64,000 bases of DNA from Micromonospora pallida. Its GTDB lineage: Bacteria; Actinomycetota; Actinomycetes; Mycobacteriales; Micromonosporaceae. Below, piece after piece: positions 1 through 64,000 of the stretch (position 1 is its first letter; each line of letters opens with the position of its first letter). The stretch is from NCBI RefSeq assembly GCF_900090325.1, contig NZ_FMHW01000002.1, positions 3,969,001-4,033,000 of the forward strand, read 5' to 3'. A program made the position numbers and the translations under genes. The notes beneath the pieces are model-generated. The model saw only the letters and a program-made list of their open reading frames with translations, did no database searches and was not told the origin of the DNA.

Positions 1-324
1 CGAGGCCGAGCCCGTGGACCGGACCGGTGGGACGCACAGGGCGTCCCGGCGGTGCGATGGCGCTGTCCGGTCGGATGGCTCTGGAGCGGCCCGCCTTCGA
101 CGTTGATCGATCATACGGTCTCCGCGACGCCCGTCGCTGACCGCGCGGGCATCGGCTTGATCCGGGCTGGCGCCGTCGCGCCCGGCCTCGCCGAGCGGGC
201 AGCGCGCCGCATGCCGTTCGGGCACGATCGCGAGGCGGGAAAGTCGGTCATGATGTCGCGCGGAGCCTTCGTGTTCGCTGGACGGTGATCGTTCTCAGCA
301 GTAAGACGACGTACTCCTCCGTGA
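1..324. other. Left-edge stretch without a recognisable gene
   Basis: About 320 nt in which I can support no gene. An open frame on the plus strand (52-288) has arginine/alanine-rich content, no ribosome binding site and no family resemblance, so it is probably chance coding potential of GC-rich DNA. The stretch may be the 3' side of a gene beyond the left edge or simply the upstream region of the sigma factor. Confidence 0.5.
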
Positions 325-347
325 TGTGAGGTCGGCCCGACCTCACA
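325..347. promoter_or_regulatory. Perfect 23-bp inverted repeat upstream of the ECF sigma gene
   Basis: The sequence is an 11-bp arm (TGTGAGGTCGG), one central C, and the exact reverse complement of the arm. It ends 61 nt before the chosen ATG of the sigma factor. There is no T tract, so it looks more like an operator for a dimeric regulator, or a 5' hairpin, than an intrinsic terminator. No regulator gene adjoins it, so the binding protein is unknown. Confidence 0.6.
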
Positions 348-408
348 GTTCGGTGCGATGTCTCGTCGGACTGGAAGGGCAGTTGCGACCGAGGGAGCCG
401 GCGACACC

Positions 409-1341
409 ATGAGCACGCAATCCGAGCCAGCGGACGACCAGCCCGATCCGGGTCTGAGCGCGATCATGAGCGAACGGCGCAAGCTGATCAATCTCGCGTA
501 CCGACTGCTCGGTTCTCTGGCCGATGCCGAGGATGTCGTGCAGGAGACCTACGCCCGCTGGTACGCCATGTCCCCGGAGCAGCAGGACGCCATCGAGTCC
601 CCCGGTGCCTGGCTGACCAGGGTCGCCAGCCGCATCTGCCTCGACCTGCTCGGCTCGGCCCGGGCCAGGCGGGAGAGGTACGTGGGCGAATGGATCCCCG
701 AGCCGCTGCCCGACCGTACGGAGTGGATCAGCGGGCGGTCGGTGGACGTCAACACCGACCCGGCCGACCGGGTCACCCTCGACGAGTCGATCAACATGGC
801 CTTCCTCGTCGTGCTCGACTCGATGACCCCGGCCGAGCGTGTCGCGTTCATCCTCCACGACGTCTTCCGCTACTCCTTCGCCGAGGTGGCCGCGATCGTC
901 GGCCGTACGCCGGCGGCCTGTCGCCAGTTGGCCTCGTCGGCCCGCCGTCGCATCCGCGCGTCGCAGAATCCCGCGACTCCGACGCCCCAGCGCGCCGACG
1001 TCGTCCGGGACTTCAAGCGGGCGTGGGAAGCCAAGGACATCGACGCCCTCGTCGGCCTGCTCGACCCCGACGCCACGACGATCGCCGATGGTGGCGGCCT
1101 CGTCAACGCCGAACTTCGCCCGATCGAAGGCAACGAACAGATCGCCCGCGTCCTGGTCGACATCGCTGACCGGGCACCTGACCTGAGGATCCTGGAGCGC
1201 ACGGTCAACGGTCAGCCCGGTCTGGCGGCCCAGCAGGAGGGCGTCACCGTGGTGGTGATGGCGTTCGACGTCGCAGGCGACCGGATCAAGCGCATCTGGG
1301 CGGTACGGAACCCCGAGAAGCTCCGGCCCTGGAAGGGCTGA
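409..1341 (+). CDS. ECF41-type RNA polymerase sigma factor (SigJ-like) with SnoaL-like C-terminal domain
   Basis: This is an extracytoplasmic-function sigma factor of about 310 residues that redirects RNA polymerase. Region 2 lies at about residues 22-90 (DAEDVVQETYARW) and region 4 at about 145-195 (TPAERVAFILHDVFRYSFAE followed by a helix-turn-helix). A SnoaL-like domain fills the remainder. The C-terminal domain carries DGGG in the linker and NPEKL near the end, close to the DGGGK and NPDKL signatures described for ECF41 factors, where this extension modulates activity instead of an anti-sigma factor. The ATG at 409 is preferred because GAGGGAG lies about 11 nt upstream; an ATG at 358 is also open. 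ECF41 genes usually sit beside a carboxymuconolactone decarboxylase, oxidoreductase or epimerase, but none is visible here. Any link to the downstream biosynthetic cluster is only positional. Confidence 0.92.
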   Translation: MSTQSEPADDQPDPGLSAIMSERRKLINLAYRLLGSLADAEDVVQETYARWYAMSPEQQDAIESPGAWLTRVASRICLDLLGSARARRERYVGEWIPEPLPDRTEWISGRSVDVNTDPADRVTLDESINMAFLVVLDSMTPAERVAFILHDVFRYSFAEVAAIVGRTPAACRQLASSARRRIRASQNPATPTPQRADVVRDFKRAWEAKDIDALVGLLDPDATTIADGGGLVNAELRPIEGNEQIARVLVDIADRAPDLRILERTVNGQPGLAAQQEGVTVVVMAFDVAGDRIKRIWAVRNPEKLRPWKG

Positions 1342-1693
1342 CGCCGTCCCCGTACCCCGGGTCCCTGCCCCCCATGGGGTTCCACCAAGCCGCCGCCAAG
1401 CCGGCGCCAACCCGCCGGACAGTCCCAGCCAAGTCCGGTGGTCGATGCTGGGCGCACGGAGATCGGGAAGGGCCTCACCACGGTTGATGCTCGGCCGAAC
1501 GGCCCTGCCCGGATCGTCGACGAGTCGACCGGTCCGGGCGCCCGGTCGACTCCGTGGACCGACCTCGAAGCATCCGCAAGCTGATCGACTCCGAACCGGC
1601 TGACGCCTCCGGCGCTCGTTGGGCAGATCCGCGCGCCCATCGAGGCGGCGACAGCCCGAATGTCCCTCGACCATCGCGAAGGAGGCGGTTTGG
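1342..1693. other. Intergenic region before the biosynthetic cluster
   Basis: About 350 nt with no supportable gene. It contains short C/G-rich near-repeats around 1385-1420 and presumably the promoter of the following operon, but I cannot point to a convincing -35/-10 pair. GAAGGAGG at its right end (1678-1685) is the ribosome binding site of the next gene. Confidence 0.5.
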
Positions 1694-3277
1694 GTGAAGG
1701 ACCTCATGCTCCACAGATCGGTACGGAAGCACGGCCTTCATCTCGGCACGGTGCCGGAGGCGGCCGCCGCCAGGAACGGCGCCATGCCGCTCACTCTCGA
1801 CCACGACCTGGACAGCCTTCCGGAAGCGGGCCGGAGCCTGACGGTCGCCCAGCTCGCCGGCCACGTGGACGACCTGGCGGGCCGGCTCTGGGCGGCCGGG
1901 GTCCGACCCGGTGAACACCTCGCGATATACAAGACCGCGAACTTCGACGTCTGGGTGCTCGCCACCGCGGCGGCGCGCGTCGGGGCGATTCCCGTGCTGC
2001 TGTCGCCCGCCCTGGACAGCGCGACCGTCGGCACCCTGCTGAGCCGGCTGGATCAGCCGAAGCTGCTCACCGACGTGCCCAAGCTCGACTCCCTGGCCGA
2101 CGTACCGCTGGCGGACCTCACCAGACGGGTGATCGTCGTGGCCGGGAGCAGGCCCGGTGCGGCGTCGCTCACCGAGTTCGTCGGGGCCCCGCGCGTCCAG
2201 CCGGTGTTCCGGCCGCAGGACGAGGCCGCGATGATCACCCACACGTCCGGCACCACCGGGGTGCCCAAGCTCGTCGTACACACGCCGCGCACCATGGCCG
2301 CCCGGCTCACGCCGCAGTGGTGGCTGCTGTCCCTGATGCGGAAACGGGAGACCGTCGCGATCCACATCTCCTTCGTGCACTCGCGGATGTTCGCGGCGAT
2401 GGCCCTGGCGCTCTTCAAGAACATGCCGGTCCTGCTCATGAAGGAGTCGGATCCGGACGAGGTGGCGAGCTTCTTCCTCGCGCATCGGCCGGGGTTCATC
2501 GAGGCACTTCCCAACTCGCTGATGGAGTGGGAAGGGCTCACCGACGATCCGCGGAAGCCGTTCGCGTCGGTGAAGTACTTCAGCAGCACGTTCGACGCGA
2601 TGCACCCCAGGACGATGAGCCGGCTGCTGCACTCGTCCGAGCGGCGGGCGTCGATGTTCTTCCAGATCTACGGGCAGAGCGAGGTCGGCCCCGCCGTCGG
2701 CCGGCCCTACTTCCGCAGGTCGGCCCACCAGTCGAATGGCCGCTGCGTCGGTTTCCCCATGCCGGGCTCGGCGCGGGTCCGCGTGGTGAGCCGGGACGGC
2801 CGCCGCCCCTCCGCGAAGAATCCCGGCTTCATCGAGGTCGGCTGGGTGGGCCTGGCGAAGACCTACTTCGGCGAGCAGGAGCGGTTCGACGCCAACATGC
2901 ACGACGGCTGGTGGCGGACCGGGGACGTCGGCTACCGCACCAAGCTCGGCTGCCTGCACATGCTCGACCGTGAGGTGGACATGATCCCCGGCGTGCGCAG
3001 CATCCTCGAGGTCGAGGATCTCGTCCTGAGCAGGCTGGGTGAGCTGAGCGAGCTTGTCGTGGTGCCGGGTCCGAACTCCGAGCCGGTCCCGGTGATCTGC
3101 ACCAACGAGGACCAGCCGCTGGACCGGGAGCGCTGGCGCACGGCCGTCGTCGACTTTCCCCAGCTGGCCGACCCGGTCCAGATCCCGCAGGCCGAGCTAC
3201 CTCGGACCGCCACCCTGAAGGTACGGCGGATCGAGCTGTCCCGCCGGCTCCACGAGCAGTTGGGAAAGCCGGCGTGA
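1694..3277 (+). CDS. Adenylate-forming (ANL superfamily) ligase of the THN cluster
   Basis: A 527-residue AMP-binding enzyme. ANL core motifs are present in order: THTSGTTGVPK (about residue 182, P-loop), YGQSEVG (about 325), WWRTGDVG (about 407), and a C-terminal lysine in TATLKVRR (about 508) that would drive adenylation. The GTG start at 1694 is chosen because GAAGGAGG sits 8 nt upstream; an ATG at 1706 is possible. Family members make acyl-CoA thioesters or acyl-AMP. In cremeomycin-like pathways, and as I recall in furaquinocin biosynthesis, ANL homologues instead catalyse ATP-dependent diazotisation of an arylamine with nitrite. An aminotransferase in the same cluster makes that role thinkable, but no nitrite-forming CreD/CreE pair is visible. 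The substrate is therefore unassigned. It is followed directly by a methyltransferase gene. Confidence 0.85.
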   Translation: MKDLMLHRSVRKHGLHLGTVPEAAAARNGAMPLTLDHDLDSLPEAGRSLTVAQLAGHVDDLAGRLWAAGVRPGEHLAIYKTANFDVWVLATAAARVGAIPVLLSPALDSATVGTLLSRLDQPKLLTDVPKLDSLADVPLADLTRRVIVVAGSRPGAASLTEFVGAPRVQPVFRPQDEAAMITHTSGTTGVPKLVVHTPRTMAARLTPQWWLLSLMRKRETVAIHISFVHSRMFAAMALALFKNMPVLLMKESDPDEVASFFLAHRPGFIEALPNSLMEWEGLTDDPRKPFASVKYFSSTFDAMHPRTMSRLLHSSERRASMFFQIYGQSEVGPAVGRPYFRRSAHQSNGRCVGFPMPGSARVRVVSRDGRRPSAKNPGFIEVGWVGLAKTYFGEQERFDANMHDGWWRTGDVGYRTKLGCLHMLDREVDMIPGVRSILEVEDLVLSRLGELSELVVVPGPNSEPVPVICTNEDQPLDRERWRTAVVDFPQLADPVQIPQAELPRTATLKVRRIELSRRLHEQLGKPA

Positions 3278-3324
3278 ACGTGGTCAGCCGAAGCGGCGCC
3301 AGCGATCCGAAAGGAACCAGTGCA

Positions 3325-4395
3325 ATGACGCCAGAAGCCACCCTCGCCCGACTCCGCGAGTACATGGTGGGCCCCTCGCGGTTCATGAACCTGCTGTCCT
3401 GTTTCGAGCTCGGCCTGGTCGACACGCTCCGGGAGAACCCCGGCATGACCGCGGCCAAGCTCGGCGACGCCGTCGGCGCCAAACCCGATGCGGTGGAACA
3501 GCTCCTGCACCTGCTGGTCAAGGAGGGCTTCGTCGCGTACGACGAGGGCTCCGGCGGCTACTCCCTCGCCGCGCTCGCGGGCGTCGCGAAGGCCGACCTC
3601 CAGCGAGCGCTCACCTACATGAACATGATCAAGGTCGTCGCGCTCCGGCAGTTGTTCTACCTCACCGACAGCGTGCGGACCGGCACCCTCGTCGGCCTGC
3701 GGGAACTCTACGGAGCTGAGGGCACCCTGTACGGCGCCGTGGCCGAGCACCGGGACCTGCGCGAGGCCTGGGCGACGTTGATGGACACCGTCACCGCCCG
3801 CATCGACCCGTGGTTCTTCGGCAACATCGACATCCCGTCCGGCGCGCAGGTCCTCGACCTCGCCGGGAACACCGGTCTCGGGGCGATCCACGCCTACCGG
3901 TCGAAGGCGTCGCCCGGACTTCGGGTGACCACGTTCGACCTGCCCGAGAAGGAGGACGACTGCCTGCGGAACTTCCGGGACCACGGCGTGGCGGAGCACT
4001 GCTCGTTCATCGGCGGTGACGTCTTCGAGGGCATTCCCGAGGGCTTCGACGTGGTGCTGATCAAGCACTTCCTGGACATGTTCGACCGGGACGATGTGTT
4101 CGCGATCCTCGAGGGCGTCAATCGGTCACTGAAGGTCGGCGGGCAGGTCCACATCATGGTGCCGGTGTACCCGGAGAACATCGCGGACACCGACAACTAC
4201 AACGTCGACTTCTTCCCGGCGTTCTTCATCGGCTGCACGATGGGCCAGGGCGGGCCACAGAAACTGTCGACGTACCAGCGCTGGCTGGAGGAGTGCGGTT
4301 TCACGGTCACCAAAACGATCACCAAGGCTTCCGCCGAGATACCACCGGACGTCATCCCCGTGCAGGCCATCCTGTGCGCGACGAAGACCGCCTGA
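3325..4395 (+). CDS. SAM-dependent methyltransferase 1 (Methyltransf_2-like)
   Basis: A 356-residue class I methyltransferase. The N-terminal 100 residues form a winged-helix dimerisation domain typical of bacterial and plant O-methyltransferases. The SAM-binding motif I is VLDLAGNTGLG at about residue 175, followed by an acidic strand end (TTFDLPE) and the GGQVHI motif. The ATG at 3325 has AAAGGAA 8 nt upstream. An earlier GTG at 3274 overlaps the ligase stop codon and is possible, but its N-terminal extension looks unstructured. It probably methylates a hydroxyl or a ring carbon of the THN-derived naphthoquinone; pathways of this type use both O- and C-methylation. Which position is modified cannot be read from sequence. 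Confidence 0.88.
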   Translation: MTPEATLARLREYMVGPSRFMNLLSCFELGLVDTLRENPGMTAAKLGDAVGAKPDAVEQLLHLLVKEGFVAYDEGSGGYSLAALAGVAKADLQRALTYMNMIKVVALRQLFYLTDSVRTGTLVGLRELYGAEGTLYGAVAEHRDLREAWATLMDTVTARIDPWFFGNIDIPSGAQVLDLAGNTGLGAIHAYRSKASPGLRVTTFDLPEKEDDCLRNFRDHGVAEHCSFIGGDVFEGIPEGFDVVLIKHFLDMFDRDDVFAILEGVNRSLKVGGQVHIMVPVYPENIADTDNYNVDFFPAFFIGCTMGQGGPQKLSTYQRWLEECGFTVTKTITKASAEIPPDVIPVQAILCATKTA

Positions 4396-4437
4396 CGATC
4401 CACACGTGAGTTCCGAGACGACCCGCAGGAGGAGACG

Positions 4438-5193
4438 TTGTCCGTGCTTGCCGAGTTCGACACGGTACGTGCCGAACTGATCGACCATCCCCTCTACGCA
4501 CAGATCACCACCGAGGACCGGCTGCGGATCTTCATGAAGCACCACGTGTTCGCCGTGTGGGACTTCTTCACGCTGCTGAAGCGGCTGCAGACGGAGGTGA
4601 CCACGGTGACCCTGCCCTGGCGGCCACGGGGGCGGGCGGACCATGGCCGGTTCATCACGGAGATCGTGCTGGCCGAGGAGACCGACGAGGACATCGACGG
4701 CGGCTACGTCAGCCACTTCGAGCTGTACCGGCGGGCGATGACCGAGATCGGTGCCGACACGGGCCCGATCGACGGGTTCCTCACGGCACTCGACAGCGGA
4801 GTCGCCCCGATGGCGGCGCTCAAGGACGAGAAGATCCCCGCGAGTGTCCGGGAGTTCGTCGGTCACACGCTCGACGTGGCCCTGCACGGCGCTCCGCACG
4901 CGGTGGCTTCCTCGTTCTGTCACGGCCGCGAGAACCTGCTGCCGGACGTGTTCTCCGCCGTCCGCTCCAACATGGACGACGTGCTCGCGAACGCGCCGGT
5001 GTTCCGGCACTACCTGGAGCGCCACATCGCACTGGACCACGACGAGCACGGTCCGCTGGCCCTGCGCCTGCTCGCGTCACTGTGCGACGGCGACCCGGTC
5101 CGCGAAGCGGAGGCCGAGGCGGTCGGCGTCGCGGCGCTCCGGGCACGCATCGGGTTGTGGGACGGCGTGCTCGCGGAGTTCGACGGTCGTTGA
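4438..5193 (+). CDS. DUF3050 family heme-oxygenase-like protein (putative diiron oxidase)
   Basis: A 251-residue all-helical protein matching the DUF3050 pattern of the heme-oxygenase-like/TenA clan. It has FMKHHVFAVWDFFTLLKRLQ near the N terminus, EIVLAEETDED then SHFELYRRAM in the middle, a GRENLLPDVF segment, and YLERHIALDHDEHGPLA near the C terminus. The conserved Glu/His/Asp residues on these helices are plausible metal ligands by analogy with other heme-oxygenase-like diiron enzymes (UndA, SznF, BesC), but DUF3050 chemistry is not established to my knowledge. The TTG at 4438 is 5 nt from AGGAGG; the in-frame GTG at 4444 is an equally good start. Its place between methyltransferase 1 and the THN synthase suggests an oxidative tailoring role. 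No characterised cluster of this type that I recall assigns a step to it. Confidence 0.85.
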   Translation: MSVLAEFDTVRAELIDHPLYAQITTEDRLRIFMKHHVFAVWDFFTLLKRLQTEVTTVTLPWRPRGRADHGRFITEIVLAEETDEDIDGGYVSHFELYRRAMTEIGADTGPIDGFLTALDSGVAPMAALKDEKIPASVREFVGHTLDVALHGAPHAVASSFCHGRENLLPDVFSAVRSNMDDVLANAPVFRHYLERHIALDHDEHGPLALRLLASLCDGDPVREAEAEAVGVAALRARIGLWDGVLAEFDGR

Positions 5194-5288
5194 GCGAGCA
5201 CCGCGACCCGCGCGGGCGATTGGACGAGAAGAGCACGAGCGCAGACTCCCTTGCAGAAGGCAGACTTCACAGGAAGTTGACTCCAGAC

Positions 5289-6356
5289 ATGCCAACGTTG
5301 TGCGAGCCGTCGGTGAGCGTGCCGGAATATGTCGTCACAATGGAAGACACCCTGGAATTCGCCAAAAGAATACACGCCGGGAAGCGTCAGCTCCCGCTGG
5401 CGCTCCGCCTGATCCAGAACACCGGCGTACGAAAGCGGCACATCGTGCAGCCGATCGAGGAGACGCTTCGCCATCCAGGGTTCGAGGAACGCAACCGCCG
5501 CTACGAGATCGAATCCAAGAAGCGGTGCCCCGAGGTCATCGAACGAGCCCTGAAGAATGCCGACATCGTGCCGTACGACATCGACGCCATCGTCTACGTG
5601 TCGTGCACCGGATTCCTGATGCCGTCGCTGACCGCATGGCTGATCAACAACCTGGGGTTCCGGTCGGACACCCGGCAGATACCGATCGCGCAGTTGGGCT
5701 GCGCGGCGGGCGGCGCGGCCATCAACCGCGCCCACGACTTCTGCCTGGCCCATCCGGGCAGCAACGTCCTGATCGTCTCGTGCGAACTGTGCTCGCTGTG
5801 TTACCAACCCGACGACGACGGAGTCGGTTCGCTGCTGTCCGACGGGCTGTTCGGCGACGCGGTCGCCGCCGCCGTGGTGCGGGGCAGCGGCGGCACCGGC
5901 ATAGCGCTGGAGCGCAACGCGTCGTACCTCATCCCGAACACCGAGGAATGGATCTCCTACGCCGTACGGTCCACCGGATTCCACTTCCAACTCGACCGCC
6001 GGGTGCCCGGAACGATGGAACCGCTCGCGCCGGTGCTGCGCAACCTCGTCACGACCCACGGCTGGGACATCGGCAACCTCGACTTCTACATCATCCACGC
6101 CGGCGGTCCACGCATCCTGGACGACCTGAGCAGATTCCTCGACGTCGATCGCAAGATGTTCCGCCACAGCTGGGCGACGCTGACCGAGTACGGCAACATC
6201 GCCAGCGCCGTCGTACTCGACGCGCTGCGCCGGCTGTTCGAGGAGGACACCTCCATGCCCGGCGCCACCGGCATCGTCGCGGGTTTCGGTCCCGGCATCA
6301 CCGCCGAGATGGCCGTGGGGAGCTGGACCGTCGGCGCGCCGCGCAGGACGGACTGA
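5289..6356 (+). CDS. rppA: Type III polyketide synthase, 1,3,6,8-tetrahydroxynaphthalene synthase
   Basis: A 355-residue chalcone-synthase-fold enzyme that condenses five malonyl-CoA units into THN, which oxidises to flaviolin. The alignable length and residues match RppA closely. The catalytic triad is Cys138 (QLGCAAGG), His270 (IIHAGGP) and Asn303 (YGNIAS). Cys106 (YVSCTGF), characteristic of THN synthases, is also present, as is the CELCSLCYQP segment. The ATG at 5289 gives the usual RppA-type beginning (MPTLCEPSVSVPE); the nearest purine-rich site (AGGAAG, 5270-5275) is slightly far. The C terminus is about 15 residues shorter than Streptomyces RppA, a region known to vary. It supplies the aromatic core for the cluster. 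Confidence 0.95.
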   Translation: MPTLCEPSVSVPEYVVTMEDTLEFAKRIHAGKRQLPLALRLIQNTGVRKRHIVQPIEETLRHPGFEERNRRYEIESKKRCPEVIERALKNADIVPYDIDAIVYVSCTGFLMPSLTAWLINNLGFRSDTRQIPIAQLGCAAGGAAINRAHDFCLAHPGSNVLIVSCELCSLCYQPDDDGVGSLLSDGLFGDAVAAAVVRGSGGTGIALERNASYLIPNTEEWISYAVRSTGFHFQLDRRVPGTMEPLAPVLRNLVTTHGWDIGNLDFYIIHAGGPRILDDLSRFLDVDRKMFRHSWATLTEYGNIASAVVLDALRRLFEEDTSMPGATGIVAGFGPGITAEMAVGSWTVGAPRRTD

Positions 6357-6422
6357 GTCCGGGCGCGCGCATCCGCTCCCGTCCCGAGTGACATTCCCAC
6401 GAACGACAAGGAAGCGAATCGC

Positions 6423-6980
6423 ATGAGCGGCCTCATTGTCCCACCCGGCCAGGGTCGAAAGCTGACGACGAAGGCGCAGGAAGTCACCTTCAAGGTCACC
6501 GGGGCGGACGGCTCCTCCGTGTCCTGTTTCGAGGTGGTGGTGCCGCCCGGCTTCGACGTCGGGGCGCACACCCACACCCGCTCGCAGGAGTTCTTCTACG
6601 TCCTGGAAGGCGAACTCGACCTGCTGGCGTTCGAGCCGACCAGGCGTACCGAAGAAGGCTGGCACGACTGGGAGTCCGCCGACGGAGACCGGGTCGTCCG
6701 CGCGGGTGCGGGAAGCTGCATGTTCGTGCCGCCCGACACTCCGCACGCGTTCCGGAACGCCACCGACAGGCCGGCGCGCATGCTCTTCCAGAGCTTCCCG
6801 TCGCCGGACCACGAGCGCTACTTCGAGGAGATCTGCGAGATCTTCTCCGCCGGCCAGTCCGTGGATCCCGACGCCGTGCAGGACCTGCGCGACCGCTACG
6901 ACGTCCGGCAGATCACGCCACTGCGCTACGGACCGCCCGTCGCCCGGACGCCCGCCGAGCGCGTGGCGCGTAGGGGGTGA
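6423..6980 (+). CDS. Cupin-fold quinone-forming monooxygenase (MomA-like)
   Basis: A 185-residue single-domain cupin. Cupin motif 1 is seen as GAHTHTRSQEFFYVLEGEL (about residues 42-60), providing two His and one Glu metal ligands. Motif 2 is VPPDTPHAFRN (about 101-111), providing the third His. Cupins next to THN synthase genes, such as MomA, oxidise flaviolin/THN to further hydroxylated naphthoquinones (mompain). The same reaction is likely here and would prepare the quinone for amination or prenylation. Its ATG at 6423 follows AAGGAAG, and its stop codon overlaps the next gene's GTG (GTGA), showing co-transcription. Confidence 0.88.
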   Translation: MSGLIVPPGQGRKLTTKAQEVTFKVTGADGSSVSCFEVVVPPGFDVGAHTHTRSQEFFYVLEGELDLLAFEPTRRTEEGWHDWESADGDRVVRAGAGSCMFVPPDTPHAFRNATDRPARMLFQSFPSPDHERYFEEICEIFSAGQSVDPDAVQDLRDRYDVRQITPLRYGPPVARTPAERVARRG

Positions 6981-8125
6981 CCACGATGGACATGGTCCCG
7001 CTGGTGCACGCGAGTCTGGGCGAGCAGGAACTGGCCGCCGTCGCGGAGGTGTTCTCCTCGGGCTGGCCCGCCGGGCAGGGCCCGCAGGGGAAGGTCCTGG
7101 AAGCCGAGCTGGCCGACCGTTACGGGGTGGCCGGCGCGGTCGCGGTGAGCAACTGCGGCGCCGCGCTCCACCTGGCCCTGCTCGCGCTCGGCGTCAAGCC
7201 GGGCGACGAGGTCATCGTCGCCGACTACACCTTCCCGGCGCCCGCCCATGCGGTGCGGTACGTCGGCGCGGTCCCGGTCTTCGCCGACGTGCGTGCCGAC
7301 ACCGGCACGGTGGACCCACAGGCCGTGGCGGACCTGGTCGGGCCACGAACGGTGGGCGTGATCGCGGTGGACACGGTGGGAATGCCCGCCGACTACGCGG
7401 AGCTGAGGCTGATCGCGGACCGCTACGGGCTCTTCCTGGTCGAGGACGCCGCGTGTGCGGTGGGCGCGACGTACCAGGGGCGTCCGGCGGGTGCGCTGGC
7501 CCCGGTGGCCTGCCTGTCCTTCCACGGACGCAAGGGCGCCACCAGCGGTGAGGGCGGGGCGCTGCTCACCGCCGATCCGGCGCTCGCGGCGGACGCGCGG
7601 CTGCGGTCGTCCTTCGGCATCGAACCCATCTTCGACCAGGCGCGCGTCGTCGGCCTGCCAATCCCGGTGTTCACCGAGATCGGCTACAACTACAAGCTGT
7701 CCGACATCGCCGCGGCGATCCTGCGGGTGCAGCTCGGCCGGACCGACGAGCTGCTCGACCGTCGGCGCGCGGTCGCCGCGCGCTACGCCGAACTGCTCGC
7801 CGACGAGGAACTCGTCACGGTGCCGCAGGTGCCGTCGGACCGTACCCACGCGTGGCAGAGCTACCTGTTGACGTTGGACCCGAGGGTGGACCGGGCGGCG
7901 GTCGCGGCCGACCTGCGCACCCGGGGCATCGGCTGCGGGCACGGTACGTGGGCATGCCACCTACAGCCGGTGTACGAGACGAAGCAGTCGTGCCCGGTCT
8001 CGGCGGACCTCTTCCAGCGCAACCTCGCCATCCCCATGCACGCCGAGCTCAGCACGGACCAGCTCGAGCGGGTCACCGAGGTGCTGCGCACCGCGCTCCA
8101 GGCCCACTCCAGGAGGACAGCGTGA
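6977..8125 (+). CDS. DegT/DnrJ/EryC1-family PLP aminotransferase
   Basis: A 382-residue fold-type I aminotransferase of the sugar/aromatic-quinone aminotransferase family. The Schiff-base lysine is Lys186 in SFHGRKGATSGEGG and the pyridine-nitrogen Asp is in LVEDAAC (about residue 157). DegT-like enzymes in furaquinocin/naphterpin clusters aminate the hydroxynaphthoquinone derived from THN (8-amino-flaviolin formation). The presence of THN synthase and a MomA-like cupin makes that the best reading here, rather than amino-sugar synthesis, for which no sugar genes are nearby. The start is a GTG at 6977 overlapping the cupin stop; an in-frame ATG follows at 6986. The 3' end overlaps the next GTG in the same GTGA manner. 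Confidence 0.9.
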   Translation: MTTMDMVPLVHASLGEQELAAVAEVFSSGWPAGQGPQGKVLEAELADRYGVAGAVAVSNCGAALHLALLALGVKPGDEVIVADYTFPAPAHAVRYVGAVPVFADVRADTGTVDPQAVADLVGPRTVGVIAVDTVGMPADYAELRLIADRYGLFLVEDAACAVGATYQGRPAGALAPVACLSFHGRKGATSGEGGALLTADPALAADARLRSSFGIEPIFDQARVVGLPIPVFTEIGYNYKLSDIAAAILRVQLGRTDELLDRRRAVAARYAELLADEELVTVPQVPSDRTHAWQSYLLTLDPRVDRAAVAADLRTRGIGCGHGTWACHLQPVYETKQSCPVSADLFQRNLAIPMHAELSTDQLERVTEVLRTALQAHSRRTA

Positions 8126-9120
8126 ACAGCAACCAGCCGACACCCGAGCGAATCCTGCAGCTCGCCAACGGCTACTGGGCCACCGGCATCCTCGGCGCGG
8201 CGGCGAGCCACGCGCTCTTCACCCACCTCGAGGGTGGCGCGGAGAACGCCGACCAACTGGCCGCCCGGGCCGGAATCTCCGTCCGGGGCGCGCAGACCCT
8301 CCTCGACGGGCTCGTCAGCCTGGGTCTGGTCGAGCTGCACGAGGACGCCTACCGCAATACCGCCGAAGCGGCCACGTTCCTGGTGGAGGGGAAGCAGACC
8401 TGCCTGAGCAGCTTCGCCCGGCTCAAGCTCACCCACATGGGCAGCATGGTGGCCCTACCCGACGTGGTCCGCGCCGGGGGCCCGGTGACGGACGCGACGG
8501 TGGAGGTGGCGGACAACCCGCACTGGCAGGAGGTGGTCCCGGCCATCGCCGCGCAGTCGGTTCCGGTGGCCCGGATCGCCGCGGACGTGCTGGGACTGGC
8601 CGCCGCCGGAGAGATCTCGATCCTGGACGTGGGCGGTGGCTCGGGCATCTACTCGGCCATCTGGCTCGGGCTCAACCCCGCCGCCCGATCGACCCAGCTC
8701 GACTGGGGACCGGTCAACGCGATCGCCCGCCGGTTGCTGGCCGAACGGGGTGTGGCTGACCGGTTCACCTGCGTCGACGGTGACTTCCACCGCACCGACT
8801 TCGGCACCGCCGCGCACGACGTCGTGGTGTACTCCCACATCGCCCACCAGGAGGGGCCGGAGGACAACATTTCGGTCTTCGCCAGGATCAGGGCGGCCCT
8901 GAAGCCCGGCGGCACCCTGGTGGTCTGTGACTACCTCGTCGACGACGACCGGAGCGGCCCGCCCTTCCCGCTGCTCTTCGCCGCGGAGATGCTGCTCAAG
9001 AGCAGACAGGGCGGGACCTGGCGGCGGTCGGACTACCATGCCTGGCTCACCAAGGCCGGCTTCGAGAACATCTCGTTCCAGCCCACGCCGTCGCCCGCCA
9101 CGTTGGTCTTCGCCCGGTAG
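8122..9120 (+). CDS. SAM-dependent methyltransferase 2
   Basis: A 332-residue methyltransferase with an N-terminal winged-helix domain and the SAM motif ILDVGGGSGIYSA at about residue 165. A conserved DYLVDDDR strand follows GGTLVVCD. The GTG at 8122 overlaps the preceding stop codon and has AGGAGG 5 nt upstream. It is clearly different from methyltransferase 1: its motif I reads GGGSG rather than AGNTG, and it lacks the longer C-terminal segment. Two methyltransferases imply at least two methyl groups on the final product, or alternative C- and O-methylation steps. Confidence 0.88.
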   Translation: MNSNQPTPERILQLANGYWATGILGAAASHALFTHLEGGAENADQLAARAGISVRGAQTLLDGLVSLGLVELHEDAYRNTAEAATFLVEGKQTCLSSFARLKLTHMGSMVALPDVVRAGGPVTDATVEVADNPHWQEVVPAIAAQSVPVARIAADVLGLAAAGEISILDVGGGSGIYSAIWLGLNPAARSTQLDWGPVNAIARRLLAERGVADRFTCVDGDFHRTDFGTAAHDVVVYSHIAHQEGPEDNISVFARIRAALKPGGTLVVCDYLVDDDRSGPPFPLLFAAEMLLKSRQGGTWRRSDYHAWLTKAGFENISFQPTPSPATLVFAR

Positions 9121-9158
9121 CGGGCTCTCCGGCGCCACGCACGACACTTGGAGGATGC

Positions 9159-10079
9159 ATGTCCGGCAGTGCTGAGTTGACGGGTATCTACTCGGCCATC
9201 GAAGAAGCAGCGCGGTTGTTGGACGTACCGTGCTCGCGGGACAAGGTGTGGCCGGTCCTGACCACGTACGGTGACGCACTCGGGCAGGCCGTGGTGGCCT
9301 TCCGGGTGGCGACCGGCGCGCGCAACGCGGGAGAGCTCGACTGCCGCTTCACGATGCTCCCGAAGAACGTCGACCCCTACGCCCTGGCCCTGACGGCGGG
9401 CCTCACCACCGGGACGGACCATCCCGTCGGCGTTCTGCTCGCGGACCTCGCGGACCGATGCCCCATCGACTGTTACGGCATCGACTTCGGGGTCGTCGAC
9501 GGCTTCAAGAAGACCTGGTCCTTCTTCCCTCCGGACGACCTACAGAGCCTGTCGACGCTCGCCGACATCCCGTCCATGCCGCGCAGCCTGGCCGAGAACG
9601 TCAGCTTCTTCGCCCGCCACGACCTGGACGACAAGGCGAGCCTGATCGGGATCGACTATCCGCACCGAACGGTGAACGTGTACTTCGGCGAGGCGCCCGC
9701 TGAATGCTTCGAACCGAAGAACATCCGGTCGATGCTCCGCGAGGTCGAGCTGCCGGAGCCCACCGAGCAGCTGCTGCGGCTCGGCCAGGAGTCGTTCGGG
9801 ATCTACGCCACGCTGAGGTGGGACTCCCCGAAGATCGAGCGCATCACCTTTGCCACGATGACCCCGGATCCGACGACACTTCCCGTTGCGCTGGAACCAG
9901 AGATCGAGCGATTCGTGAAAAACGCCCCGTACGATTACGACGCCGCCGACCGCAGGTTCGTCTACGCCGTCACGTCGTCCACCGCAGGCGAATACTACAA
10001 ACTCCAGTCGTACTATCGGTGGCGGCCACAGATGTTGGACCTCATGCTGTTGTCCGAATCCGTCGAGGATCTCGTATAG
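9159..10079 (+). CDS. ABBA-fold aromatic prenyltransferase (NphB/Fnq26-like)
   Basis: A 306-residue soluble prenyltransferase of the ABBA barrel family, which attaches dimethylallyl or geranyl groups to aromatic polyketides. It aligns along its full length with NphB: it begins with a helix IYSAIEEAARLL, then has ELDCRF with the Mg-region Asp, GFKKTWSFFP with the diphosphate-binding lysine, SMPRSLAENV, and a C-terminal YYKLQSYY with another conserved lysine. There is no Asp-rich DDxxD motif, as expected. The ATG at 9159 is preceded by GGAGG. The gene ends the operon. No mevalonate genes are in the window, so prenyl diphosphate would have to come from elsewhere. Confidence 0.95.
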   Translation: MSGSAELTGIYSAIEEAARLLDVPCSRDKVWPVLTTYGDALGQAVVAFRVATGARNAGELDCRFTMLPKNVDPYALALTAGLTTGTDHPVGVLLADLADRCPIDCYGIDFGVVDGFKKTWSFFPPDDLQSLSTLADIPSMPRSLAENVSFFARHDLDDKASLIGIDYPHRTVNVYFGEAPAECFEPKNIRSMLREVELPEPTEQLLRLGQESFGIYATLRWDSPKIERITFATMTPDPTTLPVALEPEIERFVKNAPYDYDAADRRFVYAVTSSTAGEYYKLQSYYRWRPQMLDLMLLSESVEDLV

Positions 10080-10095
10080 CGTTCCGCCCGGTTGG

Positions 10096-10137
10096 CCGGC
10101 GGAGGAAGGGACCGACTCCGGTCCCTTCCTCCGCCGG
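10096..10137. terminator. Strong hairpin terminator after the THN cluster
   Basis: A perfect 19-bp inverted repeat (arms 10096-10114 and 10119-10137) with a 4-nt loop lies 17 nt after the prenyltransferase stop. It has no long T tract, which is common for actinobacterial terminators. It marks the right end of the biosynthetic operon. Confidence 0.85.
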
Positions 10138-10560
10138 TACCGACAGCCCGGCCCGCGCGGGTCTCAGCATCGCCGACCCGGCGGGCGGCGCCACAGTGGA
10201 CGGCTCCGGCCAGCCGGGATGTAATCAGGAACACCTCGCACGTGGGCCTACACATTGATGGACGCCACTTAGAGTGGGCCGAGGTGAGGGGCTCCAGACA
10301 GAATGCGAAATGAAAACGATATGCGTCAATTGCCAGAGGTGTGGGCGTTTGTCAACGGCATTGCCATCGACTCTGGTCAACGGGTATCGTTTCCCGACGG
10401 CAGGTGAGTGGGGGAATACTCACCTACGGGTTCCCCCCTCAGCAGCCTTGGTATCCGTGGGGGGAAGGGACACCATCATGCGGCCTGCGGTCTGTGCCCG
10501 CGACGCGGGCAGACAGAACCAGAAAAACCCTGCTGCTGCCCGTACCGGAAGAGCCACCGG
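10138..10560. other. Long leader/intergenic region before the SARP gene
   Basis: About 420 nt between the terminator and the SARP start. The part around 10300-10400 is AT-richer than its surroundings and contains three GTCAA elements (see separate entry). Frames are open here but lack ribosome binding sites and family resemblance, so I read it as regulatory DNA for the SARP gene. Confidence 0.5.
10325..10383. repeat. Three GTCAA elements at 25-26 nt spacing
   Basis: GTCAAT begins at 10325 and GTCAACGG begins at 10351 and 10376. The two longer copies are identical over 8 nt. Regular spacing of short direct repeats upstream of SARP genes often marks binding of a SARP or another activator, although the spacing here (25-26 nt) is not the usual 11 or 22 nt. 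This is a candidate site only. Confidence 0.35.
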
Positions 10561-13257
10561 ATGACTCGCCCAATAGTCGTCGGGATCGCACGTCGTACGC
10601 TGTCGGACCCCTTCCCGCAAACGGAAGAGGTGCCGGGCGCTGCCCTGGTGGAGTTCCGCGCGTTGGGCCCGATAGAGGCCGTGGTCGCTGGTCGGCTGGT
10701 GGATCTGGGAGCGCCCAAGCAGCGTGCGTTGCTCGCGTTGCTGGTCAGTCGGGTGGGCCAGCCGGTGCCGGTGGAGGTGATGCTCGACGCGCTGTGGGCG
10801 GGGCATCCGCCGCCCTCGGCAATGGCCTCGCTCCAGGCGTACGTGGCCAATCTGCGGAGGGCGTTGGAACCGGACCGGGCTCCCCGGACACCCGCCACGG
10901 TGCTGCGCACCTGTCCCCGCGGCTATCTCCTGGACAGCCGGGTCACCGACGTCGACGTCCATCGGTTCGGCGAGCACGCCACGTCGGGGTGGCGGGCGTG
11001 GGATCGGGGCGATCCGCAGCAGGCGCTGAGTGAGTTCGAAGCGGGGTTGGCGCTGTGGCGGGGGCAGGCCTACGCCGAGGTGGCCAGTGCCACCTGTGTG
11101 GTGCCAGAGGTGGCACGGATGGAGGAGTTGCAGTTATCAGTCGTCGAGGCGCGCTGCGCGGCGCTGTTGGCAGTGGGCGCCCACGAGGTGGCCGTGGCCG
11201 AACTGGAGGCCTTCATCCAGGCGCACCCGCTCCGCGAATACGGTTGTGAGCTGTTGAGCCTGGCGTTGTACCGGGCCGGGCGGCAGGCCGACGCACTGGG
11301 GGTGCTGCGGACCATCCAGAAGCGGCTGGCGGAAGAGCTGGGCATCGACCCGAGACCGGCCCTACAGCACCTCGAGCGGGAAATCCTGAACCAGGCTCCG
11401 GCCCTGGACTGGCACCCGACCCCGGCCGCCCCGGCGTCGCCCGCGCCCGGCCGCCCCACGACCCCACCGCAGGTCTGCCCGACCGTTCCGCCACCGCCGC
11501 CGGCCGCAGCGGAGGGCAGGGTCTTCGTCGGTCGTGAGGTGGCGCTGCGACAACTGGTCGAGGCGTTGACCGCCGCGGCGGACGGGCGGGGGCGGGTGGT
11601 GACGGTGTCCGGGGAGCCGGGCGTCGGAAAGACGAGCCTGCTGCGGCGGTTCGCCAAGCTGGCGGGAGTGCCGGTGCTCTGGGGTACCTGCCCCGAGCAC
11701 GTCACCGCGCCACCACTGTGGCTCTGGGAACAGGTGCTCCGCACGATGGGCACCTGCTTCCCGCACCAGGCGATACCCCAACCGGTGGCCGAGTTGCTGA
11801 GCGGGGACACCCAGCACCTGGTGAACGGCGTCGAGGTGGCCGGTGCCACCCTGCGACGATTCGAGGCGATCGTCCACTACCTGACTGACGCGTCCCACAC
11901 CGCACCACTCGTGGTGCTGCTCGACCATCTACATCGGGCGGACCCGAGCTCACTGCGACTCCTGGCCCACCTGGCCGAGTCGGTGCCGGCCAGTCGGCTG
12001 CTGTTGGCGGTGTCCTACCGGTCGGGCGAGGCGGAAGCCCTGGCCGAGACGCTGGCCGCGTTGGCCCGCTCGGGGGTGACGCGGATAGACCTGGAGGGCC
12101 TCGACACCCAGGACACCCAGACGCTGGCGAGCGCACTCCTCCACCAGGAGGTCAGTGAGCGCACCGCGGAAGGACTGTGGGCGCGCACCGAGGGCAACCC
12201 GTTCTTCCTTCGGGAACTGATCAAGGTGTTGTCCGGTGAACAGCGCCTGGACCAGCCCCGCACGGCACCGGTGCCGGTGCCGGTACGCGAGGTGGTGCTG
12301 CGGCACGTCGCCCGGCTGCCTCAGACCGCGGCCGAGGTGCTGGCAGTGGCCGCCATCGCTGGCCGGCACTTCGACATCACGGTCGTCGCCGAGGCCGCCG
12401 CCATCGAGATCGAGGCAGCACTGGAGGTCCTCGACATCGCGGTAGCGGCGGGCCTGGTGGTGGAAGACCAGCAGCCGCTGGGCTGGTTTCACTTCACCCA
12501 TGCCCTGGCCGCCGAGGCACTGTACGAGACCACCGGGCGGCTGCGCCGAGCCCGGCTGCACCGACGGATCGGCGCGGCGGCGGCCCGCGCGTGGGCGGAG
12601 AACACCGAGCGGGCCGACGAGATCGCCCGGCACTGGCTACTGGCCGCCGAACTCGACCCCACCGCTGCCGTCCACGCCGCCACCCACGCCGCCACCGCAG
12701 CCCGCCTCGCCGACGCCCGACTCGCCTTCGGGGACGCCGCCACTCTGTGGCGGCAGGCCCTGATCGCCGCCGACCTGGCGGAGAAGGAAGACCTCGACCG
12801 ATATCCGCTGCTGATCGGCCTGGGAACCTCGCTCTACCGGGCCGGAAACCGCCACGACGGGCTTCCCGTGTTCATCCAGGCCCTGGAGGAAACCCTCGCG
12901 GCACCCGACGCGTGCGGTGACCTGGACACCTCCCGACTGGTCACCGCGGCGGTCGCGGCCATCAGCGAACCCAACCTGTACCCGGGCGAACAGGGCGATG
13001 TCGACCTCCGGCTCGTCGACGTCCTCGAGCGGGCGCTGACACAGGTGACCGACCCCGGACAGCACGCGCTGATGCTGTCCTGCCTGGCCGTCGCCCGCGA
13101 CTACGACGGTGACCTGGTACGCCGCGCCGCCCTGTCGGACGAGGCACTGGCCCTCGCCCGACTGACGACCGACAACGTGGCGCTGGCCCAGATTCTGCAC
13201 CTACGGGCTGCCGCGGGGGTGACGACCATGAGCGTCGTCGACGGGGTGGCGGCCTGA
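10561..13257 (+). CDS. SARP-family transcriptional activator with AAA ATPase domain
   Basis: An 898-residue regulator. An OmpR-type winged helix lies at about residues 28-125, a bacterial transcriptional activation domain (BTAD) at about 130-290, and a Pro-rich linker at about 290-335. An ATPase domain follows with Walker A GEPGVGKTS (about 350) and Walker B VVLLDHLHRADPSS (about 455), then a helical C-terminal region. SARPs activate antibiotic clusters, so this gene, 0.5 kb downstream of the meroterpenoid operon and in the same direction, is its likely pathway-specific activator. The ATG at 10561 is chosen because it is preceded by GGAAGAG and begins shortly before the winged helix. The protein ends at about 900 residues, shorter than many SARP-ATPase-TPR proteins of about 1000 residues; the TPR part may be abbreviated. 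Confidence 0.92.
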   Translation: MTRPIVVGIARRTLSDPFPQTEEVPGAALVEFRALGPIEAVVAGRLVDLGAPKQRALLALLVSRVGQPVPVEVMLDALWAGHPPPSAMASLQAYVANLRRALEPDRAPRTPATVLRTCPRGYLLDSRVTDVDVHRFGEHATSGWRAWDRGDPQQALSEFEAGLALWRGQAYAEVASATCVVPEVARMEELQLSVVEARCAALLAVGAHEVAVAELEAFIQAHPLREYGCELLSLALYRAGRQADALGVLRTIQKRLAEELGIDPRPALQHLEREILNQAPALDWHPTPAAPASPAPGRPTTPPQVCPTVPPPPPAAAEGRVFVGREVALRQLVEALTAAADGRGRVVTVSGEPGVGKTSLLRRFAKLAGVPVLWGTCPEHVTAPPLWLWEQVLRTMGTCFPHQAIPQPVAELLSGDTQHLVNGVEVAGATLRRFEAIVHYLTDASHTAPLVVLLDHLHRADPSSLRLLAHLAESVPASRLLLAVSYRSGEAEALAETLAALARSGVTRIDLEGLDTQDTQTLASALLHQEVSERTAEGLWARTEGNPFFLRELIKVLSGEQRLDQPRTAPVPVPVREVVLRHVARLPQTAAEVLAVAAIAGRHFDITVVAEAAAIEIEAALEVLDIAVAAGLVVEDQQPLGWFHFTHALAAEALYETTGRLRRARLHRRIGAAAARAWAENTERADEIARHWLLAAELDPTAAVHAATHAATAARLADARLAFGDAATLWRQALIAADLAEKEDLDRYPLLIGLGTSLYRAGNRHDGLPVFIQALEETLAAPDACGDLDTSRLVTAAVAAISEPNLYPGEQGDVDLRLVDVLERALTQVTDPGQHALMLSCLAVARDYDGDLVRRAALSDEALALARLTTDNVALAQILHLRAAAGVTTMSVVDGVAA

Positions 13258-13294
13258 GAGCCCGGCGCGTCGAAGGAGGTGAACAGGTGCGGGA

Positions 13295-13564
13295 TCAGGC
13301 GCGGGGCGGGCCCTGGTAGTTCGGCGCGACGTAGACGGGCAGGCGCTCGCCACCCGCGCGGGCGTAGCGGCGGGTGTAGGTGACGTGACCGAGAGACCGG
13401 GCGGACAGGCTGTCCTCCCCCACCTCCCCGGGTCGTTCCGACGGGAGCGGCACGGTGAAGCTGACCGGGAGCGACCGCAGGGCGGCGGACGCCCGGGCCG
13501 GCGTCACCTCGTGACGTTCGTTGTGCCAGGGACCACCGAGGAAGAGCACCTTCATGTCGTTCAT
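13295..13564 (-). CDS. Small hypothetical protein, 89 residues
   Basis: A short protein starting MNDMKVLFLGGPWHNERHEV and ending in YVAPNYQGPPRA. It has no signal peptide or membrane segment. AGGAGA stands 3 nt before the ATG at 13564, and a second in-frame ATG at 13555 is about 11 nt from the same site. The compact beginning with a GGPWHNE motif resembles small uncharacterised actinobacterial proteins, but I do not recognise a function. It is convergent with the SARP gene, whose stop lies 38 nt away. Confidence 0.6.
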   Translation of the reverse strand: MNDMKVLFLGGPWHNERHEVTPARASAALRSLPVSFTVPLPSERPGEVGEDSLSARSLGHVTYTRRYARAGGERLPVYVAPNYQGPPRA

Positions 13565-13768
13565 GTTCTCCTGTCGATGACCGCGCCGCCTCATCCGTCG
13601 GTCCGTCGACGGATACCGTCCTGGTTGGACATTACGGTGCCGAACCGTCCGGCCTGCCGGTGCCCCCCGGGGATGGCCCCGGGCCGGAGGCACTCGGTCG
13701 ACCGTCCCGGCGGGGCCGTCTGCGGCCGGTGTGACGTCGGGCGGACCGGCGACGCTCACCGAGACGAG

Positions 13769-14563
13769 ATGACCAGACATTGCCAGCACCAGATCGAGCG
13801 GGAGACCGTCGAGCGTCTGCTCGACGGTACCGCCGTCGACCGTCGACGCGTCCCGGAGGGCCTCGTCCGGCTGCTCGACGCGGTCCGCGCCGCGCCGCTG
13901 CCCGACGAGCTGCGGGGTGAACCGGCAGCGGTGCGGGCGTTCCACACCGCGCGGCTGGCCCCGGCCCACCCACCGCCGGTGCCGCCGGCCCGTCGGGGCG
14001 TCCTGGTCCAGCTGCTGCCCCTGAAGACGGCGGTCGCCGCGCTGGCCGTCGCGGCCACCGGCGGAATGGCCCTGGCCGCGGTGCAGGGAGCGCTGCCCAA
14101 CCCGCTGCGCCCGACGTCCCCGCTGCCGAACACGACCACCGACGGCGGACCGGGACGCTCCGGGCCGCAGCCCTCCGCGTCCCCCGACGGGGAGCCGTCG
14201 ACGCCGGCCGGACGGACACCGGGACCGGAGCCGTCACCCGGCACGCCCGGCGCGGAATCGACCACCGGCCCCGGCCGCCCGATGCCCCGGACCGCGCCCG
14301 GACGGCCGGGCGGGTCACTCCCGACGCCGACCCTCCACCCCGGAATCCCGACCGACCGCCCGACGGTGCCGATCGTGCCGCCGAGCCAACCGCCGGGCGG
14401 GTTGACCGGGCAGATCGCTCCCCCGGTCGGTCCATCGGTTGATCTACCGGTCGGCCGCCCGACGGCCGGTGCGAGCGTCCTCCCGCAGGTCGACGGCGCA
14501 GCTTCCTCCCCCGATCCGTCCCTGGAGCAGGCGAGGGCGGATCCGGGCGCCGTTGGCGGATGA
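13769..14563 (+). CDS. Single-pass membrane protein with cytoplasmic helical head and Pro-rich tail
   Basis: A 264-residue protein. Residues 1-85 are charged and helical (QIERETVERLLDG, VPEGLVRLLDAV). One transmembrane segment lies at about residues 90-110 (TAVAALAVAATGGMALAAV), and the remaining 150 residues are Pro/Gly/Ser/Thr-rich. This topology is typical of actinobacterial anti-sigma-like or regulatory membrane proteins, but no sigma factor gene adjoins it and I see no zinc-binding HxxxCxxC motif. The ATG at 13769 is chosen to start just before the helical head; its ribosome binding site is weak. Confidence 0.6.
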   Translation: MTRHCQHQIERETVERLLDGTAVDRRRVPEGLVRLLDAVRAAPLPDELRGEPAAVRAFHTARLAPAHPPPVPPARRGVLVQLLPLKTAVAALAVAATGGMALAAVQGALPNPLRPTSPLPNTTTDGGPGRSGPQPSASPDGEPSTPAGRTPGPEPSPGTPGAESTTGPGRPMPRTAPGRPGGSLPTPTLHPGIPTDRPTVPIVPPSQPPGGLTGQIAPPVGPSVDLPVGRPTAGASVLPQVDGAASSPDPSLEQARADPGAVGG

Positions 14564-14594
14564 CGGGTCCGGGCAGGACTGTTAGCGTGCGCGG

Positions 14595-15392
14595 ATGAGT
14601 CTGCGGCGTCGACCGGCGGCGGTGGCCGTCCGGGTGCTGGTCGTCCTGGGCGTGGTGGCCGGGATCGTGCTCACTGCCGCCGGGCCGGCCACGCTGACCG
14701 GGATGCTGCCGTACTTCACCATCCAGAGCAATCTCGCGGTCGGGCTGCTCGCCGGGTACGCCGCCGCACGCGCCTGGTGGGGACGGCCCGACCCGCCGTC
14801 GGCGCTCCGGGGCGCGGTCACCCTCTACATCACCATCACCGGGGTGGTCTACCACCTGGTCCTGGCCAACCCGGCCAGTCCGTTCGCGATGGCGCAGCCG
14901 GACCGCACTCTCGCCGACGCGGTTGGCAACCAGTTCCTGCACACCGTGGTCCCGCTGCTCGCGGTGGCGGACTGGGCGCTCTTCGACCACCGGGGCCGAC
15001 TGCGCCCACGGTACGCGGCCTGGTGGTTGGCCTTCCCGCTGGCGTACCTGGGGTTCGCGCTGGTGCGGGGCCTGCTGGTGGGCTCCTACCCGTACCCGTT
15101 CGTGGACGCCGGTCAGCTCGGCTACGCCGGGGTCGCGGTGAGCGCCGCCGGCTTCGCTGCGGCGTTCTGGCTGCTCGGCCTGGCCTTCGTCGGGGTCGAC
15201 CGGGTCCTGACCCGCCGCGTCCGGCCCTCGGCGCCGACCGCCCCGCCGGAGCCGACCGCGCCAGCAGCGCCCACCATCCCGGCGGGGCCGGCGGCGTCCA
15301 CCGTCCCAGCCGGGCCAACGGCGTCCACCGTCCCGGCCAAGCCGGCGGCACCGACCATCCCGGCCACGTCGACGGGTACGCCGCCCGGGTGA
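14595..15392 (+). CDS. Pr6Pr family integral membrane protein with repetitive C-terminal tail
   Basis: A 265-residue protein with about six transmembrane helices over residues 1-205, including the YFTIQSN motif after helix 1 and GVVYHLVLANP, typical of the Pr6Pr family. No biochemical role is known to me. The C-terminal 60 residues are cytosolic or extracellular repeats of the type APTIPAGPA. The ATG at 14595 lies 31 nt after the preceding stop, so the two genes may be co-transcribed. Confidence 0.75.
   Translation: MSLRRRPAAVAVRVLVVLGVVAGIVLTAAGPATLTGMLPYFTIQSNLAVGLLAGYAAARAWWGRPDPPSALRGAVTLYITITGVVYHLVLANPASPFAMAQPDRTLADAVGNQFLHTVVPLLAVADWALFDHRGRLRPRYAAWWLAFPLAYLGFALVRGLLVGSYPYPFVDAGQLGYAGVAVSAAGFAAAFWLLGLAFVGVDRVLTRRVRPSAPTAPPEPTAPAAPTIPAGPAASTVPAGPTASTVPAKPAAPTIPATSTGTPPG
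15267..15374 (+). repeat. Four 27-nt (9-residue) tandem repeats in the Pr6Pr tail
   Basis: Four successive nonapeptides (APTIPAGPA, ASTVPAGPT, ASTVPAKPA, APTIPATST) are encoded by 27-nt units. Copies two and three are nearly identical in DNA. This suggests expansion by replication slippage in a disordered tail. Confidence 0.8.
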
Positions 15393-15396
15393 CCGC

Positions 15397-17454
15397 TCAG
15401 CGGGGTCGGCCGTTCCGCCCCGCCGCCCGGTCCCGGCCGTACGCGTCGGCGTGTCCCCAACGGCCCGGGATGTCCAGCAGCTCGATCCGGCCGAACCCCT
15501 CCGGCAGCTCCGGGTTCACCAGCAGGTTGCCGCCGCACGGGGCGAGCCCGAGGATGGTGCTCAGGATCATCAGCAGGGCCCCCGCCGACCACGCCTGCGG
15601 GGAGCCGCCGGCCGGCAGCGGGACGGGATAGCGGGTCAGCGACCGGTCGTATCCGGCGACCAGTTCGGGGAGCCGGCCGGCGAAGTGCCCCGCCATGTCG
15701 ACGACGCCCTGGGCGATCCGGGCCGCCTCCCGGTGGAAGCCGTAGCGGCGCAGGCCCGCCGCCGCGAGCACAGTGTCGAACGGCCACACCGCGCCGAGGT
15801 GGGCACCGACCGGGTTGTAGCCGTGTTGCGCGGACCCCAGGGTGCGGACGCCCCAACCGCTGAAGAGTTCGGGGCCGAGCAGGTGCGCGGCCACCTCGTC
15901 GGCCCGTCGGGCGTCGACGATGCCGCTCCAGAGCAGGTGCCCCTGGTTGGAGGCGATCGCGTCGACCGGCTCCCCGTCCGGGCCGAGGGCGAGGGCGTAC
16001 GCCCCCCGGTGCGGCAACCAGAAGTCCCGGTCGAACCGCTCCCGCAGCCCCGCCGCCTCCCGTTCCAGCCGGTCGGCGTAGGCCGGGTCGTTCCAGAACT
16101 CACGGGCCAGCCGGGCGCCCCGCAGTTTCGCGTCGTAGGCGTAGCCCTGCAGCTCGCAGGTGGCCCGGGGAAAGCCGGGTGCCCGGCCGTCCCGGCCGAC
16201 GATCGCGTCGTCGGAGTTCTTCCAGCACTGGTTGACCAGACCGTCCCGGGTGTTGCGGCGCTGGTAGCGGACGTAGCCGTCGCCGAGGGAGTCGCCGTAC
16301 TCGTCGATCCAGTCCAGCGCCATCCGGGCCGGGTGGCGAAGTTCGCGCACCAGGTCGGCGTCGCCGTACCAGCGCTCGTACTCGTCGAGGAGGATGACGA
16401 ACAGCGGGGTGGTGTCGGCCGCGCCGTAGTAGATCGTGGTCGGGTCCTCGCCGAAGGCGCTGCGCTCGCCGTACCGTACCCCGGCGAGGATCTTGCCCGG
16501 CTCCTCGTCGTACTGGTCGTCGAGCCGGCTGCCCTGGTCGAGCGCCAGCATGCGCAGCACGCTCGAGGCGAGCCCCGGCACGTACGGCAGCGTCTGGAAC
16601 GCGGTGACCAGGGCATCCCGCCCGTACAGGCTCATCGACCAGGGCATCCCCGCCACCGGCAGCGGCTCGGTGTAGGCCAACGGGTTGTACCGCAACGCGG
16701 CCAGGTCGAGCAGACTACGCCGGTACGCCGTACCCAGCGTCCCGCTCTCGGCGACCAACTCGGGTGCCCGGTCCAGGAATTCGCACAGGTCCGTCCGCAT
16801 GTCCTCATGGAGCTTCCGGCGGTGCGACTCCAGGTCGGTACGCAGGTCCTGGCCGACCCCCGGGCCGAGGAGCATACGGACGTGCAGGTCGGTGACCCAC
16901 GACCCGTGCGGCTCGACCACGATCCGGAAGGTCATCCCGGCCTCGTCGACCTCGACCGGACGGGTGCTGGTCACCACGGTCTCCCGGGAGAAGCGCTCCC
17001 GCGCGTACCGCAGGCGCAGCTCCCGTTGCTCCGGCCGGGCGGTGACCTGGACCCGCCGCCGCTTCGGCGCGGCGATCTCGCCGGTGTCCGCGAAGTCGGA
17101 GCCGATCTCCAACCGGACGGCGAAGGTGGCCGGCTCGGCGGAATGGTTCAACACGGTGATCCGCTCGTTGAAGCTCTGGTCGAGGGATCGGTGCCGTAGC
17201 ACCGAGACGTCCGCGTCGACGTAGTGGCTGGCGGCGCCGGGCACGAGGAGGAACCGGGTCTCGAAGTGCGTCATGTCCTCCCGGGACAGCGTGTTGCACC
17301 GTTTGCCGTCGATGGTGAGCACCCACCGGGACAGGAACCGGGTGTCGAAGGAGAAGAGCCCCGTCGGGGTACGTCGGTCGCACTCCATGTCGCCCTCGGC
17401 GTCGCTGACCGCGAAGGAGTTACCGGCCAGGACGTGGACGCGTTCGCCGCTCAC
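15397..17454 (-). CDS. Glycogen-debranching-like enzyme (GDE N-terminal domain plus (alpha/alpha)6 barrel)
   Basis: A 685-residue protein. The N-terminal 200 residues are the beta-rich glycogen debranching N domain (NSFAVSDAEGDM, FSFDTRFLSRW). The C-terminal 420 residues form an amylo-alpha-1,6-glucosidase-like barrel with WSMSLYGRDALVTAF, NQGHLLWSGIV and GAHLGAVWPFDT. Such proteins are usually annotated as amylo-1,6-glucosidases, although many lack a proven substrate. There is no signal peptide, so it acts inside the cell. Its ATG overlaps the stop of the SCP2-like gene by 4 nt (ATGA), so the two are one operon. Confidence 0.88.
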   Translation of the reverse strand: MSGERVHVLAGNSFAVSDAEGDMECDRRTPTGLFSFDTRFLSRWVLTIDGKRCNTLSREDMTHFETRFLLVPGAASHYVDADVSVLRHRSLDQSFNERITVLNHSAEPATFAVRLEIGSDFADTGEIAAPKRRRVQVTARPEQRELRLRYARERFSRETVVTSTRPVEVDEAGMTFRIVVEPHGSWVTDLHVRMLLGPGVGQDLRTDLESHRRKLHEDMRTDLCEFLDRAPELVAESGTLGTAYRRSLLDLAALRYNPLAYTEPLPVAGMPWSMSLYGRDALVTAFQTLPYVPGLASSVLRMLALDQGSRLDDQYDEEPGKILAGVRYGERSAFGEDPTTIYYGAADTTPLFVILLDEYERWYGDADLVRELRHPARMALDWIDEYGDSLGDGYVRYQRRNTRDGLVNQCWKNSDDAIVGRDGRAPGFPRATCELQGYAYDAKLRGARLAREFWNDPAYADRLEREAAGLRERFDRDFWLPHRGAYALALGPDGEPVDAIASNQGHLLWSGIVDARRADEVAAHLLGPELFSGWGVRTLGSAQHGYNPVGAHLGAVWPFDTVLAAAGLRRYGFHREAARIAQGVVDMAGHFAGRLPELVAGYDRSLTRYPVPLPAGGSPQAWSAGALLMILSTILGLAPCGGNLLVNPELPEGFGRIELLDIPGRWGHADAYGRDRAAGRNGRPR

Positions 17455-17825
17455 CGTCGGCCCTCCTGTCGGGCGATGTCCCGGGGGTGCCGGGCGCCGG
17501 GCGGGCCCGGGAAGAGCCGGCGCAGGATCAGCAGCAACGGCAGGCGTCCGCTGGCCACCAGCTCGTTGCGCATCAGCGCGCTGGTGATGGCGGTACGGCC
17601 GGTGACGAGCTGGTCGAAGACCTCCTGGTCACCCCGGACCACCAGTTCCGCCTCGTCCGCCGACCGGGTCACCCGGACGCTCTGCCGGTCAAGGGTCAGG
17701 TACCAGTGATCGGTCCAGCCGTTCTCGCTGATGTCCAGGCGCAACGTGCCGGCCGCCGTCTCCGGCAGCTCGGCGTACCGACCCGCGATCTGGTGCGCCA
17801 GGAACTCCGTCGCCGGCCCGACCAT
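17451..17825 (-). CDS. SCP2-like sterol/lipid carrier domain protein
   Basis: A protein of about 124 residues with an SCP2-like fold: an N-terminal helix (FLAHQIAGRYAELPE), beta strands GTLRLDISENGWTDHWYLTL, then AELVVRGDQEVFDQLVTGR and a hydrophobic C-terminal helix. Single-domain SCP2 proteins bind lipids, but the ligand here is unknown. The ATG at 17825 gives a normal-length domain; an ATG at 17882 is also open but adds an unlikely Gly/Arg-rich extension. It is the first gene of the operon with the debranching-like enzyme. Confidence 0.75.
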   Translation of the reverse strand: MVGPATEFLAHQIAGRYAELPETAAGTLRLDISENGWTDHWYLTLDRQSVRVTRSADEAELVVRGDQEVFDQLVTGRTAITSALMRNELVASGRLPLLLILRRLFPGPPGARHPRDIARQEGRR

Positions 17826-17916
17826 CGCGCCGCTTTCCGTCCCACGCCCGGCCGTCCCCGACTGCCCGCATCGCGCCTCCATGCCCGGACGGTGACATCC
17901 GGGCAGGTGACGGCAC

Positions 17917-17935
17917 CTCACCCGGGACGGGTGAG
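17917..17935. promoter_or_regulatory. Inverted repeat in the divergent SCP2/ADH promoter region
   Basis: CTCACCCG and CGGGTGAG flank a GGA centre, in the 170-nt region between the divergent SCP2-like and alcohol dehydrogenase genes. Eight-base perfect arms suit an operator for a dimeric repressor serving one or both genes. No adjacent regulator is seen. Confidence 0.4.
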
Positions 17936-17996
17936 ATCCCGCCGAAGCCGGGTAGTCGCGGCCGGCGGGACACGATGACGACGGAGGGCGACCACC

Positions 17997-19046
17997 ATGC
18001 GTGCGCTACGACTGCTGAACTGGAAGAGCGAGCCGGAACTCGTCGAGGTGGACGAGCCGACCCCCGGCCCGGGGCAGGTGGTGGTCAGGATCGGGGCGGC
18101 CGGGGCGTGTCACTCCGACCTGCACCTGATGCACGAGTTCGAGCCGGGGACGGTGCCGTGGAACCCGCCGTTCACGCTGGGGCACGAGAACGCGGGATGG
18201 GTGCACGCCCTCGGCGCCGGCGTCACCGGGCTCGAGGTGGGACAACCGGTCGCCGTCTACGGTCCGTGGGGCTGCGGCACCTGCGCGCGCTGCCGGGTCG
18301 GCGTCGACCCGTACTGCGAGAACCCGGCCGGCGCCCCGGTGCCCGGCGGGGGCGGCGGCCTGGGGTTGGACGGGGGCATGGCCGAGTACCTGCTCGTGCC
18401 GGCCGCCCGGCACGTCCTCCCGCTGCCCGACGGGCTCGACCCGGTGCAGGCCGCGCCGCTGACCGACGCCGGCCTCACCCCGTACCACGCGGTCCGCCGT
18501 TCCTGGGGCAAGCTGCCGCCCGGCAGCACCGCCCTGGTGATCGGGGTGGGTGGCCTCGGCCACGTGGGCGTGCAGATCCTCAAGGCCACCACCGCGGCGC
18601 GGGTGGTCGCGGTGGACACCCGGGAGGAGGCGCTCGCCCTGGCCCGGGAGTACGGGGCGGACCTGACCCTGCGCTCGGGCGCGGGAACGGCGGACGAGGT
18701 CCGCGCGGCCACACCGGGTGGCCGGGGGGTCGACGTGGTGCTCGACTTCGTCGGGGTGGACGCCACCCTCCGGCTGGGCGCGGCGAGCGCCCGCACCCTG
18801 GGTGACCTGACCATCGTCGGCATCGGCGGCGGCACCCTGCCGGTCTCCTACTTCTCCGTGCCGTACGAGGTGAGCATCCAGACCACCTACTGGGGCAGCC
18901 GACCGGAGCTGACCGAGGTGCTTGACCTGGGGGCCCGGGGACTGGTCCGGCCGGAGATCACCACGTTCGGGCTGGACCAGGCGGTCGATGCCTACCGCCG
19001 GCTCCGGGATGGGAAGGTGGCGGGACGGGCGGTGATCGTGCCCTGA
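17997..19046 (+). CDS. Zinc-dependent alcohol dehydrogenase (MDR superfamily)
   Basis: A 349-residue medium-chain dehydrogenase. The catalytic zinc ligands are in GACHSDLH and GHENAGWVHALG. The structural-zinc cysteine set is in WGCGTCARCRVGVDPYC, and the nucleotide-binding motif is VIGVGGLGHVGVQ. It oxidises alcohols or reduces aldehydes with NAD(P); the substrate is not predictable. The ATG at 17997 follows GGAGGG. It stands alone, divergent from the SCP2/debranching operon. Confidence 0.9.
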   Translation: MRALRLLNWKSEPELVEVDEPTPGPGQVVVRIGAAGACHSDLHLMHEFEPGTVPWNPPFTLGHENAGWVHALGAGVTGLEVGQPVAVYGPWGCGTCARCRVGVDPYCENPAGAPVPGGGGGLGLDGGMAEYLLVPAARHVLPLPDGLDPVQAAPLTDAGLTPYHAVRRSWGKLPPGSTALVIGVGGLGHVGVQILKATTAARVVAVDTREEALALAREYGADLTLRSGAGTADEVRAATPGGRGVDVVLDFVGVDATLRLGAASARTLGDLTIVGIGGGTLPVSYFSVPYEVSIQTTYWGSRPELTEVLDLGARGLVRPEITTFGLDQAVDAYRRLRDGKVAGRAVIVP

Positions 19047-19069
19047 CCCCGGGCCCCTAGGGTGGGCCG

Positions 19070-19585
19070 GTGGTCGCCGCGCTGGAGCTGTATCTCGACA
19101 CCGACGCCACCCGACGGATCCGGGTGCTCTGGGACGCCCTCGAGGCGGAGGGGGTGCAGAGCCTGCGGTACCTGCTCGACCAACGCCACCGTCCGCACGT
19201 CTCGCTGACGGTGGCGCCCCGACTGGATCCGGACCAGGTCGCCGGGGCGCTCGACGGGATGACGGTGGCCGCGCCGCTGCGGCTGTCGTTCCTGCACGCC
19301 GGGCAGTTCGTCGGACGGGTGCTCTGGCTCGGCCCGACCCCGACGCCGGAACTGCTCGCCCACCACGCCGAGGTGTACGCGCGGCTCACCCGGGCCGGGG
19401 TAGGCCTGTCCGAGCACTACCAGCCGGGACGCTGGGTGCCGCACTGCACGCTCTCCATGCGGGTGCCGAACGCGCTGATGGCCGCCGCGGTCCGCCGCTG
19501 CCTGGAGGTGTTGCCGATCGAGGCCCGGGTGGTCGGCGCGGCGGTCACCGACCACGCCCGGGGCATCGCCCACCCGCTGCCCTGA
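19070..19585 (+). CDS. 2'-5' RNA ligase family protein (2H phosphoesterase)
   Basis: A 171-residue protein with the two HxT/S motifs of the 2H phosphoesterase superfamily, HVSLTV (about residue 43) and HCTLSM (about 125). Members hydrolyse or ligate 2',3'-cyclic phosphate ends of RNA or small nucleotides; its substrate is unknown. The GTG at 19070 lies 23 nt after the alcohol dehydrogenase stop, so they may share a transcript. Confidence 0.82.
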   Translation: MVAALELYLDTDATRRIRVLWDALEAEGVQSLRYLLDQRHRPHVSLTVAPRLDPDQVAGALDGMTVAAPLRLSFLHAGQFVGRVLWLGPTPTPELLAHHAEVYARLTRAGVGLSEHYQPGRWVPHCTLSMRVPNALMAAAVRRCLEVLPIEARVVGAAVTDHARGIAHPLP

Positions 19586-19610
19586 CCGGTCGGCGGGTCA
19601 CGCCGCCGGT
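19585..19610. terminator. Hairpin between convergent genes
   Basis: ACCGG-T-CGGCG pairs with CGCCGCCGGT across a short loop, with one bulged base. It sits between the convergent 2H phosphoesterase and PemK/MazF-like genes, so it could serve both directions. Confidence 0.5.
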
Positions 19611-19626
19611 GCCGGGCCCGGCCCGC

Positions 19627-20121
19627 TCAGTTCCAGTCGTAGTTGGCCCGCAGGACCCGGGCGACCCGGTCGAAGCGGTCCCGGGCCAGCACCGCGCCCT
19701 CCCGCCGGATGCTGTCCTCCCGCATGGTGAGCACCCGGTCCAGGCGTACCCAGCTCGGCCGGTTGTCCCGGTCCCAGGCGCCCGGACCGAGGGGGAACCA
19801 GTGCCGCTGGCCGTCCCGGTCACTCTGACTGGAGAGCATGAGACCGAACAGGGTCCGGCTCTGCCGCCCCACCACGAGCACCGGCCGGTCCTTGCCCTGC
19901 CGAGGGTCGTCCTCGTACGCCACCCAGGTCCAGACGATCTCTCCCGGATCCGCCTGACCGTCCAGTTCGGGCGCGTAGACGAGCTGCCGCCGCCGGAGGG
20001 CCGTCACCTGACGCCGTCGAGCCACCTGGGCGGGAATCTGGGCCGGGGTGACCGCCAGCGGGCCACCGCCCCGGACGACCCGACCGACCCGCGCTGCCAC
20101 GTCTCTGAACAGTCCTGCCAC
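19627..20121 (-). CDS. PemK/MazF-like protein
   Basis: A 164-residue protein. Residues about 45-160 carry the SH3-like PemK/MazF fold: ADPGEIVWTWVAYEDDP, GKDRPVLVVGRQ, then WVRLDRVLTMREDSIRR and a C-terminal helix. Family members are mRNA interferases. Here the toxin-like domain has a 45-residue N-terminal extension and no antitoxin gene beside it, so it may be a stand-alone derivative without toxin function. The GTG at 20121 is inferred because the frame further upstream does not resemble the family. Confidence 0.75.
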   Translation of the reverse strand: MAGLFRDVAARVGRVVRGGGPLAVTPAQIPAQVARRRQVTALRRRQLVYAPELDGQADPGEIVWTWVAYEDDPRQGKDRPVLVVGRQSRTLFGLMLSSQSDRDGQRHWFPLGPGAWDRDNRPSWVRLDRVLTMREDSIRREGAVLARDRFDRVARVLRANYDWN

Positions 20122-20181
20122 AGCAGGCAGCCTAGTCGTCGGTGCCCCCGCCGGCGATCGACGCGTGCGAGGATGGCACCG

Positions 20182-21471
20182 ATGACGACCGTGGGTGATC
20201 AATACCGTACCGGCGACACCTGGCGACGCGTGACCGTGCTGCTGGCCCTCGCGCTCGCCGCCTTCACCTTCAACACCACGGAGAACCTGCCGATCGGCCT
20301 GCTCCCGCTGATGTCCGGGGACCTGGCCGTCCCGCTCTCGTCGGTGGGCTATCTGATCACCGGCTACGGACTCACCGTGGCCGTCGTCTCGCTGCCGGTC
20401 GCGCAGGTGACCCGGGACCTGCCCCGCCGTTGGCTGCTCAGCGGCGTACTGGCGGTGCTCGTGCTGTCCACCCTGGTCTCCGCCGCCGCCACCAGCTACG
20501 GGGTGCTGCTGACCGCCCGGGTCGCCACCGCAGTCGCCCAAGCTCTCTTCTGGGCGGTGATGGCACCCGTGGCGGTGGGTATGTTCCCGGCCCGGGTCCG
20601 GGGACGGGTGGTGGCCGTGCTCTCGGTCGGTGGTTCCCTCGCCACCGTCCTCGGCGTGCCGGCCGGCACCTGGCTCGGCCAGCAGGGCGGCTGGCGGGCG
20701 CCGTTCCTGGTGCTGACCGTCCTCTCGCTCGCCGCGCTCGCCCTGGTCGCCACGCTCCTGCCAACCAGCCGCCCCGCCGAGGGGCACGGCGCGTACGGCT
20801 CCGCGCCGCACACCGGACGGTTCGTCGTCACGCTGCTGGCCACCGCCGTCTCGGTGACCGGCATGTTCGCCGGCTTCACCTACGTGGCCCGGCTGCTCAC
20901 CGAGGTCACCGACGTCGCCGATGCGGCGGTGGGCGGCCTGCTGTTCGTCTTCGGGCTCGCCGGGGTGGTCGGGGTCGCCGTCGTCGGCCGGTTCCTCGAC
21001 CGGTTTCCGCGCGGCACGCTCGTGCTGACCATCGCGGTCCAGGGGGGCGCGCTGCTCGGGCTCTCCCTCCTCGCCGCCGAGCAGGTCGCCGTGGTGGTCC
21101 TGTTGGCCCTGTTGGGCTGCTCGGCGGCACCGGTCTTCATGGTCACCCAGGCCCGGATCCTGGTGGTCGCGCCCGGACGGACCGAACTCGGCTTCGCCGC
21201 CAACTCGGCGGCGTTCAACGTCGGCATCGCGGTAGGGGCGCTGGTCGGCGGGCTGCTCCTGACTCCGCTCGGCGTCCGGGGCGCGTTCGGGATCGGCGCG
21301 CTGGTCACGTTCGTGGCGCTGGTGGTCGTCCTCGCCGAACCGCTGCTGACCCGCCGCGTCACCCGGGAAAGCGGGCGACGTATCGCTTCTGCCACGGCGT
21401 CTCGACCGCGCGACGGTGGTAGTGCTGACGAACGAACGCCACCGCCTCGGCGGGCGGCACCCCGTCGATGA
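20182..21471 (+). CDS. MFS transporter (DHA1-like sugar/drug efflux)
   Basis: A 429-residue protein with 12 predicted transmembrane helices. It contains TENLPIGLLPLMSGDL in the first loop region and the MFS-like segment RVRGRVVAVLSVGGSLATVLGVPAG, typical of arabinose/drug-efflux type major facilitators. The ATG at 20182 has GAGG about 9 nt upstream; ATG 20173 is an alternative. After helix 12 (ending near LAEPLL) there is a 35-residue Arg/Ser/Pro-rich tail whose DNA lies antisense to the end of the phosphatase gene. Confidence 0.88.
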   Translation: MTTVGDQYRTGDTWRRVTVLLALALAAFTFNTTENLPIGLLPLMSGDLAVPLSSVGYLITGYGLTVAVVSLPVAQVTRDLPRRWLLSGVLAVLVLSTLVSAAATSYGVLLTARVATAVAQALFWAVMAPVAVGMFPARVRGRVVAVLSVGGSLATVLGVPAGTWLGQQGGWRAPFLVLTVLSLAALALVATLLPTSRPAEGHGAYGSAPHTGRFVVTLLATAVSVTGMFAGFTYVARLLTEVTDVADAAVGGLLFVFGLAGVVGVAVVGRFLDRFPRGTLVLTIAVQGGALLGLSLLAAEQVAVVVLLALLGCSAAPVFMVTQARILVVAPGRTELGFAANSAAFNVGIAVGALVGGLLLTPLGVRGAFGIGALVTFVALVVVLAEPLLTRRVTRESGRRIASATASRPRDGGSADERTPPPRRAAPRR

Positions 21472-21790
21472 CCGCGAGGCAGGCCAGTGCGGTGCCGGTC
21501 CGGCCCCTACCGCCGCCACAGGCCACCTCGACCCGCTCGGTCGCCGCCCGTTCCCACGCCTCGCGCAACAGCGGTGCGACGGCGGACCGGTCCCGGGGCA
21601 ACCAGAAGTCGGGCCAGCGCAACCACCGGCTCTCCCAGTCCACCGGGGGCGGTGGCGCGCCGAGCAGGTAGACGGCGAAGGTCGGCCGTGCTCCGGCCGG
21701 CAGCCCGTCCCGCAGCCCGCGACCCCGTACCAGCCGTCCCGACGGCAGCCGGAGCACACCGACGGCGTTGGCCTCCCACGACGTACCCAT
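21359..21790 (-). CDS. Protein-tyrosine/dual-specificity phosphatase-like protein
   Basis: A 143-residue protein with the Cys-x5-Arg active-site loop ACGGGRGRTGTALA at about residues 90-103 and an upstream general-acid region (WLRWPDFWLPRD). It belongs to the cysteine-phosphatase superfamily; the substrate is unknown. The ATG at 21790 starts directly before the first conserved strand (GVLRLPSGRLVRGRGL). Its last 113 nt overlap, antisense, the end of the MFS gene. Confidence 0.85.
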   Translation of the reverse strand: MGTSWEANAVGVLRLPSGRLVRGRGLRDGLPAGARPTFAVYLLGAPPPPVDWESRWLRWPDFWLPRDRSAVAPLLREAWERAATERVEVACGGGRGRTGTALACLAVIDGVPPAEAVAFVRQHYHRRAVETPWQKRYVARFPG

Positions 21791-22001
21791 CGGTTGATCG
21801 TAGGGAACGGACGCCGTACCGGTCACCACCAGGCGCGGGTGGCCGGGGAGCATCGGCCGGCACGGCGTTTTCCGCCGCTCCGCCGGCCGGTCCGACCGGG
21901 CTGGACCATCCGGATCGGACGGGCATCGGCGGCGACCGAGATCTGCTACGGTTCCGCGTGCTGATCTACGATCTCGGATGGCTTCCTCGGAGGGCTCGCA
22001 C

Positions 22002-22376
22002 ATGAACGTCGCCCTGTGGGCCACGGCCGGTCTGCTCGCCGTCGTCTTCCTGGTGATCGGCGGCATCAAGCTCGCCCGGCCCAAGGACCAGCTCCTCGCC
22101 AACGGCATGGAGGCGTTGGAGCCGTTGCCCGCCGGCCTGATCAAGTTCATCGGCGTGGCGGAGGTGCTGGCCGCGTTCGGGCTGATCCTGCCCGGCCTGC
22201 TCGACATCGCCCCGGTGCTCGTCCCGCTGGCCGCCGTCGGGCTGCTCGTCATCATGGTCGGTGCGGTCGTCACGCACGCCCTGCGCCGGGAGGTCGGACC
22301 GGTCGCGCGGAACCTGGTGCTGGTCGCCCTACTCGTCTTCGTGGTCTGGGGCCGTTTCGGTCCGTACGCCTTCTGA
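22002..22376 (+). CDS. DoxX-like small membrane protein
   Basis: A 124-residue protein with four transmembrane helices. It shows the DoxX-like pattern GGIKLARPKDQL in the first loop, then LIKFIGVAEVLAAFGLILP. DoxX-family proteins have been linked to redox and thiol stress complexes, but this subgroup is uncharacterised. The ATG at 22002 has GGAGGG 7 nt upstream. Its stop codon lies inside a 19-bp tandem duplication. Confidence 0.82.
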   Translation: MNVALWATAGLLAVVFLVIGGIKLARPKDQLLANGMEALEPLPAGLIKFIGVAEVLAAFGLILPGLLDIAPVLVPLAAVGLLVIMVGAVVTHALRREVGPVARNLVLVALLVFVVWGRFGPYAF

Positions 22377-22403
22377 GCCCGCCCACGCCTTCTGAGCCCG
22401 CCC
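22366..22403. repeat. 19-bp tandem duplication spanning the DoxX stop codon
   Basis: The 19-nt unit at 22366-22384, which includes the last codons and TGA of the DoxX-like gene, is repeated exactly at 22385-22403. It is a simple recent tandem duplication with no effect on the protein. Confidence 0.85.
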
Positions 22404-22435
22404 GGTACGGCCCCGGCCGACGTGGTCGCGTTACC

Positions 22436-22484
22436 GGCGCGGTCGTGCCGGGACGACCGCGGTCCGGCACGCGGTGACCGCGCC
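22436..22484. terminator. Composite hairpin between convergent DoxX and DUF2087 genes
   Basis: GGCGCGGTC...GTGCCGG on the left pairs with CCGGCAC...GACCGCGCC on the right, with a 5-nt bulge. It lies between two convergent genes and can terminate both. Confidence 0.6.
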
Positions 22485-22509
22485 GGGACGGCTGCGGTGC
22501 CGGCGGTGG

Positions 22510-23079
22510 TCAGCTCAGACCCATCGCCCGGACGCTCCGTTCCGCCCGGTCGGGCTCGCCCGCCGGTTCCGGGCCGAGCCGGTACACGCCGCCGGCCCGG
22601 GAGAGGATGCGCAGGTCCACCAGGTACCGGCGGATCGTCACGTGGTCGACCTCTCCCCCGTCGCACCAGGCGCGGAGCTGGTCGTTGACGGCCGCCTCCG
22701 CATAGTCGACGCCGGGCGTGAAACAACGCTCGGCGACATGACGCAGCACCTCACGACGCCGGCCCTGCTGCGCGGGGACGCTGACCAGTCGGTCGCCGCG
22801 CAGGAACGGTCGGAAGGTGGCGTCACCGCCGGGCTCGACGGCGGACGGCGTGGCGCGGGCCAACTCGCGCAGCCGGTCGTAGTCCACCCGGAGGGCATCG
22901 CCCTCGGCGACCACGAGTTCCTGCTCCCGCAGCCGACGCAACGCCACCAGCGCGGCCTTCGGGTCGAGGCCGGCCGCCGCCACCACCGCGTCCGGCGTCC
23001 GCGCCCCGAGCGCGACCACGCCGAGCACCCGCAGCCGGTCCGGCTCCGCCACCAGTCGCACCACCGTCTCAGGAGTCAC
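22510..23079 (-). CDS. DUF2087 domain protein with N-terminal helix-turn-helix
   Basis: A 189-residue protein. Residues 1-75 resemble an ArsR-like winged helix (RLRVLGVVALGARTPDAVVAAAGL, ALVALRRLREQELV). Residues about 95-165 match DUF2087 (RRREVLRHVAERCFTPGVDYAE, VTIRRYLVDLRILSR). It is likely a transcriptional regulator with an unknown effector. The GTG at 23079 is the first good start and is preceded by GGAGAAAGGAAG. Confidence 0.8.
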   Translation of the reverse strand: MTPETVVRLVAEPDRLRVLGVVALGARTPDAVVAAAGLDPKAALVALRRLREQELVVAEGDALRVDYDRLRELARATPSAVEPGGDATFRPFLRGDRLVSVPAQQGRRREVLRHVAERCFTPGVDYAEAAVNDQLRAWCDGGEVDHVTIRRYLVDLRILSRAGGVYRLGPEPAGEPDRAERSVRAMGLS

Positions 23080-23160
23080 GCCTTCCTTTCTCCCCTGTCC
23101 CGGCCCCGTCGCTCAACCGGTTTTCCGCACTCCGCCGGTGACTCCGGTACCGTCCGATCC

Positions 23161-23523
23161 GTGCTCTTCCACATCGCCGAGGTCGCGGACTGGCAGCAGG
23201 CCCGGACGGCCGGGGACTACCGGGTGTCGACTCGGGGCCGGACCCTGGCCGACGAGGGTTTCATCCACGCCTCGCGCCGGGATCAGGTGCTCGGCGTCGC
23301 CGAGACCTTCTACGCCGACGCCGGTCCGCTCCTGCTGCTGCACATCGACCCGGCACGGCTGACCGCACCGGTCCGCGACGACGAGGTGGCGCCGGGGGTG
23401 GTGTTCCCACACATCTACGGACCGCTCAACCTCGACGCCGTCACCGCCGTGACACCGCTGCTCCGGGCCGTCGACGGGACGTTCGTCCTCCCCGACGAAC
23501 TGTCGGACCAACCGCCCTCCTGA
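23161..23523 (+). CDS. DUF952 family protein
   Basis: A 120-residue protein with the DUF952 hallmarks: LFHIAEVADW at the start, DEGFIHASRRDQV in the middle, and FPHIYGPLNLDAV near the end. The fold resembles ADP-ribosyltransferase-like proteins of unknown role. The GTG at 23161 is the natural start, immediately before the first motif. It is divergent from the DUF2087 gene. Confidence 0.82.
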   Translation: MLFHIAEVADWQQARTAGDYRVSTRGRTLADEGFIHASRRDQVLGVAETFYADAGPLLLLHIDPARLTAPVRDDEVAPGVVFPHIYGPLNLDAVTAVTPLLRAVDGTFVLPDELSDQPPS

Positions 23524-23605
23524 CCGGTCGCGCCACCGTCCGGTCACCGGGTTGACCCGCCCTGGCAGGGTGGCGGTCGCACCGGCACGGACGAGGAGGA
23601 CGCCC

Positions 23606-24088
23606 ATGTCCACGCCCACGGAACGGCCCGCACCGCCGCTGTTCGCGGTCGACGGCGGCATGCTCGTCGCCACCCTGCTCACCCTCGCCGGGTACCTGTT
23701 GCCCTGGTTCCGCAAGGGCAGCGGGTACGCCTGGTCCTTCTCCGGCTGGGCGTACGCGTCGCTCAGCGACGGGGGCGGCTGGACGTTGCTCACCTTCGGG
23801 TGGCTGCTGCTGGCGGGCGGGGCGGCCCTGCTGGCCCGCCGGAGCGTGGCCGCGGCGATGACCGGGGTGGTCGCCGCGGTGGGCACCCTGGTCACCAGCC
23901 TCGCGGTCGTGGCGGCCAGCTTCGCCGTCGTCGGCGAGCAGACCGCGCTGAACCCGGTGGCGCAACTGCCCTTCGGGGTCGGCCTGCCGGTGCTGGCCAC
24001 CGGACTGGGGCTGCTGCTGGCCACCTCGTGCCGGGCGATCGTCCGGGGCGTCGTCCGCGAGTCGTCCGGCCCGGACGCGCCACACTGA
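23606..24088 (+). CDS. Small membrane protein, four transmembrane segments
   Basis: A 160-residue hydrophobic protein with helices at about residues 18-35, 55-78, 85-110 and 123-143, and the motif LLPWFRKGSGYAWSFSGW between the first two. I do not recognise a functional family. GAGGAGG stands 7 nt before the ATG. It ends 113 nt before the convergent MFS gene. Confidence 0.7.
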   Translation: MSTPTERPAPPLFAVDGGMLVATLLTLAGYLLPWFRKGSGYAWSFSGWAYASLSDGGGWTLLTFGWLLLAGGAALLARRSVAAAMTGVVAAVGTLVTSLAVVAASFAVVGEQTALNPVAQLPFGVGLPVLATGLGLLLATSCRAIVRGVVRESSGPDAPH

Positions 24089-24138
24089 CCGACGGTCACG
24101 GCCGAGTCGGACACCGCGGAGTCGGATGCGGCAGGCTC

Positions 24139-24162
24139 GCTGAACCCGGCGCCGGGTTCAGC
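24139..24162. terminator. 24-bp perfect palindrome between convergent genes
   Basis: Two 12-nt arms (GCTGAACCCGGC and its complement) meet without spacer, so a hairpin with a small GC-rich loop can form. It lies between the small membrane protein and the convergent MFS exporter. Part of the sequence (GGTTCAGCGGGCGCGG) recurs at 24199-24214, at the very 3' end of the MFS gene, so this block appears to be a duplicated gene end. Confidence 0.6.
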
Positions 24163-24201
24163 GGGCGCGGATGCGGCAGGCTCGCCGAGCCAGGCTCGGG
24201 T

Positions 24202-25713
24202 TCAGCGGGCGCGGCGGGCCGCGTGGTGCAGGAGCAGCGCGGCCAGGCAGCCACCGACCAGGACCGCGCCCGCGCCCACCGTCTGGCCGACCACCACGGC
24301 CGAACCGAACGCCTCGGCGACCGACTGGCGTTCCACCTCGTCGCGGGCGGCGGCCAGGGCAGCCGGGAACGAGCCGGCACCCACCACGGCCGCCGGCAGC
24401 GCCGCCGTGAACCGGGCGTTCATCACCGCGCCGAGCACGGCGACGCCCAGGCTGCTGCCGACCTCCGCCATGGTGCCGTCCACGCCGGCTCCCGCGCCGG
24501 CCCGGTCGGCGGGGATGGCACTCATCACCGCCGCCACGATGGCCGGATTGGCCACCGCACAACCGGCGCCCATCAGCACCAGACCCGCCAGCAGCACGCC
24601 GTAGCCGTCGGTCGGCGCGTGGGCGGCGACCACGAGTCCGACGGCGAGCGCCGCCATGCCGCTGGCGATGGCCGCCGGGGTGCCGAGCGTACGGATCAGT
24701 CGGGCGGTGACGCCGACCAGGTTGAGCAGCACCACGGTCAGCGCGAACGGCGCGGTGCGCAGTCCCGCCTCCCAGGCCGAGTGGCCTCGGACGAACTGCA
24801 ACTGCTGGGCCAGCAGGAACAGCGCGCCCGCACTGCCGAAGGTGATCAGGACGACGCCGGCCACCGCGCCGACGAAGCGCCGGTCCCGGAACAGACGCAT
24901 GTCGAGCATGGGATGCGCGACGCGTCGTTCCCAGCCGACGAAGAGACCGACCAGCACCACCCCGGCCAGGGCCGCGCCGAGGACCGGACCGGAGGCCCAG
25001 CCGTCCTCGGGGCCCCGGATGACCGCGTAGACCACGGCGGTCAGGCCGGCGGTGGACAGCACCGCCCCGACCAGGTCGAGGCGTCCGTCGGTGGCACCCC
25101 GCGACTCGGGGACCAGCAGCACGCCGGCCAGCAGGCAGAGCAGCACGACCGGCACGTTCAGCAGGAAGATGGCCGGCCAGTCGAAGTGCGCGAGGACGAA
25201 CCCGCCCACCGGCGGCCCGGCGGCGAAGCCGAGGGCGCTCACCGCCGCCCAGATGCCGATCGCCCGGGGTCGCTCCTCGGCGTCGAAGACCTGCATCGCG
25301 ACGGCCAGGGTGCCGGTGACCAGCAACGCGCCACCGACACCGAGCGCCGCCCGGGCGGCGATCAGCTGCCCGCTGGACTGCGCGGCCGCGGCGGCGAGCG
25401 AGGCGAGTCCGAACAGGACGAGCCCGGCCAGCAGCATCCGCCGGCGGCCGTAGCGGTCGACCACGCTGCCGGCGGTGAGCAGCAGACCGGACTGCACCAG
25501 GGCGTACGCGTTGATCACCCACTGGATGTCGGCGGTGCTGGCGGCCAGGTCCCGGGTGAGCGCCGGTACCGCCACGGTGAGCACGGTGTTGTCGAGCACC
25601 ACGACGAGTTGGGCCAGGCAGAGCACCCCGAGGACGAGCCAGCGGGTCGACAGCCTGCCGGCGACGGCGTCGTCGCGGATCGGAGTGCCGACCGTGGTGG
25701 GCGGAGCGGTCAC
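24202..25713 (-). CDS. DHA2-type MFS exporter (EmrB/QacA-like), likely siderophore-related
   Basis: A 503-residue protein with 14 predicted helices. It has the DHA2 signatures LDNTVLTVAVPAL in helix 1 and GSVVDRYGRRRMLLAG in loop 2-3. It probably exports a small molecule by proton antiport. The GTG at 25713 overlaps by 4 nt the stop codon of the siderophore-interacting protein upstream, which sits behind an iron box, so siderophore or drug export under iron control is the likely job. Confidence 0.85.
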   Translation of the reverse strand: MTAPPTTVGTPIRDDAVAGRLSTRWLVLGVLCLAQLVVVLDNTVLTVAVPALTRDLAASTADIQWVINAYALVQSGLLLTAGSVVDRYGRRRMLLAGLVLFGLASLAAAAAQSSGQLIAARAALGVGGALLVTGTLAVAMQVFDAEERPRAIGIWAAVSALGFAAGPPVGGFVLAHFDWPAIFLLNVPVVLLCLLAGVLLVPESRGATDGRLDLVGAVLSTAGLTAVVYAVIRGPEDGWASGPVLGAALAGVVLVGLFVGWERRVAHPMLDMRLFRDRRFVGAVAGVVLITFGSAGALFLLAQQLQFVRGHSAWEAGLRTAPFALTVVLLNLVGVTARLIRTLGTPAAIASGMAALAVGLVVAAHAPTDGYGVLLAGLVLMGAGCAVANPAIVAAVMSAIPADRAGAGAGVDGTMAEVGSSLGVAVLGAVMNARFTAALPAAVVGAGSFPAALAAARDEVERQSVAEAFGSAVVVGQTVGAGAVLVGGCLAALLLHHAARRAR

Positions 25714-26423
25714 CGGGCGGTCCAGTAGCCGAGCGCGGAGACCTGCTGTCTACCGGCGCCCAGCCCCCGCCGGAGATGCCGGACGATGGCGCGGTTGCTG
25801 GCCGCCTCGCAGGCGACCCAGTAGTAGGCCCCGTCGGTGTCCGGCGGGATCGCCGCGCAGACGGTGTCGACCAGGTGTCGGCCACCGTCCTCGCGGGGTA
25901 CCCAGGTCACCTTGTGGTGTCCCCGGGCGCGCGGGGTCAATGCCTGCTCGCCCTCGTGGGCGTACTCGAGCCAGACCGTGGCGGGAATGCTGTCGGCGTG
26001 GTCGAGCAGGCTGTTGACCGCCGGCAGCGAGGCGGCGTCACCGACCAGGTAGAGGTGGCGCGGGGTGGGGTCGGGGAGGGCGAAGCCGGTGCCCTGGACG
26101 GTGGCGTCGATGGTGTCGCCCGGCCGGGCCGAGGTGGCCCAGCGGGCGGCGCAGCCGTCGTGCAGGGCGAACTCCAGGTGGAAGCGCCCGGTCGTCGGAT
26201 CCGGGTCGACCAGGGTGTACGCCCGCTGGTGGGCCCTGCCGTCGTGGTCGAACCACAGGCGGACCCACATCGTCGGGTGCACGCCGCAGGCTTCCAGCAG
26301 TCCGCCGCCGTCGACCAGTAGACGCTGGTAGTGGGCGTTCACCGACTCGGACTCGAGCACGGTCAGCCGGAAGTCCCTGCCTCCCATGGCCCTGAGCAGC
26401 AGGGCTTCCCAGTTCCGTTTCAC
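25710..26423 (-). CDS. Siderophore-interacting protein (FAD-binding ferric reductase family)
   Basis: A 237-residue protein of the SIP/ViuB family, which reduces ferric siderophores in the cytoplasm using flavin. The FAD-binding barrel has QRAYTLVDPDP and FALHDGCAARWATSARPGD. The NAD(P)H-like domain has LYLVGDAASLPAVNSLL, and the C-terminal YWVACEAASNRAIVRHLR is typical. The ATG at 26423 lies 28 nt from the iron box, so iron starvation should induce it together with the exporter. Confidence 0.92.
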   Translation of the reverse strand: MKRNWEALLLRAMGGRDFRLTVLESESVNAHYQRLLVDGGGLLEACGVHPTMWVRLWFDHDGRAHQRAYTLVDPDPTTGRFHLEFALHDGCAARWATSARPGDTIDATVQGTGFALPDPTPRHLYLVGDAASLPAVNSLLDHADSIPATVWLEYAHEGEQALTPRARGHHKVTWVPREDGGRHLVDTVCAAIPPDTDGAYYWVACEAASNRAIVRHLRRGLGAGRQQVSALGYWTAR

Positions 26424-26450
26424 GCGGTCCTCCCGTACAGTCCTGCCAGG

Positions 26451-26469
26451 TTAGGTAAGGCTAACCTAA
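26451..26469. promoter_or_regulatory. Iron box (DmdR/IdeR-type operator)
   Basis: The 19-bp site TTAGGTAAGGCTAACCTAA differs from the actinobacterial iron-box consensus TTAGGTTAGGCTAACCTAA at one position. It lies between the divergent siderophore-interacting protein and acetyltransferase genes, so one iron-loaded repressor dimer pair could silence both directions. Confidence 0.92.
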
Positions 26470-26540
26470 AGGATCGGTTCTGGGGAGAGGCGTCGTGCCG
26501 CGCACCGGACGACCCGCACAACCATGAGACGAGGCACGTG

Positions 26541-27179
26541 ATGCACCAGGAGACGATTCCCGGATTCGGCACACTCGCACTGACACCGGTGGACCCGGCG
26601 GTCCACGCCGGACTGCTGCACGGCTGGGTCACCCAGCCCCGGGCGGTCTACTGGGGCATGGGCTCCTTCACCGTGGACGAGGTCCGCGAGGTCTACGAGT
26701 TCGTCGACGGGCTCACCACCCACCACGCCTACCTGGTCCTGCTGGACGGGACACCGGTGGGGCTGTTCCAGACGTACGAGCCGGCGGCCGACCCGGTCGG
26801 CGAGCGGTACGAGGTACGGCCGGGCGACATCGGCATGCACCTGCTGCTGGCCCCGCCGCGAGGCATGGCACGCGGCCTGACCACCGCGATCGGGCCAGCC
26901 CTGGCCCGGTTCCTGTTCCGCAACCCCGACCACCGCCGCATCGTGGTCGAACCCGACGTACGCAACGAGCTGGCGCTACGCCGCCTGGAGCGCGAGGGCT
27001 TCACCTTCGACCACGAGATCGACCTACCCGACAAGCGCGCCCAACTGGCCTTCCTGACCCGCACCCGCTTCGAGTCCCCCACCGACGCCCAGGGTCTGGT
27101 GTCCGCTGAATCACACCCGTCGATCATCAACACAAAAGGTTGCAGCAGGTATCAAGTCGACAACCTTCCGCTACCTTAG
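26541..27179 (+). CDS. GNAT acetyltransferase of siderophore biosynthesis type (IucB/AlcB-like)
   Basis: A 212-residue acetyltransferase of the group that acylates N-hydroxy-diamines or N-hydroxylysine in hydroxamate siderophores. Matching segments include HGWVTQPRAVYWGMGSFTVDEV, GDIGMHLLLAPPRGMARGLT and a C-terminal VVEPDVRNELALRRLEREGF, which is the acetyl-CoA-binding end. The ATG at 26541 has GAGG upstream and lies 72 nt from the iron box. A 30-residue tail after the usual end (RTRFES) is extra. No siderophore synthetase or monooxygenase is nearby, so it must work with genes elsewhere. Confidence 0.88.
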   Translation: MHQETIPGFGTLALTPVDPAVHAGLLHGWVTQPRAVYWGMGSFTVDEVREVYEFVDGLTTHHAYLVLLDGTPVGLFQTYEPAADPVGERYEVRPGDIGMHLLLAPPRGMARGLTTAIGPALARFLFRNPDHRRIVVEPDVRNELALRRLEREGFTFDHEIDLPDKRAQLAFLTRTRFESPTDAQGLVSAESHPSIINTKGCSRYQVDNLPLP

Positions 27180-27257
27180 GTCTTCCTTAAGCCCCTGGCC
27201 GGCTGGTTCACTACTCGCGCCATCCACGTCAGTCGAACCGCGGGGGAGCCCTGACCC

Positions 27258-28580
27258 ATGCCCGACCTGAACCCCTCCCGGCGCGCACGGCGCGTCGCGT
27301 CCTGGGCGCTCGTAGGCGTCCTCGCCGGTGTCGCCCTGGCGGCCGCCCCACCCGCCGCCGCCAACCCACGTAAGCCGGTCCAGGCGACCGAGACGGCCCC
27401 TGCGGCCCCCATCGTCACCCCGCCCAGCGGACCGACCACCATCGGGGTAGTAGCCGAGTTCAGCGTCACCAAGGCGGGCGGCGCCAGCCCGTACGCGTAC
27501 CGCTACCAGCTCAACGCCGGACCGCCGGTGCAGGTGCCGGCCAACGCCAACGGCACGGCCACCATCTCCGTCAAGCCGACCCGGTTCACCAACACGCTCA
27601 CCGTCTACGGCCTCTTCGCGGGTGGCGTCTTCGGGGAGAGCGCCAACATCACGTTCAACTCCAATCCGGCCCCCATCGCTCCCGACGCGGACTTCACCGG
27701 CGACGGAGTCGCCGACCTGCTCACGGTCGGCGGCACCCACACCCTGCCCGCCGGGCTCTGGCTCGCCACCGGCGGCGGCACGGCCGGCGTCGACCCGATC
27801 AGCACCAACATCGGCATCCGGGGATACGGCGTCGGCAGCAACGACCCCGCCGACTTCACCGGCAGGCAGATCATCACCGGACGGTTCTTCGGTGAGTCCT
27901 TCCAGGACATCCTCGTCTACCACCCGACCGGCAACAACGCCGGCGGTGCGACCATCCTGCGCGGCACCGGCGACGGTTCACCGCTGCACCCCCAGCTCAG
28001 CGGCAACCAGCAGCCCATCGACCCGGGCCAGTTGCTGGACGAGTACGGCAACTCGCCCCGCCAACTCGTCAACGCCGGAGACACCCGCCGGCTCGGCGGC
28101 GACTGCCCTGACCTGATGGGGATCAGCGGCGACGCGACGAACGGGCACCACCTCACCTACTACCCGAACTGGTACGCGCCCGGTGCCTACTACCTCGTCA
28201 TCCGGACCACCGCGCTGACGCCGACCGGCGGCACCGACTGGAACAACTGGACCATCGCCACCACCCAGCTCAGTGGCGGCACCGCCATGTTCCTGTGGAA
28301 CCGCAGCACCGGCGCACTGCACCTGTGGACGGACCTGACCTTCGACGAGGGCACCGGTCAGCTCACCTACACCGCATACGACCTGGCTGCGAACTGGAAC
28401 ACCAACGCCGACATCGACCTGCGCGCGGCCGACATCGACGGCAACGGCACGCCCGACCTCTGGACGGTCGGCGGCGCGGCCTTGGTCACCCCGTGGCTCG
28501 TGTCGAACCTGACCACCGCCGGCAGCGGCACGGTCACCGCGCAACCCGCCCAGACCCTGGTCACTCCCAGCCAGCCCTGA
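27258..28580 (+). CDS. Secreted FG-GAP/VCBS-like repeat protein
   Basis: A 440-residue protein with a classic signal peptide (Arg-rich start, hydrophobic segment [19 protein letters not shown], cleavage near AAA-NP). The mature part has an Ig-like beta domain at about residues 45-135. FG-GAP-like units with calcium-loop motifs follow: [15 protein letters not shown] (about 148) and [15 protein letters not shown] (about 393). Such domains form beta-propellers and bind glycans or surfaces; no catalytic domain is visible. It is probably an extracellular or cell-surface protein of unknown target. GGGGGAG precedes the ATG. Confidence 0.78.
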
Positions 28581-28624
28581 CAGTCCGGGCGAGCCTGGGC
28601 CAACCTTGAGGGCTCGGATGAAAT

Positions 28625-28658
28625 GACGGGGGAGGACGGCTGGCCGTCCTCCCCCGTC
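28625..28658. terminator. Bidirectional hairpin terminator
   Basis: Perfect 16-bp arms (28625-28640 and 28643-28658) around a TG centre, lying between the secreted protein gene and the convergent hypothetical gene. An AAAT run precedes the left arm, which would be a short U-tract for the minus-strand transcript. Confidence 0.85.
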
Positions 28659-28772
28659 CGCTCACCACCGTGCCCGCGCCCCGGCCGGTCGTCGGTGAAC
28701 GGCCCGGGACCCCGCAGTCGGGACGAACTCCGGAGGTCGCACGGCGTTTCCGTGCCTGCCGGACCCGCCCGG

Positions 28773-29351
28773 TCAGTCCGCGCCGACCACCATGACGCTG
28801 GCCTCCTCGTCACCGAGGGCCGCGACGAGCTGTTCCAGCGTCGCCGGTCCCTCGTGGTCGAGGATCAGGACCGGACGCAGATCGTCACCGCAGGGCTCGC
28901 CCTCCGGGCTCAGGGCGGCCCGGTGACCGGGTCCCGGCAACAGCCCCGCCTGATCGGCCAGGGCCGCCGGGTCGATCCGGATCTCGCGGCGCAGCACCGT
29001 GACTCGGCCGTCCGGGATCTCCTCGAGAGGCAATTCCGCGACGAGCCGGCCGAACTCCTCGTCCCGGTGCGCCCCCGAGTCCACGATCCGCTGCCGGGAG
29101 GTCACCAGCCGGACGACGAGCCGGTCGCCGGTGACCTCGACCCGCGCCCACAGGTCCATGGGTAGCAGGTAGAACACCCCCTCCTCGCCCTCGTGGCCGT
29201 AGTTGAACAGGTCGCACGCCAGCCGTTCGTCGACACCACCCCGGGTGTCCACAGCGAGCACGATATTCGGCTCGGCCGGCTCGGACAGCGGTAGGGCGGT
29301 CACCCACATGCGCGCCGAGTCGTCACCGAAGAGGGGCGTGGGGAGGCTCAT
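28773..29351 (-). CDS. Hypothetical protein, 192 residues
   Basis: A soluble acidic protein without a signal peptide, beginning MSLPTPLFGDDSARMW. It contains EPNIVLAVDTRGGVDERLACDLFNYG and ends DEEASVMVVGAD. I do not recognise the family. The ATG at 29351 is preferred over one at 29390 because the protein family-like part starts there. It is divergent from the next small gene. Confidence 0.65.
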   Translation of the reverse strand: MSLPTPLFGDDSARMWVTALPLSEPAEPNIVLAVDTRGGVDERLACDLFNYGHEGEEGVFYLLPMDLWARVEVTGDRLVVRLVTSRQRIVDSGAHRDEEFGRLVAELPLEEIPDGRVTVLRREIRIDPAALADQAGLLPGPGHRAALSPEGEPCGDDLRPVLILDHEGPATLEQLVAALGDEEASVMVVGAD

Positions 29352-29446
29352 GCGCGTATCCAACCAGGGCCCTCTGACGGGTTTCCGCACCTGGAGCCGG
29401 TGGCGCTCGCCGTCCGCTGTCGGACCACGCCGCTACGGTGCGCCCC

Positions 29447-29842
29447 ATGATCGAGCGACCGAGCCAGCAGTGGTACGACGAGGTCCGGGACCAGCGGAGC
29501 AGGATCGCGGCGGGCACCCTCGCCGAGGCCGACGCGTACGCCGTGCACCTCTGGCCGGAGGCGTTCACCGCCGCCGTCGACGCCGCCCTCGCAGCGTACG
29601 AGGCGGAGGTCCGTTCCCTGGTGTCCCCCACCGACGAGCAGGTCTTCGCCTCGGTCGAGCGCGTCGTCACCGCGTTGAACGCCATCGACGAGCCGTACGG
29701 AGCGATCGAGACCGGGGAGCGGGAAGAACTCTGCGAATACGTGGACGCGGTCCTGACCGCCGCTGGCGTCGACGTCGGGGAACTGACCGCGCGGCACGGC
29801 CTGCACCGGTTCGAACTGACCGACCGGTGGCGCGACTGGTGA
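29447..29842 (+). CDS. Hypothetical protein, 131 residues
   Basis: A small, strongly acidic, probably helical protein (MIERPSQQWYDEVRDQRSR, then YEAEVRSLVSPTDEQVFASVERVV and GEREELCEYVDAVLTAAGV). It looks like the uncharacterised actinobacterial proteins that pair with immunity or stress functions, but no domain can be named. The ATG at 29447 is the likely start. Confidence 0.65.
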   Translation: MIERPSQQWYDEVRDQRSRIAAGTLAEADAYAVHLWPEAFTAAVDAALAAYEAEVRSLVSPTDEQVFASVERVVTALNAIDEPYGAIETGEREELCEYVDAVLTAAGVDVGELTARHGLHRFELTDRWRDW

Positions 29843-29895
29843 ACCGGTGCACCCCTGCCAGGAGCGGCCGGACGGGCGTCGACTAGGAACGTCGC

Positions 29896-31557
29896 ATGCC
29901 CCGCTACCTGCTCTTTCCCGGCCGCCATCACCTGCTGACCCGGTTCCAGGCGGATTACCTCCGCCGCCTCGCCACCGAAAGTGACGACACCGCGACCGAC
30001 GGCCGTGGTGGGGCGGCCGATGAGACGGCTGACGACGGGGTCACCGTGGTCTGGGCGGTCACCTCGGCCAACCACGAGAACACCCGACGCAACCCGGTCC
30101 CCTACCACCGACGCGAGGCGGCGATCGAGCGGTTCAGCGTGCTCGCCGGGCTCCGGTCGGTGGTGGTGCCGGTGTTCGACACCGCCGCGACCGACCGGTT
30201 CGCCGAGGTGACCCTGAAGAACGTGGCGGCGGTCACCGGGCTGGAGCTCACCCCGGCGGACACGGTGGTCGCCTGCTCGACGCCGGAGGTCGCCGCGATG
30301 TACGAGCGGCTCGGCTTCGCCATCGCCGGGGTGGAGGCCGACGTCGAGCCCGCCCCGGCCCGACCGTGGGACGTGCTGCTCGGGCTGGCTGCCGGCGACC
30401 CGTCGTGGCGGGAGCTGGCCCATCCCGCGACCATCGACGTGTACCGCCGCTACCGGCTGGACGACCTGGTCCGAGCGGTGGTCAACGACCCGGTGGTCGG
30501 CGACGAGGGCGGCCTGACCGCCACCCGGGACTACCGGGCGTACGCGGAGGCGTTCGCCGACGCAGCGCAGCGCAAGTGGTCGGCGGTACGGGAGCACGTG
30601 CGGCCGGGACGGATCGTCGACGTCGGCTGCGGCGCGGGCGCCGTGCTGGAGCTGGCCGACCGGGAGCCGGCGCTGCGGGAGAGCGACCTGATCGGCGTCG
30701 AGGTGGCCCGGCACCTGTTCGAGGAGTGTGTGCACAAGAAGGCGCAGGGCTTCTTCACCAACCCGAACGTCTTCTTCTACCGCCGCAACGTGCTCGGCGG
30801 GGCGGTGTTCGCGCCGCGCTCGGTGGACACCACGCTGACCTTCGCGCTGACCCACGAGATCTGGTCGTACGGCGACCGGATAGCGTCGCTGCGCCGGTTC
30901 GTGCAGGCCATCTACGACCACACCGTACCCGGCGGGGTGTGGATCAACAGCGACGTGTGCGGGCCGGACGGCCAGGACCGGACGGTACGGCTACGCCTGT
31001 CGACGACCGACGGCGCCAACCCGCCCACGCCCCGCACCGACCTGACCTCGCTCTCCCCCACCGAGGTGGCGACGTACGTGGGCACGCTGTCCACCCGGGC
31101 CCGGCTGGACCAGTTCGCCGTCGACTACCGGTTCCCGTTCGCGTACCGCCCCGTCACGGACCCGACCATCGCGGACCCGGCTGGGACGAACCCGGCCGCC
31201 GCGGACCCGGCTGGAACGGACTCGACCGTGGCGGACCCGGCTGGGACGGACTCGGCCGGGACGGTGGTCGAGCTGACGCTCGGCGACGCGATGGACTTCC
31301 TCACCCGCAAGGACTACACGGACAACTGGCTGTCGGAGACCCAGGAGCAGTTCTGCGGCCTGGAGTACGCCGACTGGAAGGCGCTCCTCGCCGACGTCGG
31401 CTTCGAGGTCGACCCGGCGAGCGGCCCGACCCGCAACGACTGGATCGTGACCAACCGTCTCGCCCCGGTCGCCGGGCTCTCCGCCCCGGACGGCCGGCCG
31501 TTGGACTGGCCGGTCACCCACGTCTTCCTGGTCGCCCGCCGGCCGGTCAACACCTGA
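29896..31557 (+). CDS. Fusion of nucleotidyltransferase-like domain and SAM methyltransferase
   Basis: A 553-residue protein. Residues 1-165 resemble an adenylyl/cytidylyltransferase fold: RYLLFPGRHHLLTRFQ at the start recalls the GRFQP..HxGH segment of NMN adenylyltransferases. NPVPYHRREAAIERF and a C-terminal VACSTPEVAAMYERLGF are compatible. Residues about 215-400 are a class I methyltransferase with motif I IVDVGCGAGAVLELAD, then GVEVARHLFEECV. An insertion of ten-residue repeats (about residues 422-456) precedes the last segment (DYTDNWLSETQEQFC, FLVARRPV). The substrate is unknown, but the combination suggests modification of a nucleotide-linked small molecule. The HxGH motif is degenerate, so the first domain may bind rather than catalyse. 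Confidence 0.72.
   Translation: MPRYLLFPGRHHLLTRFQADYLRRLATESDDTATDGRGGAADETADDGVTVVWAVTSANHENTRRNPVPYHRREAAIERFSVLAGLRSVVVPVFDTAATDRFAEVTLKNVAAVTGLELTPADTVVACSTPEVAAMYERLGFAIAGVEADVEPAPARPWDVLLGLAAGDPSWRELAHPATIDVYRRYRLDDLVRAVVNDPVVGDEGGLTATRDYRAYAEAFADAAQRKWSAVREHVRPGRIVDVGCGAGAVLELADREPALRESDLIGVEVARHLFEECVHKKAQGFFTNPNVFFYRRNVLGGAVFAPRSVDTTLTFALTHEIWSYGDRIASLRRFVQAIYDHTVPGGVWINSDVCGPDGQDRTVRLRLSTTDGANPPTPRTDLTSLSPTEVATYVGTLSTRARLDQFAVDYRFPFAYRPVTDPTIADPAGTNPAAADPAGTDSTVADPAGTDSAGTVVELTLGDAMDFLTRKDYTDNWLSETQEQFCGLEYADWKALLADVGFEVDPASGPTRNDWIVTNRLAPVAGLSAPDGRPLDWPVTHVFLVARRPVNT
31159..31263 (+). repeat. 30-bp tandem repeats inside the fusion protein gene
   Basis: Three 30-nt units (31159-31188, 31189-31218, 31219-31248) plus a 15-nt partial encode decapeptides ending in ADPAGT. 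The frame is kept, and the block looks like a disordered loop expanded by slippage. Confidence 0.88.
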
Positions 31558-31560
31558 CGG

Positions 31561-31618
31561 GTGGTAGCAGGGGTCCCCTGTTACCGCTTTCTTTCGTGCA
31601 GGGGTCCCCTGCTACCAC
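31561..31618. terminator. Large hairpin/REP-like element between convergent transcription units
   Basis: The 20-nt sequences at 31561-31580 and 31599-31618 are inverted copies with one mismatch. Each also contains the palindrome CAGGGGTCCCCTG. A third partial copy follows near 31630-31645. The element lies between the plus-strand fusion gene and the end of the minus-strand catabolic operon, and can terminate both. The form resembles dispersed hairpin elements that I associate with Micromonospora-like genomes. Confidence 0.75.
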
Positions 31619-31638
31619 CCCGGCGGCACCCACCCCTG

Positions 31639-32718
31639 CTACCACCCGGCGACGCGCGCCGGGCAGCCGCCACCCCGGGCGGCCTCCTCGCCGTACGGGG
31701 CGATGAAGACCTTGTCGGCCTCCCCCACGGTCTGCGCGTCCAGCGCCCGGGTCACCTCGTCGACGCCGAAGAACGCCGGCCGCAGCCGGTCCAGGCCGAG
31801 GGTCGGCAACAGCCCTACCGCGCGGTGGTGGGTGTATGGGTTGATCACCGCGCCGACGATGGTCAGTTCCCGGGCGAAGATCTCGTTCGGGCGGATCCGC
31901 GCCTCGTCCTGCGGCCGGGCGACCCCGAAGACCAGGATCCGTCCGCCCCGGCTGGCCATGCCGAGCGCCGACTCCAGCACGCGCGCCGAGCCGACCGCGT
32001 CGACCACGGACGGGAAACCCAGGCCGCCGGTGAGCTCGCGGGCCGCGTCCGCGCTGCCCGGATCGCCCGGGTCGAGGGCCACGTGAGCGCCCATTCGCAA
32101 CGCCAGGTCCCGCCGGTCGGCGCGGGGGTCCATCACCACGATCGGGGCGAGCCCGCGCGACCGGGCCAGGGCCACCATCATCGCCCCGGCCGGGCCGGCC
32201 CCGTAGACCAGCACGGGCAGCCCGGAGCGGGGATCGAGCTGGTCCATGCCGTGCACGCAGCAGGCGAGCGGCTCGGTGAGCGCCCCGATCCATGGCGGGG
32301 TCTCCGGCGGCAACCGGTAGGCGATCCGCGCGGGCAGGACCATCCGCCCGGCCATTCCGCCGTCGAGGCGTACCCCGTAGCCGCGCTTGTGGTCGCAGAG
32401 GTGCTCCTGCCCGAGCCGGCAGTACACGCAGGCGGTGCAGTAGTCGTGCGGTTCGACGGTGACCAGGTCGCCGGGAGCGAGCGCGTCCACCTCCGGTCCG
32501 ACCTCGACCACCCGCCCGCAGACCTCGTGCCCGAGCACCACCGGGAACGCCGCCGGGAAGCTCCCGCCGACGATGTGGCTGTCGGTGCCGCAGACGCCGA
32601 CGGCGAGCGGGGCGATGGTCACCTCGCCCGGACCGGGCGAACGGGTCGGCACCCGCTCGGCACGGACGTCCCCCGGGCCGTGGCACCGTACGGCGAGGAC
32701 GGTGTCAGTAGGCGGCAC
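31639..32718 (-). CDS. Zinc-dependent alcohol/polyol dehydrogenase (MDR), last gene of the catabolic operon
   Basis: A 359-residue medium-chain dehydrogenase of the threonine/sorbitol dehydrogenase type. Catalytic zinc residues are in GVCGTDSH and GHEVCGRVVEVG. The structural-zinc cysteines are in YCTACVYCRLGQEHLC, and the nucleotide motif is VYGAGPAGAMMV. It oxidises a secondary alcohol of a sugar, polyol or sugar acid, or reduces an aldehyde. The GTG at 32718 has AAGGAG upstream and overlaps the end of the GntR gene by 14 nt. Within the proposed sulfosugar locus it could act on a sulfosugar alcohol or on sulfolactaldehyde, but this is inference. Confidence 0.88.
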   Translation of the reverse strand: MPPTDTVLAVRCHGPGDVRAERVPTRSPGPGEVTIAPLAVGVCGTDSHIVGGSFPAAFPVVLGHEVCGRVVEVGPEVDALAPGDLVTVEPHDYCTACVYCRLGQEHLCDHKRGYGVRLDGGMAGRMVLPARIAYRLPPETPPWIGALTEPLACCVHGMDQLDPRSGLPVLVYGAGPAGAMMVALARSRGLAPIVVMDPRADRRDLALRMGAHVALDPGDPGSADAARELTGGLGFPSVVDAVGSARVLESALGMASRGGRILVFGVARPQDEARIRPNEIFARELTIVGAVINPYTHHRAVGLLPTLGLDRLRPAFFGVDEVTRALDAQTVGEADKVFIAPYGEEAARGGGCPARVAGW

Positions 32719-33367
32719 GTAGCAACTCCTTCAGTCGTCTGATGTGCGCCCGCGCCGCCTCCCCGGCGGCGTCCGGGTCACCGGACCCGAGCGCCTCGAA
32801 GATGGCCTGGTGGTCGGCGACCGCCTGGGCCATGCCGCCGGTGAGGCTGGTGGACCGCATCGCGATCATGACCCGGCCCTGCACGCCGTCGAGCATCCGC
32901 ATCAGCACCGGGCTCTGCGCGGCCAGCCGGATCTCCCGGTGGAACGCCGCGTCGAGTTCGATGTGCCGGGCGAAGTCGCCGGCCGCGGCGACCTGCCGGT
33001 GCTCGGTGAGCAGGGCGAGCAGACGGCGGCGCAGCGCCGGGGTGTACCGCTCGGCGGCCAGCCGGGCCACCGCCCACTCCAGGGCCTCGCGGGCCTCGTA
33101 GAGGCTGACCAGTTCCTCACCCTCGATCCGGGCCACCACCGCGCCCCGGTTCATGGTCTCCCGGGCCAGGTCGTCGGTGACCAGGCGGATCACCGCGTCT
33201 CGGACCGGGCTGCGGCTGACCTGGAACTCCTCGGCCAGGGCCGGGACGCTGAGCCGGGCCCCGGGGCGCAGTTCCCCGGAGATGATCCGGTCCCGCAGGG
33301 TCCGGTAGATCAACTCGCCCACTCGCTCGCCGGTCTGGAGGTCGGCGTCCTGCGGGGTCACCGGCAT
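32705..33367 (-). CDS. GntR-family (FadR-type) transcriptional regulator
   Basis: A 220-residue regulator. The winged helix at about residues 15-80 shows LIYRTLRDRIISGELRPGARLSV, LAEEFQVSRSPVRDAVIRLV and a wing. A helical FCD effector domain at about 90-215 contains the metal-binding pattern AFHREIRLAAQSP and AVADHQAIFEAL. It probably senses a sugar acid or pathway intermediate and controls the operon it is embedded in. A GTG at 33418 overlapping the upstream stop (TAGTG) and a GTG at 33406 are alternative starts; the ATG at 33367 gives the normal family length. Confidence 0.88.
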   Translation of the reverse strand: MPVTPQDADLQTGERVGELIYRTLRDRIISGELRPGARLSVPALAEEFQVSRSPVRDAVIRLVTDDLARETMNRGAVVARIEGEELVSLYEAREALEWAVARLAAERYTPALRRRLLALLTEHRQVAAAGDFARHIELDAAFHREIRLAAQSPVLMRMLDGVQGRVMIAMRSTSLTGGMAQAVADHQAIFEALGSGDPDAAGEAARAHIRRLKELLRAAY

Positions 33368-33417
33368 CGTCAGGGCCGACGGCCCCGACGGGGAATGTGG
33401 CGTCACTGGTGTCCTCA

Positions 33418-34323
33418 CTAGTGTGGCTCGGGCCCGTCCGGCACCGCGGCGAGGAACGCGGCGGCGAAGCCGCGGTAGTTCGCGGCGACCGTCGCCACCG
33501 CCTGGGGGCGGGCCAGTTCCCCGGCGAGCAGCCCGCGCAGCGCGTCCCACCAGATGCTACGCCCGATAGCGAAGCCGGTGAATCCAGCGCCGGCCGCGTC
33601 GGCCAGCCAGCCCTCGACCTGCCGCACGGGCGCGCCGGCACCGAGCAGGATGCACTCGCCACCGGCGTCGGCGGCGATCCGGGCGGCGGTGCGGTAGTGC
33701 TCGGGCTGGTCCAGGTGCTCCAGCTTCCAGACGTCCACCGGGACCTCGTCGAGCAGTTCGGTCATCGCGCGGTGCACCAGGGCCGGGCGCAGTTCCCGCT
33801 CGTACCGTCCGCTGTCGCCGCCGACCGCGTCGAGCTGCGCGGACGTGGGCGGTACGAGCAGCTCGAACAGGAACCGGCCCCCGGTGTCGCGGACGGCGGC
33901 GGAGACCTCGGCGAGCCGGGCGCGCTGCACCCGGTTGCCCTCGGCGTCGCCCTCCACGTTGTAGCGCACCAGGACCTTCGGCAGGTCGGGCCGGTGGTGG
34001 TCCAGGTAGGACTTCAGGTCCGCCGGTTCGGTCTCGTAGATCTCGCAACCACCCCGCTCCACCGGCATGCTCACCGTCACCCCGTGGGCGCGGGCCCGTT
34101 CGGCGACGCCCGGGCCGAGGGCGTCGTCGACCAGGATGCCGGCGGGCGCGGCGAGACGTGGCTCGTCGGCCAGCGCCGCGAGGAGTCCCTCGGCCACCAT
34201 GTGCTTGCCGTCGCAGATCGCCGCCCGCTGCTCGGCGGTGGCGGTGCCGGTGTGGCCGTAGAGCGCCTTGGTGAGCCAGGGCCGCTGGTCCACGGCGAGG
34301 ATGAGCAGGTGCCGCTGGTTCAT
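33418..34323 (-). CDS. DUF2090 family class I aldolase-like protein (IolJ-type)
   Basis: A 301-residue TIM-barrel protein of DUF2090, the domain found fused to IolC kinases and associated with cleavage of 2-deoxy-5-keto-gluconate 6-phosphate. Diagnostic segments are LLILAVDQRPWLTKALYG at the start, AGILVDDALGPGV, KVLVRYNVEGD, FLFELLVPPTSAQLD, VWKLEHLD with the likely Schiff-base lysine, and GFAIGRSIWWDAL. It would split a ketosugar-acid phosphate into two three-carbon pieces. Its ATG overlaps by 4 nt the stop of the upstream dehydrogenase. It is the second aldolase of the locus beside the YihT-type enzyme. Confidence 0.85.
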   Translation of the reverse strand: MNQRHLLILAVDQRPWLTKALYGHTGTATAEQRAAICDGKHMVAEGLLAALADEPRLAAPAGILVDDALGPGVAERARAHGVTVSMPVERGGCEIYETEPADLKSYLDHHRPDLPKVLVRYNVEGDAEGNRVQRARLAEVSAAVRDTGGRFLFELLVPPTSAQLDAVGGDSGRYERELRPALVHRAMTELLDEVPVDVWKLEHLDQPEHYRTAARIAADAGGECILLGAGAPVRQVEGWLADAAGAGFTGFAIGRSIWWDALRGLLAGELARPQAVATVAANYRGFAAAFLAAVPDGPEPH

Positions 34324-35324
34324 CGGGCGTCCTCCGAGACGATGCAGGGCTTGAGGTAGTCACCGGCGACGAAGCGGGCGAACGCCTCGGGCAGGTCGGC
34401 GAGGGCGAGCGGCACGGTCAGCCGGTCCCGCAGGGCCGCGCCGGAGTTCCGTAGCAGGTCCCAGTTCGCCTCGACCTCGCTGGTGGGGAAGTAGAACGAG
34501 CGGATGGTGAACAGGTCGGTACGCCGCCAGCGCGGCGTCGCCGGCATGGTGTACGGCTGGTCGGACTCGCCGAGCGCGATCACCGCCCCGCCGGGGGCCA
34601 CCACCCGCTGCGCGGTCTCCCGGGCGGCGGTGACCCCGCTGACCTCGATGACCAGGTCGTACTGGTTCTCGCTTTCCAGGTCCTCGGCAGCCCGCGCGCC
34701 CAGCGCGACGGCGGTGGCGAGTCGGCCCTCGTGCGGGTCGGCGGCGTCAACGGCACCGATGCCGAACGCGCGGGCCACCGAGATCACCCCGAGGCCCAGC
34801 GGACCGGCGCCGACGACCAGCGCCCGGTCCACCCCGTCCGGCTGGGCGCGCTGCCACAGCCGCAGCGCGTGCGCGGCGGTGCCGACGGTGTCCAGACCCA
34901 GCACCGCCGTGGTCAGCGGGACGTCGTCGGGGACCGGGAGCAGACAGCGGGCGGGTACGTCGACATGTTCGGCGAAGCCGCCGTCGCGCTGCCAGCCGAT
35001 GAGCTGGGTCAACCGCAGGCACTGGTTGGTACGCCCGGCCACACAGCGCCGGCAGGTGCCACAGAAGACCGGGATGTAGACGATGGCACGGGTGCCGGTG
35101 GGCAGGTCGACCCCGGCGCCGACCTCGACGACGGTGCCGCCGATCTCGTGTCCGGGCACCACAGTCGAGCCCGAGCGCAGCAGCCGCTTGTCCGAGCCGC
35201 AGAGGGCACAGACGTCGACGCGCAGGCGTACCTCGCCCTCGGCGACCGGGCCGAGGGTGACCGTGTCGAAGTCGATCCGACCGTCGCCCGGGAACCGGGC
35301 ACGGACGCTGGTGGACGTCGTCAC
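34320..35324 (-). CDS. Zinc-dependent alcohol dehydrogenase (MDR)
   Basis: A 334-residue dehydrogenase with CALCGSDKRLLRSGSTVVPGHE as the catalytic-zinc region, CGTCRRCVAGRTNQC as the structural-zinc site and VVGAGPLGLGVISVARA as nucleotide motif. It differs clearly from the other dehydrogenase of this operon and lacks its GTD motif. The substrate is not predictable; sugar alcohol or aldehyde is likely from context. The GTG at 35324 overlaps the permease stop codon (GTGA) and the stop overlaps the aldolase ATG, so translation is coupled. Confidence 0.87.
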   Translation of the reverse strand: MTTSTSVRARFPGDGRIDFDTVTLGPVAEGEVRLRVDVCALCGSDKRLLRSGSTVVPGHEIGGTVVEVGAGVDLPTGTRAIVYIPVFCGTCRRCVAGRTNQCLRLTQLIGWQRDGGFAEHVDVPARCLLPVPDDVPLTTAVLGLDTVGTAAHALRLWQRAQPDGVDRALVVGAGPLGLGVISVARAFGIGAVDAADPHEGRLATAVALGARAAEDLESENQYDLVIEVSGVTAARETAQRVVAPGGAVIALGESDQPYTMPATPRWRRTDLFTIRSFYFPTSEVEANWDLLRNSGAALRDRLTVPLALADLPEAFARFVAGDYLKPCIVSEDAR

Positions 35325-36142
35325 TTGACGGCACCTCCGGTGATTCCACGCACCAGCCACCGCTGCGCGAAGATCGTCAACAGCAGGGCGGGCACTGAGA
35401 TGAGCGTGCTGGCAGCCATCAGCCCGCCGAAGTCGTTCGAGCCCTGGCCGATGAAGTTGAACGCGATGACGGTCAGCGGCAGGGTCCGGTCGTTGGCGAG
35501 CGCCAGGGCGAACAGGAAGTAGTTCCAGGAGAAGACGAAACTGAGCGTCAGCGCGACCGACAGACCCGGCAGGGCCAGCGGCAGGACGACGGTACGGAAC
35601 CGCTGCCACGGGGAGGCCCCGTCGATGAGCGTGGACTCCTCGATGCTGATCGGGATGTCCTCGAAGAACGGGATCAGCAGCCAGATGCAGAGCGGCAGCG
35701 TGATGATCAGGTGCGCCACGATGAGCAGGGCGTAGTTCAGCCCGGTGTTCGACGGCGCGTCGATGCGGATGGAGAGCACGAACAGCGGCAGGACGAAGAG
35801 CACACCCGGTGCCATCCGGGCGAGCAGGGTGACGAAGCCCAGCGTGGTGAGCTGCCGCCGGACCACCACGTACGCGGCGGGGGCGCCCAGCGCCAGGCCG
35901 AGCAGCGTGGACCCGCCGGCGACGACGAGACTGTTGACGATGTAGCGGCCGAACTCGAACCGCTCGAACAGGTTGGTGAAGTTCTCCAGGGTCAGCGGCG
36001 AGGTCACGTCGAACAGCGAGCCGGTGATGTCGACGTTGCGCCGCAGCGACGACCAGAGCATGAACAGCACCGGACCGAAGAAGATCACGGCGAAGACGGC
36101 GTACGCGGTGTAGACGCCGACCAGCCGCTTGCCCGTGTTCAC
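35321..36142 (-). CDS. ABC sugar transporter permease (MalG-type)
   Basis: A 273-residue permease with six transmembrane helices and the cytoplasmic EAA-type loop EESTLIDGASPWQRFRTVVLPLALPG that contacts the ATPase. It forms the inner-membrane channel with the next permease. The GTG at 36142 overlaps the stop of its partner by 4 nt. No ATP-binding gene is present in the operon, as is usual in actinobacteria that use a shared MsiK-type ATPase. Confidence 0.9.
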   Translation of the reverse strand: MNTGKRLVGVYTAYAVFAVIFFGPVLFMLWSSLRRNVDITGSLFDVTSPLTLENFTNLFERFEFGRYIVNSLVVAGGSTLLGLALGAPAAYVVVRRQLTTLGFVTLLARMAPGVLFVLPLFVLSIRIDAPSNTGLNYALLIVAHLIITLPLCIWLLIPFFEDIPISIEESTLIDGASPWQRFRTVVLPLALPGLSVALTLSFVFSWNYFLFALALANDRTLPLTVIAFNFIGQGSNDFGGLMAASTLISVPALLLTIFAQRWLVRGITGGAVK

Positions 36143-37002
36143 TTCGCGGCCCTCCTTCGTACCAGGGTGAAGACACCGGCGATCAGGACGACCAGCACCA
36201 GCAGGGCGATCTGGAGGGTGGCGGCGTAGCTCGGCTCCTGGTCGACGAACGCCTCGTTGTAGCCGTACACGTTGAGGGTGTTCGTGGCGTCGACCGGACC
36301 GCCCTGGGTCATGATGTAGATGGTGTCGAAGAAGCGGACGAGGTCCACGGTGCGCAGCAGCATCGCGACGGTCAGCACCGGCCGCAGCAGGGGCAGTCCG
36401 ATGTTCCACGCGGTACGCCAGCCGCTGGCGCCGTCGATGGAGGCCGCCTCGAACGGCTCCTCGGGCAGCGACCGGATCCCGGCGGCGATGATCAGCGCCA
36501 TGAACGGCGTCCACTGCCAGATGTCCACCAGGGCGATCGACCAGGGGGCGATCTCCGGGTCACCGAGCCAGACCACCGGGTCGATCCCGATCACGGCGAG
36601 CAGTTCGTTCGCCGCGCCCAGGCTCGGGTCCATGATCAGCAACCAGAGCAGGCCGACCGCCACCGACGCGGTGATGGCCGGGATGAGCATCATGCCCTGG
36701 AAGATCCGCCGGCCCGGCACGTCGAGGCTCATCACGTAGCCGAGCGCGAGCCCCAGCAGGGTCTCCACGAACAGGCAGACCACGAAGAGGAAGAGGGTGA
36801 CCTTCAGCGAGTTGTAGAAGGCCGGGTCGGCGAACATCCGGGCGTAGTTGTCGAAGGCGAGGAAGCCCGCGTTCGTGCCGTCGGACTGCCGGTCGGTCAC
36901 CGACAGCCAGACGGTGTACCCGATCGGCAGCAGGACCAGCAGGGCGGTGACCACCGTGGCCGGCACCACGAAGGGCCAGATTCCCCGGGCCGTCGGGTGC
37001 AC
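36139..37002 (-). CDS. ABC sugar transporter permease (MalF-type)
   Basis: A 287-residue permease with six helices and the EAA loop EAASIDGASGWRTAWNIGLPLLRP. The GTG at 37002 is the first start in frame but has no ribosome binding site. Just upstream, an ATG at 37091 opens the sequence MSTDTITKRASVPRPAP in another frame, 7 nt after the binding-protein stop. Joining it to the permease would need a shift near a G-rich run at about 37020-37045. Either the true start is 37002 or the gene carries a frameshift (or sequence error) in its N-terminal tail. Confidence 0.85.
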   Translation of the reverse strand: MHPTARGIWPFVVPATVVTALLVLLPIGYTVWLSVTDRQSDGTNAGFLAFDNYARMFADPAFYNSLKVTLFLFVVCLFVETLLGLALGYVMSLDVPGRRIFQGMMLIPAITASVAVGLLWLLIMDPSLGAANELLAVIGIDPVVWLGDPEIAPWSIALVDIWQWTPFMALIIAAGIRSLPEEPFEAASIDGASGWRTAWNIGLPLLRPVLTVAMLLRTVDLVRFFDTIYIMTQGGPVDATNTLNVYGYNEAFVDQEPSYAATLQIALLVLVVLIAGVFTLVRRRAAK

Positions 37003-37098
37003 GGTGCCGCGTCGGCGGCGTGCCCCCGCCCCCGTCCGGCCGGAGCGGGACGGGGGACGGACGCACGTTTCGTGATGGTGTCGGTGCTCATGGGATAC

Positions 37099-38391
37099 CT
37101 ACTCGGTGTTCTTCGCCAGCAGCGGGGTGAGGCCGTCCTGGATCTCCTTGGCCGCGTCCTCGGCGCTGGCCCGGCCGAGGATCACCTTGCCGACCGCGTC
37201 GCCGATGACCTTGCGCATCTCGGCGGCGGCAACACCGACCGGCCCGACCTCGGTCTCGCCGGTGGACTGCGCCTTGGTCAGCGCGGTGTTCCACTGCTTG
37301 AGGGTCTCGGTGTTCAGGGTGGCGGTGTAGGCCGGGTCCTCGGTGACCGAGGTGCGCGGCGGGGCGATGCCGGACTTGGTCAGCTCCAGCTGGGTCTCGG
37401 CGCTGGTGGCCCACTGGACGAACTTCCAGGCGGCGTCCTTGTTCTTCGAGAACGAGGAGACGGCCAGGCCCCAGGAGAGCACCGTGGTCTTCGAACCGGC
37501 GGAGCCGGCGGGGAAGTCGAGCACGCCGATGTTCTCGGCGACCTTGGAGGTCTTCGGGTCGACGATGCTGCTCAGCTCGTTGCTGGACTCCAGCTCCATG
37601 GCCGCGTTGCCGGCGGCGAAGAGAGCCGAGGACTGGGTGAAGGTGTTGTTGACCACGCCGGGCGGGCCGTACTCGCGGGCCAGGGTGGCGTAGCGGTCGA
37701 TCGCGGCGATCGCCTTCGGGTCGTCGAAGTTCGGCTTGCCGTCGGGCTTGGTCCAGGCCACGCCCTCGGAGTGCAGGAACGGGCCGAAGGTGAACGGCAG
37801 CGCGGCGGACTGCCCGCGCAGCGCGATCGGGGTGACCTTGCCGCCGGACTTCTGCTTGATCTGCTCGGCGGCGGTGGTCAGCTCGTCGAGGCTGGTCGGG
37901 GGCTTGACGCCGTACTGCTCGAACAGGTCGGTGCGGTAGTAGAGCACCACACCCTCGACGTTGATCGGCGCGGCGATCATCTTGTCGTCGACGGTCATGC
38001 CGGCGCGGACCGCCTCCGGGAAGTCGTCGACCTGGTAGTCGGCTGCTCCACTCGCCCGCTCGTCGAGCGGCTCGTAGTAGTTGGCCTTGGCGAACTGCGG
38101 GCCCTCCCGGGAGGGCAGCGTCATGAACACGTCCATCGACGAGCTGCGGGACTGGAGGTTGAGCTGCACCTTGTCCCGCATCTGCTGCTCGGCGAAGGTC
38201 TGCACCTTCACCGTGACGCCGGACTCCTGCTCGAACTCGTCGATCAACGGTTCGATGGCCCGCTGCCACGGGTGGTTGGACATGATCAGGTTGATCTCGT
38301 TGGCGGAGCCGGCGGAGTCCGAACCGCAGCCGGCGGTGAGCCCGCCGATCAGGGCCAGGGCGAGCGCCGTGCTCAGGTACCTGTGCCGCAT
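37099..38391 (-). CDS. ABC sugar-binding lipoprotein (family 1 solute-binding protein)
   Basis: A 430-residue extracellular solute-binding protein. The signal peptide ends in a lipobox LTAGC (Cys about residue 22), so it is anchored to the outer face of the membrane. The mature protein begins EINLIMSNHPWQRAIEPLIDEF and shows the two-lobe family 1 pattern for oligosaccharides or sugar derivatives. The ATG at 38391 gives a normal signal peptide. Its ligand would define the pathway; a sulfoquinovose glycoside is one candidate. Confidence 0.9.
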   Translation of the reverse strand: MRHRYLSTALALALIGGLTAGCGSDSAGSANEINLIMSNHPWQRAIEPLIDEFEQESGVTVKVQTFAEQQMRDKVQLNLQSRSSSMDVFMTLPSREGPQFAKANYYEPLDERASGAADYQVDDFPEAVRAGMTVDDKMIAAPINVEGVVLYYRTDLFEQYGVKPPTSLDELTTAAEQIKQKSGGKVTPIALRGQSAALPFTFGPFLHSEGVAWTKPDGKPNFDDPKAIAAIDRYATLAREYGPPGVVNNTFTQSSALFAAGNAAMELESSNELSSIVDPKTSKVAENIGVLDFPAGSAGSKTTVLSWGLAVSSFSKNKDAAWKFVQWATSAETQLELTKSGIAPPRTSVTEDPAYTATLNTETLKQWNTALTKAQSTGETEVGPVGVAAAEMRKVIGDAVGKVILGRASAEDAAKEIQDGLTPLLAKNTE

Positions 38392-38417
38392 GGGATGCCT
38401 TTCCGATTCGAGGGATG

Positions 38418-39527
38418 TCACTCGGTGACGAGGGGGGCGAGCCATCGGTGGAAGTCGTCGAGGTCGGCCGGGTCGGTGGTGCACCACTCCGGCGGTACAG
38501 GTCGGGTCCGGCCGGCGACGTCGGCCAGCGGCACCGGGTCGTACCCGGCCGCGTACGGGTCGGTGCCGGTGCGGTGCAGGCCGACCATGAGCCCGGTGGC
38601 CTGCTCGGCGAGCAGCCGCGCCGCGCGCCGGCCGGCCTCCGCCGCCTCCCGGCGGTCCACCTCGCTGGCCAGGGCGCCGGCCGACCGCTGCACCATGCCG
38701 AGGACCTCGCCCCGGGCGACGACCCCCAGTTCGGCGGTGACCAGCGCGGCCAGCCGGCGGGAGACGCCGCCCATCAGGATGCGGGTGTGGTTGACCGCGT
38801 CGAAGGGTTCGTCGGTCAGTTCACGGGCGGCGCCTTCGCTGGTCACCACGAACGCCCGGCCGTGCGCGTCGAGGGTGTCGGCGATCCGGCGGAGGAACTC
38901 CGCCCGGTCGAACGGCACCTCAGGGAGGAGGACCAGGTGCGGGGCGTGCGCCGGGTCTTCTCGGTGCCAGGTCGCGGCCAGTGCCAGCCAGCCCACCGAC
39001 CGGCCCAGGGTCTCCACGATCCGCACCGGTTCGATCGACCGCATGGCCGCGTGGTCGCGGGCCAGATCCGGTACGACCGTGGTCAGGTACCGCGCGGCGG
39101 AGCCGAACCCCGGGCAGTGGTCGACGCCGACCAGGTCGTTGTCGACGGTCTTCGGGATGCCGACCGTGTACAGCGGCAACCCGGCCCGCTCGGCGCGGTC
39201 GGTGAGCGCGCCGAGCAGCGCCATAGTGCCGTTGCCGCCGATCAGTGCCACCCCGTCGACGCGGTGCTCGGCGAGCGTCGCCACCGCCGCGTCGAGGTCG
39301 TCGTCGGTGACCGCCCGGCGGCCGGCGCCGAGCCAGGAGCCGCCCCGGCGGGTCCACTCCGGCGGGACGTCGGCGAGGGTGACCGGAGTGAACCGGCCGT
39401 CGACGAGTCCGTCCGGGCCACCGCGCAGGGCGAGCACGTCGTGTCCTTCGGCACCGGCGAGGAAGCCGCGCAGGCTCGCGTTGACGACGCTGGTCGGGGC
39501 CCCGGTCTGGCCGATGAGCAGGCGCAT
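38418..39527 (-). CDS. PfkA-family 6-phosphofructokinase-like sugar kinase
   Basis: A 369-residue kinase of the phosphofructokinase A fold. The nucleotide/diphosphate loop reads ALIGGNGTMALLGAL, and the catalytic loop reads GIPKTVDNDL, with the general-base Asp and a lysine where E. coli PfkA has glycine. ATP-dependent enzymes usually have GGDGS and PPi enzymes GGDDT with PKTIDND, so this protein is an atypical member and its phosphoryl donor cannot be fixed. Its place between an aldehyde dehydrogenase and a sugar importer, with a YihT-type aldolase nearby, suggests phosphorylation of 6-deoxy-6-sulfofructose or a related ketose at C1 rather than glycolytic duty. The ATG at 39527 starts directly at the first strand. 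Confidence 0.87.
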   Translation of the reverse strand: MRLLIGQTGAPTSVVNASLRGFLAGAEGHDVLALRGGPDGLVDGRFTPVTLADVPPEWTRRGGSWLGAGRRAVTDDDLDAAVATLAEHRVDGVALIGGNGTMALLGALTDRAERAGLPLYTVGIPKTVDNDLVGVDHCPGFGSAARYLTTVVPDLARDHAAMRSIEPVRIVETLGRSVGWLALAATWHREDPAHAPHLVLLPEVPFDRAEFLRRIADTLDAHGRAFVVTSEGAARELTDEPFDAVNHTRILMGGVSRRLAALVTAELGVVARGEVLGMVQRSAGALASEVDRREAAEAGRRAARLLAEQATGLMVGLHRTGTDPYAAGYDPVPLADVAGRTRPVPPEWCTTDPADLDDFHRWLAPLVTE

Positions 39528-39532
39528 GGCGA

Positions 39533-40999
39533 TCAGGCCCCCGCCGGGCGGGTCGCCACGCTGAGGAAGCTCTGGAACGCCTCCAGCCCCTGCCGGCCGC
39601 CCTCGTAGCCGAGGCCGGAGTCGGCGAGTCCGCCGAACGGGATCCACGGGGTGTTCGGGGTACCGGTGTTGACGCCGACGATGCCGGCGCGCAACCGCGC
39701 CGCGACCGCGTGCGCCGCATCCAGGTCGGTGCCGCAGACGTAGCCGGCGAGCCCGTACCCGGTGGCGTGGTGCAGCGCCAACGCCGCGTCGAGGTCGTCG
39801 TAGACGTGCACCGGGGCGACCGGCCCGAAGATCTCGCTGGTCATCGCGCGACTGTCCATCGGCGCGTCGAGCAGGACGGTCGGGGTGGCGTAGTGCCCGG
39901 CGGCCGGGGTCGGGGCGTTCGGGGTGACCGCGCGGGCGCCCTTGGCGACGGCCTCGTCGACCAGCTCGGCCATCCGCGCCGGGTCGCCGGCCGGGGCGAG
40001 CGGCCCGAGGTCGGTGCCGGGATCCCGGGGGTCACCGACGGCCAGCGCCCGGGTGGCCGCGACGAACGCCTCGGTGAACTCGGCGGCCACCTCCCGGGCG
40101 ACCAGGATCTGGTTCGCGGCGATGCAGGACTGGCCGTTGTTGCGGTACTTCGCCACGACCAGGGTCTGCGCGGCGGCCTGCGGGTCGGCGTCCGGCAGGA
40201 CGACGAACGGCGCGCAGCCGCCCAGTTCCAGGACGGTGCGCAGGAAGCGGGGTGCCGCCTGGGCGGCCACCAGCCGGCCGACCCGGGTCGACCCGGTGAA
40301 CGAGACCGCCTGCACGGCCGGGTCCGACAGCCACGGGTCGACCACGTCGGCGGGGGTGCCGAGCACGGTGGCGAGCACCCCGGCGGGCAGGTGCCGCTCG
40401 CACACGGCGGCGAGCACCAGCGAGGAGAGCGGGGCCAGCTCGGCGGGCTTGAACAGCACCGGGCAGCCGGCGGCGAGCGCCGGGGCGATCTTCCGGGCGG
40501 GGATGGAGACCGGGAAGTTCCACGGGGTGAGCACGGCGGCCACCCCGACCGGCCGGGTGGCCACCCGGTGCTCGTGCTGCGGCACCACCGTCAGCCGCTG
40601 GTCCTCCTGCCGCTCGACCAGGTCAGCCATGACCCGGAAGTAGGTGACGGTGAGCCCCAGCTCGGCGGTGGACTCGGCCAGCCGCTTGCCGGTCTCCCGG
40701 GTGATCAGGGCCGCCCAGTCCGGTCGGGTCGCCAGGGCCTCGACGTCGTCGGCGATCGCCCGCAACGCGGCGGCCCGCTGCGGCACCGGGGTCGCCGCCC
40801 AGGTCGGCAGCGCGGCGGTGGCGGCGGCGAGCGCCTCGGCGGCCTCGGCGGCGCCGCCGGTGACGACCTCGGTGAAGGCCGTCCCGGTGGCCGGGTCGAC
40901 CACGGGCAGCACCGGCCCGGACGCGCCGGTCGGGCCGGCGCCGATCCGCACCGCGCTCTTGGCGGCCAGTACCTCGTCGACGATGGAAAAGTCGGTCAC
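39533..40999 (-). CDS. NAD(P)-dependent aldehyde dehydrogenase
   Basis: A 488-residue aldehyde dehydrogenase. The active-site Cys is in NNGQSCIAANQ (about residue 283), the general-base Glu in TVLELGGCAPF (about 250), the cofactor loop in FTGSTRVG, and NFPVSIPARKIAPAL binds the dinucleotide. It resembles succinate-semialdehyde/lactaldehyde-type dehydrogenases. In sulfoglycolysis such enzymes oxidise sulfolactaldehyde to sulfolactate, which is the role I propose; lactaldehyde or another small aldehyde is the alternative. The GTG at 40999 overlaps the upstream stop (GTGA). Confidence 0.88.
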   Translation of the reverse strand: MTDFSIVDEVLAAKSAVRIGAGPTGASGPVLPVVDPATGTAFTEVVTGGAAEAAEALAAATAALPTWAATPVPQRAAALRAIADDVEALATRPDWAALITRETGKRLAESTAELGLTVTYFRVMADLVERQEDQRLTVVPQHEHRVATRPVGVAAVLTPWNFPVSIPARKIAPALAAGCPVLFKPAELAPLSSLVLAAVCERHLPAGVLATVLGTPADVVDPWLSDPAVQAVSFTGSTRVGRLVAAQAAPRFLRTVLELGGCAPFVVLPDADPQAAAQTLVVAKYRNNGQSCIAANQILVAREVAAEFTEAFVAATRALAVGDPRDPGTDLGPLAPAGDPARMAELVDEAVAKGARAVTPNAPTPAAGHYATPTVLLDAPMDSRAMTSEIFGPVAPVHVYDDLDAALALHHATGYGLAGYVCGTDLDAAHAVAARLRAGIVGVNTGTPNTPWIPFGGLADSGLGYEGGRQGLEAFQSFLSVATRPAGA

Positions 41000-42222
41000 A
41001 GCTGCTCCTCGTACGGGTCGAGCTGGTCCGGATCGAGGTCGATCCCGAGACCGGGACGGGTTGGCACGACGACCGTGCCGTGGTCGGTCAGGAAGGCGTC
41101 GGCGGCCCGGCGCAGCGGGTTGGAGCGCACGTCCCACTCGACCAGGGACGTGGCCGGGCTGCTCGCGGCGACCTGCACGGTCGCGGCGGTGGCGATCGCG
41201 CCGTTGTAGAGGTGCGGGTTGACGGTCTTGCCCGCCGCCTCGCCGGCCCGCAGCACCCGCAGGTACTCGCTGATCCCGCCGACCTTGGTCAGGTCCGGCT
41301 GGAGGATCGCGACCCCGCCGGACACGTACGGGGTGAAGGCCGCCGCGCCGTAGAGGTTCTCCCCGGTGGCCAGGGGCATGCCGGTGCGGGCGGCGAGTTC
41401 GTCCAGTTCCGCCGGACGGTCCCCGGCCAGGGGCTCCTCGACCCAGGCGACGCCGAGGTCAGCCAGGGCCGGCACCATGGCCAGCGCCTCCGGCAACGTC
41501 CATGCCTGGTTGGCGTCGGCGAAGATCTGCGTGGCGTCGCCGAGGATCCGCCGGGCGGCGTGCACGTTGGCCAGGTCCCGGTCGCGACCGAAGCCGACCT
41601 TGACCTTCACCGCGGTCAGGCCGAGCGCCGCACACTGCTCGGCGGTCTCCGCGACCCCGTCGGGGCCGAGGCTGGAGCCGTAGACCGGCAGTTCGGTGCG
41701 GGGGTGGTCGGTGAGCAGCGACGCCAGGCTCCGCCCGGCGTGCCGGGCGGCCAGGTCCCAGAGCGCGATGTCGACCGCGCTGACCGCCTGGTGGATCGGG
41801 CCGGGAGCGCCCCACTGGCGGCCCAGCGGGCCGAGCTTCGCCATGAGGACGCGGTGCGCGGCCTCGGGGCTGCCCGGCCGGGTGCCGACCAGCAGCGGCG
41901 CGACCCCCTCGTCGATCGTGGAGACCCGCTCCCGCCAGGCCCAGGACGGGTAGTTGGCCCAGCTCTCCCCCACGCCGACCGAGCCGTCGGCGAGAACCAC
42001 CTCGACCAGCACCATCACCCGGTGGGTCAGCGGGGCGAAGGACATCGCGATCAGCTCGTCGGGGCGGGCGCGGAACACCCGGCAGCGCACGTCGGCGACG
42101 GGGGCGTCGGGCAGTGCCCCGATCACCGGGGACGCACCGGTCGGCGTGGCGACGGTGGCCGCCTCGGCGCCCTCCCGCGCGGCCGCCCGGGCCACGTGCT
42201 GCAGATCTCCGCTGGAAGCCAT
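40996..42222 (-). CDS. Enolase-superfamily enzyme (mandelate racemase/muconate lactonising group)
   Basis: A 408-residue protein with the N-terminal capping domain and C-terminal barrel of the superfamily. The KxK base motif is VKVKVGFG (about residue 200). The metal-binding residues are in FADANQAW, WVEEPL and ATGEN, and PHLYNG replaces the usual Asp-His dyad region. It may dehydrate or epimerise a sugar acid; the exact reaction is unknown. It is the first gene of the long minus-strand operon, with a promoter and overlapping palindrome immediately upstream. The first 40 residues are longer than usual and may be cut back to a later start. Confidence 0.83.
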   Translation of the reverse strand: MASSGDLQHVARAAAREGAEAATVATPTGASPVIGALPDAPVADVRCRVFRARPDELIAMSFAPLTHRVMVLVEVVLADGSVGVGESWANYPSWAWRERVSTIDEGVAPLLVGTRPGSPEAAHRVLMAKLGPLGRQWGAPGPIHQAVSAVDIALWDLAARHAGRSLASLLTDHPRTELPVYGSSLGPDGVAETAEQCAALGLTAVKVKVGFGRDRDLANVHAARRILGDATQIFADANQAWTLPEALAMVPALADLGVAWVEEPLAGDRPAELDELAARTGMPLATGENLYGAAAFTPYVSGGVAILQPDLTKVGGISEYLRVLRAGEAAGKTVNPHLYNGAIATAATVQVAASSPATSLVEWDVRSNPLRRAADAFLTDHGTVVVPTRPGLGIDLDPDQLDPYEEQL

Positions 42223-42232
42223 GAGTCCTCTC

Positions 42233-42244
42233 TCACACGTGTGA
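42233..42244. promoter_or_regulatory. Second palindrome in the operon leader
   Basis: TCACACGTGTGA is a perfect 12-bp palindrome between the predicted transcription start and the enolase-superfamily ATG. It directly abuts the larger palindrome. It could be a second operator half or a separate site for the DeoR or GntR regulator of the locus. Confidence 0.5.
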
Positions 42245-42262
42245 AGAACTGCATGCAGTTCT
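42245..42262. promoter_or_regulatory. 18-bp perfect palindrome, likely repressor operator
   Basis: AGAACTGCATGCAGTTCT is fully self-complementary and covers the -10 box of the operon promoter. A bound dimer would block RNA polymerase. The CTGCATGCAG core suits a GntR/FadR-type repressor, and the operon encodes such a regulator, so autoregulation is likely. Confidence 0.75.
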
Positions 42263-42286
42263 AGCCGTCGTTCATCGAGCGGTCAA
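42258..42286 (-). promoter_or_regulatory. Predicted sigma-70-type promoter of the catabolic operon
   Basis: Read on the minus strand: TTGACC (42286-42281) as -35, 17-nt spacer, TAGAAC (42263-42258) as -10. Transcription would start near 42251, giving a short leader with GAGAGGA before the ATG. The remaining intergenic DNA up to the DeoR gene (to 42558) shows nothing I can name. Confidence 0.65.
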
Positions 42287-42558
42287 GAGCTGGAAACAAA
42301 CCGGGGCGCCACGATCAGGAAACGAGGGCGCCGAGGTCGGACACCGCGCACCAGACCGGACAGACGTCCAGGTGGCGTCACCCGGCGTTGGTTGATCGAC
42401 TCCGCGTCGGCGAAACCGGCGTGACCAAGCCGCCCGCACACCGCGACATCGGCAAACCGCCCGACCGGGCGCGGGCGACGGGCCGGCTACGACGGCGGCG
42501 GGACAGGCCGGCTAGGACGACGGTGAGCTGGCCCGGCCAGCGGTCGGACGGTGCGTGG

Positions 42559-43341
42559 TCAGACCGGGACGACGCGGATGCCGTTGCGCCGCACCGCCGC
42601 GGCGACCGGCTCGGGCAGCGGCGCGTCGACGACCAGGGTGTCGATCCGGTCGAGCCCACAGACCTGCACCGGCGCGGTGGCGGTCAGCTTGCTCGCGTCC
42701 ACCAGCAGGACGATCTCGTCGGCGATCTCCATCAGGGCGTGCTTCGCGCTGAGCTCGATCTCGGAACGCACGTAGACGCCGCGTTCGTCGAGCGCGCCGG
42801 CGCCGAGGAAGAGCGTCCGGATCCGCAGCCGCCGGGTCAGGTCGCGGGCGGCGAAGCCGACCAGCGCCTGGTTGTCGTGCAGCAGTTCGCCGCCGATCCC
42901 GATCACCCGGGCCCGGGGCCGCGACAGCATGTGCCCCAGTACGGGCACCGAGTGGGTGACCACGCACCCGTCGAACTCCGCCGGCAGGGCGTGCGCGACC
43001 TCGGCGGCCGTGGTGCCGCTGTCGATGCCGATGGTGTCGCCGGGGCGCACCAGTCGGGCGGCAGCGGCACCGATGGCCTGCTTGGCGCGGGTGTGGGTCT
43101 GCGCCCGGGAGGCGAACCCGGGCCCGGCGGCACCGCCGGGCGGCAGGCTCACCCCGCCGTGGACGAGGGTCACCTCGTTGGCCTCGGCGAGTTGGCGCAG
43201 GTCCCGGCGGACGGTCATCTGCGAGACGCCGAGCTGGGCGCTGAGTTCCGCGACGGACAGGAAGCCGGCCCGGCGCAGCGCGGCCATGATCTGGGTGCGG
43301 CGCCGGGGCGCGCCCTCGTACCGAGCCGTCTCCACGCTCAC
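42559..43341 (-). CDS. DeoR-family transcriptional regulator
   Basis: A 260-residue regulator. The N-terminal helix-turn-helix shows the DeoR signature RRTQIMAALRRAGFLSVAEL, then LGVSQMTVRRDLRQL. The C-terminal domain is the sugar-phosphate-sensing fold (IGIDSGTTAAEVAHAL, VIGIGGEL, FLGAGALDERGVYV). The GTG at 43341 has AGGAGG 6 nt upstream; a GTG at 43368 is less likely. It is divergent from the YihT-type aldolase gene. E. coli sulfoglycolysis is controlled by a DeoR-type regulator (CsqR/YihW), so the family fits the proposed role. Confidence 0.92.
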   Translation of the reverse strand: MSVETARYEGAPRRRTQIMAALRRAGFLSVAELSAQLGVSQMTVRRDLRQLAEANEVTLVHGGVSLPPGGAAGPGFASRAQTHTRAKQAIGAAAARLVRPGDTIGIDSGTTAAEVAHALPAEFDGCVVTHSVPVLGHMLSRPRARVIGIGGELLHDNQALVGFAARDLTRRLRIRTLFLGAGALDERGVYVRSEIELSAKHALMEIADEIVLLVDASKLTATAPVQVCGLDRIDTLVVDAPLPEPVAAAVRRNGIRVVPV

Positions 43342-43412
43342 GCCGGGCCTCCTGCCGATCGCCCTCACGGGTTCGTCGGCAGTTTAGAGCACCACAGGAT
43401 CTGTTCGTTAGT

Positions 43413-43427
43413 TACCACGTGATGGTA
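43413..43427. promoter_or_regulatory. Candidate DeoR operator
   Basis: TACCA-CGTGA-TGGTA is an inverted repeat in the 123-nt gap between the divergent DeoR and aldolase genes. Further TGGTAA/GTTACC half-site-like elements occur within 35 nt. It is a good candidate for regulation by the adjacent DeoR protein. Confidence 0.5.
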
Positions 43428-43464
43428 GGTTCCCAACATCTTCTGGTAATCCTGGGGAGGAACC

Positions 43465-44340
43465 ATGACCATCGCCACCGTGTCGCCGACCGTGCTGGCG
43501 CGTCCCTCCGGCGGCTACGCCATGCTCGCCATCGACCAGCGGGAAGCCCTGCGGGCGATGTTCGCCGCGAAGCAGAGCGAGCCGGTGACCGACGGGCAGA
43601 TCACCGACTTCAAGGTCGCGGCGGCCCGCACCCTGAGCCCGTACGCCTCGGCGATCCTGGTCGACAAGCAGTTCGCCTGGGACGCCGTCATCGCCGCGAA
43701 CGCCGTCGACCCCGGGTGCGCCCTCATCGCCGCCGCCGACCACTTCACCGGCAGCGCCACCGAGTTCGTCGCCGACGTGGCCATCGACGACGACGTCGAC
43801 CCGGCCACCGTGCGAGCCCAGGGTGCCAGGGCCCTCAAGCTGCTCGTCCTCTGGCGCCCCGACGAGGACCCCGCCGGCCGGATCGCCCTGGTGACCGACT
43901 TCGTCCAGCGGTGCCGTACCAACGGACTGGTCAGCATCATCGAGCCGGTGTCGCGCGGCCCCCGCGACGGCGGCGCCTTCGATCACGACGCCGGCATCTT
44001 CGCCGCCGCCGAGGAACTCGGCACGCTCGGCGCCGACCTCTACAAGGCCGAGGTCCCCACCGCCGGGCAGGGCACCGACGAGGAGATCCGCACCGGCTGC
44101 GCCAAGCTGACCGAGGCCGTCACCGGGCCCTGGGTGGTGCTGTCGTCCGGCGTACCCGCCGAGCGCTTCCCCGACGCGGTACGCCTCGCCTGCCAGGCCG
44201 GCGCCTCGGGCTTCCTCGCCGGCCGCGCGATCTGGGCCTCGGTCGTCGGTAGCCCGACCATGGCCGACGATCTGCGGACCGTCTCGGTGGACCGGCTGCG
44301 CCGCCTCTGCGACGTGGTCGACGACGCGGTGTCCCGCTAA
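43465..44340 (+). CDS. YihT-type class I aldolase (6-deoxy-6-sulfofructose-1-phosphate aldolase family)
   Basis: A 291-residue TIM-barrel class I aldolase. It matches E. coli YihT, as I remember it, through most of its length: SGGYAMLAIDQREALRAMFA, LSPYASAILVDKQF, ALKLLVLWRPDED, LVSIIEPV, GADLYKAEVP with Schiff-base Lys194, and GASGFLAGRAIWASVVG. YihT cleaves 6-deoxy-6-sulfofructose 1-phosphate into dihydroxyacetone phosphate and sulfolactaldehyde. LacD-type tagatose-bisphosphate aldolases are more distant in these segments. The ATG at 43465 follows GGGGAGGA. The next gene starts 4 nt after its stop. Sulfosugar specificity is an inference from family membership and the TauE-type neighbour. 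Confidence 0.88.
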   Translation: MTIATVSPTVLARPSGGYAMLAIDQREALRAMFAAKQSEPVTDGQITDFKVAAARTLSPYASAILVDKQFAWDAVIAANAVDPGCALIAAADHFTGSATEFVADVAIDDDVDPATVRAQGARALKLLVLWRPDEDPAGRIALVTDFVQRCRTNGLVSIIEPVSRGPRDGGAFDHDAGIFAAAEELGTLGADLYKAEVPTAGQGTDEEIRTGCAKLTEAVTGPWVVLSSGVPAERFPDAVRLACQAGASGFLAGRAIWASVVGSPTMADDLRTVSVDRLRRLCDVVDDAVSR

Positions 44341-44344
44341 CCCG

Positions 44345-45073
44345 GTGACCGGCCTCGGCGCTGTCCTCGCGGTGGTGGCGGTCGCCCTCGGGGCGGCCAT
44401 GCAGCGCGCCACCGGGCTCGGCTTCGCGCTGGTCGCCGCTCCCTTCCTGGTCATCATCCTCGGCCCGTTCTCCGGCGTCGTGCTGGCGAACCTGCTCTCC
44501 GCCGTGATCAACGTCGCCGTGCTCGGCACCACCCTGCGTGCCCTGCACGGACGGCTGGCGGTCGAGATGATCACCGGTGTGGTGGTCGCCGTCCCGCTCG
44601 GCGCCTGGGTGGTGACCGCCCTGCCCGGCCCGCTGCTGCTCGTCGGCGTCGGCTCGGTCACCGCGGCCTCGGTCACCTGGGTCGCCCGCGGCAATCCGCT
44701 ACCGTTCCTCCGCCGGCGGAGCGGCCCGCTGCTGTCCGGCTTCACCTCCGGTTTCTTCAACACCACCGCGGGCACCGGCGGCCCACCCCTGGCCGTCTAC
44801 GCGCAGAGCACCAACTGGGAACAGCGCAGCTTCGTCCCGACCGTGCAGCTCGTCGGCCTGGTCACCAACCTGCTCTCGCTGGCCACCAAGGGCCCGCCGG
44901 AGCTGTCCTGGCCGCTGTTGCTGGCCTGCGTCGCGGCGATGGCCGTCGGGATCGCCGGCGGCCAGGTCCTGGTTCGTTGGCTGCCCGAGGACCGGGCCCG
45001 CCGGTGGGTCGTCGCCCTGGCACTGATCGGTAGCGTCATCGCCGCCGGAAAGGGAGTGACAGCCCTGTGGTAG
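44345..45073 (+). CDS. TauE/SafE family anion exporter
   Basis: A 242-residue integral membrane protein with about eight helices, showing the duplicated TauE/SafE pattern. Matching segments are GFALVAAPFLVIILGPFSGVVLANLLSAVINV in the first half and GFTSGFFNTTAGTGGPPLAVYAQS in the second. Family members export sulfite, sulfoacetate and related organosulfonates. Starting 4 nt after the YihT-type aldolase, it is a natural candidate for sulfolactate (or sulfite) export. The GTG at 44345 is the coupled start. Confidence 0.88.
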   Translation: MTGLGAVLAVVAVALGAAMQRATGLGFALVAAPFLVIILGPFSGVVLANLLSAVINVAVLGTTLRALHGRLAVEMITGVVVAVPLGAWVVTALPGPLLLVGVGSVTAASVTWVARGNPLPFLRRRSGPLLSGFTSGFFNTTAGTGGPPLAVYAQSTNWEQRSFVPTVQLVGLVTNLLSLATKGPPELSWPLLLACVAAMAVGIAGGQVLVRWLPEDRARRWVVALALIGSVIAAGKGVTALW

Positions 45074-45462
45074 TCGACACCGACGACAACCGCACGTCGG
45101 CCGACCCGCCCCGCCGCTGGCCCGGTCGGGTCTTCGACCGGGGCGTCGACCCCGACCCCCGGTTCAGCCTCGCCAACGAGCGGACCTTCCTGGCCTGGAT
45201 CCGCACCTCGCTGGCCCTCTTCGCCGCCGGTGTCGCACTGGAGGCACTGACCCTGCCCATCGCCCCCGGACTACGCCGGGCGGCAGCCGTCGTCCTGATC
45301 CTGCTCGGCGCGGTGGCACCGGTCCAGGCGTTCCTCGGTTGGCTCCGCACCGAGGCGGCCCTACGGCTCGGCCGGAGCCTTCCGCCGTCGATGCTGGCGG
45401 TGCCGCTCGGGCTGGGCCTGGTCGTGGCGGGCGGGCTGATCCTGATCGGCCTCCTGGTGTGA
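45067..45462 (+). CDS. DUF202 membrane protein (YidH-like)
   Basis: A 131-residue protein with three transmembrane helices after a charged N terminus. The DUF202 motif is FSLANERTFLAWIRTSLALFAAG. The GTG at 45067 overlaps the TauE/SafE stop by 7 nt. DUF202 proteins are of unknown function and often occur in pairs, as here. Their role in this locus, if any, is unclear. Confidence 0.85.
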   Translation: MVVDTDDNRTSADPPRRWPGRVFDRGVDPDPRFSLANERTFLAWIRTSLALFAAGVALEALTLPIAPGLRRAAAVVLILLGAVAPVQAFLGWLRTEAALRLGRSLPPSMLAVPLGLGLVVAGGLILIGLLV

Positions 45463-45821
45463 CCCGCCCGCCGGACGACGCCGAGCGGCGGCCCGCACCG
45501 CCGACCGGTGACGGTGGTCTCCAGCTCGAGCGGACCATGCTCGCCTGGCGACGTACCACAGCGGCGTTCCTGGTGGCCGCCGCCGTCAGCGCGCGACTAC
45601 TCGTACCGCTGCTCGGCGGCTGGGCCTATCCCGCCGTGATGGTCCCGGCGCTGGCCGCGTGCGCGGTCGGCGTGGCCGGACGCGCGGTGCCGCTCCGGCA
45701 CCGCCCGGCCACCACCGACCTGACGGCCGTCCGGCCCCGCCCCGGCCGGCTGGCCGCCGTCGCCCTCGGCACCCTCCTGCTCGGCCTGGCCGCCAGCACC
45801 GCCACCCTGACCACCCCCTGA
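45459..45821 (+). CDS. DUF202 membrane protein, second copy
   Basis: A 120-residue protein with three helices and the related motif LQLERTMLAWRRTTAAFLVAAAV. The GTG at 45459 overlaps the stop of the first DUF202 gene (GTGA), so both are translated together. It lacks the NER variant of the motif of the first copy (ERT is kept), so the two have diverged. Confidence 0.82.
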   Translation: MTRPPDDAERRPAPPTGDGGLQLERTMLAWRRTTAAFLVAAAVSARLLVPLLGGWAYPAVMVPALAACAVGVAGRAVPLRHRPATTDLTAVRPRPGRLAAVALGTLLLGLAASTATLTTP

Positions 45822-46016
45822 ACCTTGCCCCCCGCGTGATCGCGACATTGGCGGTCCCGCCGGCTTCATGATCAACATTGGTCGCGCCGGTCTTGGTGGC
45901 GGGTCAAGGCGGCGGGAGCTGGGATTCCGCTGTTCGGGCCGGTCGCTCCGGCGGGGGGATCCGGGCGGACGTTGCGGTAGGGCAACTACGATCCGGGAAT
46001 GGTTCGCGAGGACGAC

Positions 46017-47210
46017 ATGCAGGACGAGCAGCGGTTGCGCCGCATCGAGGCGATCACCGACGCCGCCCTGACCCGGCTCGACGCCGCCGACCTCTTCGAC
46101 GAACTGCTCGACCGGCTCCGTGACCTGCTCCAGGTCGACACGGCCGCCATCCTCCTGCTCGACGTACGTGCCCAGCAGCTCGTGGCCACCGCGGCCAAGG
46201 GGCTGGAGGAGGAGGTCCGGCAGGGGTTCCGCGTCTCGGTCGGCCGGGGCTTCGCCGGTCGGATCGCCCTCACCCGGCACCCGGTGGTCATCGAGGAGGT
46301 CACCCCGGGCCGGGTCGTCAACCCGATCCTGCTACAGACCGGAGTCCGGTCCCTGCTGGGCGTGCCAATCGTCGCACGCGACGAACTCCTCGGTGTGCTG
46401 CACGTCGGCACCCTCACGCCACGCCGGTTCACCCCGGACGACGTCCGCCTCCTGGAACTCGTCGCCGACCGGGTCCGGCTGGCCCTCCCCGCCCGCGCGA
46501 ACAGCCTGGACCAGGCCGCCGCGCTGGCGTTGCAGCGCAGCCTGATCCCCGCCGAACTGCCCGAGATACCCGGTCTCGAACTGGCTGGCCGGTACGTGCC
46601 GGGTCACGCCTCCGGCGTCGGCGGCGACTGGTACGACGTTTTCTCCCTTCCCTCCGGATGGCTGGGCGTGGTCGTGGGCGACGTGTCGGGCCACGGCCTC
46701 CAGTCCGCAGTGGTGATGGGACGGGTCCGCAGCGCCCTGCGGGCGTACGCGCTGGTCTGCGACGATCCGGCGGAGGCGCTGACGCTACTCAACCGGAAGG
46801 TGGTCCACTTCGAGGCCGGCAGCCTGACCACCGCGCTCTACCTGATGATCTCCCCGGACGGTTCGACGCTGCTCGCCTCCCTGGCCGGCCACCCCCGCCC
46901 GGTCCTGGCCATACCGGGCCAGCCGAACACCCTGCTGCCCGCGCACGTCGACCCTCCGCTCGGCACCAGCCGACACGTACCACGGCACGCCACCCGGATC
47001 GACTTCCCACCCGGCGCGATCCTGGTCTCCTACACCGACGGGCTGGTCGAGCGCCGGGACGAAGTGTTCGACGTCGGCGTTGCCCGGCTGATGGCCGCCA
47101 TTCCGTCAGCGTCCGCCGACAGCGTGTGCCGGACCGTGATGGCGACCCTCGACGTCGAGCATCCGGCCGACGACATCGCCCTGCTCGCCATCCGCAGGCT
47201 GCCCGATTAG
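46017..47210 (+). CDS. GAF domain plus PP2C/SpoIIE-type serine phosphatase
   Basis: A 397-residue soluble signalling protein. A GAF sensor domain lies at about residues 15-160 (FRVSVGRGFAGRIALTRHPV, GVRSLLGVPI). A SpoIIE-type PP2C phosphatase lies at about 185-395 (ASGVGGDWYDVF, VVVGDVSGHGLQSAVVMGRVR, SYTDGLVERRDE, ADDIALLAIR), with the metal-binding Asp residues in GGDWYD, GDVSGHG and DDIALL. Such proteins control anti-sigma/anti-anti-sigma switches in response to a small ligand. No partner switch genes are adjacent. The ATG at 46017 has GAGGA 5 nt upstream; ATG 45999 is an alternative. Confidence 0.9.
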   Translation: MQDEQRLRRIEAITDAALTRLDAADLFDELLDRLRDLLQVDTAAILLLDVRAQQLVATAAKGLEEEVRQGFRVSVGRGFAGRIALTRHPVVIEEVTPGRVVNPILLQTGVRSLLGVPIVARDELLGVLHVGTLTPRRFTPDDVRLLELVADRVRLALPARANSLDQAAALALQRSLIPAELPEIPGLELAGRYVPGHASGVGGDWYDVFSLPSGWLGVVVGDVSGHGLQSAVVMGRVRSALRAYALVCDDPAEALTLLNRKVVHFEAGSLTTALYLMISPDGSTLLASLAGHPRPVLAIPGQPNTLLPAHVDPPLGTSRHVPRHATRIDFPPGAILVSYTDGLVERRDEVFDVGVARLMAAIPSASADSVCRTVMATLDVEHPADDIALLAIRRLPD

Positions 47211-47314
47211 GGCCACGTCAGGCGACGTTCACCCTGGCGACGTCCTTGCCCAGACGCAGGTGAAGTCCGCCGTGATACCTTCGGCGTCGCCGTGCGCTGC
47301 TGCAACCTGAGGAG

Positions 47315-47368
47315 GTGAGACCGATCAACGCTGTGACAGGTCGGGACTCCCTCCCCCGCATGGTCTAG
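47315..47368 (+). other. Possible 17-residue leader peptide
   Basis: A GTG directly after CTGAGGAG opens a short frame (VRPINAVTGRDSLPRMV) that ends at TAG 38 nt before the alpha/beta hydrolase gene. The Shine-Dalgarno-like AGGAGG is almost too close to the GTG. It may be a leader peptide or a chance frame in a structured 5' region. Confidence 0.3.
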
Positions 47369-47406
47369 GGAGTGCCCGCAGAAGGCATCCCGAAAGGCAT
47401 GAACCC

Positions 47407-48138
47407 ATGCGCTTCACCTCTGAGACGTCGTCCGACGGCGTCTCCGAACAGCTTTTCACTCTTGGCGAGATTCCCGGCGTGCTGTGGACGCGGCAAGGTG
47501 CCACCGGTACTCGTCCTCTCATCCTGATGGGACACGGCGGCGGCCAGCACAAGAAGGCCCCCGGCATCCTGGCGCGGGCGCGCCGCTTCGTGGCCGAGTG
47601 CGATTTCGCCGTGGTGGCGGTCGACGTGCCTGGCCATGGCGACCGGCCGAAGGACGAGGAGTACCACCGGATCGCGACCGAGAACCAGGCACGTGTGGAG
47701 GCCGGAGCAGAGTTGGCTCCGCTGATCGCGGCCTTCCAGGCGCTCGTGGCCCGCCAGACCGTCCCGGAATGGCAGGCCGTCCTGGACGCGGTCCAGCAAC
47801 TCGAACACGTCGGCGCCGGCCCGGTGGGCTACTGGGGGGTGTCGTTGGGTTGCGGACTCGGCGTGCCGTTCGTCGCCGCCGAGCCCCGGGTCCGCGCGGC
47901 AGTGCTGGGCCTGGGCGGGGCGCTGGCATCGGCCGATGCCGCCACGCGGATCACCGTCCCGGTGGAGTTCCTGTTGCAGTGGGACGACGAGCGGGTGCCA
48001 CGGGACCAGGGCCTGGCACTGTTCGACGCCCTGGCGTCAGCCGAGAAGACGCTGCACGCCAACCCCGGCAGACACGGAGAGATTCCGGCATTCGAACTGG
48101 ACAGCAGCCTACGGTTCTTCGTCCGGCACCTCACCTGA
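47407..48138 (+). CDS. Alpha/beta hydrolase
   Basis: A 243-residue hydrolase of the dienelactone-hydrolase-like/X-Pro peptidase-like type. The oxyanion region is ILMGHGGGQHK, the nucleophile elbow GVSLGCGLG (Ser about residue 145), the acid LLQWDDERVP and the histidine GRHGEIPAFE. There is no signal peptide, so it acts inside the cell on an unknown ester or lactone. The ATG at 47407 is preceded by CGAAAGG. Confidence 0.85.
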   Translation: MRFTSETSSDGVSEQLFTLGEIPGVLWTRQGATGTRPLILMGHGGGQHKKAPGILARARRFVAECDFAVVAVDVPGHGDRPKDEEYHRIATENQARVEAGAELAPLIAAFQALVARQTVPEWQAVLDAVQQLEHVGAGPVGYWGVSLGCGLGVPFVAAEPRVRAAVLGLGGALASADAATRITVPVEFLLQWDDERVPRDQGLALFDALASAEKTLHANPGRHGEIPAFELDSSLRFFVRHLT

Positions 48139-48156
48139 CACTGTCGGCAGCCAGCC

Positions 48157-48193
48157 GCCGCGCCGATCGGGGTCGCTTCCCGATCGGCGCGGC
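48157..48193. terminator. Hairpin terminator between convergent genes
   Basis: A perfect 15-bp inverted repeat (48157-48171 and 48179-48193) with a 7-nt loop, between the alpha/beta hydrolase and the convergent M23 peptidase gene. It probably serves both directions. Confidence 0.82.
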
Positions 48194-48232
48194 CAGGTCA
48201 ACCCGTCGCTTGCGGCATCCGGGCGGGTTGCA

Positions 48233-48874
48233 TCAGCCGGAGCAGTTGTTGCTGGTCTGCTTGACCGTGTACTCCCGGTCGTCGTGGGTGATGCCCGACG
48301 GGGCACCGTCGAAGTACGTCTCGACCTTCTCCCAGCCTCGGCGCTGCTCGTAGTGCAGGTGCGGGGCACCGGAGTTGCCGGTGCTGCCCAGCTTGCCGAT
48401 CTGCTGGCCCTGCTCGACCCGCTGACCGACCTCGACCATGGGCGGCTCGAGCAGGTGGAGGTACTGCGTCTCCCACCGGCCGCCGTGGTCGATCTTCACC
48501 CAGTAACCACCACCCCGGCCGCGCGGGCCGTCCGGGTTCTCCGGGGTACGACCACCGATCGACCCGTTGACGCCGGCCACGGTGACCGTGCCACCGTAGG
48601 ACGCGAGCACCGGCCTGCCCCACGCCTCCCCCTCTAGCGGGAACAGGTCGACGTCGTAGTCGTCGTGGCCGGGGTAGGTGCCGAGCTGCCACGTCTCGCC
48701 GCAGGCGACGGGGAGTTGGAACAGCGGTCGCGGCCCCGGTGGAAGCAACAACGGCACCACGACCACCGCAACGGCGACGATCAGCGCGACCGCCCCGAGG
48801 GCGAGGAGGACGAGAAGGGCGCGGCCCCGGCGGGCGCGGTGGCTACGCGGTCGGGGGTGCTGGCCGGTCGTCAC
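48233..48874 (-). CDS. M23 family peptidase (LytM-type), membrane-anchored
   Basis: A 213-residue protein with an N-terminal Arg-rich cytoplasmic stretch, one transmembrane helix (LLVLLALGAVALIVAVAVVVV) and an extracellular M23 domain. Zinc-ligand segments are HDDYDVDLFP and HLHYEQRRG, with YGGTVTVAGVNG and IDHGGRWETQYLHL between them. It would cleave peptidoglycan cross-bridges, or act as a LytM regulator if a ligand has been lost; the first motif (HDDYDVD) is close to the usual HxxxD. The GTG at 48874 is the likely start. Confidence 0.82.
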   Translation of the reverse strand: MTTGQHPRPRSHRARRGRALLVLLALGAVALIVAVAVVVVPLLLPPGPRPLFQLPVACGETWQLGTYPGHDDYDVDLFPLEGEAWGRPVLASYGGTVTVAGVNGSIGGRTPENPDGPRGRGGGYWVKIDHGGRWETQYLHLLEPPMVEVGQRVEQGQQIGKLGSTGNSGAPHLHYEQRRGWEKVETYFDGAPSGITHDDREYTVKQTSNNCSG

Positions 48875-48951
48875 GGCTCCGAGGATGGCAGACGCCGCCA
48901 AGGCGTGCTGCCCCGGCACGACATTCGGTACGGGGCATCGTCACGCGCCAG

Positions 48952-48996
48952 ATCTTGGACAGTTACCGTTCAGCGAGGACGGTAACTGTCCAAGAT
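48952..48996. terminator. 18-bp inverted repeat, terminator/REP-like element
   Basis: ATCTTGGACAGTTACCGT at 48952-48969 is exactly inverted at 48979-48996, with a 9-nt loop. It lies 47 nt beyond the stop codon of the minus-strand uronate operon, so it probably ends that transcript. The sequence looks like a dispersed repeat rather than a unique terminator. Confidence 0.75.
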
Positions 48997-49043
48997 TCGG
49001 CTCGCGTCCTGGGCGAACTGGTCGGGGACGCAGGGCACGAGGC

Positions 49044-49877
49044 TCAACTCCGTCCGCTGTGGCACAGCGTCGACGGGCCGTCGGGGACGCTGTCCCGGTA
49101 CGTCTCCGAGTCCAGGACCGGCGCGTACCCCAGGTCGCGGCGGGCAGCGTCGAGGTCGAAGAGCGCCTCAGTGTTCGCCGAGGTGATCGTGTACGCCCCG
49201 AAGCGGACGTCCGCCCGCAGCGCGCGGCGTACCGCCTGGCCCAGGTCGGCCGGGCCGAGCCAGGTGTCGAACCAGCCGTGCGTCGGCGGCGCCGGACGGC
49301 ACCCGCCGAGGCGCAGGCAGACCACTGAGAACGCGCCGTCGTCGGCGTACACCCGGGCGGCGGCCTCGCCGAAGACCTTGGTCGCGCCGTAGCCGCAGCA
49401 CGGGTGGGGCGGCCACGAGTCGCGGATCGGACCGGGCTCGGGTCGGGCGCTCGGTGGGAGGTAGCCGCCGAGCGCGTGGACGGAGCTGGCGAGCACCATC
49501 CGGCGTACGCCCGCCTTGGCCGCTGCCACCAGGACCCCGGTCAGCACCTCGATGTTGGGGCCGCGCAGCGTGTCCCAGTCCTTCCCCGGCCGCGGGTTCC
49601 CGGCCAGGTGCACGACCGCGTCCATCCCGGCGCAGACCTGCTCGGCGAACCCCGGGTCGGCGAGGTCACCGCACACCACCTCGACCCGCCTGGCGCGCGG
49701 AGCGCCGGCCCCACCCGGAACGGGCCCGCCCGCGACTCCGTCCGCAGTCGCCGCGCCGAAGGGATCAGGAGCGCGCAGGTCGGTCAACCGCAGCTCGTGG
49801 TCTGCGGCGAGTTCCGGCACGAGCAGCGTGCCGACCCCGCCGGCCGCGCCGGTGATGAGTACTCGCATTCGGGTCAC
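49044..49877 (-). CDS. NAD-dependent epimerase/dehydratase family, uronate dehydrogenase-like
   Basis: A 277-residue short-chain-type enzyme. The nucleotide motif is LITGAAGGVGTLL; the catalytic YxxxK is in YGATKVFGE. Family-specific segments are VVHLAGNPRPGKDWD, MVLASSVHALGGY and GWFDTWLGPADL. These recall bacterial uronate dehydrogenases, which oxidise glucuronate or galacturonate to aldarolactones. The GTG at 49877 overlaps the stop of the upstream dehydratase; an ATG at 49868 is possible. Together with the SMP-30-like lactonase and the dehydratase, it outlines an oxidative uronate pathway. Confidence 0.83.
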   Translation of the reverse strand: MTRMRVLITGAAGGVGTLLVPELAADHELRLTDLRAPDPFGAATADGVAGGPVPGGAGAPRARRVEVVCGDLADPGFAEQVCAGMDAVVHLAGNPRPGKDWDTLRGPNIEVLTGVLVAAAKAGVRRMVLASSVHALGGYLPPSARPEPGPIRDSWPPHPCCGYGATKVFGEAAARVYADDGAFSVVCLRLGGCRPAPPTHGWFDTWLGPADLGQAVRRALRADVRFGAYTITSANTEALFDLDAARRDLGYAPVLDSETYRDSVPDGPSTLCHSGRS

Positions 49878-51010
49878 CAGTTCGTGAAGGAGCCGTCGCG
49901 GCGGTGGTAGACCGGCAGCGGATCCGGCCCGCGCTGGTCGAGCCGGCGAGCGGCGGCGAGGTCGAGTTCGATGCCGAGGCCGGGGCGCTCCGCCGGTCGT
50001 ACGCGACCGGGGGCCAGCTCGGGTCCGGCGGTCACCACGGGCGAGGGCGGGAACTCGGACCAGGGCTGTTCCTGGACGGAGACGTTCGGCAGGACCAGGT
50101 TCAGGTGTGCCGAGGCGGCGGCGGTGACCGCGCCGAGCGGATTGTGCACGGCCAGATTGATGTGGTGCGTCTCGGCCAGCGCGGCGATCTTGCGAGCTTC
50201 GGTGAGGCCCGTGTTGGCCACGTCGACCCGGGCGTGGTCGATCAGCTCACCCTCGATCAGTGGCCGGAACTCCCACTTCGTACCGAGCTGCTCGCCCGCC
50301 GCGAGCGGGACCGAGGTGCGCTGGCGCAGCGTCCGATAGCCGTCGAGGTGTTCGCTGCGCAGCGGGTCCTCGACGAAGTACGGCCGCAGCGGCTCCAACT
50401 CCCGGCAGAGCGTCACCGCCTGCGGGGGTTCCAGCCGGGTGTGCACGTCGAGCAGCAGTTCGACGTCGTCGCCCAACGTAGCGCGGAGCCGTTCCATGGT
50501 GGCGACGGTGTTCCGGAGGGCGCGGCGCTGGTCGTACTCGCCGTCGGGGTCCGGGCTGTTCGCCGGCACCCGCAGGAACCGCCAGCCGGCCGCCACCAGC
50601 CGCTCGGCCTCGGCCACCATGGCTTCCGGTTCCCGGGCGGCGACGTGGACGTAGCTTTCCACGTAGTCCCGGGAGGCGCCGCCGAACAGCTGGTAGAGCG
50701 GGACGCCGAGCGTCTTGCCGCGCAGGTCCCAGAGCGCCACGTCGATCGCGGCGAGCACGGAGGCGAGCACGCCGGTCGCCGGGAAGAAGCCCGAGCGGGC
50801 GAGCACCTGCCCGTGGTGTTCGATCCGGCCCGGGTCGGCCCCCACCAGTTGCTCGGCGAAGTCCTCCACCGCGCCCCGGACGGCCCGCCAGCGGGACCGC
50901 ATGCCGACCTCGCCCACGCCGTACTCGCCGGAGTCGGTGTGCACGAGCACCAGCAGCATGGCGCTGCTGCCCTGCGGCACGGTCAGCAGTTCCAGGTCAA
51001 TGATCTTCAC
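49874..51010 (-). CDS. Enolase-superfamily sugar-acid dehydratase (mannonate/galactonate dehydratase-like)
   Basis: A 378-residue enolase-superfamily enzyme. Metal and catalytic segments are LLLDVHTRLEPPQAV, YFVEDPLR, LAAGEQLGTKWEFRPLIE and HNPLGAV, as in the ManD/RspA/galactonate dehydratase group. It probably dehydrates an aldonic or aldaric acid produced by the neighbouring dehydrogenase/lactonase. The ATG at 51010 overlaps the SMP-30 gene end by 14 nt. Confidence 0.87.
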   Translation of the reverse strand: MKIIDLELLTVPQGSSAMLLVLVHTDSGEYGVGEVGMRSRWRAVRGAVEDFAEQLVGADPGRIEHHGQVLARSGFFPATGVLASVLAAIDVALWDLRGKTLGVPLYQLFGGASRDYVESYVHVAAREPEAMVAEAERLVAAGWRFLRVPANSPDPDGEYDQRRALRNTVATMERLRATLGDDVELLLDVHTRLEPPQAVTLCRELEPLRPYFVEDPLRSEHLDGYRTLRQRTSVPLAAGEQLGTKWEFRPLIEGELIDHARVDVANTGLTEARKIAALAETHHINLAVHNPLGAVTAAASAHLNLVLPNVSVQEQPWSEFPPSPVVTAGPELAPGRVRPAERPGLGIELDLAAARRLDQRGPDPLPVYHRRDGSFTNW

Positions 51011-51896
51011 TGCGCCCCCAGGTGTAGGTGGGTCCGGCGTCGACCCCGACCTCGACGGCGAAGATCCGGCCGCTGTCCGGTGCCGCCTGGCGGGTCGCCG
51101 CGTCCAGCCCGATCCAGGCCGAGGTCACCACGAGGGTGCCGGCGACGAGGCAGACGGCGGTCGGCCGGGGCACCGGCACCCGTACCTGCGTCAGCAGGGT
51201 GCCGTCCGGGGCGAAACGGCGGACGCTCCAGCCGTCCCACATCGCCACCCAGAGGCAGCCCTCGGCGTCGACGCAGAGCCCGTCGGGGGTGGCATCGTCG
51301 TACTCCACCAGGGTGCGCGGGTCGTCGACCTCGCCGCTGGCCGGGTCGTAGCGGTAGGCGGTCAGCCGCCGACGCCGGCTGTCCACGTGGTACATCGTCT
51401 CGCCCGACGGGTCGAACCCGAGCCCGTTCGCGCACCCGATGTCCGTCAGCACGGTCGCCACCGAGCCGTCCGGTTCCAGCCGGTAGAGCCCGCCGGACCA
51501 GGGTTCCGCGCCGCCGAGGATCTGGCTTCCGGCGAGGAACCGGCCGTACGGGTCACAGCTCCCGTCGTTCATTTGGGTCTGCGGCGCGGCGACGTCACCG
51601 GTGAGCGCGCGTACCGTGCCGTCGGTGGCGACGTGCCGGAAGCCGCGCCCGGCCGCCACGACCCAGCCCGCGCCGGGGGCCGCGAGCGGTGCCACCGCCC
51701 CGGTCGCCGCGCCCACGTCGTACCCGGCGAGCACCTCGATCCGGTCGCCGTCGAACCGTCCCCGCCACAGCCGACCGACGCGGATGTCGACCCAGAGCAG
51801 TTCACCGGTATGCGGGTCCAGCCGAGGCCCCTCACCGAGTTCGTAGTGCTCGGCGAGGACCGGCCGGGCGAGCAGCGTTTCAGGACTTGACGGCAC
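50997..51896 (-). CDS. SMP-30/gluconolactonase family protein
   Basis: A 299-residue six-bladed beta-propeller lactonase. The metal ligand motifs are LGEGPRLDPHTGELLWVDI (Glu), QMNDGSCDPYGRF (Asn), CANGLGFDPSGETMYHVDS (Asn) and TPDGLCVDAEGCLWVAMW (Asp). It would open sugar-acid lactones made by the uronate dehydrogenase. The GTG at 51896 starts 17 nt inside the 3' end of the permease gene, which shows tight packing. Confidence 0.9.
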   Translation of the reverse strand: MPSSPETLLARPVLAEHYELGEGPRLDPHTGELLWVDIRVGRLWRGRFDGDRIEVLAGYDVGAATGAVAPLAAPGAGWVVAAGRGFRHVATDGTVRALTGDVAAPQTQMNDGSCDPYGRFLAGSQILGGAEPWSGGLYRLEPDGSVATVLTDIGCANGLGFDPSGETMYHVDSRRRRLTAYRYDPASGEVDDPRTLVEYDDATPDGLCVDAEGCLWVAMWDGWSVRRFAPDGTLLTQVRVPVPRPTAVCLVAGTLVVTSAWIGLDAATRQAAPDSGRIFAVEVGVDAGPTYTWGRSEDH

Positions 51897-52698
51897 CGGC
51901 GATTCCCTCGACGAAGGTCCGTTGCAGGAACAGGAAGATCGCGATGATCGGCAGCAGGCTGATCGTCGCCGCGGCGGCCAGGCCGCCCCAGTCGGTGGCC
52001 TCCTGCCCGAAGAAGCTGTACATGCCGACACCGAGCGTGCGCAGCTCCGGCCGGCCCAGGGTGAACACCAGCGGGATGAAGAAGGCGTTCCAGGCCGCCA
52101 TGAAGTTGAACAGCGCCACGGTGCCGATCACCGGCTTGGCCAGCGGCAGCATGATCCGGAAGAAGATGCGCGGGTAACCGGCGCCGTCCATCCGGGCCGC
52201 GTCCTCCAGTTCCTGCGGCATGCCGGCGAAGTACCCCATGAAGAGCAGGATGGGTACGACGTGCGCCGGCCCGGCGGTGGCCAGCACCGCGCCGAGCAGA
52301 CCGTTGCTCAGCCCGAGCCCGTCGACCAGCTTGAAGATCGGGATGATCGTGTAGCCGTGCGGGATGAACATGGTGGCGACGAGCAGTCCGACGATCACCT
52401 TCTTGCCGGGCAGGCGGCCCCGGCCGAGGGCGTACCCGGAGGTGGCGGAGACCAGCAGGACGATGGCCACGACGGTGACGGAGAAGACCACCGTGTTGGA
52501 CAGGTAGGTGCCGAAGTGCGCGGTGTCCCAGGCCCGGACGAAGTTGTCGAGGTTCCACTCCTCGGGCAGCACCGAGAGCCCGCCGAGGAAGACCTCCCGC
52601 TCCGACTTGAAGGACGTGGAGACCATCCAGACGAACGGATAGATCCAGACCAGGCAGAGCGGGATCAGCAGCAGGTGCCAGAGGTGCAGCCGGCGCAT
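51880..52698 (-). CDS. ABC sugar transporter permease (MalG-type)
   Basis: A 272-residue permease with six helices. The EAA loop is ELEDAARMDGAGYPRIFFRIMLPLAKP. The ATG at 52698 shares its A with the upstream TGA (TGATG), so translation is coupled to the partner permease. The C terminus is VEGIAGAVKS, typical of the family. Confidence 0.92.
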   Translation of the reverse strand: MRRLHLWHLLLIPLCLVWIYPFVWMVSTSFKSEREVFLGGLSVLPEEWNLDNFVRAWDTAHFGTYLSNTVVFSVTVVAIVLLVSATSGYALGRGRLPGKKVIVGLLVATMFIPHGYTIIPIFKLVDGLGLSNGLLGAVLATAGPAHVVPILLFMGYFAGMPQELEDAARMDGAGYPRIFFRIMLPLAKPVIGTVALFNFMAAWNAFFIPLVFTLGRPELRTLGVGMYSFFGQEATDWGGLAAAATISLLPIIAIFLFLQRTFVEGIAGAVKS

Positions 52699-53687
52699 CA
52701 GTGACTCCCCTTCAGGTACTGCCGGCGCAGCAGCGGTGCCTGCAGTGCGGTCATCAGCAGCGTGATCAACCCGAAGACGACACCGGCGGCACAGGCGAAG
52801 CCGTAGCGGGGCGCGTTCAGCTCGGGGTTGAAGGCGTACCGGTAGATGTAGGTGGCGACCACGTCGGTGGCGTAGTTGGGGCCGCCCTGCGTCATCGCCT
52901 GCACCAGGTCGAACGGGTTCATGCTCTTCTGGAAGGTGAGCAGCAGGATCACCACGCCGATCGGGGCGATCACCGGGAGCGTGACGTTCCACAGCGTCTG
53001 CCGGCCGTTCGCCCCGTCGATCTTCGCGGCCTCGTACAGGTCCTCGGGAACGGTCTGCAGCGCGGCGAGCCAGTAGATGAGCGTGATGCCGAAGCCCTTC
53101 CAGACGTCGACCGCCATGACCGTCGGCAGGGCGTACGACTCGGAGAGGAAGCTCACCGGTGTGTCGACGAGCCCGACCGAGCGCATCAGCTCGTTGACGA
53201 ACCCGCCGGCCGGGTCCAGCAGGACCGCGATGACGATGCCGACCACCGCGGTGGTGGTCACGACCGGCAGGAAGAGCAGGAGCCGGTAGAGGTTGCGCCC
53301 GCGCAGCTTCCGGCTGTTGAGCAGGATCGCCACGAGCAGCGCCAGCGGCATCTCGACGCAGATCGCGACCAGGGAGAAGAAGAAGGAGTTCCGGAACGAG
53401 TGCCAGAACTTCTCGCTGCCCAGCACCTCGGTGAAGTTGGCGAAGCCGACGAACTCGGTCGCCGGGCCCACCCCGTCCCAGTTGAAGAACGAGTACCACC
53501 AGCTCGCGACCATCGGCCAGAGCGTGAAGGCCACGAAGAGCAGCAGCATCGGGGCGAGGAAGACGTACTGCCAGGCGTACTGGCGCAGCTTGCCGGGACG
53601 GCGGCGCCGGGCGGCGGTGGGAGCCGGCCGGGGTGGCGCCGCCGAGTCGGCGGCGCCACCCGGGACGACGGTGGGGACGCTGGTCAC
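52698..53687 (-). CDS. ABC sugar transporter permease (MalF/UgpA-type)
   Basis: A 329-residue permease with an Arg/Pro-rich cytoplasmic N terminus (about 35 residues), six helices and the EAA loop DLYEAAKIDGANGRQTLWNVTLPVIAP. The GTG at 53687 overlaps the stop of the binding-protein gene (GTGA). It forms the channel with the MalG-type permease; the ATPase is again missing from the operon. Confidence 0.92.
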   Translation of the reverse strand: MTSVPTVVPGGAADSAAPPRPAPTAARRRRPGKLRQYAWQYVFLAPMLLLFVAFTLWPMVASWWYSFFNWDGVGPATEFVGFANFTEVLGSEKFWHSFRNSFFFSLVAICVEMPLALLVAILLNSRKLRGRNLYRLLLFLPVVTTTAVVGIVIAVLLDPAGGFVNELMRSVGLVDTPVSFLSESYALPTVMAVDVWKGFGITLIYWLAALQTVPEDLYEAAKIDGANGRQTLWNVTLPVIAPIGVVILLLTFQKSMNPFDLVQAMTQGGPNYATDVVATYIYRYAFNPELNAPRYGFACAAGVVFGLITLLMTALQAPLLRRQYLKGSH

Positions 53688-55162
53688 TTCTGGCCCGGGT
53701 TGAACGGCTGCAGCGGGTCCCAACCGGGGAAGGTGAGGTCAGCGCGCGAGGCCTGCACCCCCTTGGCCGACAGGGCCTTGACCTGCTCGTCGATGAAGGC
53801 CTCGAGCTGGCCGTTGAGGGTCGTGACGGCCGAGCCGGCGAAGGGCTGGTTGCGCAGGATGGCCGGCAGGGCGATCTCGGACCACTGCAGGTCCTGCTTG
53901 CCGCGGATGGCCGACAGGAGTTGCGCGCCGCCGGGGCTGGCGAGCGTCGGGTTGGGAACGAGCCGGACGGTCTCCGCGGCGACGTCCATGATCGCCTTCT
54001 GGTCCGGGTTGCCCGCAGCCTTGTCCTGCCAGGCGCTCTCCAGAGCGGTCAGGGTGCCGAACTTCTCGTAGTACGCCCGGTGGAACTCCTTCGAGGCGAG
54101 GAAGTCCATCACCTTCCACGCCTGCTCCGGGTGCTTGCTCTGCGCCGACATCGACCAGAGCGGGCTGAAGCTGGCCGTCTGCCCCGAGTAGCCGCCGCGC
54201 CCGGCCGCCGGCACGGGCACGGCCGCGATGCTCATGTCGAGCTGCGGGTTCAGCTTGCGGACCTCGTTGATCTGGAACGGAGCGGCGAGGAACATCGCCA
54301 GCTCGCCCTTGGCGAACGCCGTGTGCACCCGGCCCGCGTCTGTCCAGGTCTCCCAGCCCGGGGTCATGATCTTCGCCGCGTGCATCCGGCGGAGCAGGTC
54401 GACCGCCGCGGCGAGCGACGGGTTGGTGATCGCCGCCTTGCCGGTGCGCAGGTCGATGCCGTTGTCGATCGAGGACGGTCCGGCGGTGTGCTGGAACATG
54501 CGGGCCAGGTTGCTCTTGCTCCACAGGCCGGCGAAGCCGAACGTCTTGCCCCCGCCGGCCCGGGTGATGGCGGCGGCGGCCTGCTCCATTTCCTCCCAGG
54601 TCTTCGGGACGGCGCTGACGCCACCGACCTTCGCGGCGGTGTTGTTCATCAGGAGGAACCGCACCACGGACCACTTGCCCCAGACCAGCGGCAGCGAGTA
54701 GAGCTTGCCGTCGCGGTGCAGGCCCGAGGTGGCCGGGTCGAGGGTGCCCTCGGGGAACCGGGCCTTGAACTCGTCGGTGACGTACTGGTCCAGGGGTGCG
54801 ACCCAGCCCCGCGAGAAGATCCGGTCGAAGCCCTGGTCCTGCGCCCGGAAGACGTCCGGCGCGTTGCCCTGCTGGAAGCTGAGTTCGATGGCGTTGATCT
54901 GCTGGTCGGTCGGGTTCTCGATGACCTGGACCTTGATGCCGGGGTTCTCCTTCTCGAACAGGTCGAACTGTTCGCGGTAGAACTGGGAGGCACCGGTGGG
55001 GTCGGGAACCAGCATGACCTTGATCGTCACGGTGTCCCCACTGGACTCGTCGCCACCGCCGACCAGGTTGCATGCGGTGGTCAACCCGCCCGCCGCGGTC
55101 GCGGCAGCCCCCACACCCAGGATCCGCAGCAGGGACCGGCGGGTGAGTTCAGCTTGCTTCAT
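53684..55162 (-). CDS. ABC sugar-binding lipoprotein with twin-arginine signal
   Basis: A 492-residue family 1 solute-binding protein. The N terminus LTRRSLLRILG is a twin-arginine motif followed by a hydrophobic stretch and a lipobox-like LTTAC (Cys about residue 31), so it may be a Tat-exported lipoprotein. The mature part (VTIKVMLVPDPTGASQFYREQFDLF) is the usual two-lobe fold. AGGAG precedes the ATG at 55162. Its ligand is likely an oligosaccharide or uronic-acid-containing fragment released by the nearby secreted protein. Confidence 0.9.
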   Translation of the reverse strand: MKQAELTRRSLLRILGVGAAATAAGGLTTACNLVGGGDESSGDTVTIKVMLVPDPTGASQFYREQFDLFEKENPGIKVQVIENPTDQQINAIELSFQQGNAPDVFRAQDQGFDRIFSRGWVAPLDQYVTDEFKARFPEGTLDPATSGLHRDGKLYSLPLVWGKWSVVRFLLMNNTAAKVGGVSAVPKTWEEMEQAAAAITRAGGGKTFGFAGLWSKSNLARMFQHTAGPSSIDNGIDLRTGKAAITNPSLAAAVDLLRRMHAAKIMTPGWETWTDAGRVHTAFAKGELAMFLAAPFQINEVRKLNPQLDMSIAAVPVPAAGRGGYSGQTASFSPLWSMSAQSKHPEQAWKVMDFLASKEFHRAYYEKFGTLTALESAWQDKAAGNPDQKAIMDVAAETVRLVPNPTLASPGGAQLLSAIRGKQDLQWSEIALPAILRNQPFAGSAVTTLNGQLEAFIDEQVKALSAKGVQASRADLTFPGWDPLQPFNPGQK

Positions 55163-55309
55163 GTCCTACTCCTGTTCGATCACCGGTGGCGGAGCCGATC
55201 GGCCAACCATGACGTGGCTTCGGTCTGTGTTTCGTCGCGGTGAAGAGCGTGTTGAGGACAGTAGCTTCACCGACCACCTTGTGCAATAGCCATCCGCCAT
55301 GTGGGTTGG

Positions 55310-56326
55310 TTACGCATAGCTGTCATGGATTGGCCCGGTGTGGCGAGGCGCCGACGATCCGGCCAGCGCCTCGCCGACGAACCGGATCTGTTCGACCCGC
55401 TGCCGGACGGCCCCACCCTCGTGCCCGTTGTACGGCCACACCCGGATGTCCCTGGGTCCGGCGTAGTGGTTGTAGGCGGCGAAGACCGTCGAGGGTGGAC
55501 AGACGGCGTCCCGGAGCCCCACCGAGAAGAGCGCCGGGGCGGTGGCGTGCGCGGCGAAGTTGACCCCGTCGAAGTAGCTCAGCGTCTGGAAGACCCGCTC
55601 CTCGGCGTCCCGGTGGACGGAGAGATAGGTGGTCAGTTCCGAGTAGGGCGCGGCGCCGGTGGCCTCGGTGGCCCGCCGATAGTGGCAGAGGAACGGCACG
55701 TTGGCGACGACCGCGGCGAGCCCCTCGACGAGCCCCGCGGCGGCGAGCGCGATCCCGCCACCCTGGCTGCCGCCGGCCACCACCACCCGGTCCGGATCGA
55801 CCAGTGGGTGCTCGCGGACGGTCTCGACGGCGCGCACCGCGTCGGTGAAGACCCGCCGGTAGTAGTACCCGTCCCGGTCGGCGATCCCCCTGGTCAGGAA
55901 GCCGGTGACGGCCGGCCCGCCGACCGGCGCCGGGTCCGGTGTGTCGCCGGCCAGGGAGCCGTTGGAGCCCTGGCCACGGGTGTCCATCACGAGGTGGGCG
56001 TACCCGGCGGCGCTCCAGTGCAGCCAGTCCAGCGGGAGGCTGCGGCCGCCGCCGTAGCCGATGAACTCGACGACGCAGGGCAGCGGCCCGGTGGCGCCGC
56101 GCGGGGTCAGGAACCAGCCGCGCACCGGGTGGCCGCCGAATCCGGCGAAGGTGACGTCCCAGCACTCGACGGTGACCAGACCCGCGTCGTACGGCTGGAA
56201 ACGCGCCGGGAACGCCTGGGATCGGGCCTGGTCGAGGGTGTTCCGCCAGTAGGCCCGGAAGTCGTCCGGCTCGTTCCGGTCGGGTCGGTACTCCCGCAGG
56301 CGGTCCAGCGGCCAGTCAACAAGCAT
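55310..56326 (-). CDS. Acetylxylan esterase / cephalosporin-C deacetylase family (AXE1) hydrolase
   Basis: A 338-residue alpha/beta hydrolase of carbohydrate esterase family 7 type. Segments are GYGGGRSLPLDWLHW with an oxyanion role, DTRGQGSNGS, the nucleophile VVAGGSQGGGIAL (Ser about residue 178), the acid GLRDAVCPPST and the histidine NGHEGG. It removes acetyl groups from short xylo- or other oligosaccharides. No signal peptide is seen, so it would act after uptake. The ATG at 56326 has GGGAG upstream; 56341 is an alternative. It is divergent from the large secreted protein gene. Confidence 0.9.
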   Translation of the reverse strand: MLVDWPLDRLREYRPDRNEPDDFRAYWRNTLDQARSQAFPARFQPYDAGLVTVECWDVTFAGFGGHPVRGWFLTPRGATGPLPCVVEFIGYGGGRSLPLDWLHWSAAGYAHLVMDTRGQGSNGSLAGDTPDPAPVGGPAVTGFLTRGIADRDGYYYRRVFTDAVRAVETVREHPLVDPDRVVVAGGSQGGGIALAAAGLVEGLAAVVANVPFLCHYRRATEATGAAPYSELTTYLSVHRDAEERVFQTLSYFDGVNFAAHATAPALFSVGLRDAVCPPSTVFAAYNHYAGPRDIRVWPYNGHEGGAVRQRVEQIRFVGEALAGSSAPRHTGPIHDSYA

Positions 56327-56350
56327 GCATACCACTCCCAACAGAGACCC

Positions 56351-56379
56351 TTGACACAGGTATCAATTGCATCAACGAT
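56351..56379 (+). promoter_or_regulatory. Predicted promoter giving a leaderless transcript
   Basis: TTGACA (56351-56356), 17-nt spacer, AACGAT (56374-56379, weak -10). The expected start lies at about 56386-56387, which is the A of the ATG, so the mRNA may have no leader. There is also no Shine-Dalgarno sequence before this ATG. Confidence 0.5.
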
Positions 56380-56386
56380 CCATTTC

Positions 56387-59300
56387 ATGGATGTGAAGCC
56401 CACCCTACCGAGGCGACATCGCTCACCGCTCACCCTCTTCCTCGCCCTCGCGGCGATGGTGCTGCCCTTCGGGACGGCGGCCGTCGCGGCACCGGCCACC
56501 CAGGACCAGGCACCGTTCGCCGCCCCGCTGCGCGAGACGGACAAGCCCGACCTGCGGATTCGGCAGGTGGCCACCATCGAGGGCGACCACCACCAGATGA
56601 TCTTCCACCACGCCACCTGGCAGGGCGGCCAGACCTACCTGCGCGACATCCGGGTCCGCAGCGGCAACAGCTGGCTCCCCGTCACCGACACGACGCACCG
56701 CTTCGACGAGCAGTGGCTCGTGCTCAGCGGCGAGAACGGCACGCCGACCGACTACTACAGCTCGATGAACCCGGCCTGGGTCGGCTTCACCGGACTCCGC
56801 ACCGTCGACGGTCGTACCGTCGAGCTGACCACCGGGGCGCCCGGGGCGTACGAGATGACCGTCCGCTGGTCGGTCGCGGGCGACAACCCCGAGGCGTCCT
56901 GGACGCTGACCGCCCGCCGCGCTGACAACTTCGTCGTCGGCTACCAGTCGCTCGACGTCACCTCCTTCGGTGACGTCGACGAGGTGCTCTGCGGCAGCCG
57001 CCAGCACGCCCGGGTCATCTACGGCGCCGAGGCGCTCAGCGCCTGGGAGCTGATGACCCCGGCGTGCCTGATGGAACGCACCGTCGCGGGCCAGCAGGTG
57101 ACCAGCGGGGTCTACGCGCCCGCCGAGGTGATCCCCTTCGAGCACCAGCGCGACGCCGGCGCGGACGGGCAGCCGTTCGGAATGAGCCTGCGTAACGAGA
57201 ACGGCGGCATCCAGCCGGTCGCCTTCGCGCCGCAGGTCGGCCGGCTCTCGCCGCTGCAGACCGGACAGCAGCACAAGTTCGCGTTCGGCGTCTACGCCCA
57301 GCCCACGAAGATGTACCAGGCGTACACGGACCTGAGCCGGGACGAGTACGACTACAGCGCGTACCGGCAGAACATCTACGACACCTCGCTCACCGAGACG
57401 GTGCACAACCTGGTCGACCTCACCATGAAGGACACCGAGGCCGACGACAGCGAGACGTACCAGCGTTCGCTGTCGGGCTGGTGGGACCGGGCGAAGGGCT
57501 TCGTGGACACCGAGAACGACCGTGCGGTGCGTACCGCCACCAGCGGTGTCCTGCTCGGCGCCTACTACCTCACCGGGGACCGGGACCTCTACGACAAGCG
57601 GGCCCGGCCGTCCCTGGAGTACCAGGTGTCGCGGAACAACATCGGGTGGACCCCGATCAAGGAGAACCCGGTCTACGGCGACACCAACGCCTGGCGCATG
57701 GGCAGCATCTCCGGGGACGCCTCCACCCTCGTCCCGCTCTACGAGCAGACCCGGGGCCAGGTGGCCGGCCTGCACGAGCTGGCCCTGAAGTCGATCGAGG
57801 ACCGGGTCCGCAAGGACAGCCGGACGCCGGTCAGCACCCCGCTCGCGGCGTGGCGGCTCACCGGTAACCCGGCGTACCTGGCCGAGGCGAAGGCCGAGGC
57901 GGACCGCTACATCACCGCCCAGATCGACCCGGCGTACACGACGAACATCGCCGAGAACGGCTTCCAGTTCAACTACTCCAAGGGCTGGATCGAGCTGCTG
58001 GAGCTGTACGAGGAGACCGGCGACAAGCGTTACCTGAACGCCGCCTACACCGAGGCGAAGCGGTTCGTCACCCAGACGATGGTGCGCCCGGTGCCCGAGG
58101 GCAACATCACCGTCAACGGCGACGGCTGGATCGACGCGCAGGTGGACCGCTGGACCCCGCCGGTCACCTACGACTACCCGAAGAAGGACGTGCCGGCCGA
58201 GGAGGTCCCGGCCTGGATGGTCTCCACCAACGGCATGACCTTCGAGCAGCTCAGCACCTACAAGATCGCAGCGGGTCGGGAGAACCCCGGCGGCGGTCTG
58301 GTGATGAACCCGATCTGGGCGCCGTTCCTACTGCGGCTCTCCGCGCACACCGACGACAAGATGCTCGCCGACGTGGCGCACAACCTCGTCGTCGGCCGCT
58401 TCACCAACTACCCCGGCTACTACTACCGGGAGTTCACCGCGGCCCAGATGCGCCCGGACTTCCCGCTGACCGGCCCGGCCGGACTCACCTCCATCTACTA
58501 CCACCACATCCCGGCGCAGCTCGGCCTGGCCATGGACTACCTGATCTCCGAGCAGACCTTCCGCTCGGACGGCAGGATCAGCTTCCCGTCCGTGTTCGAG
58601 ACCAACTACGTCTACTTCAAGTACCACGTCTACGGGCACCAGCCCGGCGAGTTCTACGGTGAGGACGGCGTCTGGCCGTACCTGCCGAAGGGCATCGTCG
58701 ACGTCGAGGACCCGCAGCTCAACTGGGTCACCGGGCACGGCAACAAGAGCCTCTACGTCAGCCTGACCAACGAGGCGACGAAGGACTCGCGCAGCGTCGT
58801 GCGCTTCGACCCGAAGGTCAGCGGGGTGCAGCCGAACCGGGCGTACAAGGTCGAGGTGATCCGCGACAACGGCGCCCGGACCGTCACCACGATGCGTGGC
58901 GGCGTCCTGCCGGTCACCGTCTCCGAGCGGGGCATCACCGCGCTGGTCGTCCGCGACGTGGCGGTGCCGAACGTGGGCCACCAGGTCGGCGGCGAGCAGG
59001 CCGACACCGGGTCGGAGAGCTACCACTTCGACGACGCGAGCCCGATCGGGACCGCCCGGGGAATGCTGCTGACCCGGCCGGACGGCAGCGGCTTCGACGC
59101 CTACCTCCAGGCGGCCACCGAGGCGCCGGCGACGCTGCACTGGTCGACCGACGGGGGCGCCACCTGGAAGAAGCAGGAGGACCGGATCTACCCGAACGAG
59201 TGGACGATCCCGGTCGAGGACCTCGGCACGTCGTTCCGGTACCGGATCAGCACCGAGGAGGCGCAGACCAGCGACGCGACCCTGCGCCTGCCGCCAGCGG

Positions 59301-61081
59301 TAACCGGCCACTGCCCGGCGGGAACGACCGTCTGCGGTGCGACCACCCCCGCCTCGCCGGACACCACGCCCGGTGACACCGTGGGGCTCGCGGTGACCGT
59401 CCGTAACGACGGTGCTGCTGCCCTCGCCGACCCGACGGTCGCGCTGGACCTCCCGGCGGGCTGGACGGCCCGACCGGAGGGCACCCAGCCGTCCACCGTG
59501 CCGGCCAAGAGCACGGCCACCTGGCAGTACAAGGTGACCGTCGCGGCCGACGCCGCCGGCGGCCCGGTGGCGCTCAAGGGCACGGCGAAGTGGACCGGTG
59601 GCGAGGTGGCGCTGACCGCCGGCCGGCTCATCGTCCGTCCGCCGACCCGGCTGAGCTCCCTGGTCGCGGCACCGGCGGAACTCGCCAAGCCGGGTGACTC
59701 GACCACGGTCACCGCCAGCGTGCTCAACGTCGGCCCGGCCGCCGCCCGGGGCACTCTCCGCCTGACGCCGCCCGCCGGGTGGACGATCAGCCCGGCGAGC
59801 GCCGAGTACGAGGTGGGCGCCCGTGGAGAACGCGCGTACACCTTCACCCTCACCGCGCCGGCCAACGCCCAACGCGACCAGACGTACCGGGTGACGGCGG
59901 CGCTCGACGGTGGCGCCGAGACCACGGCGCAGGTCCGGATCGCCAGCCAGGACATCATCATCACCACGCAGGACATCCGGCCCCGGTACACGGAGACCGG
60001 TGAGTGGCTCGCCAGCGGCCTCCCCGGATTCAACGGCACCCAGTCGCGCTACAGCGCGGAGGGCAAGCTCGGCAGCACCGCGACCTGGCGGCCGGTCGTG
60101 CCGGCGGCCACGTGGTACGAGGTCGCCGTCTGGTACCCGTCGAACGCTGACACCACCCGGGAGGCCGAGTACGTGGTGCGGCACCGCGACGGGGAGACCT
60201 CGATCCAGGTCGACCAGCAGCAGGACCCACGCACCTGGCGGGTTCTCGGGACCTTCCCGTTCACCGCCGGTGAGGACGGCTACGTCCGGATCAACGTCGA
60301 CGACCCGGCCTTCCACCGGGTCAGCGCCGCCCGGTTCCGGCCGGTGGATCCGTCGACGGTGCAGCCCCGGATCAGCGGGCTGACCGCCGACCCGGTGGCC
60401 GCCCCGGGGGGCAGCAGCACGGTGAAGGCGACCGTCACGGCGACCGCCCTGGCGGGGGCGAACGGCAACGCCGCCCTCGGCCTGCCGGAGGGGTGGACCA
60501 GCACACCGGCGTCCGTCCCGGTCGCGCTGTCCCCGAACGCCAGCCAGGAGGTGAGCTTCACGATCACGGCTCCAGCCGGAGCCACGGTCGGCAAGCTGCA
60601 CGAGGTGGCCCTGCACGCGGTCGGGACGGTCGGGCGGACGGCGGTACCTGTCGGGACGCCGGACCCGGCGGCGGCGGTCGTCGTCGACAACGGGCAGGAC
60701 GGCTACACCGAGACGGGTGGCTGGACCGCCAGCACGCTCAAGGGGTACGCCGACAGCACCACCCGGGTCGCCGGTGGTGTCACGGGTGCGGTGGCGACCT
60801 GGCAGCCGACGCTGTCGGCGGCTGGCGCCTACCAGGTGAGTGTGTGGTATCCGACGAACTCCACCACCACCGCGGCCACCTACCGGGTGGCGCACACCAC
60901 CGGCACCGACATCCGGACGGTCGACCAGACCAGGGACGCCGGGCAGTGGCGGGTGCTGGGCACCTGGCACCTCGACCCGGCAACCGCCGCGGTGAGCCTG
61001 TCGGCGCAGCAACTCGGCCACCATCGGTCCGACGCCGTCCGGTTCGAGCCGGTCGTCCCGGCCGGCGCACCGGGCAGCTGA
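56387..61081 (+). CDS. Large secreted multidomain protein (putative glycan-active; NEW3-like and golvesin-like modules)
   Basis: A 1564-residue exported protein. A signal peptide covers residues 1 to about 34 (Arg-rich start, LTLFLALAAMVLPFG, AVAAPA). A beta-sandwich region follows (about 45-330: IEGDHHQMIFHHATWQGGQ). A helical, (alpha/alpha)-barrel-like region lies at about 350-760 (WWDRAKGFVDTENDRAVRTA, KGWIELLELYEETGD, YYHHIPAQLGLAMDYL), typical of glycoside hydrolases or polysaccharide lyases. NEW3-like beta domains (about 985-1180), a golvesin-like module (about 1200-1325, YTETGEWLASGLPG), another NEW3-like domain and a second golvesin-like module (about 1440-1555) complete it. I do not recognise the catalytic family; the layout recalls DUF5695-type exported proteins. 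The neighbours (importer, esterase, uronate enzymes) suggest it attacks a uronic-acid-containing polysaccharide. Confidence 0.8.
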   Translation: MDVKPTLPRRHRSPLTLFLALAAMVLPFGTAAVAAPATQDQAPFAAPLRETDKPDLRIRQVATIEGDHHQMIFHHATWQGGQTYLRDIRVRSGNSWLPVTDTTHRFDEQWLVLSGENGTPTDYYSSMNPAWVGFTGLRTVDGRTVELTTGAPGAYEMTVRWSVAGDNPEASWTLTARRADNFVVGYQSLDVTSFGDVDEVLCGSRQHARVIYGAEALSAWELMTPACLMERTVAGQQVTSGVYAPAEVIPFEHQRDAGADGQPFGMSLRNENGGIQPVAFAPQVGRLSPLQTGQQHKFAFGVYAQPTKMYQAYTDLSRDEYDYSAYRQNIYDTSLTETVHNLVDLTMKDTEADDSETYQRSLSGWWDRAKGFVDTENDRAVRTATSGVLLGAYYLTGDRDLYDKRARPSLEYQVSRNNIGWTPIKENPVYGDTNAWRMGSISGDASTLVPLYEQTRGQVAGLHELALKSIEDRVRKDSRTPVSTPLAAWRLTGNPAYLAEAKAEADRYITAQIDPAYTTNIAENGFQFNYSKGWIELLELYEETGDKRYLNAAYTEAKRFVTQTMVRPVPEGNITVNGDGWIDAQVDRWTPPVTYDYPKKDVPAEEVPAWMVSTNGMTFEQLSTYKIAAGRENPGGGLVMNPIWAPFLLRLSAHTDDKMLADVAHNLVVGRFTNYPGYYYREFTAAQMRPDFPLTGPAGLTSIYYHHIPAQLGLAMDYLISEQTFRSDGRISFPSVFETNYVYFKYHVYGHQPGEFYGEDGVWPYLPKGIVDVEDPQLNWVTGHGNKSLYVSLTNEATKDSRSVVRFDPKVSGVQPNRAYKVEVIRDNGARTVTTMRGGVLPVTVSERGITALVVRDVAVPNVGHQVGGEQADTGSESYHFDDASPIGTARGMLLTRPDGSGFDAYLQAATEAPATLHWSTDGGATWKKQEDRIYPNEWTIPVEDLGTSFRYRISTEEAQTSDATLRLPPAVTGHCPAGTTVCGATTPASPDTTPGDTVGLAVTVRNDGAAALADPTVALDLPAGWTARPEGTQPSTVPAKSTATWQYKVTVAADAAGGPVALKGTAKWTGGEVALTAGRLIVRPPTRLSSLVAAPAELAKPGDSTTVTASVLNVGPAAARGTLRLTPPAGWTISPASAEYEVGARGERAYTFTLTAPANAQRDQTYRVTAALDGGAETTAQVRIASQDIIITTQDIRPRYTETGEWLASGLPGFNGTQSRYSAEGKLGSTATWRPVVPAATWYEVAVWYPSNADTTREAEYVVRHRDGETSIQVDQQQDPRTWRVLGTFPFTAGEDGYVRINVDDPAFHRVSAARFRPVDPSTVQPRISGLTADPVAAPGGSSTVKATVTATALAGANGNAALGLPEGWTSTPASVPVALSPNASQEVSFTITAPAGATVGKLHEVALHAVGTVGRTAVPVGTPDPAAAVVVDNGQDGYTETGGWTASTLKGYADSTTRVAGGVTGAVATWQPTLSAAGAYQVSVWYPTNSTTTAATYRVAHTTGTDIRTVDQTRDAGQWRVLGTWHLDPATAAVSLSAQQLGHHRSDAVRFEPVVPAGAPGS

Positions 61082-61144
61082 CCAGCGGTGCGGGTCGCCG
61101 GTCGGCACAGCCGGCGACCCGCACCACTACGCGATGTATGATCC

Positions 61145-61158
61145 GTAATCTGGATTAC
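61145..61158. promoter_or_regulatory. Inverted repeat upstream of the IclR gene
   Basis: GTAATC-TG-GATTAC, 27 nt before the IclR start, in an AT-rich patch (61130-61165). It is a plausible autoregulatory operator. Confidence 0.5.
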
Positions 61159-61185
61159 TCTCCTACGCTTTGAGGGATGGGCAGA

Positions 61186-61998
61186 ATGCCACGCTCCACC
61201 ACCCGTGAAGTCGGCGGCGGCACGCAGAGCGTCGAGCGCGCGCTGTCGTTGCTGTGTGCGTTCACCGAGGAGCACCCCGAGCGACGCGTCTCCGAGCTGG
61301 TCCAGCTCACCGGGCTGGGCCAGTCGACGGTCTCCCGGCTGGTCGGGACGCTGGAGGCGCTCGGCTTCGTCACCCACGACCAGCGCAGCGGGCTCTACCG
61401 GATCGGACCGACCGTGGTGGGGCTGGCGGGTATCGCCCTCAACCAGTCGGCGGCGCACCGTCAGTCCCGACAGATCGCCCAGGATCTCGCCTGCGACCTG
61501 GGTCTCGGCGCGAACATCGCCGAACGCCACGGCACCGAGCTGTTCTACCTCTGCAACTTCGAGGGTCGGCTCGCCCCCCGCTCGTTCACCCTGGTCGGTC
61601 GACGGGGTCCGCTGCACGCCACCGCCCTCGGCAAGGCGCTCATGTCGGACCTGACCGCCGAGGAGATCGAGGCGCTGATCGGCACGCAGTACCCGGCGTA
61701 CACCCCGAAGACCGTCGCCGACCTCGACGGACTGCTCGCCGCGATCGCCGAGGGACGGCAGCGCGGCTACGCCACCGAACTGGAGGAGCTGGCCTTCGGC
61801 CGGGCCTGCCTGGCCGCGCCGGTGCGGGACCGCTCGGGCAAGGTCGTGGCGGCCCTGTCGGTCTCCGGTCCGCTCTCCGCGATGGATCTACCCCGACGCC
61901 AGGACGAGTTGGCCATGAAGCTCATCGAGCAGGCCGACCAGATCTCCACCGGCCTCGGCTACCACGCCAGCGCCACCCCGCTCAGCTCGGTGGGCTGA
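61186..61998 (+). CDS. IclR-family transcriptional regulator
   Basis: A 270-residue regulator. The winged helix shows TQSVERALSLLCAFTEEHPERRVSELVQL and GQSTVSRLVGTLEALGFV. The effector domain has LHATALGKALMSDLTAEEIE and a C-terminal GRACLAAPVRDRSGKVVAALSVSGP. IclR proteins often control uronate and oligosaccharide catabolism (KdgR-like), which fits the surroundings. The ATG at 61186 has GAGGG at good spacing, while ATG 61177 is too close to it. Confidence 0.92.
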   Translation: MPRSTTREVGGGTQSVERALSLLCAFTEEHPERRVSELVQLTGLGQSTVSRLVGTLEALGFVTHDQRSGLYRIGPTVVGLAGIALNQSAAHRQSRQIAQDLACDLGLGANIAERHGTELFYLCNFEGRLAPRSFTLVGRRGPLHATALGKALMSDLTAEEIEALIGTQYPAYTPKTVADLDGLLAAIAEGRQRGYATELEELAFGRACLAAPVRDRSGKVVAALSVSGPLSAMDLPRRQDELAMKLIEQADQISTGLGYHASATPLSSVG

Positions 61999-62097
61999 CC
62001 CGGGACCGTCCGTCGGTCGTCGCGCGGGGGCGAATGCCGGCGGACGGTCTCACCCGGACCGGTCGCGGCCGACGGTGACCTCGGTGCGCGTCTCGTC

Positions 62098-62736
62098 TCA
62101 CCCGGACCGGTCGCGGTTGGCTGGCGGACGCGTCGGCAGCGCGGCGAAGCCCCGCGCGGCGACCAGGGCGACCAGCGCCGCCGGGGCACTCGGCAGGAAG
62201 AACGGAATGGTGACCGGTACGGCGGCAACCATCGCCAGGACCAGCAGCGGCACCGTCACGCCGAGGCCGAGCGTCCACAGCGGAGCACGCGCGGCGGCGA
62301 CCGCCGCGAGCCGCCAGGCGGTGGTGACCGGCACGTCGAAGTGCGCCAGCACCGGGGGCAGGTACGCCAGGACCGTCAGATAGCCCAGGCCGAGCACGGC
62401 GACCGCAGCGGCCAGCGGAGTGCCCCGCGCGGCGAGCAGGTAGAACGCGAACACCCACACGGTCAGCAGCGGCAGGCCCAGGCTGAGCTGCGACCGGCCG
62501 AACTCCGCCCGCCAGTGCCGCCAGAAGTCGTGCCACATTCGGGGGTGCCCGCCGCGTTGGTAGTCCCGCAACAGCGCGAAGAGCGCCACGGTGGCCGGCG
62601 ACAGGCCGGCGACCACGCCGCCGGCGAGCACCCCGGCCAGCCACAACAGGTTCAGGCCGGCCAGCCGCGGCGGCCAGTCGAGCAGCCGGTAGAGGCGCGC
62701 GTACCGGCCGCCGACCGGCGACTCCGAATCGATCAC
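62098..62736 (-). CDS. DUF624 (YesL-like) membrane protein
   Basis: A 212-residue protein with five to six transmembrane helices and the DUF624 pattern: YRLLDWPPRLAGLNLLWLAGVLAGGVVAGLSPATVALFALLR and FWRHWRAEFGRSQ. DUF624 genes accompany ABC importers for pectin or rhamnogalacturonan fragments, such as yesL in Bacillus. The GTG at 62736 overlaps the SDR stop (GTGA). Confidence 0.87.
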   Translation of the reverse strand: MIDSESPVGGRYARLYRLLDWPPRLAGLNLLWLAGVLAGGVVAGLSPATVALFALLRDYQRGGHPRMWHDFWRHWRAEFGRSQLSLGLPLLTVWVFAFYLLAARGTPLAAAVAVLGLGYLTVLAYLPPVLAHFDVPVTTAWRLAAVAAARAPLWTLGLGVTVPLLVLAMVAAVPVTIPFFLPSAPAALVALVAARGFAALPTRPPANRDRSG

Positions 62737-63461
62737 GGAGCCAACTCTGCCAGCCGCTGCCGCAGGTCGGCCCGGACGAAGGCGGCGGGTGACGCGATCG
62801 ACAGCCCGCCGTCGACCGGCAGCACCACTCCGGTGATGCCGCTGGCGGCGTCGGAGGCGAGGAAGTGCACCGCCCCGGCGACCTCCTCCGGGCGCAGGGT
62901 CCGCCCGATCGGGTAACCCCCGGCGGCGTCGGGCAGTTGTTCGGCGCCGACGATGCCCGGCGCCACCGCGTTGACCCGGATCCCCCGCGCGCCGTAGTCC
63001 AACGCGACCTGGCGTACCAGGGCCTCCACCGCGCCCTTCGCGGCGGCGTAGGCGGCCACCCAGGGGGCGGCCAGGAACGCGTTCACCGAGGAGACGGCGA
63101 CGACCGACCCGCCGGCCGGCAGCAGCGGCAACGCCGCGCGCAGCGGGAAGAAGAGCGTGTCCAGGCAGCCGCTCAGGGCGGCGTGCCACTGCTCGTCGGT
63201 GGTGCGGTGGGCCGGCGCGATCGGCATCCGCCCGGCGGCGGCGACCAGTACGTCCAGCCCACCCAGCCGCTCCCGCGCCGCCTCGACGGCGACGGCGGCC
63301 CCGTCACCGGTGGCGCAGTCGCCGGTGAGGTCGGCGACCAGGCTCGGCTCGTTCGCCGGTTCCAGGCCGTAGCCGACGACCTGGTCACCGGCGGCGGCGA
63401 AGCGGGCCGCGATGGCCCGGCCGATCGGGGTGGACGCGCCGACCAGCAGCACCCGCCTCAC
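62733..63461 (-). CDS. Short-chain dehydrogenase/reductase
   Basis: A 242-residue SDR. The cofactor motif is LVGASTPIGRAIA; the NAG-like motif is VAAAGRMPIA. The catalytic Ser is in VVAVSSVNAF and YxxxK in AAYAAAKGAVEAL. A PVDGGLSI end is typical. In this position it may act on a sugar acid or keto-deoxy intermediate (KduD-like), but specificity is not readable. The GTG at 63461 overlaps the end of the upstream gene (GTGA). Confidence 0.88.
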   Translation of the reverse strand: MRRVLLVGASTPIGRAIAARFAAAGDQVVGYGLEPANEPSLVADLTGDCATGDGAAVAVEAARERLGGLDVLVAAAGRMPIAPAHRTTDEQWHAALSGCLDTLFFPLRAALPLLPAGGSVVAVSSVNAFLAAPWVAAYAAAKGAVEALVRQVALDYGARGIRVNAVAPGIVGAEQLPDAAGGYPIGRTLRPEEVAGAVHFLASDAASGITGVVLPVDGGLSIASPAAFVRADLRQRLAELAP

Positions 63462-64000
63462 GACGAACTCCACTGGCTGTAGCGGGCGACCGCCTCGGCG
63501 TCCACCGAGACCCCCAGCCCGGGGCCGGTGGGCAGCGGGATCGCGGTCGGCGTCGGCTCGATCGGCACGGTGAGGATGTCGTTGACCCGGTCGAAGAGGG
63601 TCGGGTGCCACTCGAAGGCGACCAGGTTCGCGCAGGCGGCGGCGACGTGCAGACCGGCGGCGAGGGCCAGCCCGAGCCCGGCCGAGTGGTGCGGGGCCAC
63701 CCCCAGGTGGTGGGTCTCGGCGTACTGCGCGATGGCCAGTCCCTCGGTGATGCCGGTCCGTCCGATGTCCGGTTGCAGCAGGCCGGCGGCCCGGGCCTCG
63801 ACGAACGGCCGGAACTCCCAGCGGTGCCGCAGGCTCTCCCCCAGCGCCACCGGCAGGTCGATGCGCGCGGCCAGGTCGGCGTGGCCGGCGACGTCCTCGA
63901 AGGCCAGCGGCATCTCCAGGAACCAGGCGTCCCGGTCGGCCATGCCCCGTCCGAGCCGCACCGCGTCGGCCAGGCCGTAGACACCGTGGACGTCCACGGC
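63458..64000 (-). CDS. Enolase-superfamily enzyme, 5' part beyond the window edge
   Basis: The C-terminal 180 residues of a mandelate-racemase-group enzyme: the first metal Asp region (MDVHGVYGLADAV), FLEMPLAFEDV, ALGESLRHRWEFRPFVE, and APHHSAGLGLALAAGLHVAAAC. It resembles the sugar-acid dehydratase at 49874-51010 in the GES..WEFRPF segment. The start is outside the window, so the gene is incomplete here, not broken. It is co-transcribed with the SDR and DUF624 genes. Confidence 0.87.
   Translation of the reverse strand, partial: AVDVHGVYGLADAVRLGRGMADRDAWFLEMPLAFEDVAGHADLAARIDLPVALGESLRHRWEFRPFVEARAAGLLQPDIGRTGITEGLAIAQYAETHHLGVAPHHSAGLGLALAAGLHVAAACANLVAFEWHPTLFDRVNDILTVPIEPTPTAIPLPTGPGLGVSVDAEAVARYSQWSSS

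What the first reader, a model, noticed from the sequence alone, without database searches (positions are those of the whole stretch)
31639..45073. Candidate sulfoglycolysis locus of unusual composition
Seen in sequence: a YihT-type aldolase followed at 4 nt by a TauE/SafE exporter, a divergent DeoR regulator, and on the other side an operon with a sugar ABC importer, PfkA-type kinase and aldehyde dehydrogenase. Known: YihT cleaves sulfofructose 1-phosphate in the E. coli sulfo-EMP pathway, TauE/SafE proteins export organosulfonates, and CsqR is a DeoR protein. An Arthrobacter variant (sulfo-EMP2) with another kinase family has been described, as far as I recall. Inferred: kinase, aldolase, sulfolactaldehyde dehydrogenase and sulfolactate export. 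No YihS-like isomerase or sulfoquinovosidase is present. Instead there are two zinc dehydrogenases, an enolase-superfamily enzyme and a DUF2090 aldolase, so the entry steps may differ from known pathways.
Basis: partly seen in the sequence, partly recalled or inferred. Interest (0 to 1): 0.82.

Follow-up and report, generated by a model that had tools for sequence, protein, structure and literature searches.

The report
Isomerase-free sulfosugar degradation gene cluster
A conserved bacterial gene cluster appears to break down a sulfonated sugar or sugar alcohol without the usual isomerase, and one of its enzymes may be a new kind that splits the carbon-sulfur bond, which would add a route to the natural sulfur cycle.

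Summary
The finding is real. A 13-gene locus (31639-45073) in a Micromonospora genome is kept as a block in 12 related Micromonosporaceae and, wholly or in part, in four Jiangellales-like genomes. Its aldolase belongs to the sulfofructose-1-phosphate (YihT) clade: 52% identical to E. coli YihT, 66% to one in a locus with GH31 and a FucI-type isomerase. Homologs of YihS, that isomerase and that GH31 were not found in the genome.

So it is not ordinary sulfo-EMP. Loci in Alphaproteobacteria and other Actinobacteria pair the same importer family with a zinc dehydrogenase, kinase and DHAP aldolase, without isomerase; I infer that a dehydrogenase makes the sulfoketose, probably from a sulfonated hexitol. 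The enolase-superfamily gene recurs with ALDH beside a sulfonate-type importer and overlaps TauE elsewhere; I infer that it acts on sulfolactate, possibly releasing sulfite. No activity was tested. TauE is missing beside three of the four Jiangellales-like loci, which speaks against a fixed link. Rivals: an oxidative branch, an unknown isomerase, C3-level dehydrogenases, a sulfate ester.

The parts
31639..32718 (-). Zn-dependent dehydrogenase B (P0013): proposed second sulfopolyol dehydrogenase
   Evidence: Pfam ADH_N + ADH_zinc_N; 41% identical to the Zn dehydrogenase of the Cereibacter YihT/YihV locus and 56% to that of the G290 locus; not found in the G586 and G399 stretches
32705..33367 (-). 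GntR/FCD regulator (P0012)
   Evidence: Pfam GntR + FCD; kept in 13 of 13 loci
33418..34323 (-). DUF2090 class I aldolase (P0011); role open
   Evidence: PF09863; lysine (DVWKLEH) and GRSIW motifs present; missing from the G577 locus
34320..35324 (-). Zn-dependent dehydrogenase A (P0010): proposed sulfopolyol-to-sulfoketose dehydrogenase
   Evidence: Pfam; 43% identical to the dehydrogenase of the Shinella locus; present in the minimal G399 locus at 48%
35321..36142 (-). ABC importer permease 2 (P0009)
   Evidence: Pfam BPD_transp_1; 43% to the Cereibacter carbohydrate ABC permease; kept in 13 of 13 loci
36139..37002 (-). ABC importer permease 1 (P0008)
   Evidence: Pfam BPD_transp_1; 41% to the Cereibacter sugar ABC permease; kept in 13 of 13 loci
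37099..38391 (-). solute-binding protein (P0007)
   Evidence: Pfam SBP_bac_1; best PDB match is a sorbitol-binding protein, 156 bits; same family as the binding proteins of the dehydrogenase-entry loci
38418..39527 (-). PfkA-type sugar kinase (P0006)
   Evidence: PF00365; keeps R243/R252 but not R162/H249 of E. coli PfkA
39533..40999 (-). aldehyde dehydrogenase (P0005): proposed sulfolactaldehyde dehydrogenase
   Evidence: PF00171; R170, R287, C293, E259 in P0005 numbering, which has one extra residue before the GTG start, at the positions proposed for RlGabD (PMC10599462)
40996..42222 (-). enolase-superfamily enzyme (P0004): proposed to act on sulfolactate; start uncertain (42195 or 42222)
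   Evidence: PF13378 + PF02746; KxK, metal ligands and His present
42559..43368 (-). DeoR regulator (P0003); start uncertain
   Evidence: PF00455 + PF08220; 29% to CsqR
43421..43440 (+). near-palindrome GATGKTA...AACATC upstream of the aldolase, candidate operator
   Evidence: alignment of 18 stretches, two of them from one genome; 1 match in the window with up to 3 mismatches, 0.04 expected; the exact pattern is not in every locus
43465..44340 (+). YihT-type class I aldolase (P0001)
   Evidence: 293.9 bits to SFP aldolase 7ag1 versus 62.6 to the best tagatose aldolase; tree
44345..45073 (+). TauE/SafE exporter (P0002)
   Evidence: PF01925
45067..45462 (+). DUF202 small membrane protein, neighbour of unknown relevance
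   Evidence: PF02656; follows TauE in all 13 other Micromonosporaceae genomes read

Best explanation
A catabolic locus for a sulfonated hexitol or an equivalent C6-sulfonated polyol. The ABC importer brings it in; a zinc dehydrogenase (A, and perhaps B) oxidises it to the sulfoketose in place of an aldose-ketose isomerase; the PfkA-type kinase makes the 1-phosphate; the YihT aldolase splits it into DHAP and sulfolactaldehyde; the ALDH makes sulfolactate; the enolase-superfamily enzyme then abstracts the alpha proton and expels sulfite, giving pyruvate; TauE exports the sulfite. Nothing is shown biochemically. My estimates per step: kinase plus SFP-type aldolase on a sulfoketose 0.8; ALDH as SLA dehydrogenase 0.75; enolase-superfamily enzyme acting on sulfolactate 0.48 (as sulfite-lyase 0.37); dehydrogenase entry from a sulfopolyol 0.5. 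The role of DUF2090 is open, perhaps a second aldolase for another stereoisomer.
For: Aldolase: clade of YihT with support 99/97 in a 27-row tree; 18 columns where at least 10 of 11 clade rows agree and at most 2 of 16 other rows share the letter; catalytic Lys and the S-G-R phosphate residues kept. Its 66-67% sisters lie in loci with PfkB/YihV-type kinase, FucI-type isomerase, GH31 and ALDH (G223, G218), with part of a TauE gene at the edge of the G218 stretch. Entry: no homolog of that isomerase, of that GH31 or of YihS in the genome. Dehydrogenase in place of isomerase: Cereibacter (Zn-DH, SlaB, YihT, YihV-like), G290, Shinella, Neorhizobium, Rhizobium and S. medicae (ADH, kinase, LacD-type aldolase, enolase-SF, TauE), and minimal G399 (YihT, importer, Zn-DH A, PfkA). 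The binding proteins of window, G399, Shinella, Cereibacter and G290 form one family (P0007 to the others: 32-47%, over 200 bits) while those of the SQase and Gfo/Idh loci do not belong (under 60 bits). Enolase-SF: pair with ALDH beside an NMT1-type ABC importer (best model in G577: aliphatic-sulfonate SsuA family, below cutoff) and a PF03446 dehydrogenase in G577 and G586; 4-nt overlap with TauE in Shinella and Sulfitobacter; an enolase-SF hit lies 3.9-5.4 kb from the Zn-DH A homolog in 9 of 11 plasmid records (coordinates).
Against: No sulfohexitol is known to me as a natural substrate, and the hexitol-type terms occur in none of the 20 papers listed (21 found). The sulfonate pocket of YihT could not be checked. 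The tree carries long-branch warnings, E. coli YihT among them. The enolase-SF enzyme scores highest against sugar-acid dehydratases, and an enolase-SF enzyme is the proven sulfogalactonate dehydratase in Paracoccus (PMC12421959). DUF2090 and the second dehydrogenase are not needed by this scheme. TauE is found beside YihT in G603 but not in the stretches of G542, G586, G577 or G399. The G577 locus lacks ALDH, enolase-SF and DUF2090 as well, and the G586 locus lacks ALDH and Zn-DH B. Both Variovorax plasmids have their best enolase-SF hit about 290-300 kb from the dehydrogenase; in the one read there is none within 10 kb. SuyAB was not searched for in the genome.
Confidence: 0.36

Rival explanations
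1. Oxidative branch beside the EMP branch: one Zn dehydrogenase oxidises a sulfoaldose at C1, the enolase-superfamily enzyme dehydrates the sulfohexonate and DUF2090 cleaves the 2-keto-3-deoxy product to pyruvate and SLA, which ALDH oxidises to sulfolactate for export by TauE.
For: Paracoccus wurundjeri has a proven enolase-SF sulfogalactonate dehydratase in a cluster that also holds a kinase and a PF01791 aldolase (not induced) and a Zn dehydrogenase (induced) (PMC12421959 sections 6, 10, 12). The Arthrobacter YA7-1 plasmid joins Gfo/Idh, SDR, dgoD, lactonase, DHDPS-family aldolase, kinase, YihT, SSADH and TauE. G577 lacks enolase-SF, ALDH and DUF2090 together at the locus.
Against: No lactonase or known KDSG-type aldolase among the locus genes scanned. 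The enolase-SF/ALDH pair occurs without any kinase, aldolase or sugar dehydrogenase recognised in the adjacent run of genes, beside a sulfonate-type importer. P0004 is only 26-29% identical to the Arthrobacter dgoD. G586 lacks ALDH but keeps enolase-SF and DUF2090 at the locus.
Confidence: 0.26
2. Plain sulfo-EMP for sulfoquinovose with an unrecognised isomerase; sulfolactate is exported; the other genes serve side substrates.
For: YihT clade, SLADH-like ALDH, TauE. Mixed sulfo-EMP/EMP2 clusters are reported in Actinobacteria (PMC12890257, PMC10599462).
Against: No homolog of YihS, of the FucI-type isomerase or of the GH31 SQase candidate in the genome; the importer family differs from those of the SQase and Gfo/Idh loci; the extra genes are kept across families.
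Confidence: 0.18
3. The Zn dehydrogenases act at the C3 level (SLA to DHPS, or DHPS interconversion), and the hexose enters by an unknown route.
For: The minimal G399 locus has Zn-DH A but no ALDH in the stretches read; a Zn dehydrogenase is induced in the Paracoccus sulfofucose cluster (PMC12421959).
Against: Recombinant Paracoccus Zn dehydrogenase did not oxidise SLA (PMC12421959). Loci with ALDH keep both dehydrogenases.
Confidence: 0.12
4. The substrate carries a sulfate ester or no sulfur at all (a polyol pathway).
For: A sulfatase-modifying gene and an arylsulfatase follow the Neorhizobium locus, and a sulfatase-modifying-type gene follows the Rhizobium one; the best binding-protein match is a sorbitol-binding protein.
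Against: YihT clade membership, TauE, and the SsuA-type importer beside the enolase/ALDH pair; the kinase keeps two arginines of the C6-phosphate site.
Confidence: 0.08

Closest known systems
Sulfo-EMP pathway (E. coli yih; Arthrobacter AK01/AK04)
   Same: class I SFP aldolase of the YihT clade, DeoR regulator, and in Arthrobacter ABC importer, SLA dehydrogenase and (AK04) TauE
   Different: no YihS, no YihV (PfkA-type kinase instead), no SQase; two Zn dehydrogenases, an enolase-SF enzyme and DUF2090 added
Sulfo-EMP2 pathway (Bacillus urumqiensis, Megamonas)
   Same: kinase in the same Pfam family (PF00365) as SqiK
   Different: class I, not class II, aldolase; no FucI-type isomerase; orthology to SqiK not tested
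Sulfofucolytic ED pathway (Paracoccus wurundjeri)
   Same: enolase-superfamily gene together with a Zn dehydrogenase, a kinase and a PF01791 aldolase in one cluster
   Different: no SDR dehydrogenase, lactonase or PF03328 aldolase in our locus; no SuyAB or ComC/SlcC among its genes
DHPS degradation and sulfolactate sulfolyase (SlaB, SuyAB)
   Same: SLA to sulfolactate, proposed sulfite release and TauE export
   Different: the proposed lyase is an enolase-superfamily enzyme, not SuyAB

Membership tests
SFP aldolase (YihT) clade | clusters with YihT apart from other class I aldolases; Schiff-base Lys and phosphate residues | tested here: met
   (K194, S227, G253, R254 in the window protein; roles recalled)
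SFP aldolase (YihT) clade | sulfonate-binding residues of the YihT structure | not testable with these tools
   structure paper not held
Sulfo-EMP | YihS-type SQ isomerase | tested here: not met
   none in G000; 3 of 14 locus-bearing genomes have a 40-41% homolog, outside the locus
Sulfo-EMP | YihV-type kinase in the locus | tested here: not met
Sulfo-EMP | sulfoquinovosidase (GH31) | tested here: not met
   no homolog of the G223 GH31 in G000 at 1e-10
Sulfo-EMP | sulfoquinovosidase (GH188) | tested here: inconclusive
   no match to an Arthrobacter Gfo/Idh gene at 1e-40, no positive control
Sulfo-EMP2 | SqvD isomerase | tested here: not met
   no homolog of the G223 FucI-type isomerase in G000; 13 of 14 locus-bearing genomes lack it, one weak partial match in G099. 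That query is SqvD-like by context and by a Pfam fucose isomerase match below cutoff; SqvD itself was not compared
Sulfo-EMP2 | SqiK kinase (PF00365) | tested here: inconclusive
   family present; no SqiK sequence compared
Sulfo-EMP2 | class II aldolase SqiA in the locus | tested here: not met
   genome not searched
Sulfo-ED / sulfofucolytic ED | SDR dehydrogenase, lactonase and PF03328 aldolase in the locus | tested here: not met
   a lactonase-family gene lies in another operon at 50997-51896
Sulfofucolytic ED | enolase-superfamily dehydratase (PF13378/PF02746) | tested here: inconclusive
   family met; SfcF itself not compared, substrate untested
SLA dehydrogenase | Cys/Glu dyad and Arg171/Arg289 pair proposed for RlGabD | tested here: met
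   positions matched by motif, by eye; not diagnostic, as SSADHs may share them
Sulfolactate sulfolyase SuyAB | SuyA/SuyB genes | not tested

The most novel reading that the evidence does not exclude
The locus encodes a sulfopolyol pathway in which zinc dehydrogenases replace the isomerase, and the enolase-superfamily enzyme is a new sulfolactate sulfite-lyase, so that one locus takes a C6 sulfonate to DHAP, pyruvate and exported sulfite. The same lyase family would serve C3-sulfonate degradation in other Actinobacteria and in Alphaproteobacteria.
Probability: 0.28. Interest if true: 0.87.

Novelty: new variant of a known kind. Interest (0 to 1): 0.72.

Why it matters
Sulfosugar breakdown is a large arm of the sulfur cycle, and the EMP-type routes in the papers I read start with an isomerase. 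A dehydrogenase entry would point to a natural substrate not yet looked for (sulfonated sugar alcohols). A carbon-sulfur lyase in the enolase superfamily would be a new function for a textbook superfamily and would let many orphan loci be read as complete desulfonation pathways. Both ideas are directly testable with single purified enzymes.

Tried and rejected
Orthodox SQ sulfo-EMP: rejected as the simplest reading because no homolog of YihS, of the FucI-type isomerase or of the GH31 SQase candidate was found in the genome. In G249 and G271 the YihS-like genes lie next to what look like, by eye, a beta-mannosidase and a PfkB kinase; the neighbours in G275 were not identified. I do not count them as SQ isomerases. 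GH31 homologs occur in 12 of the 14 locus-bearing genomes, at up to 48% identity over fragments, but not in G000 or G319. The GH188 test had no positive control.

Reading DUF2090 as the inositol-pathway aldolase: kept open; none of the locus proteins scanned is a usual inositol-pathway partner by Pfam. Reading the enolase-SF enzyme as DgoD-like: weakened by 26-29% identity. The 41-48% YihT-like genes in other Micromonosporaceae (L060-L072) fall in other clades and were not used as sulfo evidence, apart from the ZnDH-TarDH-ALDH-kinase arrangement of G290 (L070), whose aldolase is outside the SFP clade. Bradyrhizobium, Salipiger and Paracoccus seriniphilus contexts of enolase-SF homologs are mixed: GMC oxidoreductase or dehydratase partners, no clear sulfolactate route. 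The contig co-occurrence count (8 contig lengths shared by the DUF2090, PfkA and enolase-SF lists, of 75, 57 and 60 lengths typed in) uses contig length as a stand-in for identity, only part of each list, and lists capped at 120 rows.

Structure prediction and fold search were not used; I judged that they would add little to clear sequence matches.

Full report
What is there. The window lies in a 7.76-Mb genome of 4 contigs, completeness 100; the named close relatives of the aldolase are Micromonospora and Paractinoplanes. The locus runs from 31639 to 45073: on the minus strand DeoR, enolase-superfamily enzyme, ALDH, PfkA-type kinase, SBP, two permeases, Zn dehydrogenase A, DUF2090, GntR/FCD and Zn dehydrogenase B; on the plus strand the YihT-type aldolase and TauE. 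Several neighbours overlap by 4 nt, including enolase/ALDH and Zn-DH A/DUF2090. The importer has no ATPase gene in the locus.

Conservation. A homolog of the aldolase at E<=1e-30 is in 36 of 354 family genomes; in 14, the window included, it is 78-100% identical. In 12 of the other 13 the same gene order is seen, apart from cuts at stretch ends; in G014 only part is seen, on short contigs. Zn-DH B is present in all 7 genomes searched for it. Against 13 loci (10 Micromonosporaceae, G542, G603, G577) each of the 13 genes is found in 11-13; the genes to the left are found in 0-2, though 5 stretches end within 1 kb there. A near-palindrome upstream of the aldolase (43421-43440) lies in a stretch conserved across 18 aligned stretches. 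Contig lengths suggest that the locus reaches Leucobacter too (145097, in all three lists), while Glaciibacter and Paramicrobacterium match in two of the three lists; those contigs were not read.

The aldolase. P0001 scores 293.9 bits against SFP aldolase 7ag1 and 62.6 against the best tagatose aldolase. In a 27-row tree it falls with E. coli YihT, the Cereibacter and Arthrobacter proteins and two Micromonospora proteins in an 11-row clade supported 99/97; the program warns of long branches, E. coli YihT among them. Those two Micromonospora proteins, at 66-67% identity, lie in loci with PfkB/YihV-type kinase, FucI-type isomerase, GH31 and ALDH, with part of a TauE gene at the edge of one stretch. 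By Pfam the L058 kinase, GH31 and ALDH pass their cutoffs, but the isomerase reaches the fucose isomerase C-terminal family only below cutoff, 26.7 against 29.3 bits; I call it SqvD-like from that and its context. Catalytic Lys and the Ser-Gly-Arg of the phosphate site are invariant in all 27 rows, and 18 columns set the clade apart. Roles of single residues are recalled.

Kinase and ALDH. P0006 and 16 relatives keep R243 and R252 of E. coli PfkA in 17 of 17 and have lost R162 (Pro or Gln) and H249 (Met, Val, Thr or Leu) in 17 of 17; that these four hold the 6-phosphate is recalled. This fits a C6 anion that is not phosphate, but is only suggestive. P0005 has 8c54, RlGabD by recall, as its sixth solved match and both arginines that PMC10599462 proposes for sulfonate binding (matched by eye).

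No known isomerase. The FucI-type isomerase of G223 has no homolog in G000 or in 12 of the 13 other locus-bearing genomes, with one weak partial match in G099; it is found in both genomes with the canonical locus. GH31: no homolog of the G223 enzyme in G000 or G319, homologs in the other 12 locus-bearing genomes. YihS: none in G000 and 10 others, 40-41% homologs in three. So in G000 a sulfoketose must arise in another way, or the substrate is different.

Dehydrogenase entry. Cereibacter pRSKD131A: DeoR, importer, Zn-DH (41% to B), SSADH-type ALDH, tartrate DH, YihT (60%), YihV-like kinase. G290: the same set with Zn-DH 56% to B, but its aldolase is outside the SFP clade. Shinella HZN7 and WSC3-e: importer, ADH (43% to A), ATPase, kinase (45% to YihV), LacD-type aldolase, ALDH (54% to the Cereibacter one), SDR, enolase-SF (38% to P0004), TauE-family exporter. 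Neorhizobium and Rhizobium CC-CFT758 are alike without ALDH; in Rhizobium the enolase-SF match is in two pieces. S. medicae and Shinella oryzae have the full Shinella set by tblastn. Variovorax has importer, ADH, kinase, aldolase, SDR and a TauE-like gene but no enolase-SF within the stretch. G399 has DeoR, YihT, importer, Zn-DH A and PfkA. None of the annotated stretches lists a sugar isomerase. The binding proteins of window, G399, Shinella, Cereibacter and G290 match each other at 29-49% with over 190 bits, and match those of the SQase and Gfo/Idh loci at under 60 bits. That points to a different imported molecule. A polyol is the plain inference, since oxidation of a polyol gives the ketose the kinase needs.

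The enolase-superfamily gene. The residues expected of the superfamily are present: KxK, three metal ligands, Asp and His (roles recalled). Beyond this locus a 44-45% homolog pairs with a 45-46% ALDH in G577 and G586 beside a PF03446 dehydrogenase and an NMT1-type ABC importer. In G577 the dehydrogenase fits 3-hydroxyisobutyrate dehydrogenase best, 131.6 bits, and sulfolactaldehyde reductase at 110.5, and the binding protein fits the aliphatic-sulfonate family SsuA best, 116.6 bits, all below their curated cutoffs. No kinase, aldolase or sugar dehydrogenase was recognised in that run of genes, by BLAST against my set and by eye; a sugar-type ABC importer (G577) and what looks like a phosphohexomutase lie further left. 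So the carboxylate most likely comes from the ALDH, namely sulfolactate. In Sulfitobacter a 34-36% homolog overlaps TauE, with a tripartite tricarboxylate transporter upstream; in G399 a 50% homolog lies near TctA; a transporter of that class is a putative sulfolactate importer (PMC10507020, passages read). In Shinella and Neorhizobium it overlaps TauE. In 9 of 11 plasmid records with a Zn-DH A homolog an enolase-SF hit lies 3.9-5.4 kb away; in the two Variovorax records the best one is about 290-300 kb away (coordinates). Acid-sugar dehydratase chemistry (alpha-proton abstraction, beta leaving group) would fit sulfite loss from sulfolactate; this is inference. Against it, the nearest curated models are sugar-acid dehydratases and Paracoccus uses an enolase-SF dehydratase on sulfogalactonate (PMC12421959).

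Gene loss. G577 keeps YihT, PfkA, importer, both Zn dehydrogenases and GntR but not enolase-SF, ALDH, DUF2090 or TauE at the locus; judging by its handle number it was in the sample, where it is not among the 9 of 394 genomes with a DUF2090 match. G586 lacks ALDH, TauE and Zn-DH B in the stretches read, G542 lacks TauE, and G603 has all 13. TauE is thus present in 13 of 13 other Micromonosporaceae but in 1 of 4 Jiangellales-like loci, so the exporter is not a fixed part. Zn-DH A, YihT, PfkA and the importer are in every one of these four and in G399: a core apart from the downstream genes. Whether DUF2090 belongs to the downstream module is not decided.

What is in print. Seen: PMC8873060 (parts 1-3 of 4), PMC9594981 (outline, sections 8-9), PMC12890257 (outline, section 7 part 1, passages), PMC13372026 (outline, section 21), PMC12421959 (outline, sections 3, 6, 10, part 1 of 12, passages), PMC10599462 (section 12, passages), PMC10755693 and PMC10507020 (passages). 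Mixed sulfo-EMP/EMP2 clusters are known. One search listed no paper using sulfohexitol-type terms; one search found two papers with Micromonospora and sulfoquinovose; one search listed two papers holding both enolase superfamily and sulfolactate (PMC12965863, PMC10384328) that I did not read. So novelty is claimed only within these searches and this open-access library.

Verdict. A real, conserved, sulfonate-type locus of unusual make-up: a new variant of sulfoglycolysis, with a candidate new C-S lyase as its boldest reading.

Noticed in passing
window 49874-56326 (-): A second sugar operon: enolase-superfamily enzyme, SMP-30/gluconolactonase, two permeases, SBP and an acetyl xylan esterase-type gene.
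   Followed up: partly
window 56456-61081 (+): A 1541-aa protein with NPCBM-associated and golvesin C-terminal domains and no other Pfam match at 1e-5.
   Followed up: no
window 1751-8125 (+): AMP-binding enzyme, O-methyltransferase and DegT aminotransferase genes close together on one strand, like part of a small-molecule biosynthesis cluster.
   Followed up: no
window 45067-45821 (+): Two DUF202 genes after TauE; the first follows TauE in all 13 other Micromonosporaceae genomes read.
   Followed up: yes
L120 8775-10657: Sulfitobacter plasmid: TauE and enolase-superfamily genes overlap by 4 nt near a tripartite tricarboxylate transporter, with fumarase and a succinate-dehydrogenase-like set opposite.
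   Followed up: partly
L152 15810-18948 and L147 13264-15885: Arylsulfatase and sulfatase-modifying-type genes close to enolase-superfamily homologs in Neorhizobium and Bradyrhizobium.
   Followed up: no
L118 10895-11950 and L070 3122-4183: A tartrate dehydrogenase-type gene sits in the dehydrogenase-entry loci of Cereibacter and of Micromonospora G290, 52% alike; its role is unexplained.
   Followed up: no
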